DNA from: Diadema setosum
Lineage: Eukaryota; Echinodermata; Echinoidea; Diadematoida; Diadematidae
NCBI RefSeq assembly: GCF_964275005.1
Contig: NC_092700.1
Coordinates: forward strand, 15,780,617 to 15,844,616
DNA length: 64,000 nucleotides
Reading direction: 5' to 3'
Shown: in pieces, positions 1 through 64,000 of the stretch
Layout: each line of letters starts with the position of its first letter
How positions within the stretch are numbered: position 1 is the first letter of the stretch
The notes under the pieces: generated by a model
Told to the model about the DNA's origin: nothing
Databases searched by the model: none
What the model saw: the letters and a program-made list of their open reading frames with translations, nothing else
Made by a program: the position numbers and the translations under genes

Positions 1-3000
1 TCACTACTTATAGTAGTGTATACTCGCATGCTCATGTTTTATTCGTACCGTATGATCGCATAGCCATATTATAGTTTTGGTGTGCGAGTACGTATATCCC
101 TTTGGGCAAATTCATAGTTCATATTCTACTTGAAAAAAACAAACAAACAAATGACTGGAGCAATATACGCCAGCCATTACTATTGAATACCTAATAAATC
201 CAACGATGCAATATGATCTTTTTTATTACTTCTTTGCAAAAGGCAAACAGATAAAGCAAACTTATAAGAGACTACTTTAAAAAACAGAAAAAAAAAACAT
301 TGAGAACATTTCCTGTACGGGGCGGACTGTTTATTACAATTCATTAGACACATAATCCAGCAGAAATTAAAAAAGGAGAGCAGTAACAGGCGAATGAGAC
401 TACAAGTTTTAAACAAAATGAAAAGGGACACAAAACGTTCGACAAGACAGTATTGCAAGCCTACACGTTACAAAGGAGAGAATAAGGCCTATGATCTGAT
501 CCTACAGTCTGCTGCATTTTCACTTCAACGAATATTAATTTTCTTTGACATTAACTAGTTTTCGTTGATAACAAATTTACTTTACATTGTGTTCTTTTGT
601 CGGCATGGTCGGTTATGTTGAAAAATGATTATGACTGTTTTTTTTTTCTGTACTGAAGTGTTAAGAAATGCAGAAAAAAGCAAACAAACAATATACTAGA
701 AGAAAGAGAGGTGTTCTTAATGCAAGAACATGTATAAAAAGTAATGTTTGAGAAGGTGATTCATTCATTCGTTTTGAATAGCGCAAGTTCCCTCTGCTTC
801 AGTTCATTCCATCTAGTGATAGTTTTGCCAGATTTATTTTGACATTGTTGTTTGGGTAACTGAAAACATGTCGGTGTTTTTTTTTTTTTTCTTTTTTTTT
901 GCGTCTCAAAGTTCAGCTAGTAACATGATTTATCTGAATTAATGTTACATAGAACTATGTGTAGAAGGAGTCATTTATATATTATCACAGAAAAAAAAAA
1001 GTATAACTACACTAATGTTGATAAGATGCGATCCCATCAACAAACTACGAATATCATCAACAATGATATTATTTAGGAGAGGTTAAATCTTACCATGATG
1101 ACAGGCAAAGATAATGGTAAAATCCTCCACCAAAAATAACAGTTAATTATTATTCGTTCTTGAATGCTAATTCAATCAAATTGAAGAAAATTAATTTGCG
1201 GAGTGCATGTATTTTTTTTTTCTTTTTGTTTGCAGAATGTTATCGGTTGGCTTGGATCGTGCTAGCCTAAACTTATTAGCGTGAATTCGTTACGTGTAGG
1301 TCTGGTAACACACGCCATGCATAAAGTTCTGTGACAATTGTTACCAATTTGTCTCATGATAAATTCGGTGGCCGGGATCCATTCATATTGATCGGCTTTT
1401 ACATGATTAACGTGAATTCGATATCAATGAATAATCGCCGTAATGGAAACGGGCATTATTAACTTTCAGTGCAAGACCGATGGACATGGCTGCGGCTATT
1501 TCTCGTGAATGAAACGACAAGGTTGATTGAAATTTAATTTCCGCTGATCCAAGGCTTCTCCAACAGGTTGGAAAGGAATTTATCTCAATTGCCAGTGCGT
1601 TCAGTAATATTATTATTCTGGAGATCACCTTGATTTTGTAAGTATCTGATAAGTTCATGGACACCATACTCAGATGCAGGAGTTGCTGAATCGTAATCTT
1701 CTGTTTTATTCTGCAAAAGACTTTAAAAAAATGGATGTCACACAATCATCTTTCAGGAGCAAAGAGAATCTGAAATATTGCATAAGAACGGATTTACGCA
1801 TATCTGTCATGTATTAACTGTGCTATACTTCTTTGCTTGATTTTGTTTGAATAGACAAGTTTTGCTGCACTGGTAGAAAATACTTTGCTTCTATTGATTT
1901 TGCACTTTAATAGGGACGCCACTGAAATAAAAAAAAAGAAAATGTTAATTTACTACATACCATAAAGAGCTCATATAAAATGATCCATTATGTGTTTTCA
2001 CTTTACGTCAGTAATCAATGAGGCTACGAGAGAAAGTCATGTGGTCAGTCATATGATATCATTTACTTATGAAGTTATAGTTGACAGTTGTTGGGTGTCT
2101 AAAATGCCTATTTTGTTCGCATTATACACTGAAAAACAATATCATCATCAAAAATCTATATGCACTTAAAATGTAGATATTTGTTAGTATTCATTGATCT
2201 CTGGATGTATGTTACAAATGTGAATTGTGTGGAAACTTGATAAGTGACAGGAAATGCACACAAATGAAAGAAACGACGGGGAATGAAGGCATCGTATACT
2301 TGTCAAACTTTGAAAGCTTATCATTTTAGTTGAGTATGCACTATACAGACAAACAGACAAAATAGGAATAAGATAGACAGCTAAAATACATTTCCTCGGC
2401 TCTGCGAAATCGAACATATTGAATTCCACAGTGTTTAGATATCCCGAAGTATTGACCATCTATTCTTTTAGCCTTCATATGATTTCTTTGAGAGTCGCAT
2501 AGTTTTTTTTTAATAGTGACTTTATTCAAGTTCAAGGCAATGTAAATGGAACATAATGCAAAAAACAGATTCACCGTTTCATGCAAAACAAATGGCATTT
2601 CAAACTGCAACAAACTCCATGTTAAAATTAAACTGCTACATTGTAAGACACATAAATCGATTCGTACACATTATGATCTCTCAAATAGCTATAAATTCTA
2701 TGTGTAGTTTAAAACGAGTAAAGGAGTACCTGAAACAGCAAAACGCGACTGTTTTTTTATGTGAAAGTGTATATAACGAGATACGCCTCTTTTGTGTGCA
2801 ATGTTTCCATTTCATGTAAGATTACTTGGAGATCGTTCAGAACAAATACAACGAATTTGATCACAAAAATAACCTGTTTAAATCAAGGTATTGATGAAAG
2901 AGCACAAATACGCTAACATATAAAACACAAAATATTACTTATTACTTTGAATGTATTTCCTCCTAGTATACATTCAACATGAAATAACTTTATAAACTGT

Positions 3001-3282
3001 GATTTTACCATTTTCCTACGTTTGTATTTATCAGTACGCATATCAAAGCATTTTCCTATAAAGCTATGCCGACACATTGTTAATATTTTATACATCGTAT
3101 TGATAATGAATGGAGAAATAAAATTGAAGTGAAAAGTACAACCCATGTTGAAAATCACAATAATAATAAGGACAATACCTCATCTTTGCTTTGTGCGTTT
3201 GAAAATCGTGTGCAATATCAATCCTCTTTAAAGACAATGAATCAATAAACAAAGCAATAATTCATGCACTCGCCTGTTCATA
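1..3282. other. Left flank without a recognisable gene
   Basis: AT-rich sequence with short homopolymer runs, for example the T tract near 879-900. The open frames here are short and have no recognisable domain. One stretch on the minus strand (about 1500-1710) looks like a decayed exon and is listed separately. Sequence near 2518-2545 resembles 51145-51175, which suggests that diverged pieces of the receptor repeat unit reach into this flank. I see nothing else that can be supported. Confidence 0.5.
1511..1712 (-). pseudogene. Possible decayed exon of an unrecognised gene
   Basis: On the minus strand a TCTTTTGCAG acceptor-like site (AG at 1711-1712) is followed by about 41 open codons with protein-like composition, containing YGVHELIRYLQNQG. 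A TGA stop follows, and the same frame then reads DKFLSNLLEKPWISGN before another stop. That would fit an exon interrupted by a single stop, perhaps a tryptophan codon changed to TGA. I do not recognise the family. Chance is a real alternative, since the stretch is short and AT-rich. Confidence 0.2.
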
Positions 3283-4299
3283 ATAATTGATGGCTATAAT
3301 GTTCAGACATTTAAGGTTGACTCTCAGCATTCTAGACTGTGAGACCTAGGGAAGCTTCTAAGCAACTAAGCAATCGTCTTTTATCATCCTACCTACCAAC
3401 GAGATTCGAAAACGCAACGAGTTAGAATCGGTTGTAACAAGTGAAAAAAAAAAAACAATAGTCGTGTAAATACATGATACCACAAGTGTCTCTTCATCAC
3501 CGAGCATGCCCAATGCATGCCCATGCCTATGCCCATTCGTCAGGGCCAAAATGAGGTGAAGTAGCTCAACTTGCATGCTGCAATCTTAAACCTAACCATG
3601 ACTCTCCAGCACCAAACATTTTTCCACTGCATTTTCTGGTCCAATTATATATTCTGTCAAATATGTCATAATGTCATTACGAACACATATTCAAATTTTT
3701 GAGTGGGGTACGTCACATTTCTCTTCCCACAAGATTTTCGCAAATTGCAGTTTCAAACTATATACTCGTCAATGTATTGTCAAACAGTTATCAGGATATA
3801 CTCGACCTTCCTATGTCATATGAGCAGTGTCCTTCACATAAAAGAGTACCATCTCTACAAGGCTTGTTTGATTGCTAAAATGACGATCAAATGGTGCTGC
3901 TAAACCTTGTCATTATGGTAAACAAAGTTTGTTAATATTTCGTATAAATCAATATCATACAGTTTTATAACAGCATTACAATGGGAAGGATTTATATTAG
4001 CTATTCTTTTTTTGTCGATAAAGCTTAATAGCCCAGGTCACAGGTGGAATATTATACGTCTAATAAGAACATGTGTGATCGTTATTATTATGCCCGTTTG
4101 CCGTTTCGAATATTTTGGGATACAATTTCAATAAATTTGTGTAATTTTTAGCAACAATGCAGTATGGTAGCCAAAATACAGCATTAATATAGATTTCGGT
4201 AATGTATTGATTCATTTGTAATCATTTGCATGTTGCCTCACAGAACGTGCATTTCCAAGAATGTTTGATAAAGTATCTTGTTGATAAGTTCCTTTCAAG

Positions 4300-5330
4300 G
4301 CAATACATATCGGAGGGGGTGGGGGAGGGAGGGGATCTGTGACGACGGACTGAAGGCGGGGGGGGGGGGGTGAGAAGGGGTATTCCCCTTCCCTCTCATA
4401 CGAGGGAGCTTCTGCATTTTGAAATTGAAATTCAGCGATCTAGTATACACTTTTTTGTGTGAAATGTTTGGAATTTTTCAATCCCCAAAGTACAAGTATA
4501 TTGGGATGTGCTAAGCGGCGGGGGAGGGGGGAGGGGAAAATATTTGTGATAAATATTTGGAACGTTCTCCAAATGTGTATGACTCTGAACGTGGACTTTA
4601 ATAGCGGGGGTTCCGGGGCGGATTTTTTTTTTTTTTTTTTTTGCGTAAAATCTTAGAATGGAAATTCACCTTTCTGGAAATTTCCATTTTGGAAAGTCCA
4701 TTAAGGTTGGGTGAAGAGGGAATAATGTGTGTGTGTGTGGGGGGGGGGGGGTTCCCCTTCTCCCCATCAGCTAGAGAGCTTGTGAATTTTTAGACTTAAA
4801 AGTCACTGAACTGCTGGACAATTTGGGTGGAAAATTATTTGATTTTTTTTTTCAGTCTATAAAATGTACGAATTTGTAGGTCGATGGTAGCGACAGGAAG
4901 GTGTCAGATGGGTTATCCCCTCCCCTCCCCCAAGAGGGGACTTTAGCAATTTGAGGTTTGAAATTAAACGACCTGTTGCACACATTTGGAGTGATATTTC
5001 AGAACATTTGATCCCCTAATTGTAAGTCTGTGAAGGTGGACTAGGCGAGAAAGCTTAAGCATTTTCAATCCCCTTCCCTCCCACACAAAGAAGTTTTACA
5101 TTTTTAGTGTTTAAATTGAGTTTCTTTTGGTACACTTTTTCAGCTTTTTATGGAATATTTGAAAATCTTTAGGTCCATCAAGTGTTAGTGGGCGGCGGTA
5201 GAAGGTTTGAAAGAGGTTGTCCCTATATCATATGAGGGAGCTTTGATATGTATTTTTAGAACTTGAATTAATAAATCTGGTGCATACTGTAGGTGGAATA
5301 TTGAAATTGGAAACATGTCAATCTAGACAG
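4300..5330. repeat. Degenerate G/C-run tandem repeat, about 155 bp period
   Basis: Blocks of the type TCCCCTTCCCTC, then GAGGGAGCTT, then an AT-rich part containing GAATATTTGAAA-like words recur near 4385, 4757, 4915, 5068 and 5220. The last four are 152-161 bp apart. Copies are diverged, and poly-G runs and a T tract (4625-4642) are embedded. No coding potential is evident. The copy in unit B is at about 14480-15520, and a related inverted array lies at 58930-59500. Confidence 0.7.
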
Positions 5331-5550
5331 TAAGAAGAATAAAAACTGAAGGAAAATATGAATGGCTACATTATGCTGTGTGCCACCTCTTGTTCCAAGG
5401 TACGCGTCATAATTGTGTACTAAGAAGGTTGATAACGGACACCGACAAGTACAACATAAACTGCAGTTAACGGTATTGCCATGTGCACACTAGGATAGCC
5501 ACAAATGTACTTAACAAACACGGTAATCTAATTGACGTGTATTGTATTAT

Positions 5551-5860
5551 TACCTCCGCCAAGGGAGGAGGTTATGTTTTCGTTACCGTTGGTCTGTGTG
5601 TTCATTTGTAAGTTAGTCAGTTAGTTTGTCCGTGTGCAAAATAACTCAAAAAGTGGTTAACGGATTTAGATGAAACTTGCAGGAAAGCTTAAGAATAATA
5701 CAGGTAACAAATGATTAAAATTTGGTAGTGATTCAAGAATTTTCGGGGAATTTATGAAGGATTTTTGACATTTTGGCAGGTAGGGTAAATGAACTTGGAG
5801 TTCAGGCTGCGTGTATTTGAGGTTTGCATGCGCGCATTACAGTGCGTGCTCTAGTTTCTG
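5551..5860. repeat. Interspersed CCTCCGCCAAGG-type repeat, unit A copy
   Basis: Begins TACCTCCGCCAAGGGAGGAG and continues with AATAACTCAAAAAGTGGTTA and GGATTTAGATGAAACTT, then ends near GCGTGCTCTAGTTTCTGCC. From memory, sequences of this kind (CCTCCGCCAAGGAGGTTATGTTTTC, then an 'AACTCAAAAAGT' stretch) are widespread interspersed repeats in marine invertebrate genomes. The class is uncertain; a SINE-like or MITE-like element is possible. The duplicate lies at 15730-16036. Confidence 0.6.
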
Positions 5861-6510
5861 CCAAAGATAGAAGAGAATCAATTAAAGTGAAAACATTATT
5901 GTTTTGGTAAGGGTTTGAGAACCCGTCTGGCACAATTTCATATTTGATTGTAATAATCAAAAGAGTCTACCAAGAAACGTACCTGGCTGATGCGATTTGC
6001 CGGGATGATGAGTTGTTTCGGAGTATTTTGAGATCAAAAGTAAAAGTCGGTATACCGACTTTTACTCCAGAAGGATCCAGGTTAACTCGGTCTCAGGGAC
6101 AACTCGGCCCTATTTCTGACTATTGATGCGCAGTTCGTGATCGCCATATTCTCATAGACGCTTGATAGGCGCACATTAATTCTGCACGGTGGAAAGTAGC
6201 TACTTGGCTGAGGTCTGCGCTCTCAGAGTGCTTTTCTTGTTCATTCTGTTTTCGTTTGCTGATCTATTCGTTTGAAAATCCAATATCTAAATCAAAGGAA
6301 AAGGGGGTTCGAAACTTTCTGGGAGGGTAAACTGAGAATGTTTCTAATCAAAATCCAAGGTGATCTACAAGCTTATACAGACTTTAAGCATACTGCAAGA
6401 TGTAAAACTACCAGATTATTATTTTCAGTGCATATTTGATGTAACTTTACAACAATCTGTACCCATAGTTACTTCCAGTGATCATGTAGAATTAACGTCG
6501 AAAAAGTTGC

Positions 6511-7923
6511 TTAGACATCGACAAGGTAGATTGTTGAATCTGTATTCCCTATTGTTTTTTCGCTGAACAAAGCCGCTTTTCCTGATGAGCTAGTGGGTGA
6601 TTTGAACAATTCTCCTATCGCTTTGCGGAATTCAGGATTCCGAATCGTGTAAATTACAGGATTTGCGCAAGAATTGAAGAAGGCTAGGACATTTAGAGCA
6701 GTGAAAAGGGGGCCGTATAAATAGGACGCTGACAGGACACGAAGGTTGTACAATAGATAAACCGTCTGTGTTGGTGTCCACGAAATGAGATAAACGCCAA
6801 CAACAAGGAACAGAATCTTGAGAACATTTTTCCTAGCCACAAGATACTTCGCTGACGGGTTCGAATTATCGCATTTAGAATCTTCTCCTATCCTCCGGCG
6901 GGACTGTCGATGAAGAATCAGTGCGGTCAGAATCTGGGCTACAAGCATGATGACAGCTGGTACTAGAAACTGAACGAGGAAAAGCACACAGCCGGTGATG
7001 ATCTGGGCAATTCGTGACTGAAACACCTCAGTGCACCTGTCGCCCTTGGCACCAGCCACAAACAATAAGAACAAATTTACCAAAAATGCCACCAGCCATG
7101 ACATGGCAACAGCTTTGGCAACTCTCTGCCGTGTTACAAGACGCTTGAAATGAAGAGGGTGGACAATCGCAATGTATCTTTCTATAGGAATCAAGGTCAG
7201 AATGAAGACGGAAGCACCCACTGAAACCCACATGAGCAATGATGTGTAAACAACCTTGCAGTAGACATCCCCTAACCATGTTCCAGGAACCTTCAGTGGT
7301 CTCGGCAGCGGAACCATGAACACTGATGTGAAGAAATCCGCAACGGCCAGAGCACCAATCAGTGCATCAGTTGACCGACAAGCGTGGCGCCTTTGGAACA
7401 ACACCAGGATCACGGTCAGGTTTCCCACCATACCCAGCATGGACATTGCTAGTTGCGGAATCGTCACCCATGTCCATGCAACTGACTGCCACTTCCAAAT
7501 CGGCCTGGGGCTTGTAGGCTCTTCCTCATTTTGCGCAGTAAAATTCGGCGTACCAATCTCTACAGTCTCTGTATAAATTTCTGTCATAATTTCATGGTTA
7601 ATTTCTGATATATTAAAATTCCTTTCGAGAAATGTCTTGATTCGAACAATTTTGTCTTGGCGTGGGGTTGCTCCAATATATAAGTAGCTCTTGACGATCT
7701 CAGTAGAATCTGAAACATTGCCTAAAGGCTGCCAGTGTGTCGTCAAATTGCTGTCGATGATTTCAATTTCTGAATGACTTTTAAGGCTGACGACTGATGT
7801 CCCGACAGTATTTAGGCCAGAATATTGTACAGCTGTAGTGCTGACTGGTCGTGCTGTGACTGTAAGATGAACCGTTCCAGATATGACAAGAAGAACGATC
7901 GTCACGTTTATCATTATCCTCAT
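6511..7923 (-). CDS. GPCR-1: class A seven-transmembrane receptor, intact
   Basis: 470 residues in one coding exon; the ligand is unknown. Residues 1-24 form a signal peptide. Residues 25-145 are a Ser/Thr-rich ectodomain with N-glycosylation sequons at N59, N69, N104 and N127. The 7TM core runs about 153-426: GN in TM1 (167-168), LAVADF in TM2 (192-197), Cys222 at the top of TM3 pairing with Cys297 in loop 2, ERY (248-250) in place of DRY, SWTPTQ (381-386) in place of CWxP, NPVIY (421-425). The tail ends VDV, a possible class II PDZ ligand. I chose the ATG at 7923 because an acceptor (TTCTTTACAG, exon from 7944) lies 21 nt upstream; the longer in-frame start would lie inside the intron. Predicted intron 1 is 7945-8559. 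The closest relative is GPCR-2 in unit B. It resembles the lineage-expanded GPCR clusters known from sea urchins; the plasma membrane location is inferred. Confidence 0.93.
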   Translation of the reverse strand: MRIMINVTIVLLVISGTVHLTVTARPVSTTAVQYSGLNTVGTSVVSLKSHSEIEIIDSNLTTHWQPLGNVSDSTEIVKSYLYIGATPRQDKIVRIKTFLERNFNISEINHEIMTEIYTETVEIGTPNFTAQNEEEPTSPRPIWKWQSVAWTWVTIPQLAMSMLGMVGNLTVILVLFQRRHACRSTDALIGALAVADFFTSVFMVPLPRPLKVPGTWLGDVYCKVVYTSLLMWVSVGASVFILTLIPIERYIAIVHPLHFKRLVTRQRVAKAVAMSWLVAFLVNLFLLFVAGAKGDRCTEVFQSRIAQIITGCVLFLVQFLVPAVIMLVAQILTALILHRQSRRRIGEDSKCDNSNPSAKYLVARKNVLKILFLVVGVYLISWTPTQTVYLLYNLRVLSASYLYGPLFTALNVLAFFNSCANPVIYTIRNPEFRKAIGELFKSPTSSSGKAALFSEKTIGNTDSTIYLVDV

Positions 7924-8117
7924 TTTGTCTCTGTTTTTGTTTTCCTGTAAAGAACATAGCATCGTAAAATGGAAAAGAAGAGATGATTCATCTGTTGTTG
8001 TGTCAACGGATCTTTAAAGTGCATCACCATTCATTGTTAACTGACGAATTTTCATCAAAATCGAAAATAAGATAGCCATGGAATTTAAAAATGACAGAAG
8101 TAGTTACATTACTTGTA

Positions 8118-8190
8118 ACTAAGTATGCAAATCAGACGATCTTATCATGTCAACCCCTTTATACAAGTCTTCTTTTGACCCACTGACAAA
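8118..8190 (-). promoter_or_regulatory. Conserved intronic block with octamer ATTTGCAT
   Basis: On the plus strand ATGCAAAT followed about 35-45 bp later by AAGTCTTCTTTTGACC occurs here in intron 1 of GPCR-1. Equivalent blocks occur in GPCR-2 (about 18158), GPCR-3 (28878), GPCR-4 (36383) and GPCR-5 (41110), and in weakened form in GPCR-6 (47980) and GPCR-7 (54308). ATTTGCAT is the canonical POU-family octamer. A regulatory role is inference; conservation could simply reflect shared descent of the unit. Confidence 0.4.
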
Positions 8191-8330
8191 TCACTACCAC
8201 TTTTTCAATTTTGAAATTAAAACATAGACCAAAACCTACCAACTTATACACAATAATGTATTTTTGCTGTAAGAATTTTCTTAGTTCCTTATTTCAAAGC
8301 GTTAGGAGTGCATTTGTTTTTTCTTTCGGT

Positions 8331-8349
8331 ATATATATATGTATGATTA

Positions 8350-8400
<51 letters not shown>
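8331..8400. repeat. (AT)n microsatellite
   Basis: A near-pure AT dinucleotide run interrupted once by GTATGATTATG. It lies in intron 1 of GPCR-1. The unit B counterpart (about 18366-18403) is shorter and imperfect, so the tract has changed length since the duplication. Confidence 0.95.
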
Positions 8401-8404
<4 letters not shown>

Positions 8405-8559
8405 GACATCCAGATACCTATTTCTGTATCTGAACAGTAACAATCTGAACAGCAACACTAAGTACCTAATGCGGTGGTCTGATGATAAAAGTGACTAAAG
8501 CATAATCTTAAAGCTGGTATTTTATTGTAGGCTTGAGTGAGTTAACTAGTAAACCTTAC

Positions 8560-8722
8560 CCGAAGCAGCTAAACTCTTGACCACGGATTTGCAATATCAG
8601 CAATTCACGCATAACATCCGCACTCCGTTGAAATGATGTTTTCGAACTGCATGTCTTAGGTTTTGACAATCAGCATTGTATAATGCGCATGAGCAGATTA
8701 TTGATTGAATTCAGCCAATGAT
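8560..8722 (-). promoter_or_regulatory. Core promoter and untranslated exon 1 of GPCR-1 (predicted)
   Basis: Read on the minus strand: ATTGGCTGAATTCAATCAAT (inverted CCAAT), then GCTCATGCGCATTATA, then ATGCAGTTCGAA near the expected start of transcription. Exon 1 ends CTTCGG before GTAAGG (donor at 8559). The TATTTAAG box seen in other copies reads TTGTCAAAACC here, so the TATA-like element is weakened. A short upstream ORF (MLCVNC and stop) lies at 8597-8617. Equivalent modules precede every other receptor that has its upstream region in the window. Confidence 0.6.
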
Positions 8723-9031
8723 ATCATAAGCCTGTCACAATTAGACATATTACCCTTTGGAAAACACACACACCCACATACCAGGCAAAAATTAAAAGAC
8801 TGCACTCAAGCAAATTACTAATTTACCATAGTACCGTAAGGCTAAGGACTCTATCAACAATCCTGTAATTTGACACTGCCTCTGATTATTAAATTCGTTT
8901 GCATGATAACGTTTATTCAAGCAAAGCATGTCAAACACCAACAAGAATACATCACTACGTACACCAGGCATAACAAGTAATGATGCTGACTTTTAAACGC
9001 CCCTAATATTTGAATCAATTCATATAAAACT

Positions 9032-9055
9032 ATTTGAATTGAATTGAATTGAATC
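9032..9055. repeat. (GAATT)n microsatellite, short allele
   Basis: About four GAATT units. The same site in unit B (19071-19127) has about eleven units. It directly precedes the compound DNA transposon. Confidence 0.9.
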
Positions 9056-9120
9056 AAAGCGTAATGTATTTATTAAAGAGGTCTATCCTCTGTTATGTTT
9101 GAATTGCGAAGGATCGATAA

Positions 9121-10448
9121 AGGCCCTGGCACACCTTTCCGGGTAAGCTAAGAGAGCCTGTTGTGAGTAGCAATTTTCCAGCACGCAGGATTTTTTTTTT
9201 TTTTTTTTTTTTTTCGGGCGGGCAAGGATGTTAGCGAGTTAGGTACTTGCGTCTTACCTGCTAGACGAGTGTTACTTAGCTTGTATGTATTCCTTTTGAA
9301 ATGCGTGAGAGCTTCGAAACCGATCCGTTTTCAGTTACGGGGAACATACGGGGATTGCGAAGTAACTGCGTTACAGCTGCGAAGTACCTGCGTGGGAGTT
9401 GCCTGCGAGGTGCTGCCGATAAGGGCTTCCTGCTGGTGTTCTGCGTGTACCTCTTCGGGCAACCCCCCCCCCCCCCCCGCGACTCACCCGGAACAAGTTT
9501 TGAGCATGCTCAAGGTCTTGTCAAACCGTGTCTGAGGAAGCATTGCGGGTTGATTACGGAGTTGGCCCGCACATGACAGTGCTTACCACGTATCTCGCCC
9601 GTAGTTCCTCGAAGGTGCGCTCGCCAGTCCGATTTACCCGCAGCCAAGTTTTGAGCATGACCAAAACTTTTTCCTGGTGAGTCGCGGGGAGTGCTCGCAA
9701 TGGTCCACGCAGAACTCGGTCAGTAGGAGACCCGTAACTGCGGGAAGTCACAAGCAGTTGATCCGTTTGAAGTACGTAAGTTGCCTTTGGATCTCTACCT
9801 ATATGCGCCGGAAGCGCGTGTCATCTGCGGGCATTCTACGTGCACAATACGGGTGTTTTACTGCCAAGGAACGGTGTCGAAACTGCCAATATCCGTGTTG
9901 CTGGTCAGTTTTGCCGACGTGGAGCGAGTTATACGAGAAAATTACGTGCATGCTGAGGGTCAGTTAAGGCCTACTGTCTCTCTGCTGGTTAGTTGAGAGT
10001 AGGCTGCGGCTGAAATAATGTCATTCTTTGGGACTACTGTAATATCAAATTCCTTCAGTGGGATCATTCCTTCACCGAGTTGTCAGCCCTCGCTCGCCAC
10101 CGCATGCGCCTGACACGCAGGTCACAAAGGATGCACGTAAATAGAACGTAAGTAGCATGGGTCTAGCGGGTAGGAAGCACGCGAAACTCACCCAAATCCT
10201 AGTCCGCATCCAAAATTTGTCCTGCCTGCTATAAAATCCCCACAGGCGACAAACCTGCGTACCTTACCCGGAAAAGTGTGTCAGGGCCTAAACTTGGCTG
10301 CGGGTAAATAGGACTTGCATGCGCAGCTCAGATAAGTACGGGCGAGATACGTGCTAGGTATGCTGTCTTCTTCGAGGACCTCCGAATAGCAAATATTGTT
10401 TTACGCAAGTCGCACGCAAGGCTTGCTCGGAAAGGTGTGGCAGGACCT
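9121..10448. mobile_element. Compound non-autonomous DNA transposon, unit A copy
   Basis: The left end AGGCCCTGGCACACCTTTCC is matched in inverse orientation at the right end (AGGTCCTGCCACACCTTTCC when read on the minus strand, 10429-10448). A further inverted copy of the end lies inside at 10263-10289 (AGGCCCTGACACACTTTTCC on the minus strand). The element could therefore be 9121-10289 with an added 160 bp part, or two nested elements. The interior is more GC-rich than the surroundings, with no transposase-like frame, so it is a MITE-like derivative. The superfamily is not assigned. A C tract lies at 9464-9478. Confidence 0.75.
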
Positions 10449-10589
10449 GAATCAATCAAAATAATACAGAAGAAAAATAACGCTATTTTCCCCAACGTGC
10501 TATGTGCGCAGAAATCGCCACCCCACTTTACCGAATAGCGACTCTAGTTGGGCACACTTGCAAAAAAAAAGAAAAAAAAAAGGAAAAAA

Positions 10590-11040
10590 AAAGCTATGGT
10601 AAAATCTGACTGATTCCTAGTCACATCTAACAGCTTGGTGCTACTAGATATCCAGTCAAATTGACAAGATCAATCTAGTTATTCTATCTGACTTATTATC
10701 TAGTTAGATTTGACTAGATTAGGCCTATCAGTCAAATAGAATTAGATTCTGACTAAATCAGTCTAGTTATACTATTCTATCTGACTGATTATCTAGTCAG
10801 ATAGAATAACTTCTTTGACTAGATAATCAGTCAAATAGAACTGCTCAATTTTTCCTACACCAATCTAGTCATGCTATGTGATTATCAAGGCAAATCTCAT
10901 TTAGATGAAAGGGTCAGCTGTCTGCAACTAGAAATCACTAAAATTGACTAGATCAATCTACGTAGTTATGTCGATCTGACTATACGTTTAGTAAAAATCA
11001 CTAAATCATCTTGTCAATTTTCACTACGCATCCAGTCATA
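10590..11040. repeat. Hairpin-rich TAGTCA/TGACTA segment, unit A copy
   Basis: Words of the form ATCTAGTCA, TTTGACTAGAT and TCTATCTGACT recur many times in both orientations. A perfect inverted repeat with 14 bp arms (TATTCTATCTGACT) and an 8 bp loop lies at 10773-10808. No open frame is evident. It is duplicated at about 20640-21024 in unit B, where a DNA transposon has inserted. It may be a decayed foldback transposon; no clean termini were found. Confidence 0.6.
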
Positions 11041-12633
11041 CTTTGCACACCACTCAAGTGAATACTCTTTGAACATTAGCTTACCTACAGTACTTTGTTT
11101 CAAATGCGGTATTTATTGCATCAATACCAATGAGAATAGTACTGTACAAATGAAGTTGCAAACAAACGTGTACATAAGCATTCCTCAAAAGCAAGACCAA
11201 TACAAAAACAAAAGTAACCAAACAAACCGGTATTTACATTAATCTATTTCTTTCATGAGATCATTATGCTATCATGAATCAATGACCTCACATAGGAATT
11301 CATGCAAGCAAAAACCAGATATAAGTACAGGACATGATCCACTCAAAGAAAAGAATGCTGGAGCTCCTACTGCTATTTAATAGTGAAACATCTTAGTGCT
11401 CTTTACAAATTACTTATGAATATTGTTCCAATTCTTTGATTCAGCAAGATCCCTGACTCCTAATATACGAAAACCTTAAGAAGTTTCTCCACAAGTTCAA
11501 AGCATACCAAAATAAAACAAGATTGGGTTGACAATTGTTCCCAAAACCACTGTTATCTCAAACTTTGCACTGTATTTAGTACCAAAGCACTGCTTTGGAA
11601 AGGAAAGAGGTTATAAACAATTTTTCAGTATCAACAACAACAACAAAAAAATCATACATAAACATTACTGAAGGTGACTGATGTATATTAAACTCCTGCC
11701 TCACACTTGTTAAGTACCTCACACCTCTAACAAAAAAAAGAAAAAGAAAATCACAGTATCATGATATCATATTGCTCATGAATTTGAGGGGGTATTTTAA
11801 TCCATAAGATTTTGTATCTTTGTTAAAAAACATGTTGCCATGAAAATGCATTGCTTGTCATTGGCAGGCATTCTTCACAAATAAACATTACAGAAATACA
11901 TTACTTTTATGAAATACAAACTAACTTGCTCAAAAATGGTTTTTGATTCACAAGATCTGAATGATTTGAATACAAAATGTTGCCATGGCAACACACTACT
12001 TGGACACTAACTAAAAGTTACTTTTCGTATAGATTTTGGTATTAATTAGCTGATGCCGCAAGGCATTGAAAGTCTCAGGAAAATGCAAAATCCATACACC
12101 CGAGTATATTTTTAAAGTATGCAACCTTTAGTTTTTTAGTTCCTGGTATAATCTACCGTAATATAGGAGGTATATAATTTATACGGTTGGGAATATTAGC
12201 AATAGAATCATGACTGTGATGAAATTGTCCACACATTACGTACGTGTAGACTTTCTATACAACAGCATGTTACACCTGGAACTTCTGTAAATGGTACCCA
12301 GCATCTGAACAATTATGCGCCAGCTCCTTTTATTTTATATGAACTTCTCATATCGATTTAATACAAGGTTCATGATCAGACGTCTAATGGACATAGAACT
12401 AAGGAATAATTCCTCTGTATAGCAGCTCACTTACAGTACCTGGCAAGCAAGACATAGGAAATGGCGGGATTGAGGATATGAAACTGTAGCAGGGTTTTAG
12501 TGTAGATTCTCTCCGCCCCTCCCTTCATCCGCATTGTATACCAACTTGCTGAGGAAATATCATGTTATGAATGTCTCCCAAGAAGTCAACTTACCGAACA
12601 CAGATGGATTCAAAGCACTGATCCATGTCACGG
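11041..12633. other. Gene-free tail of unit A
   Basis: AT-rich sequence without a recognisable gene. It is repeated almost unchanged at about 21660-23257, and its last ~600 bp recur in more diverged form at 24561-25160. Its only evident role is as the right end of the tandem unit. Confidence 0.7.
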
Positions 12634-13284
12634 ATAATTGATGGCTATAATGTTCAGACATTTAAGGTTGACTCTCAGCATTCTAGACTGTGAGACCTAG
12701 GGAAGCTTCTAAGCAACTAAGCAATCGTCTTTTATCATCCTACCTACCAACGAGATTAGAAAACGCAACGAGTTAGAATCGGTTGTAACAAGTGAAAAAA
12801 CAATAGTCGTGTAAATGCATGATACCAAAAGTGTCTCTTCATCACCGAGCATGCCCAATGCATGCCCATGCCCATGCCCATTCGTCAGGCCCAAAATGAG
12901 GTGAAGTAGCTCAACAAACATGCTGCAATCTTAACCTAACCATGACTCTCCAGCACCAAACATTTTTCCACTGCATTTTCTGGTCCAATTATATATTCTG
13001 TCAAGCACAATGTCATTACGAACACACATTCAAATTTTTGAGTAGGGTAGGTCACATTTCTCTTCCCACAAGACTGTTGCAAATTGCACTTTCAAACTAT
13101 ATACTCGTCAATGTATTGTCAAGCAGTTACCAGGATATAATCGACCTTCCTATCTCATATGGGCAGTGTCCTTCACATAAAAGAGTACCATCTCTACAAG
13201 GCTTATTTGATTGCTAAAATGACGATCAAATAGTGCTGCTAAACTTTGTCATGGTGGTAAACAAAGTTTGTTAATATTTCGTAT

Positions 13285-14112
13285 TCAATTCAATTGAATA
13301 GAACATTTATTTCCAGATCAATTCGTGTAACAGCAGTAACAATTCAGTAAAGACAAACTGGAGGTGACAACTCAGTAAGCACAGCTTGAAGTGAGTGCAC
13401 CTTTAACATTTGAAAATGTAGTTGAATCTGATTGAAACATATCTAAAAAGACATTTTTTTTTTAATATACACGTGTACATATTTACAAGACGAGGTACAG
13501 TTACACAAGAGATTAAAGCTAGGGATGCAGGAGGGAGAACAGATAGGAAGAAGGAAAAAGAGAAAGAAAAGAAAAGAGAAGAAAGAAAAAATACATTAAG
13601 GAGAGGCAAAGAGAACCTAAAACACACTTGTAATACTAAAACAAACAAGGCAACATTGTACATACATGTACATGTATTTCATTTTAGTATGATCAAGAGA
13701 AATTTAGCAGCCCTCACTATAAACTACCTTATATGGATGAATACAACTTTTTCTTGAGTCTTATCTTAAAACATATATTGTGAGATGGTGCATTTCTTAT
13801 GTCTTTAGATAAATTGTTCCATTTCTTGGGGCCCATAAAACGAATATTATGTTGGTAAGACATGGTTCTGGGTCTGGGCAAATGCATTAATGACGAGGAG
13901 CGTGTATTGTAATTTTGCACATTCTGATTGATATCAAACAATTGAACAAAATGGTCAGGCATAAGTTTGTTGACACACTGATGTACAAAATTACATTGCT
14001 GATATGTGGTGATATTTTTCAAAGTAAGCAATTTTAGTTTTGAGTATAACGGGCCTGCTTTAGATTTCGGGTTCGCTCCATGTATAACTCTTACTATTTT
14101 AAATCAATCAGC
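13285..14112 (-). mobile_element. 5'-truncated LINE (non-LTR retrotransposon) 3' end, unit B
   Basis: A minus-strand frame ending near 13729 reads YNTRSSSLMHLPRPRT, then FMGPKKWNNLSKDIR and FKIRLKKKLYSSI. This is the usual far C-terminus of non-LTR reverse transcriptases of the CR1/jockey-like type. The 3' region contains AATAAATGTTCTATTCAATT and ends in an ATTCAA-type tail, as many LINEs do. Only about 830 bp remain, so the 5' end is heavily truncated. Unit A shows the empty site (TTTCGTATAAATCAATATC). No clear target duplication is seen. A copy interrupted at its 5' side is at 23909-24560. Confidence 0.8.
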
Positions 14113-14479
14113 ATAAATCAATATCATACAGTTTTATAACAGCATTACAATGGGAAGGATTTATATTAGCTTTTCTTTTTTTTGTCGATAAAGCTTAATA
14201 GCCCAGGTATACGCAGGTGGAATATTATACGTCTAATAAGAACATGTGTGATCGTTATTATTATATGCCCGTTTGCCGTTTCGAATATATTCGGATACAA
14301 TTTCAATAAATTTGTGTAATTTTTAGCAACAATGCAGTATGGTAGCCAAAATACAGCATTAATATAGATTTCGGTAATGTATTGATTCATTTGTAATCAT
14401 TTGCATGTTGCCTCACAGAACGTGCATTTCCAAGTATGTTTGATATAGTATCTTGTTGATAAGTTCCTTTCAAGGCAAT

Positions 14480-15520
14480 ACATATCGGAGGGGGTGGGGG
14501 AGGGAGGGGATCTGTGACGACGGACTGAAGGCGGGGGGGGGGGGTGAGAAGGGGTATTCCCCTTCCCTCTCATACGAGGGAGCTTCTGCATTTTGAAATT
14601 GAAATTCAGCGATTTAGTATACACTTTTTTGTGTGAAATGTTTGGAATTTTTCAATCCCCAAAGTACAAGTATATTGGGATGTGCTAAGCGGCGGGGGAG
14701 GGGGGAGGGGGAAATATTTGTGATAAATATTTGGAACGTTCTCCCAATGTGTAAGACTCTGAACGTGGACTTTAATAGCGGGGGTTCCGGGCGGATTTTT
14801 TTTTTTTTTTTGCGTAAAATTTTAGAATGAAAATTCACCTTTCTGGAAATTTCCATTCTGGAAAGTCCATTAAGGTTGGGTGAAGAGGGAAGAATGTGTG
14901 TGTGTGTGTGTGTGCGGGGATGGGGGTGGGGGTTCCCCTTCTCCCCATCAGCTATAGAGAGCTTGTGAATTTTTAGACTTAAAGGTCACTGAACTGCTGG
15001 AAAATTTGGGTGGAAAATTATTTATTTATTTTTTTCAGTCTATAAAGTGTAAGAATTTGTAGGTCGATGGTAGCGAGAGGAAGGCGTGAGATGGGTTATC
15101 CCCTCCCCTCCCCCCAAGAGGGGACTGTAGCAATTTGAGGTTTGAAATTAAACGACCTGTTGCACACATTTGGTGTGATATTTCAGAACATTTGATTCCC
15201 TAATTGTAAGTCTGTGAAGGTGGACTAGGCGAGAAAGCTTTAGCATTTTTCAATCCCCTTCCCTCCCACACAAAGAAGTTTTATATTTTTAGTGTTTAAA
15301 TTGAGTTTCTTTTGGTACACTTTTTCAGCTTTTTGTGGAATATTTGAAAATCTTTAGGTCCATCAAGTGTTAGTGGACGGCGGTAAAAGGTTTGAAAGGG
15401 GTTGTCCCTATATCATATGAGGGAGCTTATGTAGTTTTAGAACTTGAATTAATAAATCTGGTGCATACTGTAGGTGGAATATTGAAATTGGAAACATGTC
15501 AATCTAGACAGTAAGAAGAA
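14480..15520. repeat. Degenerate G/C-run tandem repeat, unit B copy
   Basis: Counterpart of 4300-5330 with the same order of blocks. A TG tract has lengthened at 14895-14914, and the poly-G and poly-T runs differ in length. No gene. Confidence 0.7.
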
Positions 15521-15729
15521 TAAAAACTGAAGGAAAATATGAATGGTTACATTATGCTGTGTGCCACCTCTTGTTCCAAGGTACGCGTCACGGTGTACTA
15601 AGAAGGTTGATAACGGTCACCGACAAGTACAACATAAACTGCAGTTAACGGTATTGGCATGTGCACACTAGGATAGCCACAAATGTACTTAGCAAACACA
15701 GTAATCTAATTGACGTGTATTGTATTATT

Positions 15730-16036
15730 ACCTCCGCCAAGGGAGGAGGTTATGTTTTCGTTACCGTTGGTTTGTGTGTTCGTTTGTTAGTTAGTTAGTT
15801 TGTCCGTATGTAAAATAACTCAAAAAGTGGTTAACGGATTTAGATGAAACTTACAGGAATGCTTAAGAATAATACAGGTAACAGATGATCAAAATTTGGT
15901 AGTGATTCAAGAATTTTCGGGGAATTTATGAAGGATTGTTGACATTTTGCCAGGTAGGGTAACTGAACTTGGAGTTCAGGCTGCGCGTATTTGAGGTTTG
16001 CATGCGCGCACTAAAGTGCGTGCTCTAGTTTCTGCC
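15730..16036. repeat. Interspersed CCTCCGCCAAGG-type repeat, unit B copy
   Basis: Counterpart of 5551-5860. Its right end is immediately followed by the MITE that begins at 16040. Confidence 0.6.
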
Positions 16037-16039
16037 AAA

Positions 16040-16487
16040 AGTCATGTCTACACCTATCCAAAAACTTGTAGTTATACTAACTACGAGCGCAAAAATGCGT
16101 TCCCCTAACCACGACAAAACTTCGATGCCGTTCACACCTACATGCAGTTAGCAAAACCTCGAGAGAAAATAAAGGGCGCCTAGTTTGCACATAGGGTTGC
16201 ACACTATTGTGGAAAAAACTGAGCGTCGTGGTTAACAAAACTCCGTTCACATCTGTCATAGTTTAAGCGCGCTGCCACAGCGCGCTTAAACTACGCGCTT
16301 AAACCACGACAACACCCTAAGAAATCTTGTGGTGTTGTCGTGGTGTCTTCGCCTTAAGGTTTTGTCGTGGTTTTCTAAACTACATGCGTCTACATCTACG
16401 CTAACTTGGAGTTTAGTGCCTCGTAGTTTACAAAACCTCGAGGTTTAGAAAACCTTAAGGTAAAGGGACCTAGGTGTGAACCTCACT
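16040..16487. mobile_element. 448 bp MITE inserted in unit B
   Basis: Terminal inverted repeats are imperfect: AGTCATGTCTACACCTA on the left and AGTGAGGTTCACACCTA on the right (minus strand). It is flanked by AAA on both sides, and unit A has a single AAA at the empty site (CTGCCAAAGATAG), giving a 3 bp target duplication. The inside is palindromic: 14 bp arms GTTTAAGCGCGCTG at 16261-16291 and ACCACGACAACACC at 16303-16344. No coding capacity. A 3 bp duplication is compatible with PIF/Harbinger, but the superfamily is not proven. Confidence 0.8.
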
Positions 16488-16603
16488 AAAGATAGAAGAG
16501 AATCAATTAAAGGGAAAACTTAGTTTTGGTAAGGGTTTGAGAACCCCGTCTGCCACAATTTCATATTTGCTTGTAATAATCAAAAGAGTCTACCAAGAAA
16601 CTT

Positions 16604-17946
16604 ACCTGATGAGCTAGTGGGTGATTTGAACAATTCTCCTATCGCTTTGCGGAATTCAGGATTCTGAATCGTGTAAATTACAGGATTTGCGCAAGAATTG
16701 CAGAAGGCTAGGACATTTAGAGCAGTGAAAAGGGGCCGTATAAATAGGACGCTGACACGACACGAAGGTTGTACAATAGATAAACCGTCTGTGTTGGTGT
16801 CCACGAAATGAGATAAACGCCAACAACAAGGAACAGAATCTTGAGAACATTTTTCCTAGCCACAAGATACTTCGCTGACGGGTTCGAATTATCGCATTTA
16901 GAATCTTCTCCTATCCTTCGGCGGGACTGTCGATGGAGCATCAGTGCGGTCAGAATCTGGGCTACAAGCATGATGACAGCTGGTATTAGAAACTGAACGA
17001 GGAAAAGCACACAGCCGGTGATGATCTGGGCAATCCGTGACTGAAACACCTCAGTGCACCTGTCGCCCTTGGCACCAGCCACAAACAATAAGAACAAGTT
17101 TACCAAAAATGCCACCAGCCATGACATGGCAACAGCTTTGGCAACTCTCTGCCGTGTTACAAGACGCTTGAAATGAAGAGGGTGAGCAATCGCAATGTAT
17201 CTTTCTATAGAAATCAAGGTCAGAATGAAGACGGAAGCACACACTGAAACCCACATGAGCAATGATGTGTAAACAACCTTGCAGTAGACATCCCCTAACC
17301 ATGTTCCAGGAACCTTCAGTGGTCTCGGCAGCGGAACCATGAACACTGACGTGAAGAAATCCGCAACGGCCAGAGCACCAATCAGTGCATCAGTTGACCG
17401 ACAAGCGTGGTGCCTTTGGAACAACACCAGGATCACGGTCAGGTTTCCCACCATACCCAGCATGGACATTGCTAGTTGCGGAATCGTCACCCATGTCCAT
17501 GCAACTGGCTGCCACTTCCAAATCGGCCTGGGGCTTGTAGGCTCTTCCTCATTTTGCGCAGTAAAATTCGGCGTACCAATCTTTACAGTCTCTGTATAGA
17601 TTTCGGTCATAATTTCATGGTTGATTTCTGATATATTAAAATTCCTTTCGAGAAATGTCTTGATTCGAACAATTTTGTCTTGGCGTGGGGTTGCTCCAAC
17701 ATATAAGTAGCTCTTGACAATCTCAGTAGAATCTGAAACATTGCCTAAAGGCTGCCAGTGTGTCGTCAAATTACTGTCGATAACTTCAATGTCTGAATGC
17801 CTTTTAAGGTTGACGACTGATGTCCCGACAGTGTTTAGGCCAGAATATTGTGCAGCTGTAGTGCTGACTGGTCGTGCTGTGACTGTAAGATGAACCGTTC
17901 CAGATATGACAAGAAGAACGATCGTCACGTTTATCATTATCCTCAT
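16604..17946 (-). pseudogene. GPCR-2: class A receptor pseudogene, sister of GPCR-1
   Basis: The product matches GPCR-1 at roughly 96 percent of residues from the signal peptide to TM6, starting at the same ATG (17946) behind the same acceptor (exon from 17967). It is broken in two ways. A G run at 16732-16735 has four Gs where GPCR-1 has five, which shifts the frame just before TM7. A ~600 bp deletion also removes the last ~20 codons, including the PDZ-like tail, and joins the gene to flanking sequence at about 16604. The second frame still encodes NPVIYTIQNPEFRKA. At the deletion joint the sequence CATCAG/GTAAGT resembles a splice donor. Other changes include Arg to His in intracellular loop 1 and Gly to Cys and Pro to Ser in TM3. 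A truncated receptor lacking TM7 could still be made, but function is unlikely. Sequencing error at the G run is the main alternative for the frameshift. Confidence 0.85.
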
Positions 17947-18598
17947 TTTGTCTCTGTTTTTGTTTTCCTGTAAAGAACATAGCATCGTAAAATGGAAAAG
18001 AGGAGTTGATTCATCTGTTGTTGTGTCAACGGATCTTTAAAGTGCATCACCATTCACTGTTAACTTTAAATTTGGAAACAGACGAATTTTCATAAAAATC
18101 GAAAATAAGATAGCCATGGAATTTAAAAATGACAGAAGTAGTTACATTACTTGTAACTAAGTATGCAAATCAGACGATCTTATCATGTCAACCCCTTTAT
18201 ACAAGTCTTCTTTTGACCCACTGACAAATCACTACCACTTTTTCAATTTTGAAATTAAAACATAGACCAAAACCTACCAACTTATACACAATAATGTATT
18301 TTTGCTGTAAGAATTTTCTTAGTTCCTTATTTCAAAGCGTTAGGAGTGCATTTGTTTTTTCTTTCGGTATATAGATATATATATAGATATATATTTACAT
18401 ATAAACCGACATCCAGATACCTATTTCTGTATCTGAACAGCAACACTAAGTACCTAATGCGGTGGTCTGATGATAAAAGTGACTAAAGCATAATTATGAC
18501 AAATAGAAAATAAGACTAATTATGAAATATTCAATACCGCTTCTGCTTAAAGCTGGTATTTTATTGTAGGCTTGAGTGAGTTAACTAGTAAACCTTAC

Positions 18599-18760
18599 CC
18601 GAAGCAGCTAAACTCTTGACCACGGATTTGCAATATCAGCAATTCACGCATAACATCCGCACTCTGTTGAAATGATGTTTTCGAACTGCATGTCTTTAGG
18701 CTTTGATAATCAGCATTGTATAATGCGCATGAGCAGATTATTGATTGAATTCAGCCAAAT
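18599..18760 (-). promoter_or_regulatory. Promoter module and exon 1 of GPCR-2 (predicted)
   Basis: Same layout as for GPCR-1: GCTCATGCGCATTATA, then TATCAAAG at the TATA position, then ATGCAGTTCGAA. The exon ends before GTAAGG (donor at 18598), and intron 1 would be 17968-18598. The CCAAT box reads CCAAA because TGAT has been lost after it. The upstream ORF MLCVNC is at 18636-18656. The damaged CCAAT box fits a copy under relaxed constraint. Confidence 0.55.
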
Positions 18761-19070
18761 CATAAGCCTGTCACAATTAGACATATTACCCTTTGGAAAA
18801 CACACACACCCACATACCAGGCAAAAATTAAAAGACTGCACTCAAGCAAATTACTAATTTACCATAGTACCGTAAGGCTAAGGAATCTATCAACAATCCT
18901 GTAATTTGACACTGCCTGTGATTATTAAATTCGTTTGCATGATAACGTTTATTCAAGCAAAGCATGTCAAACACCAACAAGACTACATCACTACGTACAC
19001 CAGGCATAACAAGTAATGATGCTGACTTTTAAACGCCCCGAATATTTGAATCAATTCATATAAAAACCAT

Positions 19071-19127
19071 TTGAATTGAATTGAATTGAATTGAATTGAA
19101 TTGAATTGAATTGAATTGAATTGAATC
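19071..19127. repeat. (GAATT)n microsatellite, expanded allele
   Basis: About eleven GAATT units compared with about four in unit A (9032-9055). Confidence 0.93.
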
Positions 19128-19192
19128 AAAGTGTAATTTATTTATTAAAGAGGTCTATGCTCTGTTATGTTTGAATTGCGAAGGATCGATAA

Positions 19193-20503
19193 AGGCCCTG
19201 GCACACTTTTCCGGGTAAGCTAAGAGAGCTTGTTGCGAGTAGCAATTTTCCAGCACGCAGGATTTTTTTTTTTTTTTTTTTTTTGCGGGCGGGCAAGGAT
19301 GTGGGCGAGTTCCTTACTTGCGTCTTACCTGCTAGACGAGTGTTACTTACCTTGTATGTATTCCTTTTGAACTGCGTGAGAGCTTCGAAACCGATCCGCT
19401 TTCAGTTACAGCGACATACGGGGATTGCGAAGTACCTGCGTTACAGCTGCGAAGTACCTGCGTGGGAGTTGCCTGCGAGGTGCTGCCGATAAGGGCTTCC
19501 TGCTGGTGTTCTGCGTGTACCTCTTTGGGCAACCCCCCCCCCCCCCCGCGACTCACCCGGAAATAGTTTTGAGTATGCTCATGGTCTTGTCAAACAGTGT
19601 CTTAGGAAGCATTGCGGGTTGATTACGGAGTTGGCCCACACATGACAGTACTTACCACGTATCTCGCCCGTAGTTCCCCGAAGGTGCGCTCGCCAGTCCG
19701 ATTTACCCGCAGCCAAGTTTTGAGCATGACCAAAACTTTTTCCTGCTGAGTCGCGGGGAGTGCTCGCAATGGTCCACGCAGAACACGGTCAGTAGGAGAC
19801 CCGTAACTGCCGGAAGTCACAAGCAGTTGACTCGTTTTGAAGTTGCCTTTGGGTCTATACCTATAAGCGCGTATCATCTGCGGGCATTCTACGTGCACAA
19901 TACGGATGTTTTACTGTCAAGGAACGGTGTCGAAACTGCCAATATCCGTGTTGCTGGTCAGTTTTGCCGGCGTGGAACGAGTTATACGAGAAAATTACGT
20001 GCATGCTGAGGGTCAGTTAAGGGCTACTGTCTCTCTGCTGGTTAGTTGAGAGTAGGCTGCGGCTGAAATAATGTCATTCTTTGGGACTACTGCAATATCA
20101 AAATTCCTTCAGGGGGATTATTCCTTCACCGAGTTGTCAGCCCTCGCTCGCCACAGCATGCGCCTGACATGCAGGTCACAAAGGATGCACGTAAATAGAA
20201 CGTAAGTAGCATGGGTCTAGCGGGTAGGAAGCATGCGAAACTCACCCAAATCCTAGTCCGCATCCAAAATTTGTCCTGCCTGCTATAAAATCCCCACAGG
20301 CGACAAATCTGCGTACCTTACCCGGAAAAGTGTGTCAGGGCCTAAACTTGGCTGCGGGTAAATAGGACTTGCGTGCGCAGCTCGGATAAGTTCGGGATTA
20401 GATACGTGCTAGGTATGCTGCCGTCTGCGAGGACCTCCGAAAAGCAAATATTGTTTCACGCAAGTCGCACGCAAGGCTTGCTCGGAAAGGTGTGGCAGGA
20501 CCT
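19193..20503. mobile_element. Compound non-autonomous DNA transposon, unit B copy
   Basis: Duplicate of 9121-10448, with left end AGGCCCTGGCACAC and the matching inverted end near 20477-20503. It was present before the A/B duplication, so it marks shared ancestry and not a second insertion. Confidence 0.75.
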
Positions 20504-20639
20504 GAATTAATCAAAATAATACAGAAGAAAAATAACGCTATTTTCCCCAACGTGCTATGTGCGCAGAAATCGCCACCCCACTTTACCGAATAGCGACTCT
20601 AGTTGGGTACACTTGCAAAAAAGAAAAAAAAAATGCTAT

Positions 20640-21024
20640 GGTGAAATCTGACTGATTCCTAGTCAACAGCTTGGTGCAACTAGATATCCAGTCAAATTGA
20701 CAAGATCAATCTAGTTATTCTATCTGACTTATTATCTAGTTAGATTTGACTAGATTATCAGTCAAATTAGATTCTAACTAAATCAGTCTAGTTATACTAT
20801 TCTATCTGACTGATTATATAGTCAGATAGAATAACTTCTTTGACTTGATAATCAGTCAAATAGAACTGCTCGATTTCCCTACACCAATCTAGTTATGCTA
20901 TGTGATTATCAAGGCAAATCTCAGAGATGAAAGGGTCAGCTGTGTGCAACTAGAAATCACTAAAATTGACAAGATCAATCTGCGTAGTTACGTCGATCTG
21001 ACTATACGTTTAGTAAAAATCACT
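20640..21024. repeat. Hairpin-rich TAGTCA segment, unit B copy
   Basis: Counterpart of 10590-11040. Several short deletions have shortened it, and its right part is split off by the MITE that starts at 21026. Confidence 0.55.
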
Positions 21025-21025
21025 A

Positions 21026-21624
21026 GAGGGCTTTTTACACTTGTGTGTCTTAACCCCGGACTTTCTCTGACCCAGGACTATCGTTAGTCCCGTACCAATT
21101 TTTCCAGCTTTTTACACTCGCCAATTAGTCCCGTACTATCTCTTGTCCGGGGCTAAGGAGAAAACTGACCTTTTTACACTCGTATTTCCAAACCACATGA
21201 CTTTCCAAACCACATGAATATTCATAATTACGCTGTGCACTGTACACGTACACGCACGCACCGGCAGCACTTGATTACCTCGTTTCTGATTGGTCAGTGA
21301 GGGTCGGACTTCGTCTCCGTCGCTTAGCCCAGGATTATTTTTTCGTTCTGTTTACACTCACTTGCTTGGCACCGCAATTGCAGTGCTAACCCCTGCTATT
21401 TTGCAGGGCCAGATAGTACCGTACTATCGGTGGGGCTAGCCCACTTTGGCAAAAACGAGTGTAAACAGAAAGTGGGCTAAGGATAGTCCCGTACGGGACT
21501 AAGGATAGTCCCGTACGGGACTAAGGATAGTCCCGTACCAACGATGGGGCTAAGGCCCCCCCCCCCCCCTTAGCCCCACCGTTGGTCCGGGGCTAAACAA
21601 AAATTTACAAGTGTAAAAAGCCCT
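21026..21624. mobile_element. 599 bp MITE inserted in unit B
   Basis: Ends AGGGCTTTTTACACTTGT in inverse orientation on both sides (21027-21044 and 21607-21624). Flanked by TA on both sides; unit A has the empty site CACTAAATCATC with a single TA. Inside is a 22 bp tandem repeat at 21481-21538 whose core TAGTCCCGTACGGGACTA is a perfect palindrome, and related GTCCCGTAC words recur at about 21085-21140. No transposase. A TA duplication fits a Tc1/mariner-type mechanism, though other TA-targeting groups are possible. Confidence 0.85.
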
Positions 21625-23257
21625 TAAATCATCTTGTCAATTTTCACTACGCATCCAGTCATACTTTGCACACCACTCAAGTGAATACTCTTTGAACATT
21701 AGCTTACTTTCAGTACTTTGTTTCAAATGCGGTATTTATTGCATCAATACCAATGAGAATAGTACTGTACAAATGAAGTAGCAAACAAACGTGTACATAA
21801 GCATTCCTCAGAAGCAAGACCAATACAAAAACAAAAGTAACCAAACAAACCGGTATTTACATTAATCTATTTCTTTCATGAGATCATTATGCTATCGTGA
21901 ATCAATGACCTCACATAGGAATTCATGCAAGCAAAAACCAGATATAAGTACAGGACATGATCCACTCAAAGAAAAGAATGCTGGAGCTCCTACTGCTATT
22001 TAATAGTGAAACATCTTAGTTCTCTTTACAAATTAGTTATGAATATTGTTCCAATTCTTTGATTCAGCAAGATCCCTGACTCCTAATATACGAAAACCTT
22101 AAGAAGTTTCTCCACAAGTTCAAAGCATACCAAAATAAAAAAAGATTGGGTTGACAATTGTTCCCAAAACCACTGTTATCTCAAACTTTGCACTGTATTT
22201 AGTACCAAAGCACTGCTTTGGAAAGGAAAGAGGTTATAAACAATTTTTCAGTATCAACAACAACAAAAAAAAAAAATCATACATAAACATTACTGAAGGT
22301 GACTGATGTATATTAAACTCCTGCCTCACACTTGTTAAGTACCTCACACCTCTAACAAAAAAAAAAAAAAAATCACATTATCATGATATCATATTGCTCA
22401 TGAATTTGAGGGGGTATTTTAATCCATAAGATTTTGTATCTTTGTTAAAAAACATGCTGCCATGAAAATGCATTGCTTGACATTGGCAGGCATTCTTCAC
22501 AAATAAACATTACAGAAATACATTACTTTTATGAAATACAATCTAACTTGCTCAAAAATGGTTTTTTGATTCACGAGATCTGAATGATTTGAATACAAAA
22601 TGCTGCCATGGCAACACACTACTTGGACACTATCTAAAAGTTACTTTTCGTATAGATTTTGGTATTAATTAGCTGATGCCGCAAGGCATTGAAAGTCTCA
22701 GGAAAATGCAAAATCCATACACCCGAGTATATTTTTACAGTATGCAACCTTTAGTTTTTTAGTTCCTGGTATAATCTACCGTAATGTAGGAGGTATATAA
22801 TTTATACGGTTGGGAATATTAGCAATAGAATCATGACTGTGATGAAATTGTCCATACATTACGTACGTGTAGACTTTCTATACAACAGCATGTTACACCT
22901 GGAACTTCTGTAAATGGTACCCAGCATCTGAACAATTATGCGCCAGCTCCTTTTATTTTATATGAACTTCTCATATCGATTTAATACAAGGTTCATGATC
23001 AGACGTCTAATGGACATAGAACTAAGGAATAATTCCTCTGTATAGCAGCTCACTTACAGTACCTGGCAAGCAAGACATAGGAAATGGCGGGATTGAGGAT
23101 ATGAAACTGTAGCAGGGTTTTAGTGTAGATTCTCTCCGCCCCCTCCCTTCATCCGCATTGTATACCAACTTGCTGAGGAAATATCATGTTATGAATGTCT
23201 CCCAAGAAGTCAACTTACCGAACACAGATGGACTCAAAGCACTGATCCATGTCACGG

Positions 23258-25160
23258 ATAATTGATGGCTATAATGTTCAGACATTTAAGGTTGACTCTC
23301 AGCATTCTAGACTGTGAGACCTAGGGAAGCTTCTAAGCAACTAAGCAATCGTCTTTTATCATCCTACCTACCAACGAGATTAGAAAACGCAACGAGTTAG
23401 AATCGGTTGTAACAAGTGAAAAAACAATAGTCGTGTAAATGCATGATACCAAAAGTGTCTCTTCATCACCGAGCATGCCCAATGCATGCCCATGCCCATG
23501 CCCATTCGTCAGGCCCAAAATGAGGTGAAGTAGCTCAACAAACATGCTGCAATCTTAACCTAACCATGACTCTCCAGCACCAAACATTTTTCCACTGCAT
23601 TTTCTGGTCCAATTATATATTCTGTCAAGCACAATGTCATTACGAACACACATTCAAATTTTTGAGTAGGGTAGGTCACATTTCTCTTCCCACAAGACTG
23701 TTGCAAATTGCACTTTCAAACTATATACTCGTCAATGTATTGTCAAGCAGTTACCTGGATATAATCGACCTTCCTATCTCATATGGGCAGTGTCCTTCAC
23801 ATAAAAGAGTACCATCTCTACAAGGCTTATTTGATTGCTAAAATGACGATCAAATAGTGCTGCTAAACTTTGTCATGGTGGTAAACAAAGTTTGTTAATA
23901 TTTCGTATTCAATTCAATTCAATTCAATAGAACATTTATTTCCAGATCAATTCGTGTAACAGCAGTAACAATTCAGTAATGACAAACTGGAGGTGACAAC
24001 TCAGTAAGCACAGCTTGAAGTGAGTGCACCTTTAACATTTGAAAATGTAGTTGAATCTGATTGAAACATATCTAAAAAGACATTTTTTTTTAATATACAC
24101 GTGTACATATTTACAAGACGAGGTACAGTTACACAAGAGATTAAAGCTAGGGATGCAGGAGGGAGAACAGATAGGAAGAAGGAAAAAGAGAAAGAAAAGA
24201 AAAGAGAAGAAAGAAAAAATACATTAAGGAGAGGCAAAGAGAACCTAAAACACACTTGTAATACTAAAACAAACAAGGCAACATTGTACATACATGTACA
24301 TGTATTTCATTTTAGTATAATCAAGAGAAATTTAGCAGCCCTCACTATAAACTACCTTATATGGATGAATACAACTTTTTCTTGAGTCTTATCTTAAAAC
24401 AATTGTGAGATGGTGCATTTCTTATGTCTTTAGATAAATTGTTCCATTTCTTGGGGCCCATAAAACGAATATTATGTTGGTGAGACATGGTTCTGGGTCT
24501 GGGCAAATGCATTAATGACGAGGAGCGTGTATTGTAATTATGCACATTCTGATTGATATCTATCTACTTGGACACTAACTAAAAGTTACTTTTCGTATAG
24601 ATTTTGGTATTAATTAGCTGATGCCGCAAGGTATTGAAACTCCCAGGAAAATGCAAAATTCATACACTCGAGTATATTTTTACAGTATGCAACCTTTAGT
24701 TTTTTAGTTCCTGGTATAATCTACGGTAATATGGGAGGTATAATAAATCATACAGTTGTGAATATTAGCAATAGAATCATGTGATAAAATTATTCACACA
24801 TTTCGTGCGTGTAGACTTTCTATACAGCAGGATGTTACACCTGGAACTTCTGTAAATGGTACCCAGCAGCAGCATCTGAATAACTGGGACCGATTTAATA
24901 CAAGGTTCATGATCAGATTTCAAATGGACATAGAATTAGGGAATGATACCTATGTATACCAGCTCACTACAGTATCTGGCAAGCAAGACATGGCGGCATT
25001 AGGGATATGAAACTCGGAAGTGTAGCAGGGTTTTAGTGTAGATTCCCCCAACCTCATTGTATGCCATCCATCTCGCTGAGGAAATCTCACGTTATGGATG
25101 TCTCCCAAGGAGTCAACTTACAGAACACAGATTGCTTCAAGGCATTGATTGATGTCACGG
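23258..25160. repeat. Third, internally deleted copy of the tandem unit (C)
   Basis: 23258-24560 is nearly identical to the head of unit B, including the LINE fragment. At about 24560 it jumps to a diverged copy of the unit tail (from TATCTACTTGGACAC) that runs to gtcacgg at 25160. The receptor, satellite and transposons are all missing. The tail part differs from the A and B tails far more than those differ from each other, so it is probably the older original right end. Confidence 0.88.
23909..24560 (-). mobile_element. LINE 3' fragment, copy in C
   Basis: Same insertion as 13285-14112, carried along by duplication, with a few more ATTCAA-type units in its tail. Its upstream part is cut off by the deletion joint of C near 24560. 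Confidence 0.8.
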
Positions 25161-27205
25161 ATAACAAATACAGATACCAAACAAAGACGACCGCCGGCTT
25201 TCGGCTTTGAAGGCTTGACTATGTGAAAAAGCGAGAAGAGTACTGAGCGATTATTTTTATTCTTATTCATGCTTCCCATAAGTTACGAAAAATAACGTTC
25301 AAAAGGGTGTGTCTTTTACAACAATAGGAAAGAAGACACACTTTTTGTCTGCAATTAAGATGAGAAGAAAAAGCAGTAGTAGGTCTGTAGTCATTTTAAT
25401 AGTATGAGCATTTCTCATTAATGACACCTTGTGCTATGGCTGACTTTTAAATCAATTTTACTCTTTCTCTCAGTACAAAATGTACTTGTAAGATCGGAAC
25501 TGATGATCCACTTTTTAACAAACATGTCGGGAGAAAAATAAAACAGATACATATTTCATTTCATTTATTTTCATATTTCTCAATGTAATAATAAAAAAAA
25601 ATGCATCAAATGTAACAAAATTGAATAATACATGATGTCCAACTAGGAGACATACATAGAATACTGTAAACATATAACACATAGTGGTTATGTGCACACG
25701 TAATATGTACAGACGGAGACAACTGATCGAAAAAAAAATTATCAGCTATGTGCATCTTCACCCCTCTGTACTTATATTCTCATTCTCTCTTACTGATATT
25801 TTGCTTCTTTTCCTGTCAGTGCTGTTATAAGCGCTGATTCAAGCTAATTATGAAGTCGTGTATACGTGATATGGACTCAGCGAAGATATACGTCTTCAGT
25901 AAATCGAATCAGAATCCAATCGGCTTCCCCAACAGTACACTTAGATTATTTTCATTGTCGAGACTCTGGGGAGTTACGTGCTCAATCTACGTCTTTAGAC
26001 TGTAATTTCTTTAAATTTTCAAATTCTTTACACATTTTAATTATGTGTTATATTAATGCTATGTCAATTTAAGTGTCATATTAATGTTATCTGTGTCAAA
26101 GTATTACATAATCTATGACTTTCTTCAACTGCCATAATTTCTCGTCTTTAATAGTTGTCGTCTTTTGATTGATTCACGATTGACCTGTGATCCCCCTCAA
26201 TGAGATATACGTAAAACATGATGTGAACTAATGATTTAAATGAAAAGATCCAAGTGCATAATAACTACACACAACACATAGGCCTGCATATTTAAAAATC
26301 CAGAGACTCACCTAATTTAAGTACTTGTTGGTAAAAAATTTAAGTGTATGCTTGATTTCAGCATGTCTAGATATATCTGAAATTCTACATATTTATATAA
26401 AGGTAGATAAACACGATGAATTTTGACATGGGAGAATGCAAATACAACTGGAATATATTTTATACAGACAGCTGAAAATTGATCGGGGAGGAATATGAAT
26501 AAAGAACTTGATAGCAAACTAAGTCCACTTGTCGTAATTTGAGATATTTGAGATTAAAGATGTTGAAAAAGATAAAATGAAATATGGGATACTTTCAGTC
26601 ATGACTTCAAGAATATTCCTTGTTTCATAACAAACGAGGTATTGTTAGAAATGTTAAATGGTGCTCTATCTGATGATGGAAATATCGTACAAAGGATTGA
26701 AAATGGCACTTAAACCATTTTCCTATCAATTTCTTCAGTGCAGTGTTATTAATAAAGGAGCTTACAACTTCTCGGGTGATCAATCACACTTTCATGGCCA
26801 TTCAAACTGGAATGCAAGTCAAACATAATGTTTGCAGTGAAATGAAGTGTGACATCTTTCACATTTTCGTGACCTATGTAAATATTTTTCTGCCATTTCC
26901 TATCTGCAACCATAATTAAACAATAGGACACTTTGTAGAGCTTTGCTAATGCCCTTTGAGATTATTATCTCATTTTGCAGAGAAACTTAACCGCCCTTTT
27001 ACATGACAATATCTTTGAAACAGGTTAAATGCCTCAAAATAAAAGAAAATAATAAAATCACAGTTAAACATCTAGTGTGCACTTTTAGAAGATGTTAATG
27101 GGAAAAGTTACGTAAGCTGGCCAACAGAATATGATATGAATATTTAAGGTAAACTTCAACTCTTCCTATTATATCTTGCGATGGAACGTGAAAGCTTACT
27201 GTTTC
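25161..27205. other. Intergenic stretch downstream of GPCR-3
   Basis: No gene recognised. Parts are diverged versions of the intergenic sequence around the other receptors: the block near 26225-26260 (AATGATTTAAATGAAAAGATC) recurs at 32650, 51030, 56620 and 61615, and the block at 27085-27180 (ACAGAATATGATATGAATATTTAAGG) resembles the 3' flanks of GPCR-4 and GPCR-7. Confidence 0.55.
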
Positions 27206-28618
27206 TTAGACATCGACATTGTAGATTGTCGAATCTGTATCCCCTGTTATCTTTTCGCTGAACAAAGCTGTTCTCCTCGATGTGCTAGTTTTCGATATGA
27301 ATAATTCTCGTATTGCCTTGCGGAATTCAGGATTCCGAATAGTGTAAATAACAGGATTCGCGCAAGAATTACAGAAGCCTAGAACAACTACAGCAAAATA
27401 AAGAGGACTGTACAAGTAGGACGATGGCAGAACACGAAGGTTGTACAAGAAATATCCAGTCTGTGTTGGTGTCCATGATATGAGGAAAACGACGACAACA
27501 ACGAACAGAATCTTGAGAACACTCTTCCTAGCCACAAGGTACTTTGCTGACGGGTTTAACTTATTGCCCTTTGAATTTTCTCCCAACCTCCGGCCGGATT
27601 GTCGATGGAGGACCAGTGCAGTGAGAGCCTGAGCTACAAGCATGATGAAAGCCGGAATGAGAAACTGAACGAGGTAAAGCATAATGCCTGAGATAATCTG
27701 GGCAATTCTTGACTGAAATACTTCAGTGCATTTGTTGCCCTTCGCACTAGCCACAAAGAACAAGAAAACGTTTGCCAAAAACGCGGCCATCCATGTCAAG
27801 GCAACAACTTTGCCAACTCTCTGCCGTGTAACAAGACGCTTGAAATGAAGAGGATGGGCAATCGCAATGTATCTCTCTATTGGAATCAAGGCCAGAATGA
27901 AGATGGAGGCATCCACTGAGACCCACATGGGCATCGATGTGTAAACTACCTGGCAGTAGACATCTCCTAACCATGTTTCAGGAACCCTGAGTGGCGTAGG
28001 CAGCGGGACCATGAACACTGACGTCAAGAAATCCGCAGCGGCCAGAGCACCAATCAGTGCATCAGTTGACCGGCAAGTGTGGCGCCTCTGCAGTACCACC
28101 AAAATTACGACAAGGTTTCCAACTATTCCTAGCATGGACATTACTAGCTGCGGAATCGTCACCCATGTCCATGTAACTGACTGCCACTTCCAAAGATCGA
28201 CTGTTTCTTTTTCATTTTGCGCGGTAAAATTTTGCGTACTAATCTCAGTTGTTTCTGTAGAGAATCCTGTCAGATTTTCACAGGTGATTTCTAAAACATT
28301 AGAATCCTTTTCTGGAAATAGCTTGATAAGTCGGTTTCTGTCGTGGCATGGAGCTGTTCCGATATGTACATAGCTCTTTTTGAACTGAGTAGAAAGTAAA
28401 TCATTGTCTAAAGGCTGCGCGTGCGTCGTCAAACTTTTGTTGGTGAACTCAATATGTGAATGACGTTTAGAATTAGCAACTGATGTCCTAACAGTGTTTA
28501 GGGTAGAGGATTGCACCGTTGTTACACTAGTCCTGATTGGTTGAGCTGTAACCGTAAGATGAACCGTTCCAGATATGACAAGGCAAATTATCGTCAGGGT
28601 TGTCAGTATCCTCATCAT
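27206..28618 (-). CDS. GPCR-3: class A seven-transmembrane receptor, intact
   Basis: 470 residues in one exon. Signal peptide 1-25, ectodomain to about 145 with sequons at N60, N115 and N130 and two cysteines (C91, C113) that GPCR-1 lacks and that could form an extra disulfide. The 7TM core keeps the same register as GPCR-1: ERY at 248-250, SWTPTQ at 381-386, NPVIY at 421-425, and the TM3/loop 2 cysteine pair. The tail ends IYNVDV. The start is one of two adjacent ATGs (28618 or 28615) behind the acceptor CTTTTGCAG (exon from 28631). In-frame codons further upstream would lie in the intron. Predicted intron 1 is 28632-30034. Ligand unknown. Arrangement and orientation match its neighbours. 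Confidence 0.93.
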   Translation of the reverse strand: MMRILTTLTIICLVISGTVHLTVTAQPIRTSVTTVQSSTLNTVRTSVANSKRHSHIEFTNKSLTTHAQPLDNDLLSTQFKKSYVHIGTAPCHDRNRLIKLFPEKDSNVLEITCENLTGFSTETTEISTQNFTAQNEKETVDLWKWQSVTWTWVTIPQLVMSMLGIVGNLVVILVVLQRRHTCRSTDALIGALAAADFLTSVFMVPLPTPLRVPETWLGDVYCQVVYTSMPMWVSVDASIFILALIPIERYIAIAHPLHFKRLVTRQRVGKVVALTWMAAFLANVFLFFVASAKGNKCTEVFQSRIAQIISGIMLYLVQFLIPAFIMLVAQALTALVLHRQSGRRLGENSKGNKLNPSAKYLVARKSVLKILFVVVVVFLISWTPTQTGYFLYNLRVLPSSYLYSPLYFAVVVLGFCNSCANPVIYTIRNPEFRKAIRELFISKTSTSRRTALFSEKITGDTDSTIYNVDV

Positions 28619-29245
28619 TGTTCTTCTTGTCCTGCAAAAGACATGACATCGTAGAATGGATATGTGAAGTTGATTCATCTTTTGTGCTGTCTGAGGTTCA
28701 ATAAAGTGCATTATGACTGTCAACATGACTGTGAAAATATGATTAAGTTGTACAAACAGACGAAGTTTCATCAAAATCGAAAAATAGACATCTATGGCAT
28801 TTTAAGATGACAACTTTAAGCAGGGAAGTGGGACGCCCACCTCCCTGGTTTAAGATGCAGTTACAGTATGAAAATGTATGCAAATCAGAGGATATAATGT
28901 AAACAACTAACAAGTCTTCTTTTGACCCATTAACAAATCATTTTTGTTAATGGATCAATTATAGAAGAAATATGGTGAGACAAAACCTTAATCTTCCATA
29001 CAATATCGTTTCTTTGCGGTACGAAGTAATTAGTTGTTACTCTTTGGAAATTTGGTTGCTAATTCAATATTTTGGGTTTTTAACACCTAGTTATCAAGCC
29101 TTGGGAGAGTTTTAAGGTCATAAAGTATTGATCAAAACCACTAATGTTTGGTAAATAGTATTACGAAAAATACTATTCTCCCATTAATACCTGTAAAACT
29201 TTGTATTCCATTATATTTCATCTCCGAGGTTTTTAAGGTTTTGGA

Positions 29246-29373
29246 TTAAACGCAACTTTGCGTTTAAACGCAATTCCTGTCAGCAACACTCTTGCGTTTA
29301 AACGCAAAGTTGCAAGAGATTTGGAAGACTTGCATTTGATTTTTGGAGTTACGTTTAAACGCAAAGTTTGTAG
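29246..29373. repeat. Cluster of GCGTTTAAACGC palindromes
   Basis: GTTTAAACGCAA words occur at about 29259, 29294 and 29352. The first two form a larger inverted repeat: CAACTTTGCGTTTAAACGC facing GCGTTTAAACGCAAAGTTG. The third lacks the left half. It lies in intron 1 of GPCR-3. Probably the remnant of a foldback DNA element. Confidence 0.6.
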
Positions 29374-30034
29374 CAACGGGACCCAGGCTAGGTTGTCGTA
29401 ATTTTTATCATTTAATTTGGAGAGCATTTTTTTTTTATCTCTCCTTTAAGATAAGCTTAGAATTGAAATCGCTATATATATTCTTAAATTAATTATCGCC
29501 AAATTTAGAACAGGCTACTAAAAATCTATATCTAGCTATCAAATTCCCCCCCCCCCCAAAAAAAAGCTATCTTTTGGTGGCCCAATCGGGCAGCCTAAAT
29601 TCAGCATGAAATTTATGTCATCTTTCATGTAGGACCGAAACATTTCTTTGTCGGGAAAAAGAAAAGAAAAGAAATTGTTAGTTACTAATTAGAATTATTA
29701 AAAAAAAAAAAATGAGCCTGGTATAGATGTCATATACTAACTTAATGACACTACAACCAGGTTGTAGAAGAATTTAACATAATTCATTTAGAGGTGATAT
29801 GCCTAGCTCCTTCCTCATTTCAAAAGCACCGTGAGTTTGATTTTAAGGCAGTAAATATATCAAACACTATATCTAAACACCTGATAGTGTATGTGAACAC
29901 TACCAATAGGATCATGCTATGGTCTAGTGATATAAGGAAGACATTACTTAAGAGGAGTGGAAAACTAGGCTATGACATATTTCATTCCGTTTTGGTTCAG
30001 AGCAGGCTTGAGTATTGTATGTGGCAAACCTTAC

Positions 30035-30205
30035 CCGAAGCAGCTGAAGCCCTCAGTACAGAAAAAGCAGTATCAGCAGTTCACGTAAATCCGCACTTCG
30101 CTGAAATGATGCATTCGAACTGAATCTCTTTAGGCTTAAATATATACATGTAGTTACCGTCAAACAATGCGCATGAGCAGAATATTGGTTGAATCCAACC
30201 AATGA
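30035..30205 (-). promoter_or_regulatory. Promoter module and exon 1 of GPCR-3 (predicted)
   Basis: Minus strand: ATTGGTTGGATTCAACCAAT, which is two CCAAT boxes facing each other in a near-perfect palindrome, then GCTCATGCGCATTG, then the strongest TATA of the set (TATATATTTAAG), then CAGTTCGAATG. The exon ends CTTCGG before GTAAGG (donor at 30034). The upstream ORF at 30073-30114 has 13 codons and ends IYVNC and stop; here the short ORF has lost its own ATG but is joined in frame to an earlier one. Confidence 0.65.
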
Positions 30206-31340
30206 TGTTACATGCGTATTACCACTGACATACCCATACACACATTATACAAACATAGCACAGCAAGAACGAAATCACTCATACACCATAGCACTGTGAA
30301 GATTCTGACTAAATCAGCTTTCCATAATTTGACAATGGCTTTACTATTAAATGAAGCTTATCCGCAGGGACCTGTGTAAGCAAAGCGAAACAAGACACTC
30401 GCAAAAAAATCTGTCACTATTAAAATACATCAGGAATGATATATACGTGATGCCGTTGTTTTTTATTTGAGTTATAGGTAGTTTCTCATGAATGTAATTC
30501 ATTTCTTAAAGTGATCAATTGACGTTTATGTTCTTTTTTTGTCACACTTGAAATGGGAGAAATCAACAAAGCATGAAAATACAAAAAAAACAACAATTAA
30601 TTCAATGTGTAAACGTACATTAAACCCGTCATTGCAGTATAAAGCAATTAAGTCTAATTGAGTAACTGTGAAAAATCGGGAAAAGTTAAGTATTTTTTTT
30701 CCTGCGGAAAACATAAATAGTAACATTAATTATCCTCTCCAAATGTTATCTTGACGGACAATAGGTAATTTTTAATCAATGTTACGTTGGCGTTTCTGAC
30801 GTTCCTCAAAGAATCTTAACATCTCTCTACTTGGTGTTAATATAAGATTGTTTCGTGATTCGATTGAAATAAAGCCAGAAAAGTCATAAAGAATACAATG
30901 TGATTATCATAATATGGAATATAGTTGTTATGATATATATGATTATGATTGAGATCTGTATTGGTACTTACGCAAAGCTTAACACAGGTACAAGAATATT
31001 CAATTGCTTGAACCGTGAGAAAAAGGCAAAAGTTTATGTCTTTCGCAAATGTAGGAAGTAATATGTAAATTTTGTTTAAAAACAGATGAAATAAAACACT
31101 AGCATTAGTATGAATGTTATGCATTAGTTAAGCTTTGCTTCTTCTGCCTTCACACATGTCAGTACACCTGTAATAAAAATTACAATCTTCCGATTCAAGA
31201 TATTCATGTTGTAATGTACGTCACACTGTCTGGGCAAAACGAAATCGAAACTGCTTCCCCAGAAGTAGATACATGTACTAAGATACAGCACTGTTGTTAA
31301 AACTGTGCCCACTAGGTGCTTATTCTATATAGGTTGAATA

Positions 31341-32047
31341 TGTGACCCTGCACCACAAAACAAACAAAAAGTCGCCAAATATGAATTTTTAGTTAAGACC
31401 ATATTCTGAAAGAGCAGACTTTAAGCTTTGAAATGATTTATATATTCATGTCAAATCAAATGGACATTCCTAACCTATCTAGATACTGGAAAGAGAGCAC
31501 AAACTCAGGAAAAGCGTGAACTGAGAAAAGTGGCTCTTAAAGTGTACAAGTGTCTATTCATGCGCTTAATCTTTACCAAACCATGCTGGCTGTGCGATGA
31601 ATGGGACAAAATCAGGAAGTAAACCACCCGAGTAACAACAATGAAGGGATTATCATATTAAAGTGAAATCTAGCATGCCTCATAAGCACATTCTGTCCAT
31701 AATTAATGCAAACTTTCAAATCAGTAGCGCTATCCTTTCAAACGTTATTACAGTTGAAAATGAAGAGTGTGTACAAGGTGTTTTTTTTTTTCAGAAATGA
31801 AAAGGGACTCTAAAGACACACCTAATCACACTATTCTACCAAAAATGTTCGAGATAAACTGCTAAAAAAACACACTTTCCCGCCCATTTTATGACCCCAA
31901 AATCAAAAGTAATGTAAAAGAATACTAGCTCTTTCAGGAAATATCTAAAAGCCAAGATCGGTTAGGTTGACCCATTTCACTTATTTTCAGTCCTCACGCA
32001 AAAACAGTTTGTGCGAATTTTTGTTCGTTTTGTGATGCACGGTCACA
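31341..32047. mobile_element. 707 bp MITE with TGTGACC ends
   Basis: Left end TGTGACCCTGCACCACAAAA and right end TGTGACCGTGCATCACAAAA (minus strand), flanked by TA on both sides. The inverted match continues through AACAAAAA. No transposase frame. A more diverged relative lies at about 33915-34531. TA duplication suggests a Tc1/mariner-type origin. Confidence 0.8.
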
Positions 32048-32106
32048 TATAATATGTGTACAAGATTTGATTACTTCTTTAATGTAATGTTAGTTTGGGG
32101 ATTTAA

Positions 32107-32565
32107 AGGAGACCTCCGGATGATTTTCAGATTTTTACATTTAAACAACTATAGATTAGTTATACTGAGGACAGAGTTTCAGAATTTGTGATAATTGGGA
32201 TAAAGAAGAAGAATATTTTCAAAATTTAGAACAAATTGCAATGAACAAGGATGATGACATGGCAGAGTCACCATAAGAATGCATGAGTTGGGGCTCAAGG
32301 AAACAGAACAAAAGAAGAAGGCATGCATAGATTATACACAGGTGAACTTGCAAGCAAGCGCTATTGTAATGGAATTACACTGCTAAATTACTGAAATATG
32401 TGAACCTCCTATGTCATCATCCTTGTTCAGTGTAATTTGTTTAAGTTTTTTCAAAGTATTGTTTCTCTGCTTAAGAACCACAATAAATTTCACAAATCTA
32501 TACATCGAGTTGTCAATTTATGTACTACATGATGTGAAATTATTAAAATCGTCTGGAATGTCCCT
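32107..32565. mobile_element. 459 bp foldback MITE with TTAA target sites
   Basis: TTAA flanks both sides (32103-32106 and 32566-32569). Ends are AGGAGACCTCCGGATGATTT and, inverted, AGGGACATTCCAGACGATTT. The inverted repeat resumes further inside: GAACAAGGATGATGACAT near 32242 faces ATGTCATCATCCTTGTTC near 32411. TTAA targeting is typical of piggyBac and Kolobok groups; I cannot choose between them. Confidence 0.8.
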
Positions 32566-33339
32566 TTAATGTTTGTTGTTATCACTGGCATCAAGACTCA
32601 GACACACACTTCAATGGAGCCCGAGGAAAACATATTGTGAACTACTGATTTTAATGAAAGATCTAGAATATATAATGGCAAAAGATAACACATGCTAAGA
32701 TAAAAATTCAGCGTCTCAAAGAAATCGAATATTTGTTAATCGACATCAAAATGAATACTTATATCAACGCTGTCTTAATATGTATCTCAGTTTCTACGTG
32801 TTTATATAAACGTAGATAAACATGTTTGTATATGTGGGAAATGCACTTACAATTGAAGTAAAAATTGATTATCGCGGTATAATACATTAAAATTCAATTC
32901 ATTTTTTTTCCGACAGACATTTCAATTTCTTTGGTAGCAGAGAATAAAGGTTCATTAGCAAAACAAATCAAACTGAGAAGAGTATACAATAATTGAGGAA
33001 CCTCATAGTAATTAGACATTGCAAATGTAAAATACAAAATGCAGTGTCCTATAGTTAAAGTGCTAAATGGTCTTTAAGGTGATCTATGTCACTTTTATTT
33101 TCAGTCAAATTTAAACGCCTGCAAAATGATTTAAAAGCTTCTGACTTTTTTCAACCTGCATCAATAATAGAATAATATGACACCGTGTAGAACTTTCGAG
33201 AAGGCGCTTTGAAGTATCTCTGTGATTCAATTAATTGTTCTACTGATGTTCATCTGCAGAGGGGCCAATATCCTACAAGCTTTGACTTTTTAGTGGGCGT
33301 CTCCATGTTTGCACATTGCATATTGTTTACTTCACTTTG

Positions 33340-33668
33340 CAGGGCCGGCGCAGCCTTGGGGGCCGTGGGGGCTCGGGCCCCTACACTTTCTGTGCACCAT
33401 ACAAAGGAATACATAAGGTGTTATCCCTTTGGGCCCCGACACTTTTTTCAACCCGGAAGTACGTAAGTGGCACTAAAATAGAAATAGATAGAGATCTTGA
33501 AGTATGGCGGCGGTAAGGTTATGTGTTTTCTCTGAAGACCTCTTTTCTATAACACCCGGAAATGGGAGGGGAGAGAATGAGCTGGGCTTTTTTTTTTTAA
33601 TTTTGCTTATTAGCTCATGAAACCCGGAAGTGGGTCCCCACACTTTTGAAAACACTGCGCCGGCCCTG
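33340..33668. mobile_element. 329 bp MITE with CAGGGCCGGCGCAG ends
   Basis: Perfect 14 bp terminal inverted repeats CAGGGCCGGCGCAG, flanked by the direct repeat CTTTG at 33335-33339 and 33669-33673. The interior is GC-rich and contains repeated ACCCGGAAGT words. CAGGG ends are common in hAT elements, but the flanking duplication seen here is 5 bp, not the usual 8. Confidence 0.85.
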
Positions 33669-33914
33669 CTTTGATCACTTGAATGTTCATGTCAATGAAC
33701 AATTATGAAGTTCCACTGTTGTTGTATAATCTTTTCATTTTACATTGTCTTGCCAACCTTATTCTTTGCTGCGAAAGAAAGTAATAAGTAAATGTTTGTG
33801 TCAAAAAACGAAATGAAATGATTTGGAATTGAATTGAACTGAAAGTTAATGCCTCATTACAAACATAAACACGTACGCGACAACACACAAACAAATCAAA
33901 CATACTTAACCCTC

Positions 33915-34531
33915 TGTCACGAAAAATCATTCAACATGAATTTGTAATTAAGGGTACATTATGAAAAAGCAGATATTAATTTTGAATGTATAACTAAAAA
34001 CAAATAGACTTTCCTAACCTATTTAGATAATGGACAAAAGGTTCACACTCTTCAACAGTGTTTATATACTGAGACAAGAAAATTTGAGAATAAGGCGAAA
34101 GAGACTTCAAGATTAAGTACCTGAACACTGTGTAGTGAATGAAACCAGAAAAAAAAAAAAACAAAATTTAAAAGTCCATAGCAACTACAGAGAGGAGACT
34201 ATACGATTAAACTGAAAATTGCACACTCTGCTAGCTTACTGGCCCCTTTATTCTTGACCCATCGTAACTTTCATAGCAGTAGCGTCATTCTTTCAAAAAA
34301 AGTTAAAAGTAAAGATACTGCAGAGATTTTTTAAAGAAACAAAAAGAAATCATCAGAACGTGCGCTATTCCAAATCAAATATCACAATATCTTAATGTTT
34401 TCATGATCCCAAACCTTGATTTACGTAGAAGAGGACCAGGTTGACCCACTTGGCAATTGGTGTTTCCTTACACAAGTCCTCGCGAAAAATCTGGCAAGCG
34501 ACTTTTTGATAGTTTCTTGATGTGCAATCAC
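33915..34531. mobile_element. Diverged relative of the TGTGACC MITE
   Basis: Blocks such as CTTTCCTAACCTATTTAGAT and AGGTTGACCCA occur in the same order and orientation as in 31341-32047 (CATTCCTAACCTATCTAGAT and AGGTTGACCCA). The right end reads GATGTGCAATCACAT. The terminal repeats are degraded, so the limits are approximate. Confidence 0.55.
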
Positions 34532-34683
34532 ATGATTATGTAGCCACTATGCACTTTTGAAACTGTTGATGGGAGCATTTACTTCTGTTGGCCGGCAGAA
34601 GATTATATGAATATTTCAGGTAAATTTTCAACTCTTCCCTTGCACTGTAATGCAACATGGAAGGCGAAATGTCACAAAGTTTC

Positions 34684-36093
34684 TTAGACAGGGACATTGT
34701 AGATTGTCGAATCTGTATCACCTGTTATTTTTTCGCTGAACAAAGCCGTTTTCCGCGATGTGCTACTAGTTGATTTGAACAATTCTCCTATCGCTTTACG
34801 GAATTCTGGATTCCGAATCGTGTAAATGACAGGATTTGCGCAAGAATTACAGAAAGCTAGGACAACAAGAGCGAAATAAATAGGGCTGTACAAATACGAC
34901 TCTGGCAGAACATGAAGGTTGTACAAAAGATATCCTATCTGTGTTGGTGTCCAAGACATGAGAAAAACGGCGACAACAAGGAACAAAATCTTGAGAACAC
35001 TTTTTCTAGCCACAAGGTACTTAGCTGTCGGGTTTGAGTAATTGCAATTTAAATCTTCTCCTAACTTCCGACGGGATTGTCGATGGAGTACCAGCGCAGT
35101 GAGAGCCTGAGCTACAAGCATGACGGAACAAGGTATTAGAAACTCAATGAGGAAAACCATGCAGCCTGTCATAATTTGGGAAAATTGTGAGTGAAACTTA
35201 TCAGTGCATGTGCCGCCCTTGGCCCTAGCCACAAATAATGTGAAAAGGTTTAACAAAAACGCGGTAAGCCATGCCACGGCAACAACGTTGAAAACTCTCT
35301 GCCGTGTTACAACCCGCTTGAAATGAAGAGGGTGGGCAATCGCTATGTATCTCTCTAGTGGAATCAATGCCAGAATGAAGATGGAGGCATCCACTGAAAC
35401 CCACATGAGCATTGACGTGTAAACTACTTTGCAGTAGATATCTCCTAGCCATGTTTCAGGAACCTTCAGTGCCCTAGGCAGCGGAACCAAGAACACTGAC
35501 GTGAAGAAATCCGCAGCGGCAAGAGCACCGATCAGTGCATCAGTCGACCGGCAAGTGTGGCGTCTTTGGAATAACACCAGGATCACTGTCAGGTTTCCCA
35601 CTATCCCAAGCATGGACATTGCCAGTTGTGGAATCGTCACCCATGTCCATGCAACTGACTGCCATTTCCAACCCGGCTGGAGGACGTCGGGTTCTTCTTG
35701 TTTTTGTGCGGTCAAATTCACCGTACTAACGACCGCGGTCTCCGTATTGGTTTCAGTCTGATTTTCAAGGTTGATTTCCGACATGTTAAGATCCCTTTGT
35801 GGAAATATCTTGATTTGACTGTTTTTGTTGTCTTTTCCAGCTGTTTCGGTACGTAGATAGCTCTTTTCAAGCTGAGTAGAAACAGAAGCATTGTCTAAAG
35901 GTTGGGCAATTGTCGTCACATTGCTGGGAAGGACCTCGATGTCTGAATGACGTTTAAAATTGACAACTGGTGTCCCCGTAGTACTTGAGGGAGCTAGGTA
36001 CTCAAAAGCCGTAGTGGTGACCGGTGTGGCTGTAATATGGACCGTTGTAGATGTGATGAGGAGAGCTATCGTCCTAGCTGTCAGTATCCTCAT
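34684..36093 (-). CDS. GPCR-4: class A seven-transmembrane receptor, intact
   Basis: 469 residues in one exon. Signal peptide about 1-23, then a Thr/Ser-rich ectodomain with five sequons (N58, N68, N103, N111, N126). ERY at 247-249 (in LIPLERY), SWTPTQ in TM6, NPVIY at 420-424, and the TM3/loop 2 cysteine pair kept. The tail ends IYNVPV, so the last and third-last residues of the PDZ-like motif are retained. The start follows the acceptor TTCTTTACAG (exon from 36109). Predicted intron 1 is 36110-37698. It is most like GPCR-5, with which it shares the ectodomain pattern and a tandem duplication. Ligand unknown. Confidence 0.93.
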   Translation of the reverse strand: MRILTARTIALLITSTTVHITATPVTTTAFEYLAPSSTTGTPVVNFKRHSDIEVLPSNVTTIAQPLDNASVSTQLEKSYLRTETAGKDNKNSQIKIFPQRDLNMSEINLENQTETNTETAVVSTVNLTAQKQEEPDVLQPGWKWQSVAWTWVTIPQLAMSMLGIVGNLTVILVLFQRRHTCRSTDALIGALAAADFFTSVFLVPLPRALKVPETWLGDIYCKVVYTSMLMWVSVDASIFILALIPLERYIAIAHPLHFKRVVTRQRVFNVVAVAWLTAFLLNLFTLFVARAKGGTCTDKFHSQFSQIMTGCMVFLIEFLIPCSVMLVAQALTALVLHRQSRRKLGEDLNCNYSNPTAKYLVARKSVLKILFLVVAVFLMSWTPTQIGYLLYNLHVLPESYLYSPIYFALVVLAFCNSCANPVIYTIRNPEFRKAIGELFKSTSSTSRKTALFSEKITGDTDSTIYNVPV

Positions 36094-36335
36094 GTTTGTC
36101 CTTCTTTTGCTGTAAAGAACGTAATAACAACTAATCGTAAATTTCATACTTGGAGCTGATTCGTCTTTAGTGATGTCAGAGGATTGTTGAAGAACATTAG
36201 GACCATGATTCGAAGTTAGCTTTGACTTTGAAAACATGGTACAGGTAAAATCATACAAATAGATAAAATCTCATCAAAATCGAAGACGAGATAGCCATGG
36301 GTTTTTACAATGAGTTTTTAGAAAACAGTAACATT

Positions 36336-36383
36336 ACGTGAAACCACGTATACGTAAAACCACGTATACGTAAAACCAAGTAT
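36336..36383. repeat. 16 bp tandem repeat, three copies
   Basis: ACGTGAAACCACGTAT, ACGTAAAACCACGTAT and ACGTAAAACCAAGTAT follow each other directly, just before the octamer ATGCAAAT. GPCR-5 has only one such unit at the same place (41095), so this is a local expansion in intron 1 of GPCR-4. Confidence 0.9.
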
Positions 36384-37698
36384 GCAAATACATTAAGCTG
36401 ATTTTATCGTGTTATCAGTCTTCTTTTGACCAACAGATAGATTCCCATCACATTTTTCTTTTTTTTTTGGGGGGGGGGGTGGATTGACATCATAAGACAT
36501 ATACTGTCACCTTTCACACACTATTGTTTATTTGCTGTAATATTCATGAGTCGTAATTCTTGGAAACTTGGTATAGGTGATGTACGATAGTTTAGATATT
36601 TAAATTAATTACCGACAATCGGGAGAGTTTTCAGGTTTTAAAGTATTCCTTTTATCTACTAGTATTTGAACAATCAGCTTACGACCAATACTTCAGCTTT
36701 CAGCCTTCACTCAATTTCAACAACGAGTTTTGAAGTTTTGGATTATTTTATTTACGCTTCTCAGTGACATCCGCTGGAACATACGGAGTGGCATTGCATG
36801 TTGACTAAATCTACATCGTTTTTAAGACAATACATACTGATCCAACTTAGTCTCTGCCAAAATGGTCACTAGTCGTAGAAATTGCAAGAGAGCAATCAAA
36901 GGGTCTTTAAGTAAAACAATTCATCCCATCAGTTAAAATAAGGACGCACCTAGGCGGCTTTCAGAGACTTCACTTCAAAATGCAAATGTACTAAACTTAG
37001 CCTCTGAATTACGGACTTTGCCTACCAGCTCTGTGGTAAAAATTTACAACCAATCTGTCCTACATATTTGTCTTGACGGTTGATTCATCGATTGAAATTA
37101 CTAACTGAAATGGTCAGTTATTCAATTATTCAGGAGAATGGCTTCTGCAACTCTTCTTTCACGACTGCCTTTAAAGTAGACTACCATTCACGAGATATTT
37201 TACCATGTCAATATACGACTTTTTAACAACTTTTATATCATGTCAATACTGCAAGAAAAAAAAAGAACGTTGGTTATTACTATAATTATATGACTATATT
37301 ATGTAATGGAGACTTCATCTTCAAAGGCAGGGGGTTCGTTAAGAATCCCTTTTATTGTATCATTATGTGACATGAAAAGATAATTCATTATCATTGTTTT
37401 TTGTCTACACCTTAAAACTGAAATAGGAATTGAAATCAGTTATTGAAATCTTTGGTCGTGAGTATTGATACTGCAACCAGGTTGAAGAAGGTTGCAACAG
37501 AGATGATTTGCAGCTGACATATTTTCTTCAAAAATATCAATAGTATAGAGTGTTTTTGTTTGTTGAGGCAATAAATGTATTTATAAAATATTCCAGGCAC
37601 CTACCACTGCAGGCCAACAGTTGTCTATAAGGAATCAAAAACTATGCTTGAGCCTATATTCTTTTGCACGCCTGAGGAAATTATGTGGCAAAACTTAC

Positions 37699-37860
37699 CC
37701 GAGAAGCAGATGGACTCCTGAACAAATATTGGCAATATCAGCTTGTCACGTACATCCGCACGTCCTTAAAATGATGTATTCGAGCTGCATGTCCTCAAGC
37801 TTAAATAGTCGGCGTCAAATGATGCGCATGAGCAGACTGTGGGCTGAATTCAGCCAATGA
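37699..37860 (-). promoter_or_regulatory. Promoter module and exon 1 of GPCR-4 (predicted)
   Basis: Minus strand: ATTGGCTGAATTCAGCCC, containing the perfect 14 bp palindrome GGCTGAATTCAGCC next to a CCAAT box, then GCTCATGCGCATCA, TTTGACGCCGAC, TATTTAAG and ATGCAGCTCGAA. Spacing puts transcription start about 30 bp below the TATA-like box. The exon ends CTCGG before GTAAGT (donor at 37698). The upstream ORF at 37738-37755 encodes MYVTS. Good agreement with GPCR-5 and GPCR-6. Confidence 0.65.
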
Positions 37861-37907
37861 TAGTCGTACGCTAAACATAATCTGACACAGTATCCTTAGA
37901 CAGACAG

Positions 37908-37908
<1 letters not shown>

Positions 37909-37940
<32 letters not shown>
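37909..37940. repeat. (CA)n microsatellite upstream of the GPCR-4 promoter
   Basis: A pure CA run of about 15 units, roughly 50 bp upstream (in gene orientation) of the CCAAT block. CA-rich tracts occupy the same place at most other promoters in the array. Confidence 0.92.
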
Positions 37941-37941
<1 letters not shown>

Positions 37942-39485
37942 ACACACGCTTACACACACACTCCATACAAATATTACACAGCACGCAAGAAAAAAAAATC
38001 AGTCATGGACCGTGCCACTGAAAAGCTACTGACTAAATCATAAATACAGGGTGTACCTTAATTTGACAGCGTCTCTGATAATGAATTTTATCCTCATGTA
38101 AACAAGGCCAGATAAAACATTCAAACAAATACATCACTAGACAGTGCTAGCTAAATGTGTTAACGTACTCTAAGATCGTCATTGCATTTAGCAAATCTAG
38201 TTCGATAGATATGAAAAGGTAGAAGAGTAAAGTAAGTTCATTATACATTTATTGAACTTTCGAAAATGAAAGAAATCATCTCCTCCTAGTGGATCTTGAA
38301 GGAGTATAGGGAAATGCAATGTTAATTTGTAGTCATAGGTGTTCCTTCAAGGAACTACACGTCTCAGTCGTACGTTCTGTTTAAATATTTCATTTTGAGG
38401 TACAGTCAGGTACAACAATTTAGGTTTTTATCTTAGGTTTGTATAAAAGTTGTATCTGTCGCAAACGTTTGAAAGAAGACATGTGATCATGACAGTAGGC
38501 ATGACCGTATATGGTCTGCATGTGCGAAAATGCACGTAAATTAAATCCGTCAAATCGAAATGTAATCTGATTTTGTTGTCGAGACTCTGTGAGGCCATTA
38601 ACAGCTGTCATTGGAATAAAACTTCTTTTCACATTTAGATTATGTGCTACATACATGTTGGTTTGAGTCTTTTTATGTCTGCTATTTCTGTGGCATAGTA
38701 TGGAGTTTCCTGGCAAATTGACTCTCTCCAATCAATATAACGTTTCAAACAATTCCGCCAAAACTGTGATCTCGGAAAAAAAAAGAAGAACAAATATATC
38801 AGTATTCAAGGTTGTTGTGGCCGCTCAAAATAAACAACTCGCCAACCAAACTGGCAATTGCTTGAATCAAGTTTGACAACATGAACAATGTTATTCGTCA
38901 ATCTTATTCAAGTTTTCGTCCATTCGTAATATTTTCCTCTTTCGATCATTTGTAATAATATTTTCGTCTTTTCGGTCACTTAAATTCGTTAATCACATGC
39001 ATATTGGAAATTAGAGCAATCAAATTAAGAATGTGAGATTCCTGTAAAGAGGGAAAATAATAATAACGGGGTGGGCTTTGTGGGATACTAGTTCATGTGG
39101 AAAATACCAGAAACATTATCCTTCCTTTCATGTCAAATCTGAGTCGAAATTTGACCTCTTTTGTAAAAGTGGTGCCTTCATTTCTTAAAGGTCCATGCCC
39201 CAGTTCCCCCTTATCGTAAAGAAAGTTGCCATGTGTACCTGAAAAATATGTACAGGTAAGAATAAGGTAAAAATAAGGAAAACAAACCAAAACAGAATGA
39301 TGAAAATGAAAAGAAACGTGTCAGTGGGTCTAGAGTTCATCCGAGTGTCGCAAGATCAGCTTTCATGCATTCTTGCAGACTAGTAATGAAAGATTAACAT
39401 AAACTGGGCGGGGGTTGTTCGCCAGAGGGGTATGGCGTCGATTTAGATATTCTGTCAAACAGTAGTCAACACCTACCAAGTTTGC
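37941..39485. other. Intergenic stretch between GPCR-4 promoter and GPCR-5
   Basis: No gene recognised. The sequence is the upstream part of unit P and corresponds block by block to 42730-44708. The block around 38220-38370 is also recognisable upstream of GPCR-6 (50090-50240) and GPCR-8 (60920-61080), so it belongs to the ancestral receptor unit. Confidence 0.6.
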
Positions 39486-40880
39486 TTACAAAATGGACCT
39501 TGGATCACCTGTTATTTTTTCGCTGAACAAAGCCGTTTTCCCCGATGTGCTACTGGTTGATTTGAACAATTCTCCTATCGCTTTACGGAAGTCTGGATTC
39601 CGAATCGTGTAAATGACAGGATTTGCGCAAGAATTACAGAAAGCTAGGACAACAAGAGTGAAATAAATAGGGCTGTACAAATACGACTCTGGCAGAACAC
39701 GAAGGTTGTACAAAAGATATGCTATCTGTGTTGGTGTCCAAGACATGAGGAAAACGACGACAACAAGGAACAAAATCTTTAGAACATTTTTTCTAGCCAC
39801 AAGGTACTTAGCTGTCAGGTTTGAGTTATTGCAGTTTAAATCTTCTCCTAATTTCCGACGGGATTGTCGATGGAGCACCAGCGCGGTCAGAACCTGGGCT
39901 ACAAGCATGACGAAGGCAGGTATGAGAAACTGAACGAGGAAAAGCATAATGCCTGAGGTAACCTGGGAAAGCCGTGATTGAAATGCCGCATTACACTTTT
40001 CGTCCTTCGTACCAGCGACAAAGAATAAGAAAAAGTTTACCATGAATGCGATCATCCATGTCACGACAACAGCCTTGCCAACTCTCTGCCGTGTTACAAG
40101 ACGCTTAAAATGAAGAGGGTGGGCAATCGCTATGTATCTCTCTATTGGAATTAAGGCCAGAATGAAGATGGAGGCATCCACGGAAACCCACATGAGCATT
40201 GACGTGTAAACCACCTTGCAGTAGATACTCCCTAGCCATGTTTCAGGAACTCTCAGCGGCCTAGGAAGCGGAACCAAGAACACTGACGTGAAGAAATCCG
40301 CTACGGCCAGAGCACCGATCAGTGCATCAGTCGACCGGCAAGTGTGACGCCTTTGAAATAACACCAGGATCACGATCAGGTTCCCCACTATTCCAAGCAT
40401 GGACATTGCTAGCTGTGGAATCGTTACCCATGTCCATGTAACTGACTGCCATTTCCAACGTGGCTGGAGGACGTCGGGTTCTTCTTGTTTTTGTGCGGTC
40501 AAATTCACCGTGCTAATGACCGCGGTCTCCGTATTGATTTCAGTGTGATTTTCAAGGTTGATTTGCGACATGTTAAAATAGCTTTGAGGAAATATCTTGA
40601 TTTGACTGTTTTTGTTGTCTTTTCCCGTTGTTTCGAAACGCAGATACCTCTTTTGAAAATGAGTAGAAACAGAAACATTTTCTAAAGGTTGGGCGATTGT
40701 CGTCAAATTGCTGAGAAGGACCTCGATGTATGGATGACGTTTAAAATTGACATCTGGTGTCCCCGTAGTGCTTGAGGGAGCTAGGTAATGAACAGCCGTA
40801 GTGGTGACCGGTGTGGCTGTAATATGGACCGTTGTAGATGTGATTAGGAGAGCTATCGTCCAAGCTGTCAGTATCCTCAT
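39486..40880 (-). CDS. GPCR-5: class A receptor with altered C-terminal tail
   Basis: 464 residues in one exon. Signal peptide about 1-23, ectodomain with sequons N58, N68, N103, N111 and N126 as in GPCR-4. ERY at 247-249, SWTPTQ in TM6, NPVIY at 420-424, cysteine pair present. After LFSEKITGD the shared tail is replaced by PRSIL and a stop. The change coincides with the joint of the P/Q tandem duplication, so the PDZ-like end is missing. The 7TM core is intact, and the receptor is probably still functional, with different anchoring. The start follows the acceptor GTTCTTTACAG (exon from 40896). Predicted intron 1 is 40897-42536. Confidence 0.92.
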   Translation of the reverse strand: MRILTAWTIALLITSTTVHITATPVTTTAVHYLAPSSTTGTPDVNFKRHPYIEVLLSNLTTIAQPLENVSVSTHFQKRYLRFETTGKDNKNSQIKIFPQSYFNMSQINLENHTEINTETAVISTVNLTAQKQEEPDVLQPRWKWQSVTWTWVTIPQLAMSMLGIVGNLIVILVLFQRRHTCRSTDALIGALAVADFFTSVFLVPLPRPLRVPETWLGSIYCKVVYTSMLMWVSVDASIFILALIPIERYIAIAHPLHFKRLVTRQRVGKAVVVTWMIAFMVNFFLFFVAGTKDEKCNAAFQSRLSQVTSGIMLFLVQFLIPAFVMLVAQVLTALVLHRQSRRKLGEDLNCNNSNLTAKYLVARKNVLKILFLVVVVFLMSWTPTQIAYLLYNLRVLPESYLYSPIYFTLVVLAFCNSCANPVIYTIRNPDFRKAIGELFKSTSSTSGKTALFSEKITGDPRSIL

Positions 40881-41417
40881 GTTTGTCCTTCTTTTCCTGT
40901 AAAGAACGTATTTAACAACTAATCGTGGAAGTGATACTAGTACTTGGAACTACTTCGTCTTTTGTGATGTCAGAGGATTATTGAAATAAATTAGGCGTAC
41001 GATTCGAAGGTAACTTTGACTTTGAAAACATGGTACATGTAACATCATACAAACAGATAAAATCTCATCATCTCATTTAGGAAACAGTAACATTACGTGA
41101 AACCACCTATGCAAATACATTAAGCTGATTTTATTGTGTTATCAGTCTTCTTTCCACTAACTGATTGATTACGACCAAAGTTTTTTTTTTTTTTTGAGGG
41201 GGGGGGGGCAGGGGGGAATTGACATCATAAGATACATACTGTCACATTTCACACACTATAGTTTCTTTGCTGTAAAATTCATGAGCCGTAATTCTAGGAT
41301 ACTTGGTAGGTGATACACGATATTTTAGATATCTAAATTAGTTACTGACGATCGGGAGAGTATTGCGGTTTTAAATTATTCCTTTCATCTACTAGTATTC
41401 GGACAATCAGGTTATGA

Positions 41418-41420
<3 letters not shown>

Positions 41421-41454
<34 letters not shown>
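41421..41454. repeat. (AT)n microsatellite in intron 1 of GPCR-5
   Basis: A pure AT run of 17 units, absent at the matching place in GPCR-4. Confidence 0.95.
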
Positions 41455-41456
<2 letters not shown>

Positions 41457-42536
41457 CATGAAAACGAATACTTCAGTTATCATTCAATTTCAGCAGCGAG
41501 TTTTAAAGTTTTTTTTATCATTTTATTTACCCCTCTTAGTGACATCCGCTGGAACATCGGAGTGGCATTGCATATTGACTAAATCTACATAGCTTTCCAA
41601 GACAATAAGTATTGATCCAACGTATTCTCTGTCAAATGCTCTCCATCGTAGAGATTGCAAGAGAGCAAACAAAGGGTCTTTAAGTGAAATAATTAATCCC
41701 AAAGCCGCACCAAGAAGACTTTCAGAGACCTGTTGAAAATGCAATAGTACTAAACTTAGCCTCTGAATTACGGATTTTGCCTACCAGCTCTGTGGTAAAA
41801 ATTCACAACCAATCTGTCCTACATGCTTGTCCTTACGGTTGATTCATCGATTGAAACTGCAAATTAAAATTGTCAGTTACTCGTTGTTCAGCAAAAAATA
41901 AAGACTCTGACTCGCATAACACTTCTTTTACGGCTGCCTTCAAAGTAGACAGCCATTCACGAGATGTTTTGCCATGTCAACATACGACGATGCTTTTATA
42001 TCATGCAAATACTAAAGGGAAAAAATAAAAAACTTTGGTTTTGACAACATATATATGACTATAATGATTATATTGTGTGTTGGAAATTTTATCTTCAAAG
42101 GCAAGGATTCATCAAGAATCCCTTTCAGTGTGGCATTATGTGATTTGAAAAGATAATTCCTTATCATTTGTTTGGAGCCACCTTAAAATTGAAATAAGAA
42201 TTGAAAGCAGTAATTGAAATCTTTAGTCTTGAATATTGACACTGCCACCAGGTTGAAGAAGGTTGCAACAGAGATGATTTTCAGCTGACTTAATCATCTA
42301 CTTCAAAAGTATGATTAGAATAAAATGCTTTTCATTTGTTGAGGCAATAAACTTATCTAAAAAAAAAAATAAATATTCCAGGCACCTACGACTGTAAGTG
42401 AACAGTAACAACACAATCCTGCACAGGAGCGTTGGGTATAATACTAAAAAGAAATGTATTGTTTATAAGGAATCAAAAACTATTCTTGAGCCGGTATTCT
42501 TTTGAATGCCTGAGGATATTATGTGTCAAAACTTAC

Positions 42537-42717
42537 CCGAGAAGCAGCTTGACTCCTGAGCAAATATTAGCAATATCAGCAGGTCACGTACATCCGCACG
42601 TCCTTAAAATGGTGTATTCGAGCTGCATGTCCTCAAGCTTAAATAGTCGGCGTCAAATGATGCGCATGAGCAGAGCATGGGCTGAATTCAGCCAATGATA
42701 ATTCAGCCAATGATAAA
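42537..42717 (-). promoter_or_regulatory. Promoter module and exon 1 of GPCR-5, with doubled CCAAT box (predicted)
   Basis: Same order as for GPCR-4: GGCTGAATTCAGCC palindrome, GCTCATGCGCAT, TGACGCCGAC, TATTTAAG, ATGCAGCTCGAA, and donor CTCGG before GTAAGT (42536). The block ATTCAGCCAATGATA is repeated in tandem (about 42687-42716), giving two CCAAT boxes 17 bp apart. The upstream ORF at 42576-42593 encodes MYVTC. Confidence 0.65.
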
Positions 42718-45700
42718 CACACACCAAACATAATCTGACACAGTATCCTTAGACAGACAGACTTACGCACACACACTGACACACACTTACACACACACTC
42801 CATACAAATATTACACAGCACGCAAGAAAAAAAAAATCACTCATGGACCATACCATTGAAAAGCTCCTGACTAAATCATCAATGCCTTAATTTGACAACC
42901 TGACAGCGTCTCTGATAATCAATTTTACCCTCATAATAAGCAAAGCTAAACTGGACATTCAAACAAATACATCACTAGACAGTGCTAGCTATAACAGGAA
43001 CGGAACGTGATGTTGTTGCTGTTTTTGTGTGGGTTATAGATAGATTCATTTAAATCCTATCTAGTCCTCAAAGAGATCCATCATCGTTTGTGCCGCTTTT
43101 CTGTCTCATGTTAATGAGGGGGATCAAGAAAGCATCAAAGACGAAGAAAAAAAATCACGCAATGTGTAAAGTATTCCAAGATCGCATTGCATTTAGCAAA
43201 TCTAGTTCGATAGATATGAAAAGATACAAAACTAAAACAAGTTCATTATACTGAACTTTCAAATATGAAAACAATCCTCTCCTCCAAGTGGATCTTGACG
43301 GAGTATTGGGAAATTTGATGTTAATTTGCACTCATAGGTGTTCCTTCAAGGAACTATACGTCTCCGTCGTACGTTATAAATATTTCATTTTTCGAGGTAC
43401 AGTAAGGTACAATTATGTTTGCGTGAGCCATGAAAAACAATGCCAAAAAAAATGTGTCTCTCGCAAATATAGGAATGAAGACATAATTTTTGTAAGCAAT
43501 TGAGATGTAAAAGAACACCAACATTAGAATGATAATTTCACATTTCTGACATTTTGTGTCTTTCCCCTCCAATGACGATAAATCTATGAGCTGGATTACA
43601 AAGCGTGCTGATTCAATATAATCATGACAGTAGGCATGACCGGATATGGTCTGCATGTGCAACAATATACGTAAATTCCAAAATTCAATCCGTCGAATCG
43701 AAATCTAATCTGATTTTGTTGTCAAGACTCTGTGGGGCCATAATCTGCTGTCATTTGAATAAACTTCTGTACACATTTAAATTATGTGTTATATGGATGG
43801 TGGTTTGAGTCTGTTCATGCTCGTTATTTCTGTGGCATAGTATGTGAATTTCCTGGTAAATTGTAAACTCTCTCCTATCAATATAACGTGTCCAACAATT
43901 ATTTCCCGCCCAAATTATGATCTTGGTAAAAAAAAAAAAAAAAAATGAGTAACAAAGTTCTTGTGGCCGCTCAAAAATAAACGACTTGCCGAACAAAATT
44001 AATTGGTAGTTGCGTATAGTAAATCAATCTGACAAAATGAGCAATGGTATCCGGCAGTCTTATTCAAGTTTTCGTCCATTCGTCATATTTTCGTCTTTGG
44101 TCATTCATGACAATAGTTTTGTCTTTTCGGTCACTCAAATTCGTGAATGAGCATGGATATTGGAAATGAGTGCAATCAAACTAAGAATGTGAGATTCCTG
44201 TGAAGTAGGAAAACATAATAGGGTGGGCTTTGAGAGATGCTAGTTCATGTGCATGGCAATGACGTTGTTATGCTCATTTGGCAAATACCAGAAACATTAT
44301 TCTTTTATTTTTCACGTCAATCTGAGTTAGAAATTTGATTCCTTTTGTAAAAATGGGGCTTTGATTTCGTATAAATGCCCATGTTCTCCCTTGTAACTAA
44401 TCCACTATCGTACAGAAAGTTGGCATGATTACCGGAAAAAATATCCACAGGTGAGAATATGATAAGCATAAAGAACACAAACAAACAAAAAAGAATAATG
44501 AAAAAGACAAGAAACCAAAGAATTAGTGAATCTAGAGTTTATCTGAGTATCACAACTTCAGCTTTCACGTATTGTTGTATATATATATAATAATCCAAAG
44601 CTGAATACAACGGAGGGGGGGGGGGGGGGGGTCGGCAGAGAGATATGACGTCCATTTGCATATTCTGTCAACCGATCGTCAACACCTACCAAGTTTGCTC
44701 ACAAAATGAAACTTACGTTTTCAACAAGAAGATGAGTATGTTGAAAAAAAATGACCCCAGCTTAGTCTCAAACAGGGCACGGAGGGCACGGGAGGGGCAT
44801 CCCTGGATTTGTCATTAACAATCTTGAAACACATACACACAGCACTAACTTAGCTCTATCCCTTCTCGCACCAGTATGGTGGGCCATAGCCTGTATCATA
44901 GGCTAGAGCATCCTTGAATATGAATATCGTTGGTTGTAATTGTGGTTTTTGTTCAGATGTTTCTTCCTTTTTTGTATTTTCGTACCTTAAGTATCTTAGC
45001 CTTATGATGTTGTACAATTCGTATTTCTTTCTTTGCATTGCATTCTGCATACATCTAATCTGTTAAGTTTGCCGTTACAACCGATCTCGTTTTGTCCGTA
45101 TGCTTATACACTCCTGGCATTTGCTCATTGATATCGAAGAAAAGCAAGTTTCTACTTGAAAAGAAACCATGTATGTATACTATTTCACGCATAGATTCAA
45201 GTAAAATGCAAAACTGTTCCATGCGTAGTATATAATTTGTCTTTATATTGTTTCATTTCACTTTCGATGAGCTTCTACTATGATATGATAACAATATTTC
45301 TGTTTAGCTAAGATCGAACCGGTGCAATGTACAGGGAATTCCATTTCTTTTTGTAGATACACATGTAGCAAGACTACGATGTGATATTTATGGTATTGTA
45401 AGTAATACACGAATGTACTCTTCTACTCGTGTTTATTATCGTCCTTTCACTCACACTGGCTGCGCACGCATTCACACACACCTACTCCAGGCTCATCCAT
45501 ACACTCAATACATTTATACGCATACTTTGCAAAACTCATTCTCAATGTTTCACTCAACCATACAAACAGTTGTAAAGAAATAAATAGTGGCAGAAGACAA
45601 CATATACTTACACAACACATACACATGAAATTCTTAGGGTAGGAGAATACGTATATAAATGTTGTTTCATATACTATATTAAATATAGATAAGCTCAGTA

Positions 45701-46329
45701 TATGCAAAATACTTACAATAATTTCTGGAATCTATCACGTTTTCGTTATCAAAGTTTACTACAGGCAAAAAAGAAATTATATCGAAATGACATGATATAT
45801 ATTTCTAACATTTTTATGGTTCACTTTTGTGCAATTTGCTTACTTGAATATACTTCAAACAATAAATCACTATCTAGCACTTTCCAAAACGCCCTTTACT
45901 GTTATTGTTTCATTGCTGCAGAGAAACATGATGAAATTATTATAAAGTTAAACTCTGTCAAATGTATCAATATGAATACAAAATAAAACGTTTAAACAAA
46001 TTACCGTGCATTTAGAAACTGTTGTTTCAGGAATTAATTCAGTTTGCCGATTAAGCGGATGTGAATATTTCATTACGGGAGGGACGGAAATACTGGTGGC
46101 GCAACAACATTCTGACAACAAAACGAATCACCACCACCAATAATATCAAACTTAAAGTAACCAAAAAAACTTTATTCTTCTATCGCCTCAAACAGCATCG
46201 TCCCAGTCTCAGTTCATCTTCTTTCCAACGTAGACCGAACAGGCCATACCAGGCCAGACCATGCATATTCATGACAATTCGTTTACAATATTCTACCCAT
46301 TACAATGTATTTGAAAAGCCGAAAAATGC
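42718..46329. other. Intergenic stretch between GPCR-5 promoter and GPCR-6
   Basis: 42718-44708 is the upstream part of unit Q. It contains CA-rich sequence near 42770-42800 and a G run at 44612-44630. 44709-46329 shows no counterpart elsewhere that I can see and no gene; its open frames are short and AT-rich. The 3' flank of GPCR-6 (46070-46329) does not resemble the 3' flanks of the other receptors. Confidence 0.55.
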
Positions 46330-47736
46330 TTAGACATCGACACTGAAAATTGTTGAATCTGTTTCACCTGTTATTTTTTCGCTGAACAAAGCTGTTCTTC
46401 TCGATGTCCTAGTGGTTGATTTGAACAACTCTCCTATTGCTTTGCGGAATTCAGGATTCCGAATCGTGTAAATGACAGGATTTGCGCAAGAATTGCAGAA
46501 GGCTAGGACAACCAAAGCAGAACTGAGAGGGCTGTACAAATAAGACGTTGGCAAAAATCGAAAGTTGTACAAGAGATATGCCGTCTGTGTTGGTGCCCAA
46601 GAGATGAGGAAAACGACGACAACAAGGAACAGAATCTTGAGAACACTTTTCCTTGCCACGAGGTACCTAGCTGACGGTTTTGAGTTTTTACAGTTGTAAT
46701 CTTCTCCCAGCCATTGGCGGGATTGTCGATGGAGCACCAGTGCGGTGAGAGCCTGGGCTACAATCATTATTAAAGCCGGTATGAGAAACTGAACAAGGTA
46801 AAGCATACAACCTGAGGTAACCTGGGAAAGCCGTGACTGAAATGACACAGCGCACTCGTCGTTCTTTGCACCAGCCACAAATAATTCGAATACATTTGCA
46901 AGAAACGCAACCAGCCATGTCACGGCAACAACTCTTCCAACCCTTTGCCGTGTTACAAGACGCTTGAAATGAAGAGGGTGGGCAATCGCTATGTATCTCT
47001 CTATTGGAATCAAGGTCAGAGTGAATATGGAGGCATCCACTGAAACCCACATTAACATGGACGTGTAAACCACCTTGCAGAAGATATTCCCTAGCCATGT
47101 TCCAGGAACCCTAAGTGGCGTAGGCAGCGGAATCATGAACACTGACGTTAAGAAATCCGCAACGGCCAGAGCACCGATCAATGTATCTGTCGACCTGCAA
47201 GTGTGGCGCCTTTGGAATAACACCAGTATCACGATCAGATTTCCCACTATTCCTAGAACGGACATTGCAAGCTGCGGAATTGTCACCCATGTCCATGTAA
47301 CTGACTGCCACTTCCAAATGGGTAAGGAGTCCTCATATTGCCCCGTTAAATTCAGCGTACTAATGTCAGCAGTCTCTGTATAGATTTCTGTCTGATTTCC
47401 ACGGTTTATTCCAATCACATTAAAATCCATTCGTGGAAATGTCTTGATTTGAACGCTTTTGTCGTACTGTTGTGTTGTGTCGTTATGCAGGCCTAAGGAT
47501 CTCGTTTCGCACCGAGTAGAAACTAAATCATTTTCTAATGGTTGGGCATGTGTCGTCAAATTGCCGTGGATGACCTTGATGCTTGAATTACTTTCAAAAT
47601 GAACAAGCAGTGCCTCCGTAGTATTTGTGGTAGCATATTGAGGGGCTGTAGTTTTGACCGGTTGTCCTGTAACTGAAGGATGAACCGTTGAAGATATGAT
47701 GAGGAGAATGAACTTCCAAGTTTTCAGTACCCTCAT
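46330..47736 (-). CDS. GPCR-6: class A seven-transmembrane receptor, intact
   Basis: 468 residues in one exon. Signal peptide about 1-24. The ectodomain has the most sequons in the array (N38, N50, N59, N85, N114, N129) and one unpaired cysteine (C76). ERY at 246-248, NPVIY at 419-423, TM3/loop 2 cysteine pair present. TM6 reads SWAPTQ in place of SWTPTQ. The tail ends IFSVDV, keeping the PDZ-like end. The start follows the acceptor TTCTTTACAG (exon from 47752); the longer in-frame extension upstream is intronic. Predicted intron 1 is 47753-49451. Ligand unknown. Confidence 0.93.
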   Translation of the reverse strand: MRVLKTWKFILLIISSTVHPSVTGQPVKTTAPQYATTNTTEALLVHFESNSSIKVIHGNLTTHAQPLENDLVSTRCETRSLGLHNDTTQQYDKSVQIKTFPRMDFNVIGINRGNQTEIYTETADISTLNLTGQYEDSLPIWKWQSVTWTWVTIPQLAMSVLGIVGNLIVILVLFQRRHTCRSTDTLIGALAVADFLTSVFMIPLPTPLRVPGTWLGNIFCKVVYTSMLMWVSVDASIFTLTLIPIERYIAIAHPLHFKRLVTRQRVGRVVAVTWLVAFLANVFELFVAGAKNDECAVSFQSRLSQVTSGCMLYLVQFLIPALIMIVAQALTALVLHRQSRQWLGEDYNCKNSKPSARYLVARKSVLKILFLVVVVFLISWAPTQTAYLLYNFRFLPTSYLYSPLSSALVVLAFCNSCANPVIYTIRNPEFRKAIGELFKSTTRTSRRTALFSEKITGETDSTIFSVDV

Positions 47737-49451
47737 GCTTATTCTTCTCTTCCTGTAAAGAACATTATGATAACTATTGGCATCAAACATGAACATGCGT
47801 GGAGTTGTCTTGTCTTTTGTGAGTACTATCAAGTGCACCATCATTCGACGTTCACTTGGACGTTGAAAACGTGCTATAGTAATACAAACAGATGAAATTT
47901 CATTAAAATCGAAAATGAGACAGCCGTGGACATTTATAATGACTGTTTTATGAAACTTTGACATTTCGTATTGCCATGTATGTAAAATCAGATGATAGTA
48001 TGTCAATGCAAAACAAGTCTTCTCTGACCAACTAGTGAATCACAACCATTACATCTCTTTAATGAAGTCATGAGACAAAAACTTTCATCTTTCGCACATT
48101 ATTGTTTCTTTGCTGTAAAAATTGATAAACCTCAATTCTTGCGGACTTTGGTTGCTAATAACATGTATGGTACCTTTTTTTTTCAGATATGTAGCCACCG
48201 ACCAGCGGGAGAGTCTTTGGGTTACACAATAATCATTACATCTACTTCTATTTGGTTTTTGAGATTATGACCAAAATTACTCTTTCACAAAATATAAGTA
48301 AAACTTCAGATTTCGGTCATTTTCACCTCAAAGTTTTACACAGTTTTAGATTTTATAAAGTTTTACAAAGTTTTACCTTATGCTCGTGAAGGAAATACAT
48401 TTGAACATACGGATTATAATTGCATGTTAACCTTGTCTACATAGCTTAGAAAGACAATGTCTTTTCAGCAGAACACGTTTCGATCCAAATTTAGGTAGTT
48501 TTTGTCAAAATGTTGTCCAGCCGATGTAATCACAAGACGAGCAAAAAGAAAAAAAAAAAAAACTTCCAAGTCAGGACGCACCGGTAGGGCCTTCATAGAT
48601 ATGGCCGAATTTCTGAATTTAGCCACTGAATTACGGCCTGAATTAAAGCCTGCTGGTAATAATTACAACCAGTCTGTCATGCATGATTGTATAATATCTA
48701 CTGACTTCTGATTCATTGATTGAAGAGACTAATTGAGATAGTCAGTGATTGGAATAGTTAGTAGGATCGGTGGGCTGACTCGCATGGCTTCTGCTCCCTA
48801 GCTCTTCGTTTTAGACGGCCTTTGAAGACTACCATCATGACCATTCACCAGACATTTTAAGATGCCAGAATACGGCTCCTTGAGATAATTTTGATAAATG
48901 TCAATACTAAAAGAAACAATATCGGTTATAAATGCTGACCGTATATTCGGGGTTTCATCTTCAAAAAGCATGGATTCCATTAAGAATCCGTTATATGACA
49001 ACCCCAGCTACATAGATTGTCTTAATTTAATTTATGTGATCGAAAAAGATAATTGTCTATGATTGGTTTGGATACACCATAAGATTGAAATGGAAATAAA
49101 GTAACAATCAATTAATGTAGATGTTGAAAGATACATTAATTGTACGATGCTTCAGCAGCGTTGTAGAACGTTGCAACAGAATTTCGTAAGAACTGATTTA
49201 CTTAGTCCCTTATGTTTAAAAAGCATCGAGAGTACAATGTTTTATTCCTTAGAATGATTAAGGTATTAAGCAAAATATTACTAATTCCGTCAATGAACAG
49301 TAACAATATGATCCTGCTATTGTCTGATTAACTAAGAAACATTATTTCTGAGAAATCAAAACCTAGGCTTATCATGAAATATTAAACTCCCTTTTCAGTT
49401 CAGAACTGGTATTCTTTTGCATGCCTTAGTAAATTATGTGGTAAATCTTAC

Positions 49452-49612
49452 CCGAAGCAGTGGAATTCCTGAGCACAGATTAGCAATATCAGCAGTTCAC
49501 GTATACATCAGCACTTCGTTGAATGATGCATTCGAACTGCACGTCTTTTGGCTTAAATAGTCGGCGTCAAAAGATGCGCATGAGCAGAGTATAGGTTGAA
49601 TTCAGCCAATGA
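49452..49612 (-). promoter_or_regulatory. Promoter module and exon 1 of GPCR-6 (predicted)
   Basis: Minus strand: ATTGGCTGAATTCAACC, GCTCATGCGCATC, TTTGACGCCGAC, TATTTAAG, TGCAGTTCGAATG. Donor CTTCGG before GTAAGA (49451). Two tiny upstream ORFs are possible: MYT at 49497-49508, and an earlier ATG giving MHHSTKC. A short CA-rich tract lies upstream at 49656-49680. Confidence 0.65.
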
Positions 49613-49680
49613 CGATACACGCCAAACATGCGATGAGGCATATTACCCTTTAACATGCACACACACACACAAACACGCAA

Positions 49681-51506
49681 ACATAGCGGAGCACGCGAGA
49701 ACTAAATCAATCATGCCCCAGAGCGCCATAAAGCTTCGGACTAAATCAACAACGGAATTTGACCTTGCTTCTGATAACTAAACTTATCTGTGCGATATAA
49801 AGTAAAGCCAGAAAGCCAGACGAAACACTTACAAAAATACATCACTAGCTACATCACGAATGGCCTGATTCTGGTTTTTTTATACGAGCTATAGATATTT
49901 TCACATAAATGTCGATCATTTATGCAAGATATCCATTACCTTTTATTCTCTGTTCTGTCTTATTTGAGATGAGATAGGTCAATGAAGCATTAGATACAAA
50001 AGAAAAGAATCGATTTATCCAATGTGCTCATGTAGGCTAAGACGGCCATTGCAGTTTACAAATCCAGTTTGATAGCTGTAAAAAGCGAGAAGAGTATAGT
50101 AAGCTTATTTTACGCAACCATCCAGATTGAAAGAAATCATCCCCTCCGAAGGGAGTCTTACAAGAATATGGAAAATGTGAAATTAATGCTACTTTGGCGT
50201 GGCAGGCGTCCCCTTGAAGACACTTGACATGTCCCTCCTTGGTTCTATTGTAAGACTAATTTTTGATTGCGAAGAAAATTCATGCAGAGTAGGCTGCGAA
50301 TTCTAATAAGGACTGGAATTTTTTATTTTTATTCATCGTCCATAGTTCAGTCAGGTGCAAGAAATTTGCGTGAACCGTAAAAGTAGGAATGCAAAAGGTT
50401 GTGTCTTTCTCAAATGTAGAAAAGAAAACATCATTTTTGTAAGCAATTGAGATGAGAAAGAATACCAGCATTTGGTATTACTGGAACTTTGCTTCTTTCC
50501 CCTTCAATGCCGACGAATTGCGAGAAGCGACCCCCACAACCCCCCATCACGAGTGCGACCCCTACAACGAGTCATACAGGCCACGAGTCATACAGCCCGT
50601 GAGCATGACACCAGGCAAATAGGCCCCATTAGTCAGACACTAGGCAAACAAGACCCAGGAGTCGGACACTCATTACAATGTCATCATGGGGCTTCATGTC
50701 GGACTCGTGGACCTTGTTTGGCTAGTTTAAAACTCATGGACCTTATTTCCTTATGGTGTCGAATTCATGGGACTTGTTTGCCGAATAAATCACCAAAGCA
50801 TTTTACAAAACTCATTGACAAGAGTTTCGAATCAACCGAAATATCATGTTTTACACACACTACAGGTTTCTTCACCTTCCGCCGAGGTGATATTTTCCCC
50901 CATTCGAATAGTTGCCTTTTCTTTAACATCGATTCGTGATTGAGTCTTGATTTAAATGAAATCTGTCACAATATAATGACACAGATAGATATCACAATTT
51001 TAAAAGTCTAAGTACATAATGATGTGAGCGAATGATTTTAATGAGAAGAATTAAATTGATGCATAAAGGCAAAAGACAAAAAATACGCATAAAATTCAAA
51101 GGTCAAGAGATTGTCGTTTATATTGTTTAATTGTTGTGTAATCATGACTTTATTCAAGTTCAAAGCAATTTGATTGAAACTTTGCAAAGTAAGTGTTGAA
51201 AGTTACATTACGACACAAAATTGCCATATCGTATACATATGCTATGAGATATCTGTAGATATCACTCCATTACAATAACAATTAAATATTTATCCTTCGT
51301 AGTATCTCTGTAATAATTCTCGATAATGATAGAAAAAGAAATAAAATAATACCTACACACAGAGAACAATGATAGAAGCTCCGTACATTATTGAAAATCC
51401 ACTGTCTTTAAGATATTTTTTTTTTTTGAGCAGCTTACACATTTTCAAAATTAATCAGATCTAATCCAAGAAAAAGAATGTGCAAGTGAGGAAACGTAAT
51501 AAACTA
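49681..51506. other. Upstream flank of GPCR-6, no gene
   Basis: Contains the ancestral unit block near 50090-50240, an inverted-repeat cluster (50525-50790, listed separately) and AT-rich sequence. The longest plus-strand frame here (50472-50939) runs across the inverted repeats and has no recognisable domain. Confidence 0.5.
50525..50790. repeat. Inverted-repeat cluster around GTCGGACTC / CTTGTTTG words
   Basis: CAAACAAGACCCAGGAGTCG at 50646-50665 faces TGTCGGACTCGTGGACCTTG at 50697-50716. A second, more diverged pair (GGCAAATAGGCCCCATTAGT near 50613 and ATTCATGGGACTTGTTTGCC near 50763) encloses the first. Copies of GAGTCATACAG are repeated near 50568 and 50585. It looks like a decayed foldback element; no clean termini were found. 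Confidence 0.5.
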
Positions 51507-52387
51507 GGTGTTACAAAAAACATCTCCCACTTTTGGCCCTTAATACTTTAAAAAAAATGTATAGCAGATTACACTGACATTGATATGAGCAATAGCTGAT
51601 TATTGTATGTACAATTTTGTTGGAGCTAATTTAAAAATGAAAGCATAAATCAGTTTCATTAAATTCAAGATTTATTTTTAAGTTAGGTTTTAGATTTTGC
51701 TCTATTTTCAACCCTCTTTACAAAAATTTAAATTTGCAACGGGGGTCAATTAGTGTGTATGGGAGTGTGTGGTTTACACCCAGGCAATGGTCCTGAACAA
51801 TGACCAGGGTTTGAATGCTGTGTTACATATTTATAAGAAATTCCACTATCACAGCTAGTCTTTATTCATCCTGAGATGTAGTGTATGCAAGCACATGAAA
51901 ACATGAGCGATTTTTTTCCCCATGCATTTTACCCTTTATCATTTATTCAGACAGCAGTGCCTAGGGCAATCCATCATGAAGTATTGATAAAGCATTCATG
52001 TGCCTTGGAGCAAGTCCCCGTATTAAAAGTCCAGAAGCCTAGTCAGCAGAGCTTTGAAAAGGTGCTATTCGTGGTATTCATGTCTATTGTTCAGGGTCAT
52101 TGCACGCACACACTCACATACACATCATCGGTTCTTGTGTGAAGTTCAGTTGTTTGCTTGGTTTTTTTTTTTTTTTATACAGAGAGTTCAAATTTTACCA
52201 AAATCTGGAATTCAACTGTAAAATTAATCGTGGATTTAACTAAACTCATTCATGCTCTCATATTCAAATCATCTCCAACTAAATTGTACTCTATTCAGCT
52301 ATTACTCATATAAATGACAGTGGTACCTGATGTATAATTTTTGAACTATTGAGGATCAAAAGTGGGAATTTTTCTTTTTGTAACACC
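51507..52387. mobile_element. 881 bp MITE with GGTGTTACAAAAA ends
   Basis: GGTGTTACAAAAA at the left is matched in inverse orientation at the right, and TCCCACTTTTG lies at the same distance inside both ends. TA flanks both sides (51505-51506 and 52388-52389). The open frame at 51885-52142 lies inside and shows no transposase motif. TA duplication suggests Tc1/mariner-type mobilisation. Confidence 0.8.
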
Positions 52388-52702
52388 TATTACATCGCTA
52401 ACATTTAGATAATCTTCTTTTCTGCCATTTCCAAATGTGCGTCCATATCAAACAATAGGTCCCTATGTGTAGCGCTTTGCCGAACGATCTTCAAGATTAT
52501 TGCCTTATTTTTAAAACTTTAGAACTTGAGAAATGATATCCGATAAAACAGGCCCACATACATGATAATCCATTGTGCACCTATGAAAAGTTGATTGGAA
52601 CAATACAGCTGGCCGACAGAATATTTGAATATTAAAGATAATATTAAAACTACACCTAGAATGTCTTCCGATGCAACACGAATAATCAATGTCGGAAAGT
52701 GT

Positions 52703-54100
52703 CTAGACATCTAATTTGAAGATGCTCGAATCTCCGTCACATATTATTTTTTCGCTGAACAAAGCCGTTCTTCCCGATATGCTGGTGGTCGATTTGAACA
52801 ATTCTCCAATCGCCTTGCGGAATTCAGGATTCCGAATTGTGTAAATGACGGGATTTGCGCAAGAATTGCAGAAAGCTAAGACAACCAAAGCAGAACTTAG
52901 AGGGCTGTACAAAAAGGACGTTGGCAAAACACGAAGGTTGTACAAGAGATATGCCGTCTGTATTGGTGTCCACGAGATGAGAAAAACAACGACAACAAGG
53001 AACAGAATTTTGAGAACACTTTTCCGAGCCACAAGGTACTTAGCAGTCTGGTTTGAGTTATGGCAACTTGAATCTTCTCCTAGCCTCTGGCGGGATTGTC
53101 GATGAAGCACCAGTGCGGTGAGAACCTGGGTTACAAGCATTATGAAAGCCGGTATGAGAAACTGAACGAGGAAAAGCATACAACCTGAGGAAACCTGGGA
53201 AAGCCGGGATTGAAATGTAGCAGTACACTTGTCATCCTTCACATGAGTCACAAACAATAAGAAAAAGTTTGCCATGAACGCGACCAGCCATGTCAACGAA
53301 ATTATCTTGCCAACTCTCTGCTGTGTTACGAGCCGCTTGAAATGAAGAAGGTAAGCAATCGCAATGTATCTCTCTATTGGAATCAAGGTCAGAGTGAAAA
53401 TGGAGGCATCCACTGAAACCCACATTAACATGGAAGTGTAAACTACCTTGCAGTAGACAGCCCCTAACCATGTTCCGGGAACCCTGAGTGGCCTAGGCAG
53501 CGGAACTATGAAATCCGCAACGGCCAGAGCACCAATCAGTGCATCAGTCGACCGACAATTGTTGTGCCTTTGGAACAACACCAGTATCACGGTTAGGTTT
53601 CCCACGATACCCAACGTGGACATTGCTAGTTGTGGAACCGTCAACCATGTCCATGTAACTGACTGCCACTTCCAAACTGGCCGGGGGAGGACATGTTCTC
53701 CATCATTTTGCGCAAAAGAAATTGGCGTACCAGTCTCAGTTGTTTCTTTGTAGATTTCAGTAAGATTTTCGCGGTTGATTTCAAAAGTAAGGAAATCATT
53801 CAGTGGAGAAGTCACTGTTTTAAGTCTTTTGTCATGGTATTGGGATGTTCCAATACGTGGACAGCTCTCTCCGACCTGAGTAGAAACTGAACAAGCGTCT
53901 ATTTGTTGTCTATGTGTCGTCAAATTCCTATCAATGACATCAATGTCTGAATGACTTTTAAAGTTGGCGAGTGATGACCTAACACTTTCTGGAGTACAAC
54001 ATCGGGCTGTTGTAGTGTTGGCCGGCTGTGCTGTGATTGTCAGATGAATCGTTCGAGATATGATGACAACAACGATTGTCCGACTTGTCAGCATCCTCAT
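52703..54100 (-). CDS. GPCR-7: class A receptor with a 5-residue TM2 deletion
   Basis: 465 residues in one exon. Signal peptide about 1-24, ectodomain with four cysteines (C34, C35, C70, C80) and sequons at N28, N59 and N112. TM2 reads ALAVADFIVPLP where relatives read ALAVADFFTSVFMVPLP, an in-frame loss of five residues that shortens the helix by more than one turn. Intracellular loop 2 reads AYLLHF in place of AHPLHF, and TRQRV is TQQRV. ERY (243-245), SWTPIQ in TM6, NPVIY (416-420) and the loop cysteine pair are present; the tail ends IFKLDV. The frame is open, but folding may be impaired, so it may be an early pseudogene or a specialised receptor. The start follows the acceptor GTTCATTACAG (exon from 54116). 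Confidence 0.88.
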   Translation of the reverse strand: MRMLTSRTIVVVIISRTIHLTITAQPANTTTARCCTPESVRSSLANFKSHSDIDVIDRNLTTHRQQIDACSVSTQVGESCPRIGTSQYHDKRLKTVTSPLNDFLTFEINRENLTEIYKETTETGTPISFAQNDGEHVLPRPVWKWQSVTWTWLTVPQLAMSTLGIVGNLTVILVLFQRHNNCRSTDALIGALAVADFIVPLPRPLRVPGTWLGAVYCKVVYTSMLMWVSVDASIFTLTLIPIERYIAIAYLLHFKRLVTQQRVGKIISLTWLVAFMANFFLLFVTHVKDDKCTATFQSRLSQVSSGCMLFLVQFLIPAFIMLVTQVLTALVLHRQSRQRLGEDSSCHNSNQTAKYLVARKSVLKILFLVVVVFLISWTPIQTAYLLYNLRVLPTSFLYSPLSSALVVLAFCNSCANPVIYTIRNPEFRKAIGELFKSTTSISGRTALFSEKIICDGDSSIFKLDV

Positions 54101-55152
54101 TTTTGTGTTTATTTTCCTGTAATGAACATAGAATAATATTGTAAATTGATGCAAGGTAATATTTCGAATGTTGTGATCAGTATTCAAATTGATCTTGAAA
54201 ACAAGATGAAATCATACAAACACACTTACAAGATTCAGCAAAATAGAAAAAGAAACAGCAATGCTGACAATATTAAAGACTGCACACGCAAATTAAATGA
54301 TATTTACCATGCAAACGTCTGACAAGTCTTCTCTATACCAAACGACAAATCACTACCAAAATCCCTTGATTAGAAAAAAAAAAAAAACCTTTCACCTCTC
54401 GAACGACATTTCTTCGCTGTGAAACTAATTAATGACAACTCGTGTAGACTTTAGTTGTTGATAGGCCAACATAAATCTTTGACTAGTAAGTTACCAACCA
54501 GTGGGAGGGTTTTGACGTAATAGAATACACTTCCTCTACTGATTTGGCTAGCAAAGTTATGAGCAATAATATAGTTCTTCCATCAAAACAGACGCGTGAC
54601 AGAGAAATCTTCAGATTTCATTTTTTTTTTCTCAATTTCACCTCCAAATTGTGTTAGGCTTTTTTTTAAAATCAGAATTTCTGCATTTAACCCTATAACG
54701 GAAGTTTGTTATAGTGGCACACACAAAAAAAGGGGGAAAAAAGAAATACAACCAATCATATACAAACACGTTTCTACTGGCAGGATCCGTTGTTTAGTCT
54801 GATTAATATAATTCAATATTCAGTATAGGATTGGAGCGTTGACTCGCATGGAACCGGCTCTATAGCTCTTCTTTTACGACTGCCAGATCTAAAAACAGCT
54901 TAACGGTCTTTGAAAGCGAATTCTGCTACACTTTATCAGACATTTTGACAAATACAAAAACGAGCCTTTTACGTGAGTTTCGATGAATTACTACACACAT
55001 TGATTGTGACTATGGAATATCTGATGGGGATATTGTGTACAAAGTTATCGATTTTTCCTAAGAGTCCTTTTTATTACTATCAGGTACCAAATCTAAATTC
55101 TTCTCACTTGATTTTAAAACATGTTTTGTTATCATCCTTTACGATACAAAAG

Positions 55153-55207
55153 TAAGATTGAGGTTTCCCACTATTCCAAGCGTGGTCATTGCTAATTTTC
55201 GAATCGA
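55153..55207 (-). pseudogene. Shard of a receptor gene (TM1 region)
   Basis: On the minus strand this short stretch reads IRKLAMTTLGIVGNLNLT, clearly related to IPQLAMSTLGIVGNLTVI of GPCR-7 TM1, and the DNA words AGGTTTCCCACTATTCCAAG match receptor coding sequence. Both sides are unrelated AT-rich sequence. It lies within the predicted intron 1 of GPCR-7. Probably the last trace of another receptor copy, or a small fragment captured during rearrangement. Confidence 0.7.
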
Positions 55208-55561
55208 AATTGAAATGAATAAAAAATACGCATCGGTTATCGCCAACTTTAATCCAATTAAATAAACCATGTTGACTATAAACGATAGTAAAACCAGGCT
55301 GTAGAACGTCGTAATAGAACTCATTTTAGAGCTGATTTGCTTAGTTTGTTCCTTCAAAGGCATCACGGGTGCAATGTTTTCTGTTTTTTAGAGCAGTAAA
55401 GGTATAACATTAAACAAGAAATATACATTTGTACTATTGTAAGTGAGGAAAAGAATAAGTTATACGATCCTACGATCTCATAATTTAGAAGAATAGATAT
55501 TGTTTCTGAGAAACGATATTTCTCAGACCCGATATTCTATTAGAGACTGAGGTAATATTAC

Positions 55562-55700
55562 CAGAATACCAACAGATCAACGGACATCCACACGTATCAA
55601 AATGATGTATTCAACCTGCATGTCTTTACGCTTTAAATATAGTCGGCGTCAAAATGAAAAATGCGCATGAGCAGAGCATTGGTTGAATTGAGCCAATGAT
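55562..55700 (-). promoter_or_regulatory. Promoter module and shortened exon 1 of GPCR-7 (predicted)
   Basis: Minus strand: ATTGGCTCAATTCAACCAAT (paired CCAAT boxes), GCTCATGCGCATTTTT, TTTTGACGCCGAC, TATATTTAAAG, ATGCAGGTTGAATAC. The part of exon 1 with the common CTTCGG/GTAAG donor is missing; a weaker candidate, CTG before GTAATA, lies at 55561. The MYVNC-type upstream ORF is absent. The promoter is therefore well kept but splicing may be changed. Confidence 0.55.
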
Positions 55701-55752
55701 ATCACACGCCAAACACAGTTACGCATATGACGCTTTTACATTCACATACACA

Positions 55753-55755
55753 CAT

Positions 55756-55793
<38 letters not shown>
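55753..55793. repeat. (CA)n microsatellite upstream of the GPCR-7 promoter
   Basis: Pure CA run of about 19 units, about 55 bp upstream (gene orientation) of the CCAAT block. Confidence 0.93.
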
Positions 55794-55796
<3 letters not shown>

Positions 55797-57251
55797 TAGA
55801 CACGTACACCATGCAAACGTTATAGCATATTTCACAAATGTAGGAAAGAAGACATCATTTTTGTACTACAACAATTACGATGAGGAGGAAAACATGCATT
55901 TACCATGAGAATTTCGCATTACTGACACTTTGCTTCTGGTCCATACAATTTATGAAGTGTGATCGAAATTACACGTCTGCTTAGTTAAGAAAATTACATT
56001 GATAACAATCACAGGTTATGTTGTAGAGCATAATATAATTATAAAATGTATGCAGAGTTTATTTCCAAAAATAGGTGCATGTATATCCATTTTTTAACTT
56101 AAGATATTTGACATTGAAGCTGTTGAAAACATTCAAAAATGATTAATATGATATGTTATCATCTTAATATATTCAACAACATTTCGTATTCAGAAACGAA
56201 TGTAATAACATTGGAAAGAATGATTGAATCTCTCTTGGATGCTGCCTGTGCTTGAAAAAAAGTGAATACTTAGTATAGCATTTACCGGTTAGTGCATTCA
56301 AATTTTTGATATTATGTCCCTATCGCATACGTGATAGGGCCTGTGGTGAAATATATGTAACCACTTTGTAGAAACGAAATCTAATTTCCTTCCCCGGATA
56401 TTCTTGTTGTTGAGACTGCAATGTGGCATTAAGTGCGTAATCTACATCGTGGGATTTTAACTTGTTTTCAAGCATCAACTATTTTTCATATTAGTATTAC
56501 TTTTGGTCATATTTCTGTTGTTATCACAAATATTTTCATCTTCGATACATTGATTCGAATCTTGCTCATAACTCTCAGACGGACATTTCAATGAAGCCTA
56601 AGTATTGCATGATGAGAACAATGATTTTAATGGAAAGATCAAAATGCATAATGGCTAAAATATTAGAACGAAAACATGACTGCAGTATGCGTACTATAAA
56701 TAAGGTTAATAAGGGCGGAATAGTAATCAACGTGCTAACGTGTTTTTTTTCCCCTGGTGACCTAACACATTTTCATTGGCAATGACACTTAAATGCAAAC
56801 CAAACACAACATTGCTGTTAAGTAACAAAATATATATCTGTTAAAATTTCATGGCCTATGAAGTATTCTAATAGTTTCCTACCTGCATTCAAACAGCAGG
56901 ACCCGTACCCGTGGTCAGCACTTGCAATTCATATCAAAACAAACAAACAAATAAACAAACAGATAGACCTGTGCTTTTTGGAACTGTTGATTGGAGCAAG
57001 AACCTATGTGGTGCGACAGAAGAGTAATAAGAACAAAATATAAATGCGTTCATCTATGATTTACGTGAAGAAGTATGGTAGGATGACTTTCATGGAGATG
57101 TTGATAACTCTAGATGTTGATATTTTTATCATATAGAAAGAATACTCTACGTACCGTTATTTGTATAAGTCATTCGTCTTTCTCGTAAATTACCAATCTC
57201 TACTCATAATGAATAGCAATGAAAAAGGAAGGTTTAATGTCTAGACGTTCA
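55794..57251. other. Intergenic stretch between GPCR-7 promoter and GPCR-8
   Basis: No gene recognised. It contains diverged versions of unit blocks also seen upstream of GPCR-6 and GPCR-8 (for example AATGATTTTAATGGAAAGATC near 56621) and an AAACAAACAAATAAAC stretch near 56938. Confidence 0.5.
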
Positions 57252-58613
57252 TTAGACATCGACAATGTGAATTGTTGCGTCTGTATTACCTGTACTTCTT
57301 ATTTTTTCGCTAAACAAAGTCACTCTTCCCGATGTGTTAGTGGTTGGTTTAAACAGTCCTCCTATCGCCTTGCGGAATACAGGATTCCAAATCGTGTAGG
57401 GCTGTACAAATAGGATGTTGGCAGAATACGAAGGTTGAACAAGAGATATCCCGTCTGTGCCGGTGTCTATGATAAGAGGAAAACGACAACAAGGAACATA
57501 ATCTTGAGAACAATTTTTCTAGCCACAAGGTACTTAGTTGACGGGTTTGAGTCGTAGCAGTTTGAATCTTCTCCCAGCCTCCGGCGGGATTCTCGATGGA
57601 GCACCAGTGCGAGGAGAGCCTGGGCTACAAGCATGATGACAGCCGGTATGAGAAACTGTACGAGGTAAAGCATACACTGAGCCTGTGTTAATCTGAGAAA
57701 GCTGTGAATGAAAAGTCTCAATACACATGTCACCTTTCACACCAATCACAAAGAATACGAAACTGTTCGCCATAAATGCTAAAATCCATGTCAATACAAC
57801 AACTTTGCCAACTCTTTGCCTTGTTACAAGACGTTTGAAATGAAGTGGGTGGACGATCGCAATGTATCTCTCTATTGGAGTCAAGGTCAGAGTGAAGATG
57901 GAGGCATTCACTGAAACCCACATTAACATGGATGTGTAAACTACCTGGCAGTAGACATCCCCCAACCATGTTTCAGGAACCCTTAGTGGAGTCGGCAGCG
58001 GAACCATGAACACTGACGTCAAGATATCCGCAGCGGCCAGAGCACCGATCAGTGCATCAGTCAAACGGCAATTGTTGCGCCTTTGGAATAACGCCAGCAT
58101 CACGATCAGGTTTCCCACTATTCCCAGCACAGACATTGCTAGTTGTGGAATCGTCACCTATGTCCATGTAACTGACTGCCACTTCCAAGGCACGAGGGGG
58201 ACAGTAGATTCTTTCTCATTTTGCGCTGCATAATTCTGCGTACCAATCTCCACAGTATCTTTATGGACTTTTGTCAGGTTTTCGCGGTTGATTTCAAACA
58301 GGTCAAAATCCTTTTGTGGAAGTATCTGAATTTGAACGTTTTTGTCGCAGCGTGAAGTTGTTTCGATATATGAATAGCTCTCTTCAAACTGAGCAGAAAC
58401 CGGAACATTGTCTGAAGGTTGTCTGTGCGTCGTCAAATTTCTGTTGATTACTTCAATGTCTGAATGACTTTGAAATTTGATAACTGATTGCCACACTGTG
58501 TTTTGGGTAGAATGTTGATCAGCTATAGTGCTGTCCGGTTGTGCTTTGACACTAAGATGAACCGTTCCAGATATGATAAGAAGAATAGTCGTCCGAGAAG
58601 CCATCATCCTCAT
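57252..58613 (-). pseudogene. GPCR-8: class A receptor pseudogene
   Basis: Starts normally at 58613 behind an acceptor (ATTTTACAG, exon from 58628), with signal peptide and ectodomain. It then carries a TAG at 58158-58160 where relatives have the Trp of WTWVTIP before TM1. Next come a frameshift near 57675 at the start of TM5 and a second Trp-to-TAG change in the TM6 SWTP motif near 57470. A deletion of about 58 bp near 57398 removes most of TM7, including NPVIY. The 3' end remains recognisable (LFSEKI, then VDV and stop at 57252). ERY and the loop cysteines are still readable. Predicted intron 1 is 58629-60275. Clearly non-functional as a seven-transmembrane receptor. Confidence 0.93.
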
Positions 58614-58929
58614 TTTTGTTCGTTTTTACTGTAAAATACATGATATCATAAATAGATATGAGAACGTGACTCTAATATCGTGACTTCAGACGACCTTGGC
58701 TAATTAAAGTACATTTCTATTCAGTTTTCACTTTCTAAACTTGGTAAGATCATAAGGACAGTGGAAGTTTCATCAAAACCCAAAACGAAAGAACAATGGG
58801 CGTCTAAAATGACACCTTTACTTCGAGAAACAGTTGCCCATTAGAACTCCAGATACAAATCAACAAAATCAACCAAATCAACCCAATATTCCACCAAAAG
58901 TGAGCACAGGATTTGTGAGTTGCAATCAT

Positions 58930-59500
58930 TAAAAAAAAAAAACGCAAAAGCACCCTCCTGTGGGAGGGAGAATACCCCATCCCCCGTCCTTTTCCCGCCT
59001 GTTCTCCCCCGCATACTTATATAACATTTTTTTTTCCTGATTGTCAAAGAAATTCCAGCAAAAGCAGATCTTTGACATTCTAGTCGAAAATTGAATAAGC
59101 TCCTTCGAATCGTAGGGCATATCCCCTCCCACCCTCCCTTTGCTTTAAGGTTTCCCTCCGTGCACACGTAGTACACTTCGGGGATTGACAGTTTCGAAAT
59201 ATTCCACAAACAGTGTGTACCAGTTTGTTTTATTTCAATCTTAAAACTTCAAAAGATCCGTCTTGTGGGAGGGAGTATCCTCTCATCCCTCCAATCCACC
59301 TCAATAGACTTTTAATAGTAAACAGTGATGACGCACACTCGAAACAAGAGCGGAAATACCGGGATTTAGCCATTCAATTTTTCCTGAATATTTCTTTTTC
59401 TTACATATTTCACAGAAACGCTGAACTATAGGAAGGAAACTGCAAATTCCCCTCGTGTGCGAGGTGAGATACCCCCAAATCATAGACGGATCCACGTCTC
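58930..59500. repeat. Degenerate G/C-run repeat, inverted relative of the 4300-5330 array
   Basis: GTGGGAGGGAGAATACCCC near 58959, CATATCCCCTCCCACCCTCC near 59118, GTGGGAGGGAGTATCC near 59263 and CCCCTCGTGTGCGAGG near 59450 recur about 150 bp apart. TTTCGAAATATTCCACAAA (59192-59210), read on the minus strand, matches the TGTGGAATATTTGAAA word of the unit A/B arrays. It lies in intron 1 of the GPCR-8 pseudogene. Confidence 0.6.
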
Positions 59501-60275
59501 TGACACTCAGAGATTTTGGTAGCTATTAATTAGTTCTCATAATGGCTATTTACCAATCATACAGCAGGAGGGTTTTGAGGTTATCGTAATATATACCGCA
59601 TTTATTGATTTGGCTAGTAAAGTTGTAACCAATGTTATTCTTCCATGAGAACAGATAAGACGTTAGGTTCTAAGATTCGAGCCTTTTATGTTAGTTTTGA
59701 TATGCCAGATTAAAAAAAAAAAAGATGCGACATTGGTTATATAACTGACTTTAAATTCATTCTACAAAGTCATTAGTTTCAATGAGAGTCCTTTTTCACC
59801 TGACACTCCTTTGCGTTGTATCTAATCTTGTCACATGATTGTCTCCTATTATTGTTGAAGATACATCTTAAATTCAAATGAAAATAAGATAGTAATACAA
59901 CTAATTTCGTTTAAAATTGAATAAGCTACTTTGATTATACCGATACCACAACAAGGTTGTAAACCGTTCTATACCAGAGATTATTTAGAGCTGATTTGCG
60001 ACAGTTCATTACTTCAAAGGCATCATGTCAGTGAGTACAATGATTTTTTCTTTGGGGTATTCAAGGTATTAGAAAAATGTTGCAGAAACGTATTACTATA
60101 TTGCAGTGGCAAAACACATTGACGATGCAATCCTACAATCTAATAAGAAACAAATAAACCTCACCTTTCTGAGATAAGATAAAACAGGCCAGCTGTGAAA
60201 TGTTGTTCAAATTCTGTTTCTGTTCAGAGCCAATATTCTATTACAGGCTTCAGCAAATTATCTACAAAACCTTAC

Positions 60276-60440
60276 CCGAAACAGCTGAACTCCGTAAGCA
60301 CAGATTAATGGCAACATGGGCAGTTCACATACATCAGCACTTCTTCCTTGAAATGATGTATTCGACCTGCATAATAGGCTTAGATAGTCGTCGTCAATGA
60401 CGCGCATGAGCATAGCATGGGTTGAATTCAGCCAGTGATA
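60276..60440 (-). promoter_or_regulatory. Decaying promoter module and exon 1 of GPCR-8 (predicted)
   Basis: Minus strand: CACTGGCTGAATTCAACCC (CCAAT changed to CCAGT), GCTCATGCGCGTCA, ACGACTATCTAAG (TATA-like box changed), ATGCAGGTCGAATAC. Donor GTTTCGG before GTAAGG (60275). The upstream ORF at 60305-60334 reads MYVNCPCCH because its usual stop is lost. Changes in both CCAAT and TATA elements fit a gene no longer under selection. Confidence 0.6.
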
Positions 60441-60500
60441 TCACACGCCAAACACAGTTATACATGTTGCCAGGGGAATATACATACACACATAGACATG

Positions 60501-60502
<2 letters not shown>

Positions 60503-60532
<30 letters not shown>
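60503..60532. repeat. (CA)n microsatellite upstream of the GPCR-8 promoter
   Basis: Pure CA run of about 14 units, at the same relative place as at other promoters. Confidence 0.92.
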
Positions 60533-60533
<1 letters not shown>

Positions 60534-62583
60534 GAAACATTATCAGGCAAAAACAAAATCATTCATGCACCTTACCACATGGTAAGCTTTGATTTTTATG
60601 AAATTAACAATCGCGTAATTTGACGTTGCCTCTGATTATCAAATGTATATTCATATAACGTAACAGCAAAGCCAGACACAGCACTCGCAAGAATACATCA
60701 CTAGATACATCAAGCAGTCCACGTGATGCAAAATTATACTGCATGGTCTGCCTTTTCTTTATTCATCTTAATATCATCTTCTTTTTGAAATGCGATGGAT
60801 CAATAATGCATCAACTACAAAAAAGGAAGAAAACCCCCACATTATTTTTTTTTTGTAAATTTTGCTAACGTATGCTTGAATCGCCATTGCGTTTTATCAA
60901 AGAGCAGAGTTACTTGAGTACATGTGAAAAAAGCAAGAAGTGTAAAGTAAGCTTACTCCAACTATCTAAATATAGCGAAAGAAGTCTTTCCCTCCAAGTG
61001 GAATGTGATGGAATGTGAAATTAATGTTACGTTGACGTCGCAGATACTCCCTCAGTTAATCTCAATAGTCAACTCCCCGGTTCTATTGAAAGACTATCTT
61101 GCATGTCTTGTGAAGCGGTAGAATTGATAGAAATTAATTGTTGCGTTCCCTGTGGACCGTGGAAATGCAGCAGGTTGTGTGTTTTTTGTTTTTTTGTTTT
61201 TTTGGTTTTTTTTTGCAATTGGAAGAAAAGTACATCATTTTTGTAGAGCGGTTAAGATGAGAAGAAAAACCGGCATTTTGTAACAAGTTTTTTGTTACTG
61301 ACAATTTACCTATTTTTCCTCCCATGCCGATAAATGTGTTATCAAAATTGTTAATGTGATTATTCAAGATAATCATACGATTATGCACGTGATAAGACCT
61401 GTGTGAATACCTATTCAGTCTGTCGAATCAAAATCTAATCGGTTGCAAATAAGTCATGTACTTCTTCACCTGTCGTTGAGGTGATGTCTTCCCTCTGTGT
61501 GTAGTTGTCCTTTTTAACATTGACACATTGATGTATAATCATGGCTTATGACTTAGTGAACTCTTTATTGTGACTCAGAAACTTCAATAAAGTCTCAGTA
61601 GAACATGGTGTGAAGCAATGATTTTAATGAAAACATTCCAATGCGTAACGTCAAAAGACAACAATACTAACCCACATAAAGAATTCCCAAAGGCTCTTAG
61701 ATCTTAAGTACTTCATGAAAGATATTTAATTGTATTGGTGAGTGAAACATGCCTTCATGTATCTCAAATCCAACTATTTACATAAAGGTAGGTAGATGCA
61801 TTTGTATATGTATACTTTTTAGATTCGTAAAAGTCCTCGGCACTGATTTACTTTTTCCTTTGTGGCCCGTGGATTTTATCTTATGGTGGCCTAAAAAACA
61901 AACAGTCATATCAACTAACTTATAAGCAATGCGATAAACCATTCAAATGATTATGAACAATAATAACTTTTGGAACATCACCGGGCAAAATAGAGCGCTT
62001 TAAATAAATTGTTCTGTGATAATCTATTAAAGTAGGGAAAAAAGCACAAAACAATTAGATGAAACATTTTGAAACAATCGAAAACATGCAATGATAATTG
62101 TATGCAATTTTTTTTTGGGTTTCACTTTGTTGTTGTCAGTGGCAAAGAACTACAGATACACTAACTATAGATATAGATAATCCATAGGCTAGATATACGT
62201 ATTATTTTCTCGTTTTACGTTTTCGTAATATAAAGTAGATGAACATTATTTTATTGATGTTGAAGAATGCAAATATGGTTGAAATATGTGTAACATAAAT
62301 GGTATCGATAAACGCAATAATATCTAGTAAATATAAAATGCACTGGTAATTGGAGCGCTAATGGTTTTTTGGTGATCTAAGACACTTCATTGACAATAAA
62401 ACTTAAATGCAAGCCAAACATAATACTTCTCTGAAGTGACATGATATACATCTTTCACATTTTCATGGCCTATATACTTTTTCTGCTATTTTCCTAACTG
62501 CATCCAATCAAAGAACAAGACCCGTGGTTAAGACCTGCAAAATCTATCCAAAAAAAAAAAAAACCAAAACAAAACAAACATGC

Positions 62584-62615
<32 letters not shown>

Positions 62616-62985
62616 ATCCAAATACACATCCAAATTGGCCGACAGATGACGGTCTGAATATACATAGTAAATTTACAATACGAATGCAAAAGTTTGATGC
62701 AGAAGAAAATGTAAATGCGTTTATCAGTGATTTAAGTGAAGAAATATGGCAGGAGGGAGTCTCTTGGAAATGAAGTTAATAAATCTAATTATTTTGGACG
62801 TTTTTGCTTTGTTTAGAATAAGGAAATCATGCAAAATAATCTAAATACCAACATTATATTTATATAAGTCATTCGTCTTTCTCGTAAATTGTGAATCTGT
62901 ACTCATGATGTATTGCAATGTAAAATGAAGGCTTTGGAAAAACGTTTCTTTTAGACATCGACAATGAAAAATTGTTGCACCTGTA
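60533..62985. other. Intergenic stretch between GPCR-8 promoter and GPCR-9
   Basis: No gene recognised. It contains the ancestral unit block at 60920-61080, T-rich runs near 61180-61215 and a CA run at 62584-62608. The 3' flank of GPCR-9 (62860-62985) matches that of GPCR-8 (AGTCATTCGTCTTTCTCGTAAATT near 62869 and 57167), so GPCR-8 and -9 are close relatives. Confidence 0.55.
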
Positions 62986-64000
62986 TTACTTGTCATTTTT
63001 TTCGCTGAACAAAGCCGTTCTTCCCGATGTGCTAGTGGTAGATACGAACAATTCTCCTATCGCCTTACGGAATTGAGGATTACGAACCGTGTAAATGACT
63101 GGATTTGCGCAAGAATTGCAAAAGGCCAGGACAGTTAGAGCGGAACATAAAGGGCTGTACAAATATGACGTTGGCAGAACACGAAGGTTGTACAAGAGAT
63201 ATGCTGTCTGTGTCGGTGTCCATGAGATGAGAAAAACGACGACAACAAGGAACAGAATCTTGAGAACAGTTTTTCTTGCCACGAGGTACTTAGCTGAAGG
63301 GTTTGAGTTATGGCAATTTGAATCTTCTCCTAACCTCCGGTGGGATTGCTGATGGAGCACCAGTGCGGTGAGACCCTGGGCTACAAGCATGATGAAAGCC
63401 GGTATGAGAAACTGAACGAGGTAAAGCATACAGCCTGTTATAATCTGGGCAAACTGTGATTGAAAAATCTCAATGCACGTGTCACCCTTCGCTGCAGCCA
63501 CAAAGAATAAGAAAATGTTTGCCAAAAATGCTAGAATCCATGTCACAGCGACAGCCTTGGCAACTCTTTGCCGTGTTACAAGACGCTTAAAATGAAGAGG
63601 GTGGGCAATCGCAATGTATCTCTCTACTGGAATCAATGTTAGAATGAAGATGGAGGCATCCACTGAAACCCACATTGGCACTGAAGTGTAAACTACCTTG
63701 CAGTAAACATTCCCCAACCACGTTCCAGGAATGCTGCGTGGCGTAGGCAGTGGGACCATGAACACTGACGTCAAGAAATCCGCAACGGCCAGAGCACCGA
63801 TCAATGCATCAGTCGATCGACAAGTGTGGCGCCTTTGGAATAGCACCAGTATCACGATCAGATTTCCCACTATTCCTAGCATGGACATTGCTAGCTGTGG
63901 AATCGTCAGCCATGTCCATGTAACTGACTGCCACTTCCAAGGCACGAGGGGGACAGTAGATTCTTCGTCATTTTGCGCTATAGAATTCGACTTTCCTATA
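62986..64000 (-). CDS. GPCR-9: class A receptor, 5' part beyond the window, altered tail
   Basis: The frame is open to the window edge; the last ~18 ectodomain residues present (IAQNDEEST and following) match GPCR-8, so the true start lies to the right of 64000. The 7TM core is complete: GN in TM1, LAVADF in TM2, ERY (in LIPVERY), SWTPTQ, NPVIYTVRNP and the cysteine pair. After LFSEK the frame reads NDK and stops, because the A run in the codons for SEKI is one base longer than in relatives. The usual V-D-V end is therefore lost, although a recognisable GTCGATGTCTAA follows downstream. A sequencing error in the A run would be an alternative. The rest looks functional. Confidence 0.9.
   Translation of the reverse strand, partial: IGKSNSIAQNDEESTVPLVPWKWQSVTWTWLTIPQLAMSMLGIVGNLIVILVLFQRRHTCRSTDALIGALAVADFLTSVFMVPLPTPRSIPGTWLGNVYCKVVYTSVPMWVSVDASIFILTLIPVERYIAIAHPLHFKRLVTRQRVAKAVAVTWILAFLANIFLFFVAAAKGDTCIEIFQSQFAQIITGCMLYLVQFLIPAFIMLVAQGLTALVLHQQSHRRLGEDSNCHNSNPSAKYLVARKTVLKILFLVVVVFLISWTPTQTAYLLYNLRVLPTSYLYSPLCSALTVLAFCNSCANPVIYTVRNPQFRKAIGELFVSTTSTSGRTALFSEKNDK

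Follow-up and report, generated by a model that had tools for sequence, protein, structure and literature searches.

The window, that is, the whole 64-kb stretch of DNA that was analyzed, contains tandem receptor genes on the minus strand and eight copies of a short upstream module, each ending at the splice donor of exon 1. The features, in window coordinates, are as follows.

8560..8719, minus strand: module 1, with ATTGG, NRF1-like site (8684-8695), exon 1 and GTAAG donor, without TATA-like box
18599..18759, minus strand: module 2, NRF1-like site at 18724-18735, TTTGG in place of ATTGG, without TATA-like box
30035..30203, minus strand: module 3, NRF1-like site at 30168-30179, both CCAAT arms, TATTTAA
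37699..37858, minus strand: module 4, NRF1-like site at 37823-37834, TGACGCCGAC, TATTTAA
42537..42696, minus strand: module 5, NRF1-like site at 42661-42672, second ATTGGCTGAATT element just upstream
49452..49610, minus strand: module 6, NRF1-like site at 49575-49586, query for the genome-wide DNA search
55562..55697, minus strand: module 7, NRF1-like site at 55662-55673, both CCAAT arms, weak donor GGTAAT
60276..60436, minus strand: module 8, NRF1-like site TGCTCATGCGCG at 60401-60412, ACTGG in place of ATTGG
6511..7923, minus strand: receptor 1, coding exon of a class A seven-transmembrane (7TM) receptor, exon 2 starting at 7944 after TTTACAG
16601..17946, minus strand: receptor 2, coding exon, frame broken near 16735
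27206..28615, minus strand: receptor 3, coding exon
34684..36093, minus strand: receptor 4, coding exon, query for the genome-wide protein search
39486..40880, minus strand: receptor 5, coding exon
46330..47736, minus strand: receptor 6, coding exon
52703..54100, minus strand: receptor 7, coding exon
57255..58652, minus strand: receptor 8, reading frame broken, in three pieces
62998..63987, minus strand: receptor 9, truncated at the end of the window, with its module lying beyond it at C16:15846380
61450..61514, minus strand: possible decayed module fragment (model positions 55-117, E 0.019)

The receptors carry the Pfam 7tm_1 domain (4/4 scanned, E 1e-38 to 6e-41), ERY (19/19) and NPxxY (17/19) and are thus class A rhodopsin G protein–coupled receptors (GPCRs) by domain, E/DRY and NPxxY motif. 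The protein search, made in this genome alone, listed 85 receptor matches in tandem clusters (82 scored of 1164 first-look candidates). Among those listed, 41 form an array of ~310 kb on C16 (15.757-16.069 Mb), all on one strand and spaced by a few kilobases to about 16 kb; two short protein matches, at C16:15837874 and 16051672, are pieces of receptors already counted. In the mitochondrial COX1 gene of the same genome, AAA reads as Asn, ATA as Ile, and AGA/AGG as Ser at sites conserved in animals; this is the echinoderm mitochondrial code (NCBI table 9).

An earlier note on this DNA had described eight minus-strand modules upstream of receptors, and all eight are present, with GGTAA at exactly the coordinates given there. 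Each extends from GGTAA up to the ATTGG box, 135 to 168 bp upstream. The list of elements that the note regarded as common stood in part. GCTCATGCGCAT is exact in 7/8 copies and has one mismatch in the eighth; with up to two mismatches, the window contains 14 matches versus 3.6 expected, a number reached in 0/100 shuffles. The other listed elements are less regular: Both arms of the CCAAT palindrome, ATTGG and CCAAT, occur together in 2/8 window copies and 2/41 array modules, the ATTGG arm alone being the commoner part; TGACGCCGAC is exact in 4/8 copies, with one mismatch in one more, and occurs in 12/41 array modules; a TATTTAA or TATCTAA box is found in 6/8 copies and is missing from those at 8.6 and 18.7 kb; and ATGCAGTTCGAA is exact in 2/8, although all eight match it with up to two mismatches. 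Across the array, a TATA-like box is seen in just 24/41 modules by the pattern used (TACTTAA in 8 of those 24) and ATTGG in 32/41, counts that weigh against a promoter reading of the module.

The GTAAG donor is present in 7/8 window modules (the 55.6-kb copy has GGTAAT only), and GGTARG in 34/41 array modules by the pattern and range used. An acceptor, TTACAG or TTGCAG, lies 16 to 21 nt before the initiator Met in 7/7 window genes shown, and one is found shortly before Met in most of the 19 genes shown as well. Such ordered core elements, donor and acceptor are those of a Pol II promoter with a 5′ untranslated exon. An upstream open reading frame in exon 1 was considered and set aside: Short ATG...TGA frames are frequent there, but the GGATG start is absent from 16/41 copies.

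A module lies upstream of each of the 41 listed C16 receptors, with its elements in the same order and one per gene, except for one gene with two; 40 are full, and the single partial one lacks both CCAAT and the NRF1-like site. Among these receptors are 14 genes near which no exact 12-mer had been listed; all 14 have a module, scoring E 3e-33 to 3e-25. When one module was used as a genome-wide DNA query, 40/40 scored matches (54 candidates) fell in the C16 array or in its C10 copy, a near-identical inverted block. The module is absent from 21/21 upstream regions of divergent members of the receptor family (best E 0.03), which have other promoters instead. The module thus goes with the receptors of the array and does not mark the whole family: In the searches made, the module is restricted to one clade and is co-inherited with its gene. 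A looser combination reaches further, since CCAAT plus the half-site also marks a separate 140-kb receptor cluster, and of the 79 genomic matches to ATTGGYT-N10-22-CATGCGCR, 43 lie within three receptor clusters, every one of them in sense orientation. An origin of the module from a mobile element was rejected: None of the 40 scored matches falls outside the array and its C10 copy, and where the 12-mer occurs elsewhere, its neighbors are unrelated (10 places examined: L001-L008 and two in L028).

The alignment check proposed earlier was run on 19 genes (171 pairs), leaving out 7 of 26 motif-found genes that have no open frame of 430 amino acids within 4.2 kb of the module in the sequence examined. 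Identity was 0.79 for the promoter, 0.73 for exon 1, 0.60 for upstream DNA, and 0.57 for the intron, with 0.49 for shuffled sequence; four-fold degenerate sites reached 0.69, below the promoter. The promoter was more alike than the intron in 171/171 pairs, in line with what the earlier note had described. The module is thus conserved above intron and upstream DNA, and its conservation beyond what shared descent gives is supported, with the reservation that subfamily members are relatives and counts over copies are not independent.

Within the module, conservation over 12 columns peaks at the 12-bp site with its one-base neighbors, where departures amount to 3.5% against a median of 14.9%. This count comes from the 40 full modules, found with or without the motif, and is preferred over the 19-gene set, where 12/12 columns are invariant in copies selected by that same motif. 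In the 15 copies without the exact motif, the 12-mer shows 7.8% departures versus 6.1% for an exon 1 stretch, but each of the 15 carries a departure in the 12-mer, so this set is by choice biased against it; the site-found comparison group includes one partial module (L017:571-649), scored as gaps.

The best reading of this most conserved part, GCTCATGCGCAT, is that of an NRF1 site carrying a single mismatch. The right half-site YGCGCR is kept in 39/41 array copies, with only T/C at position 7 and only A/G at position 12. Compared with the NRF1 consensus (GCGCNTGCGC or YGCGCAYGCGCR), the left half-site has a mismatch in 41/41 copies: TGCnCA is kept, and the consensus G at position 4 occurs in 0/41. 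Three mismatches are found in two copies of the main array (L027:3161 and L035). In the divergent subfamilies, NRF1 sites with 0 to 1 mismatch occur in 15/21 upstream regions (versus a mean of 0.21 and a maximum of 3 in shuffles, and 0.37 in control DNA), or 14/21 once the one in L055, which lies within a GC/GT repeat and may be due to chance, is excluded. They mostly precede their own exon 1 and donor, and some are full sites, such as TGCGCAGGCGCA and TGCGCATGCGCA; no NRF1-like site was found near the promoter in divergent L053 and L054. That the NRF1-type site recurs in divergent subfamilies supports the common regulatory input suggested before.

The genome has one NRF1 locus, on C2. The encoded R206, N242, and R244, DNA-contact residues named in PMC10810270, are all conserved in an alignment to 8k4l, whose chain numbering for these residues we worked out here. 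According to the same paper, the Kd of NRF1 is 0.31 μM for ATGCGCATGCGCAT versus 2.23 μM for ATGCtCATGCGCAT, the latter being the site of this array, and effective activity needs an intact double site. Since position 4 is never G, NRF1 may bind the array site poorly.

Together, these results suggest, with a probability that we put at roughly 0.7, that the module is a proximal promoter together with a non-coding first exon, with common activator input through the NRF1-type site. Each array receptor gene would have its own such unit. The promoter would comprise an inverted CCAAT box (ATTGG, NF-Y type), the 12-bp NRF1-type site TGCTCATGCGCA 19 bp further on, then a degenerate TATA-like box and a TCATT resembling an initiator; exon 1, untranslated and about 75 to 100 nt long if TCATT is the transcription start, would end at the GTAAG donor, and after an intron of about 0.5 to 2.5 kb in nearly all genes, a second exon would hold the whole 7TM reading frame. 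Judged from sequence, the module is probably the transcription start region, the activator may be echinoderm NRF1 (P3A2 type) acting with NF-Y, and the one usual site mismatch would make each promoter weak. All members would share the same low basal competence, and the gene used in a given cell would have to be set elsewhere, whether by chromatin, by the one-strand layout, or by some distal element.

The strongest alternative, although an unlikely one, is that the site binds another factor, such as a POU protein (palindrome ATGCGCAT) or a sensory selector, its likeness to NRF1 being secondary. The palindrome is complete in 27/41 copies, position 4 never fits NRF1, and tissue restriction would be better explained by a cell-type factor than by a broad activator. 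However, the palindrome is broken in the other 14 copies, while the NRF1 half-site survives in 39/41; TGCnCA is kept, although a POU palindrome would not need it; and the full NRF1 sites of the divergent subfamilies speak against either factor. Comparison of the copies therefore disfavors the POU palindrome as the main reading.

Two further alternatives concern how a gene would be picked. Choice of one receptor per cell, with promoters of equal, low strength in competition for a single distal activator, as for vertebrate olfactory receptors or clustered protocadherins, would fit the large single-strand tandem array, the uniform promoters, the non-coding first exon followed by a single coding exon, and a usual site one base off the NRF1 optimum. 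Equal promoters are, however, just as expected under co-expression, and we regard this alternative as rather improbable. The earlier suggestion of such choice is neither shown nor implied by the module: Identical promoters mean equal competence and so cannot discriminate between genes. Subfamily co-expression is equally compatible with a shared promoter, and for a single receptor to be selected, some other mechanism would be required, acting distally, through chromatin, or by interference. Slightly less probable still is transcriptional interference, in which an active promoter reads through downstream genes and silences them, a model with a precedent in ant odorant receptors (PMC12393541). 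The 41/41 listed one-strand receptors, a few kilobases to about 16 kb apart with a module each, suit it, but one-strand arrays also arise simply through unequal crossing-over.

Similarity of the modules merely through recent tandem duplication, without selection, accords with the correlation between module and receptor identity (Mantel r 0.51, P = 0.0001) and with window stretches of about 3 to 4.5 kb duplicated at 92.6 to 98.4%, but is very improbable and, as a sole cause, was rejected on the flank comparison, since the intron of the same pairs is near shuffled identity and the module is not (171/171 pairs), and the promoter exceeds four-fold sites.

The promoter organization considered most probable here, CCAAT with an NRF1-type site, can be set beside known systems. 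In mammalian olfactory receptor (OR) genes, one or more non-coding 5′ exons precede a single exon that holds the coding sequence, as is probably the case for the genes of the sea urchin array. Both are large class A 7TM families with common short promoter elements, but mammalian promoters carry O/E-Ebf and homeodomain sites and some TATA boxes (PMC3247239), in place of which the urchin array has CCAAT and the NRF1-type site, and members of the urchin subfamily can be aligned over nearly all of the 125 bp; the text of that paper mentions neither NRF nor CCAAT. As in the Caenorhabditis elegans ADL chemoreceptor genes, with their HLH-4 E-box, a single motif lies upstream of a chemoreceptor battery, but the ADL motif acts by way of a selector bHLH to drive expression in one type of neuron (PMC5908064), whereas the likely urchin factor is broad and its motif sits within a fixed core promoter. 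Clustered protocadherins are likewise tandem same-strand units whose promoters each have one conserved element, the CSE; as described in PMC8787164, their use is stochastic, CTCF binds to the CSE, and the variable exons of PCDHA are spliced to constant ones, whereas in the urchin array the coding exon of each gene is complete in itself. The OR-like "surreal-GPCRs" of echinoderms are also of the rhodopsin class and also form tandem arrays, in their case as lineage-specific expansions, and "promoter" is not mentioned in the text of PMC7042368 or PMC5442662. Their published signature, LxxPxYxxxxxLxxxDxxxxxxxxP, is, however, complete in 0/19 array receptors, its LxxxDxxxxxxxxP half being found in 18/19. 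Ant odorant receptors belong to a different receptor superfamily. Their arrays also comprise dozens of tandem receptors with own promoters, but interference was measured there (PMC12393541), while the urchin array is known from layout alone.

A bolder and quite speculative extension is that the echinoderm receptor repertoire may be run through one NRF1 core, suboptimal in several subfamilies, each with a private promoter and exon 1. A low-affinity, CpG-containing, methylation-sensitive site would then act as a gate, so that single receptors are activated rarely and by chance, in an independently evolved OR-like choice with NRF1 in place of mammalian Ebf and Lhx2.

Most of what is known about the activation of large chemoreceptor families comes from mammals, nematodes, and insects. 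In this echinoderm clade, every gene has a readable promoter of similar design, and the question thereby becomes testable. The module with exon 1 is a practical tool for locating the 5′ ends of these receptor genes, and the "shared promoter" becomes a useful negative, because selection cannot lie in the promoter itself. For such tests, the system provides a single candidate factor and a single site, along with natural copies by the dozen and sister subfamilies in which the site varies naturally.

The earlier note had placed a common promoter and exon 1 module before eight receptors. Direct reading showed that its eight positions (8560, 18599, 30035, 37699, 42537, 49452, 55562, and 60276) are splice-donor ends of minus-strand modules, each of which reaches up to an ATTGG box 135 to 168 bp upstream. 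The claim of a common series of ordered elements held for the 12-mer, which is exact in seven of the eight modules, with a single mismatch in the remaining one; the other elements vary more than claimed. Both CCAAT arms are found in 2/8 modules, exact TGACGCCGAC in 4/8, a TATTTAA or TATCTAA box in 6/8, and exact ATGCAGTTCGAA in 2/8. The window contains the following features:

8560-60440, minus strand: eight modules, with a CpG observed/expected ratio of 1.07 versus 0.77 for the window
~60 to 110 bp upstream of several modules, directly before the conserved block: (GT)n microsatellites
16601-18036 and 57255-58652, minus strand: receptors with broken reading frames, module still present
6578-11003: recurs ~10 kb on at 16602-21025 (92.6% identity)
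10991-13935: recurs ~10 kb on at 21613-24560 (98.4% identity)
61450-61514: possible decayed exon 1 fragment from a lost copy (E 0.019)

The long reading frames of the minus strand encode class A 7TM receptors (all four scanned match Pfam 7tm_1, E ~1e-38 to 6e-41), with adrenergic, cholecystokinin, and opioid receptors among the closest solved chains. In 7/7 window genes shown, a TTACAG or TTGCAG acceptor precedes the signal-peptide methionine by 16 to 21 nt, and comparable acceptors are present in most of a set of 19 genes. Since the module ends with a donor and the methionine is preceded by an acceptor, each gene is read as a non-coding exon 1 joined across one intron to a single coding exon. 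The receptors look like expanded echinoderm receptors; they were not classed as OR-like because the full published echinoderm OR signature was absent from all 19 tested. On the COX1 contig, at residues conserved across animals, the codons AAA, ATA, and AGA/AGG stand for Asn, Ile, and Ser, respectively, which is the echinoderm mitochondrial code.

A protein search of the 912.7-Mb genome listed 85 matches, and 82 of 1164 first-look candidates were scored, so that all counts are lower bounds. Among the matches listed, 41 receptors (two short fragments being merged) lie on the same strand at C16:15.757-16.069 Mb, the contig region that includes the window. Every one of these 41 has a module upstream, before the next listed receptor, extending the earlier proposal to the array. 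The module is full in 40 and partial, without CCAAT and the site, in one (15887890). Its distance to the protein-match end is 0.5 to 2.5 kb, except in two of the 41 listed genes (4.8 to 6.0 kb), and it was found upstream of 14/14 C16 genes picked for having no exact 12-mer listed nearby. A receptor fragment in stretch L020 has two upstream modules 1.2 kb apart (C16:15974659 and 15975899), which holds for no other of the 41 listed receptors. When one module was searched against the DNA of the whole genome, 40 matches of 54 candidates were scored, all in the C16 array or in an inverted block at C10:28.35-28.44 Mb. The region C10:28.33-28.44 Mb (stretches L009 to L012) is an inverted copy of part of that array. 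In four stretch pairs, the main alignments between the two are 94 to 97% identical, with shorter pieces down to ~70 to 82%; the C10 block could represent either a misplaced allele or a genuine, recent segmental duplication.

Conservation was estimated from the 171 pairs formed by 19 genes whose reading frames are long and open. Mean pairwise identity was highest in the promoter (0.79), followed by exon 1 (0.73), the stretch from −300 to −60 (0.60), the intron (0.57), and shuffled introns (0.49); four-fold degenerate sites agreed at 69%. Promoter identity exceeded that of the intron in 171/171 pairs, which bears out the claim that the module is the better conserved, and that of the upstream stretch (−300 to −60) in 170/171. 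In a sliding profile of 26 copies, conservation forms a plateau that begins at about −40 and ends at about +140 relative to the site. Module and receptor identity were correlated (Mantel r 0.51, p 0.0001; r 0.19 without the four closest pairs). Measured against the array consensus, the 40 full modules departed by 3.5% in TGCTCATGCGCA, the 12-mer shifted by one base, compared to a median of 14.9% for 12-column windows; the least-departing window (3.3%) is offset from it by one base. Both the CCAAT part and 5′ exon 1 departed by 10%, the TATA-like box and the start region by 13% each, and other parts by ~20%. Among the 15 copies that lack the exact motif, departures were 7.8% in the 12-mer versus 6.1% in an exon 1 stretch, this set being biased against the 12-mer by its selection (departure present in 15/15).

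The shifted 12-mer matches the NRF1 consensus, YGCGCAYGCGCR, with one mismatch. The 41 full modules carry just T or C at position 7 and just A or G at position 12, both within what NRF1 tolerates; position 1 is G, against Y, in one module, and the right half-site is retained in 39. At position 4, T, C, and A occur but G never does, which by itself is statistically unremarkable. In PMC10810270, the consensus is given as GCGCNTGCGC, and a human NRF1 fragment binds its optimal site with a Kd of 0.31 μM, the main-array site ATGCtCATGCGCAT with 2.23 μM, and ATaCGCATGCGCAT, as found in the divergent relatives L050, L062, and L063, with 1.27 μM. At least two subfamilies therefore have sites that fall short of the optimum by one defined step, and this weakness may be under selection. 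The sites of five relatives (L029, L031, L051, L056, and L059) fit the consensus pattern. The NRF1 gene itself was found at one locus on contig C2 (four exon matches). In an alignment of its exon with human NRF1 (8k4l, E 2e-47), the DNA-contact residues R206, N242, and R244, named in the same paper and placed on 8k4l by chain numbering derived in this analysis, are all conserved.

The strongest evidence for the NRF1 reading of the 12-mer comes from divergent relatives (44 to 55% identity over the 7TM match), most of which have NRF1 sites upstream without the module. The module was not found in 21 upstream regions of relatives (best E 0.058 in 5 and 0.03 in 16), and so does not mark the whole receptor family. 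A sense-strand NRF1 site with no more than one mismatch is present in 15/21 regions (shuffles, mean 0.21, maximum 3; control-DNA expectation, 0.37); the one in L055 lies inside a GC/GT repeat and may be due to chance, leaving 14. ATTGG occurs ≤35 bp upstream of the site in 7/21 (shuffle mean 0.01, maximum 1). L032, L057, L058, and L060 have two-mismatch sites at a similar position; in the upstream regions examined, L053 has no NRF1-type site and L054 no promoter-like one. In several relative groups, a TATA-like box is found downstream of the site, and in most, the site precedes an exon 1 and a GTRAG donor that belong to the group itself.

The pattern ATTGGYT-N10-22-CATGCGCR, derived from the array and after inspection of L032 and L033, has 79 genome matches versus 16 for the backward control. 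The C16 array accounts for 27, the C10 28-Mb block for 7, and a C10 cluster at 7.13-7.28 Mb for 9, all in gene sense; the remaining 36 are scattered across the rest of the genome. In the 7.1-Mb cluster, the pattern lies 1.1 to 1.8 kb upstream of the 7TM match in 8 of the 11 receptors listed. The gap between the fixed parts is 21 bases in the C16 array and 11 to 12 in this cluster, which argues for a common grammar rather than one copied block.

Large receptor families with common promoter motifs have been described before. Published work covers O/E and homeodomain sites shared by mammalian olfactory receptor promoters (PMC3247239), an E-box shared by C. elegans ADL receptors (PMC5908064), and the CSE as a shared protocadherin promoter element (PMC8787164), as well as interference in ant receptor arrays (PMC12393541) and CpG-poor promoters in mammalian tandem arrays (PMC10463633). 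Among the listed titles of open-licence PubMed Central papers, none on promoters of echinoderm receptor families was found.

Because NRF1 and NF-Y are broad activators, the module probably endows all receptors with the same weak basal competence, and something outside it would probably set cell-type restriction or receptor choice. Since NRF1 binding is sensitive to CpG methylation, a methylation gate on the NRF1-type site would be possible. The same sensitivity is described in PMC12420836 and other papers. At C16:16.072-16.146 Mb (L029 to L031 and L058 to L061), more distant receptors adjoin the array on the same strand with other promoters and first exons; their aligned regions have a TATAAA- or TATATAAA-type box. 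This block is a natural contrast to the array of the window.
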